Positions 1 to 22,261 of a DNA stretch of 22,261 bases are shown piece after piece (position 1 is the first letter of the stretch; every line of letters starts with the position of its first letter). The position numbers were made by a program, and so were the translations under genes. The notes beneath the pieces were generated by a model. That model was not told the origin of the DNA. It made no database searches and was given only the letters and a program-made list of their open reading frames with translations. This stretch comes from a virus, in IMG/VR virus record IMGVR_UViG_3300035698_008983, positions 1-22,261 of that record. One strand, written 5' to 3'.

Positions 1-701
1 GAACTATTATTCAGAGATAAATACGCCCCTGTTCCCGAAACACCGCCATATAATCTCATTACTTCAGTGGCTAAACCGCCACCATTAATCAGATCCCAGC
101 TAAAAGCTGCAATCTCGGAAGCATTTGTGGCATCGATCCAGAAACAATTCAATTTTCCTGCAAGTTTTTGATATTCGGCATCATTCTCAACCTCGAAATC
201 TATTCCCACGCCAAGCCCTGCGGCGGCGGTTACAGTCGTAGGATGCGAAATACGTAATGGGTATAAAATTGTAGCTGTTTCACCGTCTGATATTTCAGCA
301 TGGAGAATCGTGTCCGGGGAACTCGTCCCAAAACCGGAATTAAGTGCGGTGTAATTTTTATCATCTTCAAACGTCCATGCCGTTGTTCCGCCTGCGTCAA
401 CTGTGATCTTGTCATTTTCAAACCTTATAAGGTCGTCCGTACCGGCAGCACGTTTTATGTATTCATCGACAAGCAAATCATCATGTAATGTAACTTGCCC
501 GAAATCGTTATCTAAATAAGCCCATGCAGCCCCATCCCAAGTTTTTTGAGCGGCTCCATAATATAATAGGCTCTTGTCATCATTATAATAAGCCCATTCC
601 TCATTTTGATCTGTCAATATTACACTCTGGCCGTGATCCCCGTTTGAACGAAACAGAGCCTCCGTAGACTCAATTCTAGTTATATGATGTTTTACAGACA
701 T
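1..701 (-). CDS. Tail fibre-like protein, 3' end outside window (partial)
   Basis: The reading frame opens at an ATG at 701 and stays open to the window edge, giving 233 visible residues. An AGAGG ribosome-binding site lies 6 bases upstream, and the gene starts 10 bases after the preceding stop. The N-terminal half is rich in Asp, Tyr and Trp. Around residues 120-180 there is a stretch typical of phage tail-fibre shaft proteins: TALNSGFGTSSPDTILHAE followed by a Gly/Ala-rich AAAGLGVGIDFEVEN segment. No catalytic motif is visible. Its place at the end of the tail operon, after the hub and the sugar genes, fits a receptor-binding or side-fibre protein. The C-terminal part, where receptor or chaperone domains would lie, is not in the window, so fibre assignment rests on composition and position. 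Confidence 0.65.
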   Translation of the reverse strand, partial: MSVKHHITRIESTEALFRSNGDHGQSVILTDQNEEWAYYNDDKSLLYYGAAQKTWDGAAWAYLDNDFGQVTLHDDLLVDEYIKRAAGTDDLIRFENDKITVDAGGTTAWTFEDDKNYTALNSGFGTSSPDTILHAEISDGETATILYPLRISHPTTVTAAAGLGVGIDFEVENDAEYQKLAGKLNCFWIDATNASEIAAFSWDLINGGGLATEVMRLYGGVSGTGAYLSLNNS

Positions 702-711
702 TTTTTACCTC

Positions 712-1158
712 TTATGCGTTTTTGGCTTTTTCAAATCCCTCTAGTTTTTTCAGATATTCATACGCTACAGCAAAAATACCTTTTCTGTTAATATTCCCAA
801 CTAAAGCAGCAGTTTTCTCAGCTCCGATCTCCTTTGCTTTTTCAGCTATTGCAAAGGCTTTTTTTGTCATTAATAATATGTCTCTATCTTTTTTAGATAG
901 TTTTTCTTTTTTCGCTTCTTTATCTACTATTTTCGTAATAATTGATAAATTGATATCAGACGCAGCCTCAAATTGAGACCGTGACCGCAACATCTTTTCG
1001 TTAATTACATATTCTTCTGTAAATCCTTTGTTCTTTCTATCTTGTGTGGCATATATATCAACCCTGATTCGCAATTGTTTTTTGTCTCTGTGGTATTCAA
1101 CGCTACTTATACGGATGTAAGCCGATGCCAAAAACGAATATTTGTTTAATAATGCCAT
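712..1158 (-). CDS. Hypothetical 148-aa charged protein
   Basis: I do not recognise this family. The ATG at 1158 overlaps the end of the upstream glycosyltransferase gene by 13 bases and has an AAAGGAG ribosome-binding site 7 bases upstream, so translation is well supported. Residues 1-60 look beta-rich (SAYIRISSVEYHRDKKQL, RIRVDIYATQ). Residues 60-148 look helical and are rich in Lys, Glu and Ala (KEAKKEKLSKKDRD, AFAIAEKAKEIGAEK). There is no signal peptide, membrane segment or cysteine pair. It lies between the sugar block and the tail fibre, so it could be a fibre chaperone or an accessory to glycosylation; the sequence does not decide between these. Confidence 0.75.
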   Translation of the reverse strand: MALLNKYSFLASAYIRISSVEYHRDKKQLRIRVDIYATQDRKNKGFTEEYVINEKMLRSRSQFEAASDINLSIITKIVDKEAKKEKLSKKDRDILLMTKKAFAIAEKAKEIGAEKTAALVGNINRKGIFAVAYEYLKKLEGFEKAKNA

Positions 1159-2153
1159 ATTTGATCTCCTTTAATAGTTTTCCAAATTTGATCCTCTTCT
1201 ACATAATCGCATAGTTTAATTTTACCATTGTAATTGAGATCATACCACTCTTTTTGTATGGCTTGCAGCCCCTTTTTAATATTCGGCTCGACTTTTGCCA
1301 TATCATCACGTCCGGCCTCTAACTGCCGATATTTTTTGAGGCATCCATCAACGAAGTTTGACCTCGCTACTCTACCATGTATAATATATATCCTATCACC
1401 AGAAAATGTATGCCAATAACCGCCCTCATCTATGGGATATGTCCAACCCCGCATATTAGTATGATGTACCTGAGCCATTGTTTCCATAGGAAAAGCAATT
1501 ATTTTTTCATTCATTTCCATTTTTTGTATAGCGAGATTCCAACAGAATATGTCACCAATCCCTACTGTTGTATTATTTTTCTCCTGAGTACCGTTCTTTG
1601 CAATATCACAATAACAATCTAATACATCATGCCAATCGGCTTTCATGTCAAAAACCGCAGGAGTATTACAAATAAACTGAAACATCTTACCTGATTTTTC
1701 AAACATTGGTTTTCCGCTTAACTTATAGCCGCCGGTTCCCCATTTAAACCGTTCATTGCACCCTATACAACAGCTTGTTTTTTTTACAAGATCAAAAAGG
1801 CGCATGAATTGATCTGACACAAAAAACATATCACCGTCAAGTAAACATACAACATCATAATCCGTGCCAAGTTCAGCCATTATCTTATAACGAGTCCTTT
1901 TTATGAATTCAATTCGTTTCGTCTCAGGAGGCAAATCAAAATCAGACCGTTTAATTTCAATTGGTATAACTACATAGGATAAATCTCTGGCAATTCGCTG
2001 TAGATATTCTTCATTATATCCATCGTGATGAAGCAAATAAACTGTTAAATCACAATTGCGATACAATTTTCGCTTCTCAATGCTATTTAACAAAGCATTA
2101 ATATATCCTATATAATTAGGCGTTGCCGCTACAAAAATGGCGTATTTATTCAT
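1146..2153 (-). CDS. Glycosyltransferase, GT8-like GT-A fold
   Basis: A 335-aa protein counted from the ATG at 2153, where the Rossmann-like first strand begins (MNKYAIFVAATPNYIGYINA); a longer frame reaches 2207 but adds only a polar extension. The start overlaps the upstream stop by 8 bases. The DGD motif at residues 106-108, inside VVCLLDGDMFF, is the expected metal and nucleotide-sugar site of GT-A transferases. The layout, with early strands, LLHHDGYNEEY, then the DxD and long Trp/His-rich acceptor loops, resembles GT8 and related families. There are no membrane segments, so it should be a soluble cytoplasmic enzyme. Donor and acceptor are unknown. It is the last transferase of the sugar block and could add an outer residue of a virion glycan. 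Confidence 0.75.
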   Translation of the reverse strand: MNKYAIFVAATPNYIGYINALLNSIEKRKLYRNCDLTVYLLHHDGYNEEYLQRIARDLSYVVIPIEIKRSDFDLPPETKRIEFIKRTRYKIMAELGTDYDVVCLLDGDMFFVSDQFMRLFDLVKKTSCCIGCNERFKWGTGGYKLSGKPMFEKSGKMFQFICNTPAVFDMKADWHDVLDCYCDIAKNGTQEKNNTTVGIGDIFCWNLAIQKMEMNEKIIAFPMETMAQVHHTNMRGWTYPIDEGGYWHTFSGDRIYIIHGRVARSNFVDGCLKKYRQLEAGRDDMAKVEPNIKKGLQAIQKEWYDLNYNGKIKLCDYVEEDQIWKTIKGDQIWHY

Positions 2154-2751
2154 GCCCCACAATCCCCTTTCCCCACCCTTCGTTTTTCCATAATCTTTTA
2201 TACCCATGATAAATATATAAATCTTGCATTAAATGCATAGTGTAACCTAGTTCAAACAGCCGGTCGTTGTAATAATTATCCCATCCGATAAATTTATTAT
2301 CCGGCAAGCCAAATTTATTTAACACATCCTCATAGGCTTTTTTGTGGGTAAGGATAAATAGCCCCGATAGTTTCCAGCGCCTGGTTGCTTCGGTGATATC
2401 TTCAACTTTTCCCTTATTTTTCTGATATACGATTTCGGCTAATTCAAAATGCTTATTCATATCATTAGTATCATATTCTTTGCTGAAATTATATGTATAT
2501 TTTTGAATACTATAATCAGCTTTTTGCAATGGACATCCAATCTGATTAGTCACGCAAGTTATCCATCCGGCCTGATGGCCTACTTGACTAATGGCGTTCT
2601 GGCATATCTCATACCAGTGAGGATTAAGGCTTAGAAAAACATCATGGTCAAGAATAAGCACCCAATCACGAACAGTTTTCATTGCCCGATTAATAGCATA
2701 GCCCAACTTTTTCCCTGGCTCCCAGGGTATACGCACATCAATAAATATCAT
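2146..2751 (-). CDS. Glycosyltransferase, small GT2-like GT-A domain
   Basis: A 201-aa protein from the ATG at 2751, which overlaps the upstream stop as ATGA and has AAGG about 8 bases upstream. A TTG at 2769 would add six residues but has weaker support. Residues 1-40 (MIFIDVRIPWEPGKKLGYAI, then WVLILDHDVFL) form a short nucleotide-binding half ending in the DHD motif at residues 35-37. A late segment GWDNYYNDRLFELGY matches the acceptor or general-base region of GT2-like enzymes. The protein is shorter than ordinary GT2 enzymes because the first strand-helix unit is nearly absent, but the key motif is intact, so I read it as a compact enzyme and not a remnant. It is soluble and translationally coupled to both neighbours. 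Confidence 0.72.
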   Translation of the reverse strand: MIFIDVRIPWEPGKKLGYAINRAMKTVRDWVLILDHDVFLSLNPHWYEICQNAISQVGHQAGWITCVTNQIGCPLQKADYSIQKYTYNFSKEYDTNDMNKHFELAEIVYQKNKGKVEDITEATRRWKLSGLFILTHKKAYEDVLNKFGLPDNKFIGWDNYYNDRLFELGYTMHLMQDLYIYHGYKRLWKNEGWGKGIVGHE

Positions 2752-3482
2752 ATCACACACCTTATCCAATCCGGCATTATCTCAATTTTACCTGCCGCCT
2801 TTTTTATTTTTATAAAATTATCATCAAAAGCATCGTCCGTAGTTAATCTATGTTGCCAACCATCAGTATTATTCATATCTCGTTGGCTCCATTTGTATTT
2901 TTTTTCTGTCAAGTATTTTGAATATGCTGTTTTATAATCAATTCGATTCAAATGTATTAGGCATAAATCCGGGTCGCCATTTTTGGCACAGTTATAATCT
3001 GAATACATTTTTTTAATAGGAACACTTGATAAAACAGGCTTATAAAAATTTTTTAGCTTTACCCATTTATTCCGTTGTTCTAACAGCCCCCCTGTAAAAT
3101 CAATCGGCATGTCTTTTGCACAACTTATAACTTCGTAACCTACACTATGTAATATTCTCTTTTTGTTCTTGTTAACATAATCATAAATGTTTGAATATCT
3201 TTTCGTGTTTGGGATTAATATTTCATCTGCGTCTGTGCACATTACATAATCGTAATTCTGCAATAATCTTTCCATCATTTTATATGCTGTTTTTCTAAGC
3301 CATGCATGATCAAAACAATAGTCAGATTCAATCCGCTCTACATTTTTATAGTTGATCTCGTTGTCGCTACCATTGTCGATAATGTAAATATCATGTTCGT
3401 CGAAATGCTTTAAGTAATGTTTATACCATATCGGCAAAAACACATCTTCATTTCTCACAATAGTAAAGGCTGCTATTTTCAT
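2748..3482 (-). CDS. Glycosyltransferase, Glyco_tranf_2_4/GT92-like
   Basis: A 244-aa protein. The ATG at 3482 overlaps the mutase stop by 4 bases (ATGA), with AAGGA 6 bases upstream. The N terminus MKIAAFTIVRNEDVFLPIWY carries the NE motif and the hydrophobic pattern of the Glyco_tranf_2_4 family. IYIIDNGSDNE follows at residues 32-42, and a TDADE metal-binding motif at residues 83-87. These are the standard sites for a metal-dependent GT-A transferase acting on a nucleotide sugar. The C-terminal 100 residues are rich in Lys, Tyr and Trp and would bind the acceptor. The gene directly follows UDP-galactopyranose mutase, which makes it a candidate galactofuranosyltransferase; that link comes from context only. 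Confidence 0.78.
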   Translation of the reverse strand: MKIAAFTIVRNEDVFLPIWYKHYLKHFDEHDIYIIDNGSDNEINYKNVERIESDYCFDHAWLRKTAYKMMERLLQNYDYVMCTDADEILIPNTKRYSNIYDYVNKNKKRILHSVGYEVISCAKDMPIDFTGGLLEQRNKWVKLKNFYKPVLSSVPIKKMYSDYNCAKNGDPDLCLIHLNRIDYKTAYSKYLTEKKYKWSQRDMNNTDGWQHRLTTDDAFDDNFIKIKKAAGKIEIMPDWIRCVI

Positions 3483-4471
3483 TTTACATCCTTAATAATA
3501 TCAAGCGTGGATTTAATAGTTTCATCCATATTCATATATTTATATAATCCATGCCGTCCTATTAATGTAATATCATAATTGCTTAAATGTCTTTTGTAAT
3601 TTTCATAAATAGCTATATTTTCCTCAGTCTCATACGGATAATCGTCGCCGTCTTTTGTTGCAAATTCAGTTGTAACTATCGTGTAATCACTTTTTATATT
3701 ATCAAAATATTTCCATTCCATCGTACGCAAATAAGGAACTCGTTCATCGGCATAATTGATAGAAGCATATCCCTGCATAACTTTTTTTTGATATTGTTTC
3801 GTTTCAAATCTGCATCCCCTATAATCTAATATGCCATATAAAAACCCATAAAAGTTATCAACACGCCCAGAATAAATTAATCTATTTCCAAGCAAATCAT
3901 CCCCATCAATTTCTGTTCCCAATACTGTTTTTATTCGTGTGCTGAATAATAAATTTTTAAAAAAATTAATATAACCCCCATCAGGTAGCCCCTGGTATTT
4001 ATCAGCCCAATAATTATTATCATCGGTTGTTTTAACCGGGATATATTTTAAAACATCAAACGGTGGCTTTTCCCCGAACCATGCTTTTTTGGTATATCCA
4101 GAATAAAATTTATCATATAATTTAATAGTATCTCTACCATCAGGGCACACTTTTTCTATGGTCTTTTTATTTATTGGAAAATCATATAATTCACCTTCGC
4201 TAAATGATTTTACTTGATGATAATATGTTCTCCAATTAGCAAACCTATTTATATAATCCCATATATTTTTGTCGTCTGTGTGGAAAATGTGCGGCCCGTA
4301 TTTATGCACCTCAATATCTCCAACATAGTAACTATAGCAATTTCCACCTATATGTTGTCGCCTATCGACAACAAGGCATTCAGCTCCCCTGTCAGCCAAT
4401 TCCCTAGCCGCCACACATCCAGCAAGTCCGGCGCCGATAATTATATAATCATAATGGCTTAATGCTTGCAA
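3479..4471 (-). CDS. glf: UDP-galactopyranose mutase
   Basis: This FAD enzyme interconverts UDP-galactopyranose and UDP-galactofuranose, the donor for galactofuranose-containing glycans. The 330-aa sequence starts with the dinucleotide-binding motif GAGLAGC (residues 13-19) after YDYIII. The acidic strand end VVDRR lies at 34-38, and HIGGNCYSYY at 40-49. The family signature KYGPHIFHT follows, and YDFPINKKTI further on is also characteristic. Typical bacterial enzymes are about 370-390 aa, so it is somewhat short, but both ends look natural. The start is a TTG at 4471, supported by GGGGAGG 6 bases upstream; it overlaps the radical SAM gene by 23 bases. No separate sugar-nucleotide synthesis genes are visible, so UDP-galactose would come from the host. 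Confidence 0.92.
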   Translation of the reverse strand: MQALSHYDYIIIGAGLAGCVAARELADRGAECLVVDRRQHIGGNCYSYYVGDIEVHKYGPHIFHTDDKNIWDYINRFANWRTYYHQVKSFSEGELYDFPINKKTIEKVCPDGRDTIKLYDKFYSGYTKKAWFGEKPPFDVLKYIPVKTTDDNNYWADKYQGLPDGGYINFFKNLLFSTRIKTVLGTEIDGDDLLGNRLIYSGRVDNFYGFLYGILDYRGCRFETKQYQKKVMQGYASINYADERVPYLRTMEWKYFDNIKSDYTIVTTEFATKDGDDYPYETEENIAIYENYKRHLSNYDITLIGRHGLYKYMNMDETIKSTLDIIKDVK

Positions 4472-5723
4472 TGTCAGCCTCCCCTATTAAATCAAGTATA
4501 GCATTTCTCCATCGTTCATGCGCTTCAGCATCTTCGGCAGATTTAAATTCCCAGTTTTTTGGTTTTCCTATAGTCTGAAATTTACTGAAATCAGTTTTTT
4601 TATCTATTTTATATTTATATTTCTCAGGCCTCCTCCATATATCACAACACGGGTATGGCACAAACGCATGAACACCCCACTTGGTTACATAATCCCGGTT
4701 TCTTTTAATAAAATTTAACGTTGCTTGAAAATCGCTTTCCTCTTCCTGTGGTAATCCAACCATAATTTGAGCACGGGTTTTCATCCCGGATTCATAAGCA
4801 TATCGGATACCTCTTTCCTGCTTCTCTATTGTTATTTCTTTTCTGAGTATGTCAAGAATTTTCTGTGATCCTGATTCAATCCCAAAGCAAATAGACATAC
4901 ACCCTGAATCAGCCATAGTATCACATAGCCTTTGCGTGAGTTGATCAGTGCGTCCTAAGCAATGCCATCGCACATTCTCTTTTTTAAGTTCTCTGCAAAG
5001 CTCTGTAAGCCATGCATGGTCTATTACTATATTGTCATCAACAAAATAGATTCTCGTTGCATTGTATTTTTCCCGAAGCATTCTTATTTCGTCCATAACA
5101 AATTTTATTGTATGCCATCGTGTCGGCCCCTTGAAAGATGTACAATAAGCACAGTGGCCATTGCAGCCCCGTGTTGCCATAATGTTAATCTCCCGCTGTT
5201 CTATTACATCAGGATTCTGCATAAAAGACATTACGTCAGTATTCGATATATAACTTTCCATATCAACAAGATCAAAGGCCGGGAAAGGAAGTTTATTTAT
5301 ATCCTGTATAAAAGCATATTTATATATAGGCTTAGTGATCCCATGCCTCATTATGTCTAATGCCGCATGTTCTCCCTCGCCGCATACAACACAATCAAAA
5401 CCTGCCTTTATCATTTCTGCCGGTAAAGATGTCGCATGTACTCCACCTGCAATAACAGGATGCCCAGTCATTATTTTTTTTACCTTCTCTAAAATTTCAA
5501 GTCCGTATGAATATTGAGGCGTTACCATGCCAATTCCATATACATCGGTTTTTGGTAATTCCCAATTTGTTTTCCATACATCCCCGGTCAAGTCCACAAA
5601 TTTAACTTCAATTTTATTTTGTCTGAGATATGCGGCAAGCGACAACATCCCGAATGGCACATATACCCTATCGGATATAAGCCATTTTGAAGGCGGGTTT
5701 ATTAATGTTATTGATTTATACAT
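4449..5723 (-). CDS. B12-binding-type radical SAM enzyme
   Basis: A 424-aa protein from the ATG at 5723; a TTG at 5753 would add ten residues but lies deeper inside the upstream gene. Residues 1-150 form a B12-binding-like Rossmann domain (ITLINPP at the start, VIAGGVHATSLP near 90-100, then CGEGEHA). The canonical DxHxxG cobalamin motif is not visible, as in many members. The radical SAM cluster motif CxxxCxxC is CNGHCAYC (Cys187, 191, 194), followed by a TIM-barrel sequence with YFVDDNIV and CFGIESGSQKILDILRK. This class does methylations, epimerisations and C-C bond formations on sugars, lipids and peptides. Embedded among glycosyltransferases, it may tailor a sugar or methylate an acceptor. 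The exact reaction cannot be read from sequence. Confidence 0.85.
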   Translation of the reverse strand: MYKSITLINPPSKWLISDRVYVPFGMLSLAAYLRQNKIEVKFVDLTGDVWKTNWELPKTDVYGIGMVTPQYSYGLEILEKVKKIMTGHPVIAGGVHATSLPAEMIKAGFDCVVCGEGEHAALDIMRHGITKPIYKYAFIQDINKLPFPAFDLVDMESYISNTDVMSFMQNPDVIEQREINIMATRGCNGHCAYCTSFKGPTRWHTIKFVMDEIRMLREKYNATRIYFVDDNIVIDHAWLTELCRELKKENVRWHCLGRTDQLTQRLCDTMADSGCMSICFGIESGSQKILDILRKEITIEKQERGIRYAYESGMKTRAQIMVGLPQEEESDFQATLNFIKRNRDYVTKWGVHAFVPYPCCDIWRRPEKYKYKIDKKTDFSKFQTIGKPKNWEFKSAEDAEAHERWRNAILDLIGEADIASIKPL

Positions 5724-6178
5724 TTGTTTTCTAACTTCCCCAAGTCTCTCCAATTCGCATCTTTGTTACTTGGTGTTTTCCAATCCCCATAAAGCACCTC
5801 CAAATAATTTTCTACTTGATTCGGTGCGTTGTATTTCCTTGAATTATATTCGATTATATCATAAGGCTCATGGTATGCTTTAGGTATCAACCACACATCT
5901 AGAAGGATATTATTTTTAAAAAAATGCTGACTATGTGCTTTTCTCCCCAAAGTATATCCACGCTCTAACATTTTAGGCATAATCAATTTTAAATTATCAG
6001 GTTTTATCCAAACATCAATGTCATTATCACCCTCAATATATCCGCCATCCCGATAAAACCCTAAGCAAGTTCCAAAGGCTAACAGGTGTTTAAAATCTAA
6101 AGATAGTACAATGTCGTCCCACTCTTCTAAAATATTATCGGCAACATCTTTGCTGTCATACGGGTCTGTTGTATTCAA
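5708..6178 (-). CDS. LicD-like phosphotransferase (nucleotidyltransferase fold)
   Basis: A 156-aa protein. The diagnostic segment is GTCLGFYRDGGYIEGDNDID (residues 36-55), which matches the LicD/fukutin active site: a G-S/T substrate loop, then the acidic metal-binding DxD-type cluster. YLEVLYGDWKTP near residue 125 is also typical of LicD. Such enzymes transfer phosphorylcholine or another phosphate-linked group from a nucleotide donor to a glycan. The frame begins with TTG at 6178, overlapping the upstream stop by 4 bases; GGAGGG lies about 12 bases upstream, and no ATG precedes the active site. It is at the short end of the family. Its likely job is phospho-decoration of the glycan built by its neighbours; the group transferred is unknown. 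Confidence 0.78.
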   Translation of the reverse strand: MNTTDPYDSKDVADNILEEWDDIVLSLDFKHLLAFGTCLGFYRDGGYIEGDNDIDVWIKPDNLKLIMPKMLERGYTLGRKAHSQHFFKNNILLDVWLIPKAYHEPYDIIEYNSRKYNAPNQVENYLEVLYGDWKTPSNKDANWRDLGKLENKCINQ

Positions 6179-7203
6179 AATTTAAGCATCCCTCCGATAT
6201 AATAATTCATAATTTCCTCAGCTACCTGTCTGGGCTTAGTCATCTGCATACATTTCGGTTTACATCCTACGAGATTTTTACAGCTCTTGTTTTCGTTTGT
6301 TTGAGTAGATTCGTCGTAAGTATTACGGTATCCGTTCTGCCAGCATCCATTATAGCTACAACATTCCATACATCCATTCGTGTCCATATATCTATGATTA
6401 GGGTACATTTCCCAGCGCCGAGGTTCACGCCCGCCAGCAATTACCACACAAGGCTTTTTAAATGCTGCGGCCAAATGCATGTGAAATGTTACATGGCAAA
6501 CAGTCCCGGCGGCATGATACCCAAGCCGAATCATTTGACGCAAGTCAGTTTCACCAACTAAGCTTAACACGTTCTTAAGTTCTGGGTGTGAATGCCCTGC
6601 CGACACTTCGCCCACCTGTACAAATTGGATTGTGTTTTTCAGTAGGTTAACCATTTCCTGCCAATTTTCAAAGCCCCATTGTTTCAATGGGTAATCATCT
6701 TTGTTCCCGGCGTTAATTATCCAGAATGACCCCCTGTATCCAAAAGTTTCTTCTACTTGATTTATCCATCCTTTTTCTTCGTCTGATATGTGCAAGTCAG
6801 GCAATAGAGAATTCTGTTTAATTTTAACGCCAAGTATGTTTTCGAGTTCAATAATATAAGCGTTAGAGAAATGCCGCCCTGACCATCCTGAGTTATCAAC
6901 ATCGGAATAGCCTACATCATAGAACTCAACCCCAGGGGAAGTTTTTTTAAGAGGTGTTAAATGCGGATTGTTTTCGTATATAGCTCCACACGGAGTATGT
7001 ACATCAATCTCCCAATCTGGAAACTGGGTTTTAAGATCCCGGACAGCCCCTGTAAATACAAGTATATCACCTGGAGCTTGCCCTTTGTCTAGTATTATTT
7101 TACGTTTTGAAGAAGGCGGAACTATTTTGCGCTGTTTTTTTATAGTAATATCGTCAATTAATTTATCTCTTTTGCTCTTACTTAAAGCAATTTTCTTTTT
7201 CAT
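6175..7203 (-). CDS. Glycosyltransferase family 9-like protein
   Basis: A 342-aa protein resembling ADP-heptose:LPS heptosyltransferases (GT9, GT-B fold). The N-terminal acceptor-side domain has GDILVFTGAVRDLK (residues 45-58), the classic G-D-x4-T-x4-L pattern, and IYENNPHL. The C-terminal donor domain has WIINAG at 161-166, KQWG at 174-177, LVGETDLRQMI at 215-225 and VTFHMHLAAAFKKPCVVIAG at 238-257. The last 65 residues contain seven cysteines (278, 281, 282, 287, 308, 314, 318), suggesting a metal site or a family-specific cap not present in ordinary LPS heptosyltransferases. The first 30 residues are strongly basic. It is the first gene of the sugar block and could start the glycan or transfer heptose; the donor is not proved. 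Confidence 0.82.
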   Translation of the reverse strand: MKKKIALSKSKRDKLIDDITIKKQRKIVPPSSKRKIILDKGQAPGDILVFTGAVRDLKTQFPDWEIDVHTPCGAIYENNPHLTPLKKTSPGVEFYDVGYSDVDNSGWSGRHFSNAYIIELENILGVKIKQNSLLPDLHISDEEKGWINQVEETFGYRGSFWIINAGNKDDYPLKQWGFENWQEMVNLLKNTIQFVQVGEVSAGHSHPELKNVLSLVGETDLRQMIRLGYHAAGTVCHVTFHMHLAAAFKKPCVVIAGGREPRRWEMYPNHRYMDTNGCMECCSYNGCWQNGYRNTYDESTQTNENKSCKNLVGCKPKCMQMTKPRQVAEEIMNYYIGGMLKF

Positions 7204-7221
7204 ATTACACCCCCGTGTAAT
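7204..7221 (-). promoter_or_regulatory. Hairpin hiding the ribosome-binding site of the sugar block
   Basis: On the mRNA strand, ATTACAC and GTGTAAT form a perfect 7-bp stem around a GGGG loop. The stem touches the start codon of the GT9-like gene, and the only Shine-Dalgarno-like bases (GGGGGTG) lie in the loop and upper stem. No U-run follows on either strand, so it is not an intrinsic terminator. It may restrain translation of the sugar block, or be a protein-binding palindrome. Confidence 0.5.
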
Positions 7222-7332
7222 TTACAAAATAATTAAATAACTATATCTCCAGAAGGATGAGCCGCAGCACCACCGCCAGGCCCTGCGTAATCCTGCATAA
7301 CACATAACCCCATTTTCATTTTTGTAATACAT
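7222..7332 (-). CDS. Possible small ORF(s) in the gap before the sugar block
   Basis: The gap between the hub and the GT9-like gene holds two overlapping short frames. One is 36 aa from the ATG at 7332, with AAAGGA about 7 bases upstream, beginning MYYKNENGVMCY and ending in a hydrophobic YLIIL. The other is 28 aa from the ATG at 7319 to 7233, ending GPGGGAAAHPSGDIVI. The first has the better ribosome-binding site, while the second has the more protein-like composition. Neither has a recognised family. Either could be a leader that couples translation from hub to sugar block, or neither may be expressed. Confidence 0.3.
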   Translation of the reverse strand: MYYKNENGVMCYAGLRRAWRWCCGSSFWRYSYLIIL

Positions 7333-7352
7333 AATAAATCCTTTCGTTAAAT

Positions 7353-10300
7353 TTATGTCATATCTTCTACATCATAGCCTTCACCGTGTGCCGCTCGAAG
7401 ATCATAAGTATCCTGCCAATCATCACGCAATGTCCCGGCATCGTAAGTGTCCTGAACATATAAATCAACTTCTGTTTCCGCTCCATATAATATTACTTGA
7501 ACAGTCACTTTTTCTTTTCCCATTTTTATATTTTGATCTATTTCCTCAATCATACATTCAATTGCAACATCGTTTGTTTGATGAGGCAATTTTAAAAGGA
7601 AATGATGAGTTAAAAACCAATTTTCGCCAAGCTCGTAAGGCACCGAAAACGACACTCTTTTCTTTGGTACAAAAACAACGCCGCTTGGTGTACCGTCTAT
7701 ATTTAATGCACCCATCCACGAAAACCACGTTGAAAGGAACCATACAGCGTCCTCATCTTTTACTATCCAATCGTGATTAACCATATCGTCCGGGGGCGGT
7801 TCGACCTGCCTTGTAGCTTGCCATAATACGTGCGCTCGTGTCCACATCATTTCAGCGTCATCACCGGAAAGGCCTATAACATAATCTGCGTTAAATGTAT
7901 CTTGACCGGCATTGGTTATCTGTATAACCTTTTCGTACCCCCCGGTTGCGTTGTTCTTGCCATACCTAATAAGAGGCTCACAAAATATTCCCTCTGTTAA
8001 TGGATATTTTACTTCGCTAATAGCCCCTTTTATATCTGATAGCTCAATTGTTTCTGTCGGAGTAGTTAAAGATTTATACCCTATATAAGAAACACTTTCT
8101 TTTCCTGTTGCCGGATTTTGATATGAACATAAAAAGAACTGTTTGCATAATGATTCTGCAATTACATCTGTATAAGCTTCCTTCAGTGTTAATATTTGCC
8201 TTGCAGGTCTTATGTCTTTTATTGTTGCCAAGTCCTCATAGTCATATCCCCCTTCAGTTATATCAATGTCAATCAAAGGTACATTTGCATATTCTTTTCC
8301 CCATTCTTTCGTTTCTTCCTGGTCGCTCCAATTTTGTAACCTCATAACATGTTCTAATATGTCAACAGGGTTGTTAATCATAGCACAAGCATTTTTGCGC
8401 CCTACACCTATATTACACGACATTGAAGATGATGAGCTCGACGATGGTGAAGATTGAGAGCTTGACGACGAACTTGACGACTGCGAAGATTGAGAGCTTG
8501 ACGACTGCGAAGATTGAGAGCTTGACGAGGAAGAAGATGAGGAAGATGACGAACTTGATGAGCCTGTAGCCTGCCCCCACTGAGCACCGTACACTCGGCC
8601 TTGAAATGGCAAATATATTGCATCCTTGACAGAAATTGATTTTTTAAATATAGTTGATAATTCATAAAAATCAATATCATGTCTATAGTTAGGTGTCCTA
8701 CAAATATTTTCCCGTATAAAAAATAAACATTTCTTTATTGATTTATAATCATCAATATTTGTAATGTGAGTATATGAATATCTTGTATATCCATATATTT
8801 GCTTCGGTGGGTCTACGTCGTGAAATATATTTTCGTAATAAAAATATTTATTATGTGTTAACGGATCAATCGTACAATAAAAATCGGGTGTGTTTTTTAA
8901 ATGCCCTTTATATATATAGGCCCCAAGTGCTGAATCATAGTCCCACAAATCACTATAATCATTATCTACCAATGTCCCATTATCTTCTAAAATATCATAA
9001 GCACTTCCCATAAATTTCTTGTAACGTAGATATAGTCTGCTATCAGTCCAATTTTCCCAAGCAAGACTAGGCGCCCAGAGAGCACAAGTCAAATGAATAC
9101 CTAAATACAAACTATCAAAATCAAATTTTTTTGGATATTCAGGCAAATCGAAGGTTAATCCCATTCCGTATTTTTGATCCCGTGGGTGCGATTGTAATAA
9201 CAAATTCATACTATATTTTGATGTTATATTTTTATCTGTAATATTATTTTTGCTTCCGCCTTCTGAAAATGTATAACCTGTTAAACCGCCTTCATGCGAA
9301 TAATCTTCCGAAGTTGTTTTTGCATAAAGACCGTCTCTAACTTTTGCCCAATCATCAAAACCAGTCTCCCCAGTTTGGTGCCAGTCGCTTAACTCACCTT
9401 TTAACAATTCAATATTCCTTACAGGCAACACAAGAAAAGAATCCATTTTGTCCGGATCCCCGTTAAACAATTTTACATCGATGTCAATTAAATTGTTTTT
9501 GGCATTGCCTGAATCTTCATAAGCATACTGTGGCAAACGATAAAACTCAAACGGCTTTTCCTCGACTGGCACTGTCTCGGCATCACCGCTCACCTTTACC
9601 TGCTTCGGGCTTTCGTGGGAAAATAGGCTTAATCCTTTTTCTATACGATCCCCATCCTCATTAAGATAATCTTTACATCTCCAAACATCTCCCGCGTATT
9701 GTCTATGTATATTTATAATTTTTATCCAGCTTTGGGCTTTTTCTTTAGCCGTGGCGTTTCCTGCAAGAGTGTCTTCAAAATAATTCCTTATAGTAAACTC
9801 AATTATAGTATCATCGTTAGTTCCACCAACTCTAACCAATGCACTTTCAATTTTCCTGTATTGGCCTTCTCCTGTACCTTCTATAACTTGTATATACTGA
9901 TTTTTAAACCACGGTAAATTAAGAACATGTTCTCCAATCTCTGTTGATCCGTTTTTATGCCAAGACACGCCTAATTTTGGAGAATCAGAAAATTGGATTT
10001 TATACATTATTGGCGGGTCGTCCCCATCATCCCCAACTATTGGAAACGATTTAATTCCAACAATATCATGGGTACAAAACATATCTATAACATTTCCAGT
10101 TGTATCGTCAACTGTTCTCCTTGACGTATTCTCATAAGCTGATTCCTCATTGGCAACTCGCAAAAATTTAGCATATCCATTCCAAATTATATTCCCGCTC
10201 TCATCATACACAGGTTTGTATTCTCCAAATGTAACAGGTGAAATTTTGCCAATAGTGTCACCTGTAGCATAAGGATAATTTTTCTTTGTAATTATTGTTC

Positions 10301-10799
10301 CGAGGTTTGCCTTACGTTTTAGGAGTGCGTTTCTTACAGGGATAGTGTTTATTTTTTCCGTCCATTTCGGTTCTCCACATATCCCCCTGAATTTAATTTC
10401 TCCATCAGCGTAAACTAATGCTCCCCCTACTATTTCAAATTTAATTATATCGCATCGGAGGCCACCAAAATAAATGTCATTATCAGCAAACACCTTATCA
10501 AGTTGTACAAAGACACCGCCCACGCTCAAAGTGTTGGCAACATTTATACTGTTACCGCCAACCCTAGGTGTGTTACCACCACTAGTAAAGTTTGCACTTT
10601 CTTTTATATTATCGAATGGAGAAGGCTTTAATACGCCAGTTTTCCATGTGTATGTTGGGGCGTATCCTGATATATCAGCTTCTATCCACCGAAACACACT
10701 ATACCCCCCACCTATAGCGTACAGCCCTATATCAGAGGCGTTGGCTACCACGGGGGCAGAATCGAGGTATATTCTCGCTGCAAAAATGTATCTAGCCAT
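7353..10799 (-). CDS. Large tail-tip/hub protein with internal serine tract
   Basis: A 1148-aa protein placed where lambda-type phages encode the tail hub or tip (gpJ-like position), after tape measure and distal tail genes. The ATG at 10799 overlaps the upstream stop as TAATG, with AAGGTGAG upstream; a TTG at 10805 is less likely. Residues 1-746 are beta-rich, with repeated phrases such as VRNALLKRKANLGT and YAYEDSGNAKNNLIDIDVKL. Residues 747-792 are 40 Ser, 5 Gln and 1 Pro. Residues 793-1148 resume a folded sequence (VDILEHVMRLQNW, then YELGENWFLTHHFLLKLP, and a C-terminal VQDTYDAGTLRDDW). The tract therefore separates two large regions, so it is either a flexible linker or a surface-exposed modification site. 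No lysozyme or peptidase motif was seen. Function is inferred from position and size. Confidence 0.72.
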   Translation of the reverse strand: MARYIFAARIYLDSAPVVANASDIGLYAIGGGYSVFRWIEADISGYAPTYTWKTGVLKPSPFDNIKESANFTSGGNTPRVGGNSINVANTLSVGGVFVQLDKVFADNDIYFGGLRCDIIKFEIVGGALVYADGEIKFRGICGEPKWTEKINTIPVRNALLKRKANLGTIITKKNYPYATGDTIGKISPVTFGEYKPVYDESGNIIWNGYAKFLRVANEESAYENTSRRTVDDTTGNVIDMFCTHDIVGIKSFPIVGDDGDDPPIMYKIQFSDSPKLGVSWHKNGSTEIGEHVLNLPWFKNQYIQVIEGTGEGQYRKIESALVRVGGTNDDTIIEFTIRNYFEDTLAGNATAKEKAQSWIKIINIHRQYAGDVWRCKDYLNEDGDRIEKGLSLFSHESPKQVKVSGDAETVPVEEKPFEFYRLPQYAYEDSGNAKNNLIDIDVKLFNGDPDKMDSFLVLPVRNIELLKGELSDWHQTGETGFDDWAKVRDGLYAKTTSEDYSHEGGLTGYTFSEGGSKNNITDKNITSKYSMNLLLQSHPRDQKYGMGLTFDLPEYPKKFDFDSLYLGIHLTCALWAPSLAWENWTDSRLYLRYKKFMGSAYDILEDNGTLVDNDYSDLWDYDSALGAYIYKGHLKNTPDFYCTIDPLTHNKYFYYENIFHDVDPPKQIYGYTRYSYTHITNIDDYKSIKKCLFFIRENICRTPNYRHDIDFYELSTIFKKSISVKDAIYLPFQGRVYGAQWGQATGSSSSSSSSSSSSSSSQSSQSSSSQSSQSSSSSSSSQSSPSSSSSSSMSCNIGVGRKNACAMINNPVDILEHVMRLQNWSDQEETKEWGKEYANVPLIDIDITEGGYDYEDLATIKDIRPARQILTLKEAYTDVIAESLCKQFFLCSYQNPATGKESVSYIGYKSLTTPTETIELSDIKGAISEVKYPLTEGIFCEPLIRYGKNNATGGYEKVIQITNAGQDTFNADYVIGLSGDDAEMMWTRAHVLWQATRQVEPPPDDMVNHDWIVKDEDAVWFLSTWFSWMGALNIDGTPSGVVFVPKKRVSFSVPYELGENWFLTHHFLLKLPHQTNDVAIECMIEEIDQNIKMGKEKVTVQVILYGAETEVDLYVQDTYDAGTLRDDWQDTYDLRAAHGEGYDVEDMT
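8424..8561 (-). repeat. Serine tract of the tail hub (46 codons)
   Basis: This region encodes 40 Ser, 5 Gln and 1 Pro using all six serine codons (TCA, TCG, TCT, TCC, AGT, AGC), so it is not a one-codon microsatellite. A 24-bp unit encoding eight Ser/Gln residues is perfectly duplicated in tandem, and a third diverged copy lies on the left. Positions 8467-8558 match the tail-tube tract at 14742-14809 exactly, except for one extra copy of this unit. Confidence 0.9.
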
Positions 10800-11623
10800 T
10801 AACAACTCACCTTATAAAAATTCAAATCAAAATCAAATTCATCATATCTAGGACATTTAATTTTTAGCACTTCGTCAAGCCATTGGCAAACATACGTTCC
10901 GTTACCGTCTCCCTCTTCTCCGAATATATAATTATTATTTTGTGCTATTATATTCAAATTGGTATCTCTTACAGCACTGACTAAATGATCTATTAACGCA
11001 GCCGCTTTATTTTGACTACACACCATAGCTAGTTTCGTTATTAAATAATCCGCATCACTTGTCTTGTCGATTGTGTACGCAGTGCCATCCCGTGTCAACT
11101 GCGTACTGTACCCATAATTAGACACTGGCTCAGGAAAATAAGGCGGATATCTCAAATTTGTTATATTCCCTATTTGCAAATTTCCTTCCGACACCTCGGA
11201 GGGCAAACTATAAACTGGCTTAGACTCTTCAACAAAGTCAATTTCAGTATTGAAATAGAGATACGGTTCATCTTGCGATCCTGTTGGCTTGTTGATAACC
11301 ATACGCACACCAAAATTTCCTTTGTCTCCATGATCCGGCCCAAAGGGAAAAAATCCGCTATTAGTTTTTCCAAGTTTTAGCGTTATAGATACCCCGCGCC
11401 CCTTAGTCGCATCTGAAAAAATACCGAGAAGAGTGTCAGTATCGGCTGCACTTAAAAGCCATGAACATTTGCATTGCCTGCTAACGTTGTCAGCTCCGTC
11501 ATCCCAAATTCCATAACCCCGCGGCATAAGCTCTGTATGAATCAAAGCCAAGTTAATAACAGTTTCATATCCATACTGCGGTGTATTAAGCGTGTAATCA
11601 ACTCCATTTGCACTAATTATCAT
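10799..11623 (-). CDS. Distal tail/tail-tip protein
   Basis: A 274-aa protein between the tape measure and hub genes. The ATG at 11623 overlaps the tape-measure stop as ATGA, with GAGG 7 bases upstream. The N terminus MIISANGVDYTLNTPQYGYE followed by IHTELMPRGYGIWDDGAD reads like the beta-sandwich of distal tail or gpM/L-type proteins. DTLLGIFSDATKGRGVSITL and FGPDHGDKGNFGVRMVI follow. The C-terminal 90 residues include VCQWLDEVLKIKCPRYDEF. It should form the ring that joins the tail tube to the hub. The family is not recognised with certainty; the call relies on gene order, length and beta-rich pattern. Three cysteines lie in the last 35 residues. Confidence 0.6.
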   Translation of the reverse strand: MIISANGVDYTLNTPQYGYETVINLALIHTELMPRGYGIWDDGADNVSRQCKCSWLLSAADTDTLLGIFSDATKGRGVSITLKLGKTNSGFFPFGPDHGDKGNFGVRMVINKPTGSQDEPYLYFNTEIDFVEESKPVYSLPSEVSEGNLQIGNITNLRYPPYFPEPVSNYGYSTQLTRDGTAYTIDKTSDADYLITKLAMVCSQNKAAALIDHLVSAVRDTNLNIIAQNNNYIFGEEGDGNGTYVCQWLDEVLKIKCPRYDEFDFDLNFYKVSC

Positions 11624-13845
11624 GCGGCAGCCTCAATATATCTATAACGTTTAGCATCATTATAGTTGTTCGCAAACTCTTGTAACTTGTTTTCTATTAT
11701 CCCTACCGTTTCCTCGGTTGCATTTCCCTGTATTATTATAGTAGGGCTTATTGTGTTTCCTCCCATAGCTTGTTGATTTAATCTGTCTGTACTGTTATTT
11801 ATTATTTGTTTAGTTTGTGTGTTGTTGAATATCTGCGACCCTCTAGGAAGGTTAAGGAGTTCCGGGCCGCGCTCACCCACAAGCGACAAACCGCCAGGAG
11901 CGTATGACGTTCCTTTTGCGAATTTCTGTGCGGCTATTGTAGCAATCTGAACCCCGGCTATTGCCAATGCATCAATAACACCTGCTGCTGCTAACGCCGC
12001 GGCATCATAAACAGTTACGCCTGAGTCCCACCCAGCTTGTGCCGCCGTAACAGCACTGGCAGCCCCGCGTATAATTGCAAGCGCAAGCATTATGTTTCGC
12101 ATTTTTTTTGCCTCTTTTCTCGCAGCTTTTGTCGACATCTTCCCTTCTGCCACTTCACGCCTTAAATTCTGTATTCTAATATTTGCAGTAGTCGTGAATA
12201 AATTGTTTAAAGAATTTCCAAGCCTCATATACGCGTTTGTAATCCCTTTTGCTTCATCTTCGACTATTTTTTTATTTTCGTTAGAATTTTTTTTCCTTGC
12301 TCTGTTAATTAATATTTGTATTTCTTCTTCTAATTGTGGGTATTTTTCTTTCTTCAATTCTAATAATGCAATTTCGTTTTCGTACTCAATTTGTCTTTGG
12401 CTTTTATTTATATTTACAATATTAGCAATAATCCCCATTTCTTCTTGTTTTGCTTTTATTCTTTCGTTAATATTTTTTATTTCAGATTTTGTTCTATCAA
12501 TATCGACTTCTTTCCATTTAATTTGTGTTTTCTCGTATTGTAATTCCCACTTCATCCAATTCATACCCATATCATCATGTTTTTTATTTGTAATTCTATC
12601 GGCTCCACTTGGTTCTCCTGTGGGATCAGCCCCTAGGTTACCAGTTCCTCCCAAGTCAGTTTCTTTTATAACTTTTGAAGTCTTTTTTATTTGCCTTTCA
12701 TATTTATAATAGGTGTCAATCATGTTGTCAATGTTGCTTCCTATCCCGGCAACAGTTTTATCTAATGCTTTTCTAGATTCTGTTAACCCTATCTCGGCCT
12801 CTTTGCTTACCAATACCATGTATTTGTATGGCTTTTCTGTGGCCATTAAAATTGCTTCGGCTGCTTTTTTAATTCCTGGAAGGTTAGATTTTGCCAGTTC
12901 AGCCGCAAAATCTCTGATCCTCCCTATAGTTCTGGTCATACCGTCAATTATTATTTTATTTAATTTCTCTACCAAATTAACAACTTGACGGTATGGAATC
13001 ATCACAAACCCTGTTAATCCAGCCACGGTTCCCCTAATACCAAGGTCAACAATACGTATAGTTCTTAACATCATATTGGCTAATGTATTAATTTTAGAAT
13101 TTGCGCCTTCAACAACATCAGTTAAATCATTAACACCACTTTTTAATAGTGGCAAAAACTTCTCTCCCATAGGAACCAAAATACCCTCAAAAATAGCCGA
13201 TCTCATTATTGCCATTTTTGACGAAAACGTGTCCGCCGCTATTGTTATTGCATTTGGAAATCGCTCTTCCCAAATATCTAGCAATGCACCCCTAATGCTT
13301 GCAGAATCTTTTGCAACTACCTTTTTAATATTACCAGATTGAATTATAGCTTTGGCACCTGTGCGATCTATCTCAATACCCAACTTACGCAACGTTCTCC
13401 GATTCATGCCGATAAAGGCAGGTAATATATCAGCAAGCTCCCTGTTCATCAGCACAGCCACACCACCCAGGGTTCTCATTTGTTTTATTGTGGGATCAAT
13501 ACCAACTGCTCTAAGCTGTACATAAGATTTTACTACATCTTCAGTTTCAAGCGGGCTAACTTTTGCGAAATAACGGATAGCTTGGAGAGCCTTATCAGCT
13601 TCTTCTGCTGATTTCGTTACCATTGAGAGTTGTTTTCCGAATACCTCTATCTTTGCGGCAGCATCAACAAAATATTTAATAAATCTAACAGCGATAATTG
13701 CCACAAAAGCGTTTCTGAGATTCATAAGATTTTTAAAACTTTTTTTTACAGAAAGCCCAAATCTCGCAACTTTTCCTTTTGCCTTATCGATTGATTTAGA
13801 CAGCCTATCTCTAAGCGCCAATTCTACTTCAATTTTTCTTGCCAT
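11620..13845 (-). CDS. Tail tape measure protein
   Basis: A 741-aa protein that sets tail length and passes through the tube during DNA ejection. The N-terminal third is basic and helical (MARKIEVELALRDRLSKSID). Residues around 430-560 are strongly coiled-coil with Glu/Lys heptads (KNINERIKAKQEEMG, ENEIALLELKKEKYPQLEEE). A hydrophobic Ala-rich stretch at about 600-641 is the usual putative membrane-active part. The conserved tape-measure tail follows at 642-672 (FAKGTSYAPGG, LVGERGPELL, LPRGSQIF). The family rule of about 1.5 angstrom per residue predicts a tail near 110 nm. The start overlaps the end of the chaperone fusion by 17 bases, and AGAGG lies 9 bases upstream. Confidence 0.92.
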   Translation of the reverse strand: MARKIEVELALRDRLSKSIDKAKGKVARFGLSVKKSFKNLMNLRNAFVAIIAVRFIKYFVDAAAKIEVFGKQLSMVTKSAEEADKALQAIRYFAKVSPLETEDVVKSYVQLRAVGIDPTIKQMRTLGGVAVLMNRELADILPAFIGMNRRTLRKLGIEIDRTGAKAIIQSGNIKKVVAKDSASIRGALLDIWEERFPNAITIAADTFSSKMAIMRSAIFEGILVPMGEKFLPLLKSGVNDLTDVVEGANSKINTLANMMLRTIRIVDLGIRGTVAGLTGFVMIPYRQVVNLVEKLNKIIIDGMTRTIGRIRDFAAELAKSNLPGIKKAAEAILMATEKPYKYMVLVSKEAEIGLTESRKALDKTVAGIGSNIDNMIDTYYKYERQIKKTSKVIKETDLGGTGNLGADPTGEPSGADRITNKKHDDMGMNWMKWELQYEKTQIKWKEVDIDRTKSEIKNINERIKAKQEEMGIIANIVNINKSQRQIEYENEIALLELKKEKYPQLEEEIQILINRARKKNSNENKKIVEDEAKGITNAYMRLGNSLNNLFTTTANIRIQNLRREVAEGKMSTKAARKEAKKMRNIMLALAIIRGAASAVTAAQAGWDSGVTVYDAAALAAAGVIDALAIAGVQIATIAAQKFAKGTSYAPGGLSLVGERGPELLNLPRGSQIFNNTQTKQIINNSTDRLNQQAMGGNTISPTIIIQGNATEETVGIIENKLQEFANNYNDAKRYRYIEAAA

Positions 13846-14691
13846 TTTTGTTTACCTCTTTCAAAGCATCTGCCTTAAACTTCCCCCAGTAATAACTTAA
13901 TAAATCAAACGCAGCAATCAATTTTGTCGGTTGGTAATAACGCCCCCTGCCATCAGGCCATACTATCATATTACTATTTTCGTACGCTAAAAAATATGGC
14001 AGCAAGCCAAACCCCCTGGCAGCAGCACGGGGACATTGCCGCACGGGGATCGACCCACCGCCTTTACAATATATACAAGATTTATCTTGGCCGTTGCAAA
14101 AAACACATTCATCAATTTTCCATAGAATTTTTTTCTTGAACGGCCCTACGCAACCGCGTTGCTTTTTTAAATCCGGCGTACAGTTCTTACAATTAAATAT
14201 TTGTACAAGAACAGTATTCCAAGCAATGTGGGCAGCCGCTATTATTTTTTTACTTCGTCTTCATCCAAATTAAATTGCCCCCAGTACCACTCAAAAAGCC
14301 TACGCTTTAATTCGATAGGCAATAAATCCGCCGGGTTTTCTTTTGGAAATGCTGGTATTTTCTTTTTGCTTACCCAACCGCATAAACCCATATTAAGAAT
14401 AGTATTCATGGATTTCAACTGGTTTTTCATATTATCAGTTGTGTTTGTATAAGATTTAATCCTGTCTACTATGAGCTTTTCCCAGCGTTCCTTTTTCGGT
14501 TTTCTTTTGCCCTTGTATTCCCTTTCCAATTCGGCAGCCGCTTTTTTATAATACGGTTTTAAATCAATATCACTTTCAGCGTCAAACGTTGATATTAAAT
14601 CAATTTCCAAATCTCCAACTGGCGGATGAAAAGAATATATCACACCGTCAATTGGGTTTTTTATCTTTTGATCCCTTGAAATAGGTATCAT
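13829..14691 (-). CDS. Tail assembly chaperone fusion made by -1 frameshift (GT-like)
   Basis: The upstream frame (14691-14242, 149 aa) ends GTA AAA AAA TAA. A -1 slip on the A AAA AAA heptamer at 14251-14245 enters a second frame that is open for 138 codons down to 13829, giving a 287-aa fusion. This matches the G/GT arrangement found between tube and tape-measure genes in many siphoviruses, where the T part carries the tube subunit to the tape measure. The T part begins IIAAAHIAWN and has cysteine pairs CKNC, CVFC and CIYC plus single cysteines, a likely zinc-ribbon. It ends with a conserved-looking LIAAFDLLSYYWGKFKADAL. A GTG at 14044 could start a separate 71-aa product, but it would cut through the Cys region. 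Confidence 0.8.
14242..14691 (-). CDS. Tail assembly chaperone, short form (gpG-like)
   Basis: This is the unshifted product, 149 aa. It starts at the ATG at 14691 with a run of G residues about 5 bases upstream. The sequence is acidic then basic: PVGDLEIDLISTFDAESDID, KKAAAELEREYKGKRKPKKE, then LFEWYWGQFNLDEDEVKK at the end. The length and place between tube and tape measure match lambda gpG. It would coat the tape measure during tail assembly and be absent from the mature virion. Most ribosomes should make this form, with the fusion as a minor product, as in other GT systems. Confidence 0.8.
   Translation of the reverse strand: MIPISRDQKIKNPIDGVIYSFHPPVGDLEIDLISTFDAESDIDLKPYYKKAAAELEREYKGKRKPKKERWEKLIVDRIKSYTNTTDNMKNQLKSMNTILNMGLCGWVSKKKIPAFPKENPADLLPIELKRRLFEWYWGQFNLDEDEVKK
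14245..14251 (-). promoter_or_regulatory. Programmed -1 ribosomal frameshift slippery site
   Basis: The heptamer A AAA AAA is in register with the upstream frame (GTA AAA AAA, then TAA), a perfect X XXY YYZ slip site immediately before the stop. The -1 frame is open across the site and onward to 13829. I see no strong hairpin within 10 bases downstream. A stem pairing GTTCTT with AAGAAC, extended by TACA with TGTA across one bulged base, lies about 40 bases downstream. Confidence 0.8.
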
Positions 14692-14708
14692 AACAACCCC
14701 CCGTGTTA
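14691..14708 (-). promoter_or_regulatory. Small hairpin around the gpG-like ribosome-binding site
   Basis: On the mRNA, TAACA pairs with TGTTA (5 bp) around the loop CGGGGGGT. The G-run is the only Shine-Dalgarno candidate, and the stem includes the A of the start codon. It resembles the hairpin before the sugar block but is weaker, so chance is possible. Confidence 0.3.
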
Positions 14709-14716
14709 ATAGTTAA

Positions 14717-15751
14717 TTATGCTGGAGCGCCCGAACTTGATGACGAACTTGACGACTGCGAAGATTGAGAGCTTGACGAGGAAGAAGATGAGGAAGATGA
14801 CGAACTTGACACTCCGCCTCTCACCCGGATCACAAGGGCGTTCTTATTAATCTGTCCTTCCAAGTCCCAGGTTTCAACTCCATTCTCATCTGACGACGTA
14901 ACTTTCGTAATCTGTGCATTGCTCGCAACTATATTAATCAAAGTTCCCGTTCCCCAGACTATACTCACATCACCCTCACCCAAATCATACTGTTGTGCTT
15001 CCGGGTCAGCGACAGTGGGTTTTTCTTTATAAACTTTGGCCGTAAATTTAATTTTACGACTTGTCACGTTACCTTTACCCACGCCTGAATCATCTGAAGG
15101 CAATGTTGTTGATTCAGTGCCTTGGTTGCCCGTTAACTCAAGGTTAAGGCATCGATAATCGCTGTCACCGTTAATTTCCATTGTAACGCCAGTGAGTCCA
15201 GGAACCGCCGTTGTATTTTTACTTACTGTCGGTTGAGTAGCTATGACAGCTTTTTCATAACGTCCCACTCCAGTAAGCTCAACTTGTGCGACTGTATCTC
15301 CTGAAAAATCAAAATTCATTTTCCAATCAAACTTTACGTTTCCGGCTTTTGTCAATAGACAAGCATTTGCATTCATGTCGCCAGAGTATTCCCACATAGT
15401 ACCATCAGTGTAAACTGTAGAGGATGGCTTGAGAATCCAATACCCGTTATTTTGATCTAGCGAAAATCTTGCGCATCTCATAGCAGTAATCCAATCCGGG
15501 GTTATACCACAATCCGGATCGCCGAACGGCCTTACTTTTGCAATCAATGTTACGTTGCAAGGCTTGCGACCTACGACAGCGGCATCCTGTGTATAACCGC
15601 CCCCGATTGTCTCAATTTCTTTTGTCCTGACATCAGCCTCAATTTTACTCCCCGGTTCAGCTTCAAAAAGATCGCTTGCCACAAGTGAAGTTTCCGGAGT
15701 TCCTTCTGTTCCCTGTAATTTAAAAAGGATTAATCTTAATGCAGATTCCAC
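14717..15751 (-). CDS. Major tail tube protein with C-terminal serine tract
   Basis: A 344-aa protein in the gpV position, directly before the chaperone pair. The start is GTG at 15751 with a consensus AGGAGG 6 bases upstream, the strongest site in the window, as expected for an abundant protein. The N terminus LRLILFKLQGTEGTPETS and the GSKIEADVRTKEIETIGGGY segment are typical of tube proteins. Around 100-200 the sequence is Gly/Asp/Thr-rich beta structure (NVKFDWKMNFDFSGDTVAQVEL). It is longer than lambda gpV (246 aa). Residues 315-340 are 24 Ser and 2 Gln, followed by GAPA. C-terminal extensions of tube proteins generally project outside the tube, so the serine brush would repeat along the whole tail. 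Confidence 0.85.
   Translation of the reverse strand: MESALRLILFKLQGTEGTPETSLVASDLFEAEPGSKIEADVRTKEIETIGGGYTQDAAVVGRKPCNVTLIAKVRPFGDPDCGITPDWITAMRCARFSLDQNNGYWILKPSSTVYTDGTMWEYSGDMNANACLLTKAGNVKFDWKMNFDFSGDTVAQVELTGVGRYEKAVIATQPTVSKNTTAVPGLTGVTMEINGDSDYRCLNLELTGNQGTESTTLPSDDSGVGKGNVTSRKIKFTAKVYKEKPTVADPEAQQYDLGEGDVSIVWGTGTLINIVASNAQITKVTSSDENGVETWDLEGQINKNALVIRVRGGVSSSSSSSSSSSSSSQSSQSSSSSSSSGAPA
14732..14809 (-). repeat. Serine tract of the tail tube (26 codons)
   Basis: Encodes 24 Ser and 2 Gln, with mixed TCN and AGY codons. Positions 14742-14809 (68 bp) are identical to the hub tract at 8467-8558 once one 24-bp duplicate unit of the hub is removed. The identity covers the synonymous positions and stops at the edge of the tract, where the two genes diverge completely. 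Confidence 0.9.
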
Positions 15752-15761
15752 TTTTATCCTC

Positions 15762-16229
15762 CTAACCTAATGAATACGGATTATTGGCATCGATCCGTGA
15801 ACGTACTTCCAATAATACATATATATAAAATTCAACATTATCATCTACCAACTCAAAGGCAGCCCCCGCATCTGTTAATTTTGTTATTTGGGCTAGCGCA
15901 CCCCTGCTTGGGTCTTCCATCACTTTTTTTATAATATCGCCGATAACATTGCGGGTCAAATAAGTAATTTCAGTATTTTCAGTGTTTTTTTCATCGTTTA
16001 CATTAATGTAATATTTTATGCTGTAGCCAAGCAATGTCATAGCTACTTTATACGTTTGTGTTTCAACTTCTATGTACGGCCCGCCTAATTCTACAAATGG
16101 ATATCGATCATCTATAAATGGATATAGCCGTTCGAGCTCAACAGCTTTGGGCACACCACCATAAGTAGACAGTGTTTTCAATACATTTTTAAGATTTTGT
16201 GTTATTCGTGATGCTATTATGTCAGCCAT
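15762..16229 (-). CDS. Tail terminator-like protein
   Basis: A 155-aa protein between the tail-completion protein and the tube protein, which is the usual site of the lambda gpU-type tail terminator. The N terminus ADIIASRITQNLKNVLKTL is helical. A beta-rich core follows (RYPFVELGGPYIEVETQTYK and KVAMTLLGYSIKYYINVND), then a helix TRNVIGDIIKKVMED and the C-terminal strand FYIYVLLEVRSRID. This helix-sheet-helix-sheet layout is what small ring-forming terminators show. It would cap the finished tube and join it to the head. The ATG at 16229 overlaps the upstream gene by 8 bases. Confidence 0.68.
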   Translation of the reverse strand: MADIIASRITQNLKNVLKTLSTYGGVPKAVELERLYPFIDDRYPFVELGGPYIEVETQTYKVAMTLLGYSIKYYINVNDEKNTENTEITYLTRNVIGDIIKKVMEDPSRGALAQITKLTDAGAAFELVDDNVEFYIYVLLEVRSRIDANNPYSLG

Positions 16230-16980
16230 AAGATTTTTCGACTCTCTTTGTTGCTTTGTCTACTGCGGTCTGACCTCTGCGAACCATAGAGCTTTGCATT
16301 TTGTCAAAACGATTATAAAAGTCAAGCCTGCCTGTAAATAATCTCTTAATTCTAATCCCATGTAATCCCATGAAAAGTAATGCCGATTTATTAAACCCAG
16401 TTTTTTTCCACTTTCTTCCACCCTGCATTTTGTTTTTATCAAAATAAAAAACCTTGCCGCCTCTTTTTACTCCAACCAATCGGCCAGCAGATGCTAATTT
16501 TCTGAATATCTTTGATTTTAACCCTGTTCTTACATCGCCAGTTGACCACGGGCCATGCTCTCCTATAGCTGCAAGATTTTTATACATAGGAACAGGCATT
16601 TGACTTCCAGATCGAATCGTTCCGCCGGTCTGTAACATTTCCATTGCACGCTGTAATTGATGTTTTGAGCGCCCAAGTACGCCCATTGTTAATCTGAGAT
16701 TATTAATATTTTTTGCAAATGGGACACTACCACGAAACAAATGAGCTACTTTTCTTGACCATGTTCCTTCACGTTTTTTTAGTTTTCTTGATGCAAGCAT
16801 GTCCCGATAACCATGCCTAGTTTTCCCCCTTGAATCTTTATAATTTTTACTTCCAAGCATATTAGCACGCTCATCAGTAAGCCATCCCCTCAAAGAAAAG
16901 AAAAACGTATTAGGCGCCCTATTTAATGCGCTTACGACTTCCTTGTCGCCTTTTACTCTTCCTTTAATCTCGAACGACAT
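16222..16980 (-). CDS. Tail completion/minor tail protein (gpZ- or gp10-like)
   Basis: A 252-aa, very basic protein rich in Lys, Arg and Gly. It begins MSFEIKGRVKGDKEVVSALN, the typical opening of neck and tail-completion proteins of the HK97 gp10/lambda Z type, which start with a short beta strand and a long helix. Middle segments are LASRKLKKREGTWSRKVAHL and QTGGTIRSGSQMPVPMYKNL; the C terminus is a helix RRGQTAVDKATKRVEKSYG. The ATG overlaps the upstream stop as TAATG. Its likely place is the head-tail interface, where a positive charge can face DNA. The family call is by order and N-terminal pattern, not by a hallmark residue. Confidence 0.62.
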   Translation of the reverse strand: MSFEIKGRVKGDKEVVSALNRAPNTFFFSLRGWLTDERANMLGSKNYKDSRGKTRHGYRDMLASRKLKKREGTWSRKVAHLFRGSVPFAKNINNLRLTMGVLGRSKHQLQRAMEMLQTGGTIRSGSQMPVPMYKNLAAIGEHGPWSTGDVRTGLKSKIFRKLASAGRLVGVKRGGKVFYFDKNKMQGGRKWKKTGFNKSALLFMGLHGIRIKRLFTGRLDFYNRFDKMQSSMVRRGQTAVDKATKRVEKSYG

Positions 16981-17330
16981 TATTTCAGCCCCAATCTTAC
17001 AGCACCGACATCATTTTGTATTATCCCGCCGATCGTAAATGTTCTTTGTAAAGTGTCTCCTATTGCTTTGTATAATTTCACAGTGTCAACATTCACGGTT
17101 ACAGTCCCGACCCCTTTTGTTGCATCAGTAGAAACATCAATCGCAAGATCATATGATCTGCTAGGATTATGCGATCTCTCACTACGGCTTTCAATTTCTT
17201 TTGCCCCATCTCTATACACAATTGCCTTTATTGATTTTGCAACTCCGCCAGACAGTGTATATTCAACAGTTTCCTCAAATCCTACATCAAGGAAAATATC
17301 AGTCATATCATCTTGTAAAGTTAAATCCAT
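16980..17330 (-). CDS. Head-tail joining protein (FII-like neck protein)
   Basis: A 116-aa protein, a length close to lambda gpFII (117 aa). It sits just after the capsid block and before the gpZ-like gene, the FII position. The sequence is mainly beta: DIFLDVGFEETVEYTLSGG, KSIKAIVYRDGAKEIESRSE, YDLAIDVSTDAT, TVTVNVDTVKLYKAIGDTL and FTIGGIIQND. The last phrases (GDTL followed by F-x-I-x-G-I) fit the C-terminal barrel of head-closure proteins. The start ATG at 17330 has AGAGG 4 bases upstream. It follows a strong terminator, so its expression depends on read-through or a nearby promoter that I could not identify. Confidence 0.62.
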   Translation of the reverse strand: MDLTLQDDMTDIFLDVGFEETVEYTLSGGVAKSIKAIVYRDGAKEIESRSERSHNPSRSYDLAIDVSTDATKGVGTVTVNVDTVKLYKAIGDTLQRTFTIGGIIQNDVGAVRLGLK

Positions 17331-17344
17331 CAGTCCTCTTTAAT

Positions 17345-17379
17345 AAAAAAAGGGAAAGGGTTTGGTGTTACCCTCTCCC
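17345..17379 (-). terminator. Intrinsic terminator after the decoration gene
   Basis: On the transcript, GGGAGAGGGT pairs with ACCCTTTCCC (10 bp with one G-U pair) around an 8-base loop and is followed by seven T. It lies between the decoration gene and the tail block. Partial termination here would give more capsid than tail mRNA. Confidence 0.88.
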
Positions 17380-17406
17380 CCTTATATTTATTCCTGTTTC
17401 AGCCAA

Positions 17407-17886
17407 TTACGCCGAGGTAGAACTCGAAGAACTCGAACTCGAAGAACTCGAACTCGAAGAACTCGAACTCGAAGAACTCGATCCAGGTGAATGGGCATCC
17501 GGCCCTTCATTGAGATCAACTTCAACGTGTGTAGCTGTAGTGGCCGCCGCAACTGTACACATACCGACCGCAAAATCTGCAACCTGATTACAAACAGCTT
17601 GGCTACTCGCCGCATTCGCAGACGCATCCCACCAAACCGTTCGGCCTTGAAGAAATGCCACGGCAATCGATTTATCAATATTAATTCTCCCCCGAATCAA
17701 TATTTGACCGATTGCCCCGTCTGCCGTAGCCGTTAACGCCATAACCGCCTGCCGACTTCCAGACGCGGTATGTATCGCAAACATTTCCCCGACCACCACT
17801 GCCGTTCCGGTGTTATTCGTCCACCTTAATTGTACAGCATTCTCAATGTTCATTTTCATTATGCCTTCTCGTGTCGCTATTGTCAT
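17407..17886 (-). CDS. Capsid decoration/fibre protein (DUF2190-like) with serine tail
   Basis: A 159-aa protein immediately after the major capsid gene. The ATG at 17886 has a GAGG site 5 bases upstream. The core RWTNNTGTAVVVGEMFAIHT, IGQILIRGRINIDKS, GRTVWWDASANAA and FAVGMCTVAAATTATHVEVD matches the DUF2190 family of small beta-barrel head proteins that sit on the outside of capsids. Residues 136-156 are 21 consecutive Ser, followed by TSA. This C terminus would be displayed many times on the capsid surface. It is one of three virion proteins in the window with such a tract. The G+C-richer codons fit high expression with the capsid gene. Confidence 0.8.
   Translation of the reverse strand: MTIATREGIMKMNIENAVQLRWTNNTGTAVVVGEMFAIHTASGSRQAVMALTATADGAIGQILIRGRINIDKSIAVAFLQGRTVWWDASANAASSQAVCNQVADFAVGMCTVAAATTATHVEVDLNEGPDAHSPGSSSSSSSSSSSSSSSSSSSSSTSA
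17422..17481 (-). repeat. Four tandem copies of a 15-bp serine-coding unit
   Basis: The unit TCGAGTTCTTCGAGT (five Ser codons) repeats exactly four times, giving 20 of the 21 serines. It differs in sequence from the hub and tube tracts, so this serine tail arose separately. The unit length is a multiple of three, so gain or loss keeps the frame and changes tail length in steps of five residues. Confidence 0.95.
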
Positions 17887-17921
17887 ATTTACCTCACTTT
17901 TTGAATTTATCTTTCAATTAA

Positions 17922-20231
17922 TTATCTACCTGTATTACAATACAATCCTCTCCAATCAACAGCCGCTACAACGAAATCACCTCTTACCTGATATTTCATG
18001 CCTTCGGCTTCTCCGATAGATGAAGGCGCATTGGACGTTGCCGGGCGATCCATGCCGTTAAGGGAAAAAACTGTTATAGTATCGTTTAAATTCGCATCCG
18101 CTGCAAGGTACCACGGATAGGTTGCCGTAGCTGTGATAAAGCGATCAATTAAAACCTCTTCAACGGCTTGGATGTTTCTCGGTTGACCCGGCCCAAAGAT
18201 ATTAGAAATCTGATAATTGTCTCCTGGATCACCGGACGAAGTTGAATAATAAAGACTACTAAGCAACTTATGTACAGCCATTGTATTCATTGGCCCATGA
18301 ATAATGTGCTTCGGTTTGACTGAAGCCGGAATAGTCTTTGATCTGCCGCCGTCAGGTGATGGTTGGTTCTGGTTCACCATAGCATTCCAGGCAGTATTAA
18401 GTGTTGCCTCAGCGGGAGCTGCGCCAGTACCAAGCGCAAGATAATTCGCATGTGTTGCTGCATTAAAAAGCGTCACAGTATCTTCCAACATTGTGGGGCC
18501 TACAAAATTTGCAGCCGCACCGTTATTGTTGAAAAGCAAATAATACACGCGATAATTGATCTTTCTGCGATATGAAGCTGTCATTCGTGCAGGAACTTTC
18601 GTGAACCAGGTCATGTCATCATTAATAAGAGCCTGTCTGGTAAGCGTGAAATATGAACCCCATGTTGCAAGCTTTGCCTGTTCTTTCATGTCTGCAAACT
18701 TGCTTTCCCTCGGAGCTTCACCCTCAGGAATCAATTCAACATCTCCGTATCCGGTCATTTTAACGAGATCAGCCGTTTTAAAATCAGTTAACACACCTGA
18801 CCCACACCATAATTGATAAGTGGTGTCCGCTATGTCCCAACCTTTCGCCATGCTCTTGTTGAGCACGTTTGAAAGTAAATTGGTAAAATCACCGGTTGCC
18901 TGTGCCATCGATCCATCGAATTGCTCACGTTGGCTTCTGTTGATAATTCTCGTATAAAGCTCATTGCCTGAAAGCATGTGAACATCCTGCTCTCCTGCAA
19001 GCGATAGGAAATGGCGAACGCAACCCTTCATCGACAAACCATTATACTGAGAGTGCGCCACATCGGATCTGATTTTTGGGTCTTCTATGATTCCCGACCG
19101 CGTGAGAAAAGAATTTTCCATTCCCTCCATCATATTATCATGCGCTTCTTTTGTGATTTTGACAACAGCACTTTTTGAAGTGTCGACGACGGTTGTTCCT
19201 TCAAGCTCAGTAAAAATCTTTGCTGTTTCGTCCAGGGTATTGGCATTAGCAAGACACTCAGAGATTTTTTCCTTTGGGATACCCATTTTGACACCCAACT
19301 TAGTAATGGTCGTTATTCTGTCCCGCTCAGTTTTTGCGGCCAATTCCGCAATCTCTTTTTCTCGCGCAATAGTTACTGCGTCTTTTTTCAGCTCTTCAGG
19401 CATAATACCTTCCTTTGATAAAGAAACTTTCGTCTCAGGTTCACTTGCCAATGTAAATGTAATTTTATTTTTTACTTCGCCTTTTTTTACTTCTTTCTCT
19501 TCCGGCATATTTACCACCTTTTTCATTTTGGTTAAAATTGACTTTTTATATTGCTCATTTTCAACATATTTATCAAGAAAAGATTGTACTTTTTCAAGGG
19601 CGTTATCTTGTGATAAAAACTCATTCAGCCATTTGGTCATCTCGGCAGACGGCTTAACTGAATCATTGAAAAATCCGAACATTGAATCTTCCGTTGCTGG
19701 TTCATCTACCATATCAGACGCATATAATGTTTCAACACGGGCAAGCGGTAAAAGTACATTTCCATCTTTATCTTTTTTACGAGTGCCGTCCTCATTCAAT
19801 CGAACTTCTTTCTTTACTTCAAAGGCAATAGAAGCACCGAACGCCCCTGGGTCTTCGGTAGCCAAATCAAGCACATACTTTCCCAGATTGCCCTTCGGTG
19901 TATCAAATGACGTTTTATCCAAATGAAGATCAGCTCTTATCCTATTGCCGTCTTTACGAAAATTCTTTGATCTACCCAGAAACGTACCAAATGCTGTGTT
20001 CGACATATTGGGATGACCGAATCTGGATTTAAGTCCTGATTTATGCGAATTACCATGTGAAACGACTTGGTCAAGTGTGGTATCATCAATTTCAAGATCA
20101 TGCCCCATTGCCTCACCTTTTGAAATAACAGAGTAGCCAAATATGATATTCTTTTCCAAGTCTACCCCGGAACTCCCTTTTTCCAGCCCCCGCGAAACTC
20201 CCCCTCTGAGTTCTATCGTTTTTTTTGGCAT
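17922..20231 (-). CDS. Prohead protease/major capsid protein fusion (Mu gpT-like capsid)
   Basis: A 769-aa protein; the start ATG at 20231 has AAGGA 7 bases upstream. Residues 1-200 look like the ClpP/U35-type prohead protease: FGYSVISKGEAMGHDLEIDD, then FGHPN (His73) and GAFGASIAFEV (Ser134), which are candidate catalytic residues. Residues 210-380 are Lys/Glu-rich and helical, a scaffold-like delta region. Residues 390-769 resemble Mu gpT-type capsid proteins: GYGDVELIPEGEAPRESKFA, then YFTLTRQALINDDM, RKINYRVYYLLFNNNG, VKPKHIIHGPMN and YQVRGDFVVAAVDWRGLY. Such protease-capsid fusions are known in prophages of several phyla. The protease should cut the scaffold region away after assembly. 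Two internal start sites may supply extra capsid chains. Confidence 0.87.
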   Translation of the reverse strand: MPKKTIELRGGVSRGLEKGSSGVDLEKNIIFGYSVISKGEAMGHDLEIDDTTLDQVVSHGNSHKSGLKSRFGHPNMSNTAFGTFLGRSKNFRKDGNRIRADLHLDKTSFDTPKGNLGKYVLDLATEDPGAFGASIAFEVKKEVRLNEDGTRKKDKDGNVLLPLARVETLYASDMVDEPATEDSMFGFFNDSVKPSAEMTKWLNEFLSQDNALEKVQSFLDKYVENEQYKKSILTKMKKVVNMPEEKEVKKGEVKNKITFTLASEPETKVSLSKEGIMPEELKKDAVTIAREKEIAELAAKTERDRITTITKLGVKMGIPKEKISECLANANTLDETAKIFTELEGTTVVDTSKSAVVKITKEAHDNMMEGMENSFLTRSGIIEDPKIRSDVAHSQYNGLSMKGCVRHFLSLAGEQDVHMLSGNELYTRIINRSQREQFDGSMAQATGDFTNLLSNVLNKSMAKGWDIADTTYQLWCGSGVLTDFKTADLVKMTGYGDVELIPEGEAPRESKFADMKEQAKLATWGSYFTLTRQALINDDMTWFTKVPARMTASYRRKINYRVYYLLFNNNGAAANFVGPTMLEDTVTLFNAATHANYLALGTGAAPAEATLNTAWNAMVNQNQPSPDGGRSKTIPASVKPKHIIHGPMNTMAVHKLLSSLYYSTSSGDPGDNYQISNIFGPGQPRNIQAVEEVLIDRFITATATYPWYLAADANLNDTITVFSLNGMDRPATSNAPSSIGEAEGMKYQVRGDFVVAAVDWRGLYCNTGR
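19401..19415 (-). promoter_or_regulatory. Internal ribosome-binding site and ATG in the capsid fusion
   Basis: AAGGAAGG stands 4 bases before an in-frame ATG (residue 277, MPEELKKD) in the scaffold-like region. Initiation here would give a 493-aa capsid chain lacking the protease domain. Confidence 0.4.
19506..19519 (-). promoter_or_regulatory. Second internal ribosome-binding site and ATG in the capsid fusion
   Basis: AGGTGG stands 5 bases before an in-frame ATG (residue 242, MPEEKEVKKG). Initiation here would give a 528-aa scaffold-capsid chain, comparable in logic to the nested Nu3 start inside lambda gene C. Confidence 0.4.
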
Positions 20232-20350
20232 ATAATATCCTTATTTTCCTTAGCTATTTTAAAAACAACTCGCTTCGGCTTTGCCAATCCCCCAGGCATT
20301 ACCTCAATACTCAATTCATCAGCTTTTTTACTCTTCTCCGTCGCTATCAT
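20213..20350 (-). CDS. Hidden small basic protein, 45 aa, between portal and capsid genes
   Basis: The frame runs from the ATG at 20350, inside the 3' end of the portal gene, to a TAG at 20213, inside the 5' end of the capsid fusion. AGGAAG lies 6 bases upstream. The protein begins MIATEKSKKADELSIEVMPG and ends KENKDIICQKKR; 12 of 45 residues are Lys or Arg. The 77 bases between its neighbours' coding regions would otherwise be an unexplained gap, and the non-overlapping part uses protein-like codons with no stop. It has no family I recognise. A basic helper of portal or prohead assembly is possible, but only position supports that. Confidence 0.6.
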   Translation of the reverse strand: MIATEKSKKADELSIEVMPGGLAKPKRVVFKIAKENKDIICQKKR

Positions 20351-21860
20351 CTTTTACTTCCTGCGTTTGTGGGGCTTTCTCTTTTACAACCATTTCAAGC
20401 CCCTTTGTTTTCATATATTTTTTTTCATCCGCAATTTGATCTATTGCTGGAATCCAATCTTCCCCACGCTCTCCATACCAATCTTTTAAAGATTTCATGT
20501 TTGCATTAACAAGATCAATCGCAGCAGTAGCTTCTTTAGAAGGGTCAATAAATTCAAAGCCGGTCGCTTGCCATTGGCATTGATTATATTTCCACGGGTC
20601 TCGCATATAATCGGTAATACTATATGGAGCCATTTTCCCCTCAAGGAACATCCTGAAAACGTATTCCTCCCAATCAGGCTGACAAACAGATTTCGCGAAC
20701 CATTTTTGTATGTGTTTATATGTTTTACGGTCTTCGTTTGTGTTAATACGCCCTGATGCCATATTGGTCTTTACAAGATCGCGCGTGATACTCTGGTAAC
20801 TGATCCCGAATGTCATTGCTATGGCATGTAGTAAAAGCCTTTGAAGAGGCTCCAAAACGTCTTTAATTGAGTCGTCAGCCTGGATAACTTTAGGCTCTTG
20901 CCCTGATTGTCCGTGCCATATTTTCCCTGCTTGCATTTCAATTTGATCATCAGAATTTTTGTCGGTCTTAAGCAGTTGGTTAAACATTGCATCCGGTACA
21001 AAAAGCCCTACCATTGCCTGAATCCGTGAAGCGATAAGCTTGTCTTTTATAAGATTTTCGTTTGCCCATAAATATTTCAACGCCGCTGTAAGCCACGGAA
21101 TACCTATATATTGCTCTGCAAGTGTCTGTCTAAAGCTTAAATTCATATTCTTTGCAGGTATCGGGGTTTTTACGCCCTGCATGCAGTAGGATACTGCCCG
21201 ACCATATTCATTAAGATTAATTCCGAAAACTGTATTTTTTATATCTGGATTACCAAAAGTTGGAGTCTGCCAATCTCGTGAATCATCCAGCCTTAAAACA
21301 TTAACAATCTGATTTTGTACAGATAAATAGTTTTCTTTCGGGGCTTTTACTTTATTTGTAATAGTTGAGCCCGTCCGAAAAATTTCTCCGAGTCTTATTT
21401 TTTGCGCTTCAAGATGGGTGTTTCGTATTGTTGCATCCCACTGATCATTATACCGTTCCCAACCTGCTTGTAATATTTTATTGACCCCTTCAACCGGTGT
21501 GCCATCCTCTTTTTTAACCCGCGGCTGTGGTCTTAATCCAGTTCCAATTATATTAGAAATGAGAGTGTTGAGAATAGCCACAGTGTGCGGGTTGTTTTCA
21601 GCAGACTTTATCGCCCGTGCAATAATAGTTTTCCATGTGCCAGACAGGTTTGCAGTAGGCGTGTTGCTTGTAGCAGGCCAATCATCTTGAAGCCGTCCCG
21701 TGTTTCCAGCGTCATAATGACTGCCAAACATCTTTTTATATCCTGAAATGTGGCCGAATAGCTTTGTGAAACGGCCTAATTCATATTGATTAGCTGGAAG
21801 CCCGGATCGTATAGCTTTGAAATCATGCCATAACAGGCTTACTTGTTTTGTGAATTTCAC
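20328..21860 (-). CDS. Portal protein, lambda gpB-like
   Basis: A 510-aa protein, close to lambda gpB (533 aa). It forms the dodecameric DNA channel at one capsid vertex. The start is GTG at 21860, overlapping the upstream stop as GTGA with GGAG 8 bases upstream. Family features appear in order: TWKTIIARAIKSAENNPHTV and ILNTLISNIIGTGLRPQP in the N-terminal part, RLGEIFRTGSTITNK near 155, YIGIPWLTAALKYLWANENL (the conserved 'r-G-x-P-x-l' helix) near 250, and KDKLIASRIQAMVGLFVPDA. The late region DVLEPLQRLLLHAIAMTFGI followed by RDLVKTNMASGR corresponds to the crown-side helices. The acidic end DDSDGEE is ordinary. Confidence 0.9.
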   Translation of the reverse strand: MKFTKQVSLLWHDFKAIRSGLPANQYELGRFTKLFGHISGYKKMFGSHYDAGNTGRLQDDWPATSNTPTANLSGTWKTIIARAIKSAENNPHTVAILNTLISNIIGTGLRPQPRVKKEDGTPVEGVNKILQAGWERYNDQWDATIRNTHLEAQKIRLGEIFRTGSTITNKVKAPKENYLSVQNQIVNVLRLDDSRDWQTPTFGNPDIKNTVFGINLNEYGRAVSYCMQGVKTPIPAKNMNLSFRQTLAEQYIGIPWLTAALKYLWANENLIKDKLIASRIQAMVGLFVPDAMFNQLLKTDKNSDDQIEMQAGKIWHGQSGQEPKVIQADDSIKDVLEPLQRLLLHAIAMTFGISYQSITRDLVKTNMASGRINTNEDRKTYKHIQKWFAKSVCQPDWEEYVFRMFLEGKMAPYSITDYMRDPWKYNQCQWQATGFEFIDPSKEATAAIDLVNANMKSLKDWYGERGEDWIPAIDQIADEKKYMKTKGLEMVVKEKAPQTQEVKDDSDGEE

Positions 21861-22069
21861 CCTGATATCTCCGTAAATTTAACCGGTATACAAGCGCCGT
21901 AACTATTGCCATTCACTTCAGCCTCTACAGTTTTAAGAAATGCCTGTAACTTTGCAATATCAATAAACCGAACCCTCCGGCCACTAATTTCTACCTCGGC
22001 AGCGCCCTTTGTAGCTATAGTAACAATAGCGGCTCGTATATTATCAATGTCTGTGCTTGTGTATGCCAT
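21857..22069 (-). CDS. Head-tail joining protein, gpW-like
   Basis: A 70-aa protein, nearly the length of lambda gpW (68 aa). The sequence has a first helix (DIDNIRAAIVTIATKG), a beta hairpin AAEVEISGRRVRF with the typical G-R-R-V-x-F phrase, and a second helix IAKLQAFLKTVEAEVNG. It lies directly before the portal, as in lambda (W-B). A longer frame reaches a TTG at 22171, but it would translate the promoter and the terminator hairpin, so the ATG at 22069 is preferred; this ATG has no clear ribosome-binding site. gpW plugs the portal after packaging and gives the neck proteins a docking site. Confidence 0.85.
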   Translation of the reverse strand: MAYTSTDIDNIRAAIVTIATKGAAEVEISGRRVRFIDIAKLQAFLKTVEAEVNGNSYGACIPVKFTEISG

Positions 22070-22087
22070 AACTGTAATAATTAGTAT

Positions 22088-22125
22088 AAAAAAAAGGCCA
22101 TGCAAAGATGCGGCTCCGCATAGCC
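22088..22125 (-). terminator. Attenuator-like terminator in the leader of the late operon
   Basis: On the transcript, GGCTATGC pairs with GCATGGCC (8 bp with one wobble) and eight T follow. A competing hairpin, ATGCG with CGCAT around GAGC, uses the same left-arm bases, so the two folds exclude each other. The structure starts about 11 bases after the predicted transcription start and ends about 20 bases before the gpW start codon. Confidence 0.72.
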
Positions 22126-22142
22126 AATTTTCCCCCATTAAT

Positions 22143-22171
22143 AATCTACTATAAAAACGCACCTTTGTCAA
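22143..22171 (-). promoter_or_regulatory. Sigma70-like promoter for the structural operon
   Basis: A consensus -35 TTGACA (22171-22166) and a -10 TAGATT (22148-22143, four of six consensus bases) are 17 bases apart. The predicted start is near 22136, at a G. It lies between two terminators, in the place where the late structural operon needs a promoter. Confidence 0.6.
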
Positions 22172-22227
22172 GCTTATTTAATATTTATTTTAGGTAAACA
22201 GCGTAAGTGGTTGATATGTATAGAAAT

Positions 22228-22258
22228 AAAAAAAGGGGTATTTTGTATTAAATACCCC
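22228..22258 (-). terminator. Intrinsic terminator of the gene to the right
   Basis: On the transcript, GGGGTATTT pairs with AAATACCCC (9 bp, perfect) around a 6-base loop, followed by seven T. It would end transcription of an upstream gene outside the window, probably terminase. No other coding content is visible between here and gpW. Confidence 0.88.
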
Positions 22259-22261
22259 CTC

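Follow-up and report, generated by a model that had tools for sequence, protein, structure and literature searches.

The 22,261-base (22.3-kb) IMG/VR virus record analyzed here over its whole length (the window) raises the question of why three proteins of a phage virion should carry long runs of serine in the same gene row as a block of sugar-related genes. We consider it likely that the phage glycosylates its own virion through phage-encoded O-glycosylation of these polyserine (polySer) tags, an inference for which there are as yet no glycan, acceptor or activity data. Since the pairing of polySer and sugar genes recurs in unrelated phages and in some bacteria, the serine tails are probably the sites of a sugar coat on the virion.

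Serine tracts and sugar genes in one gene row

The main genes of the window all lie on the minus strand, in the order portal, capsid/protease, decoration protein, head-tail genes, tail tube, tape measure (TMP), a 274-aa tail protein and hub. The hub is followed by GT9, LicD-like, radical SAM, UDP-galactopyranose mutase, GT2_4, GT207, GT353, p148 and a fibre-like protein. The features on which the argument rests are the following:

17407..17886, minus strand: decoration (cement) protein (PF09956, PHROG 122) with a C-terminal 21-Ser tract; proposed capsid glycan acceptor
14717..15751, minus strand: major tail tube protein, from its predicted fold, with a C-terminal Ser/Gln tract; proposed tail acceptor
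7353..10805, minus strand: probable tail hub or tail-tip protein, from the gene order TMP, 274-aa protein, hub; proposed acceptor
6175..7203, minus strand: GT9-like glycosyltransferase (PF01075) with an invariant C-terminal Cys cluster (CC..CW..C..C); proposed key polySer transferase
5708..6178, minus strand: short LicD-like nucleotidyl/phosphotransferase (PF04991, E 1.7e-6); variable accessory
4449..5753, minus strand: B12-binding radical SAM enzyme (PF04055, PF02310, NCBIfam); accessory
3479..4471, minus strand: UDP-galactopyranose mutase (PF03275, E 2e-42); accessory
2748..3482, minus strand: GT2_4-type glycosyltransferase (PF13704, 34.7 bits, cut-off 27.5), common to relatives L098 and L099
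2146..2769, minus strand: GT207, a small GT-A-type glycosyltransferase (PHROG 26101, phage glycosyltransferase, E 1.4e-9); core gene present in every long relative
1146..2207, minus strand: GT353, a GT8-like GT-A glycosyltransferase, from its similarity to GlyE, its AlphaFold2 model and its DxD motif; core gene
712..1158, minus strand: p148, a small conserved protein between GT353 and the fibre gene, also in L098 and L099

The initial annotation had counted 21, 24 and 40 serines in the decoration protein, tail tube and tail hub, and all of its coordinates and counts hold. The decoration protein ends in 21 uninterrupted serines, a tract that is conserved in relatives; the tail tube has 24 serines within a 26-residue C-terminal Ser/Gln tail; and the hub has 40 in an internal 46-residue Ser/Gln/Pro tract (residues 749-794). 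The names given to the three carriers fared unequally. The decoration protein belongs to the Phage_cement_2 family (PF09956, E 9.6e-9, 36 bits, cut-off 24). The tail tube found no match in a family search; its AlphaFold2 model has the tail tube fold of a siphophage and aligns with the tail tubes of P74-26 (Z 21.2, 285 residues), T5 (Z 19.7) and SH-Ab15497, the Z values for the three being about 19 to 21. The hub also lacked a match in the family search and remains only probable, its name resting on gene order alone.

The tracts are encoded by three to six different serine codons. Since TCN and AGY codons are mixed, simple trinucleotide slippage is ruled out as their origin. The tube and hub tracts have in common an identical DNA block of 62 bp, and shuffles of synonymous codons give at most 23 bp, which indicates that the tract was copied between the two genes. 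The tract thus behaves like a module that passes from gene to gene by copying and is retained as serine.

All seven sugar-related genes that had been placed in an operon with the virion genes are real open frames lying 3' of the hub gene, and from GT9 through p148 each gene overlaps its neighbour by 4-62 bp. No minus-strand terminator was found between the tail genes and the sugar genes, the one weak match (9461-9437) falling within the hub gene; the clearest and strongest candidate (17383-17348, minus) follows the decoration gene. The enzyme families are in most cases directly supported. GT9 matches PF01075 with 31.7 bits (cut-off 22), and eight of the nine members of its alignment match this family. 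The UDP-galactopyranose mutase also matches TIGR00031 with E 1e-72, yet its 245 bits fall under the 304-bit cut-off. GT353 has no family match above cut-off (GT8 family PF01501, 16.6 bits, cut-off 24.3); its closest PDB sequence is GlyE (E 1.4e-4), followed by WbbM and LgtC. Its AlphaFold2 model (pTM 0.83) has 282 PDB matches at E<=0.001, the matches listed being GT-A type glycosyltransferases, and its DxD motif (D124, D126) is invariant, as expected of a GT-A fold with DxD. On sequence and predicted structure, GT353 belongs among the GT-A/GT8-like transferases.

Both halves of the system in relatives of the phage

Searches with capsid, portal, tube and transferase sequences gathered relatives consisting of fragments and long records. 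Four of the long relatives are independent: the 45.6-kb L006 group, the 39.8-kb L011 group, the 50-kb L098 record and the 48-kb L099 record. The window and these four (5/5) all have C-terminal polySer on the decoration protein and on the tube, together with GT9, GT207 and GT353. The survey of related phages that the initial annotation had proposed therefore finds both halves, polySer and sugar genes, in every long relative, which speaks for its interpretation. A tract in the hub occurs in the window, L098 and L099; the hubs of the L006 and L011 groups have none. Decoration paralogues, two or three in number and most of them with tracts, occur in some records (L005, L006, L098). The sugar block lies between the tape measure and tail-tip genes in L011 and after the hub in the other long members.

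Outside GT9, GT207 and GT353 the sugar block varies. The LicD-like gene is present in L098 and was undetected in the L099, L006 and L011 groups; the UDP-galactopyranose mutase was undetected in the long relatives; and the radical SAM or methyltransferase genes of relatives are different ones. Further variable members in relatives include an FkbM methyltransferase, radical SAM enzymes of another type, class I methyltransferases, a polysaccharide deacetylase and a kinase-like fusion. Consequently, of the whole sugar set to which a role had originally been given, the conserved part is GT9 with the GT-A enzymes GT207 and GT353, and the mutase, LicD and radical SAM genes are variable accessories that should not be taken for core.

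Six short relatives (L004, L005, L007-L009, L106) have the tracts wherever the gene is complete, their records stopping short of the sugar region. One relative, L111, lacks tracts on decoration protein and tube; its record also stops short of the sugar region and so gives no evidence either way. A high frequency of tracts without sugar genes had been named as an outcome that would refute the self-glycosylation idea, and here the result is divided: no close tract-bearing relative with enough flanking sequence lacks the block, but a few polySer genes in records of unrelated phages do occur without such a GT9. Of the 38 capsid relatives at a greater distance, one matched GT9 weakly and the other 37 not at all. 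Prophages were sought by portal in GTDB contigs without finding a relative, and a portal search of 289 genomes of the phylum of G110 gave distant portals only, so that the host of the window phage remains unidentified.

A cysteine-rich GT9 subfamily that tracks polyserine genes

The pattern scan for GT9 was built on a three-member alignment, the nine-member alignment being too diverse, and a search with distant GT9 members yielded 31 bacterial and 27 viral loci. In an alignment of 75 proteins of the subfamily, D46, K174, R222, E260, C281, C287, W288, C308 and C318 are near-invariant, and the five cysteines C281, C282, C287, C308 and C318 are 96-100% conserved. The GD motif (G45-D46) is invariant; we take it to supply the catalytic base, an assignment inferred from WaaC. 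GT9 enzymes usually use ADP-heptose.

Grouped at 70% identity, the loci form 22 viral and 16 bacterial clusters. A polySer gene was present in the available flanks of 16 of the viral and 7 of the bacterial clusters, within 3 kb of GT9 in 12 and 6 of them, respectively, and in several cases the polySer gene and GT9 are immediate neighbours. The remaining clusters (6/22 viral, 9/16 bacterial) show no tract in the available flank when the strict ORF filter is applied; in two further viral groups (L163, L184) the strict gene choice discarded a polySer frame. Note that the contigs are fragmentary, that flanks extend to at most about 10 kb and that ORFs were chosen by length. With the same filter, 25 of 34 viral GT9 loci (a redundant set) had a polySer gene, compared with none of 53 control loci, which came from one capsid search and were matched for capsid without regard to host phylum. 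Genes sampled from three GT9-bearing bacterial genomes included no polySer gene (0/647). Fisher's test of the association between enzyme and tract gives p 9e-12; none of the p-values takes shared ancestry into account, so this one serves only as a guide. When other homopolymers were counted at the viral GT9 loci, runs of G, T, A, P, Q and N were absent and those of E numbered three. The enrichment at these loci is specific to serine. These patterns carry the original idea of co-occurrence beyond close relatives, GT9 tracking polySer genes across unrelated phages and bacteria.

The association has a direction. A reverse scan of viral contigs for TCN tracts picks up mostly acidic stretches on the opposite strand and is therefore a poor test; none of its 50 records had GT9. 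It did include a few genuine polySer genes in phage records without GT9 (e.g., L243, L245). Since polySer exists without GT9, the link goes from enzyme to tract and not the reverse, and the tract alone is no predictor.

In unrelated phages with GT9, C-terminal polySer appears on a lambda-type tail tube (L183; PF16461, PHROG 158), on another cement protein (L169; PF09956) and on a head-closure protein (L173; PHROG 8040). Five others (L105, L164, L168, L171, L186) encode large proteins with hundreds of serines that are fibre-like by position or sequence. Relatives of GT353 accompany GT9 in L105, L168, L169, L173, L175 and L186. At three Acidobacteria loci, the partner of GT9 resembles a twin-arginine lipoprotein with a polySer body. 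This convergent placement of tracts on exposed virion proteins is what an enzyme-substrate pair would be expected to look like.

Alternative explanations, known systems and significance

The tracts could be merely flexible hydrophilic spacers or brushes, comparable to the polyserine linkers of cellulases, with the sugar genes unrelated to them. Polyserine linkers are known from bacteria such as Saccharophagus, and L243 carries polySer in a protein that is not of virion type and without GT9. We nevertheless regard this as unlikely, since it leaves unexplained both the repeated adjacency of GT9 and polySer in unrelated phages and bacteria and the enrichment of serine runs only. Tracts and transferases might also co-occur because both are common in the PVC and Acidobacteria environment. 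The relatives of GT9 are indeed concentrated in metagenome-assembled genomes (MAGs) of Planctomycetota, Verrucomicrobia and Acidobacteria, and the matching of the viral controls by capsid does not address host phylum; set against a polySer background of 0/360 genes in a GT9-bearing Chitinophagaceae genome and 0/287 in Planctomycetota/Verrucomicrobia samples, and against the polySer genes that directly adjoin GT9, such a shared background seems highly improbable.

Two further explanations accept that the sugar block is active and give it another target. GT9, LicD and UDP-Galf mutase are typical of LPS and capsule pathways, and GT9 homology by itself usually predicts an LPS enzyme, which counts against virion self-glycosylation; the block could then alter the host surface, in serotype conversion or superinfection exclusion, and leave the virion untouched. 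Yet its genes sit in the late tail operon rather than a lysogeny region, no tyrosine integrase was found in six clade records, no Gtr or flippase gene occurs among the window proteins (as had been claimed from the start, only the window having been checked), and the polySer link would go unexplained. We hold this role to be very unlikely. There is hardly any room, finally, for transferases that act on phage DNA, producing hypermodified bases against restriction, even though DNA is a frequent target of phage glycosyltransferases (PMC12619734). The block sits with tail genes, and no thymidylate-synthase-type gene was found in the six clade records (35-50 kb, possibly incomplete), a search whose controls were positive in 9 of 14 genomes. 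Since certain hypermodification routes do without such a gene, its absence is not a complete argument. Experiment excludes none of these four explanations.

Under phage-encoded O-glycosylation of the virion, the decoration protein, tube and hub would present their serine tracts at exposed ends or in exposed loops, as portable acceptor tags. The GT9-like, heptosyltransferase-type enzyme would add the first sugars to serines, GT207 and the GT8-like GT353 would lengthen the chain, and the accessories (UDP-Galf mutase, GT2_4, LicD-like enzyme, radical SAM enzymes, methyltransferases, deacetylase and FkbM) would diversify the glycan. Expression in the late tail operon would time the modification to virion assembly. 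Modification of the serines, the initiating enzyme, the order of the enzymes, the sugar (perhaps heptose) and the benefit (shielding or adhesion) are all inferred. An environmental phage might equally well gain protection from proteases or from non-productive binding, or a means of adhesion.

The closest counterpart is found in mycobacteriophages, including Che8, Corndog and Myrna (Freeman et al. 2023, as cited in PMC12619734, PMC12363180 and PMC11600133). There, phage transferases put glycans on the C-termini of capsid and tail-tube proteins (PMC12619734, PMC12363180), the reported benefit being shielding from antibodies (PMC12363180). The window resembles them in its phage-encoded glycosyltransferases and in proposed sites at capsid-associated and tail-tube C-termini. 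Furthermore, the expectation for virion glycosylation that phage transferases lie with structural genes is met, in one gene row in five lineages. Unlike in the mycobacteriophages, the acceptors here are long pure Ser tracts on which no glycan has been demonstrated, the sites are on the decoration protein, not the major capsid protein, and additionally on the hub, and the enzymes are GT9, GT-A and GT8-like with radical SAM, LicD and mutase accessories. Our best reading is that the system of the window is similar in effect to mycobacteriophage virion glycosylation and differs in acceptor and enzyme set.

The protein heptosyltransferases TibC and AAH (BAHT) modify serines, not threonines, and need a four-cysteine iron finger (PMC4358343). 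The phage GT9 is likewise of heptosyltransferase type, its conserved C-terminal cysteines could be a counterpart of that finger, and the multiple sugars that TibC and AAH place on serines are also proposed for it; its proposed substrates, however, are polySer tails, whereas those of TibC/AAH are beta-helix autotransporters. Membership in BAHT (TIGR04414) was rejected at 13.7 bits against a cut-off of 200, TibC was absent from the PDB sequence search with GT9, and the spacing of C281/C282/C287/C308/C318, compared by sequence only, differs from that of TibC Cys-339/342/358/370. By analogy, the phage GT9, although outside BAHT by score, may work like TibC/AAH.

Two other systems are comparable. 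In the glycosylation of PsrP, a serine-rich repeat adhesin, GlyE lengthens the O-glycans (PMC12656782); here too a Ser-rich protein lies beside its transferases, and a GT8-like enzyme extends the glycan, as proposed for GT353. In contrast to PsrP, the acceptors in the window are virion proteins, and there was no sign of an accessory Sec pathway or a wall anchor; Pfam named no GtfA/GtfB or accessory Sec gene among the window proteins. Chlorovirus PBCV-1 glycosylates its own capsid with virus-encoded enzymes (PMC7826918), as we propose for the shell of the window phage; it differs in being a eukaryotic virus with N-linked glycans, other enzymes and another acceptor.

A broader proposition, whose chances we put as even, is that polySer is a portable glyco-tag and that the Cys-rich GT9 subfamily specifically decorates pure Ser tracts. 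Such tags would have been added repeatedly to exposed virion or surface proteins by unrelated phages of several tail types and in genomes of Planctomycetota, Verrucomicrobia, Acidobacteria, Nitrospira and Bacteroidota, amounting to a general bacterial and phage O-glycosylation system of which we found no description. Searches of the literature that combined polyserine with phage or glycosyltransferase returned nothing relevant.

In the literature that we found, virion self-glycosylation has so far been shown mainly in actinobacteriophages. If our reading is true, it would extend to many unrelated phages, with an unusually simple acceptor, a run of serines at the end of a protein. A Cys-rich GT9 beside polySer tails would then be a sequence signature from which glycosylated virions could be predicted in a genome, and there would be an explanation for the puzzling polyserine proteins of little-studied bacterial phyla.

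Virion proteins and the decoration gene

Following the decoration gene of the window lies a strong terminator-like stem-loop (17348-17383), which probably separates high-level capsid and decoration expression from the tail operon. Locus L122 carries three tandem decoration paralogues (10209-11772), two with polyserine tails and one without. Large N-terminal regions are fused to a tail-terminator-like domain both in L122 (13496-15799) and in L006, a long relative of the window phage (16146-19496); one of these two fusion proteins contains 298 serines, and L122 also retains a separate, intact terminator gene.

Gene context and copies of the GT9 subfamily

In the unrelated GT9 phage L164, a sulfotransferase gene (PF13469, 8946-9998) lies between GT9 and a phage protein with 669 serines, a placement hinting at sulfated glycans. 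An isolate genome contains, within a phage region, a gene (L114, 1744-3273) that joins a GT9 domain to a methyltransferase domain and adjoins a second GT9 gene. Three GT9 copies occur in a single Planctomycetota MAG, G105 (contigs C20, C74 and C81), with polyserine genes near two (L131, L350) and not near the third (L351).

Lipoprotein-like partners in Acidobacteria

In three Acidobacteria loci, GT9 adjoins a polyserine protein resembling a twin-arginine lipoprotein:

L136, 9048-9527
L139, 959-1597
L153, 10357-11364

All three proteins share the C-terminal motif GLLV, and possibly represent a hitherto unrecognised surface protein family.
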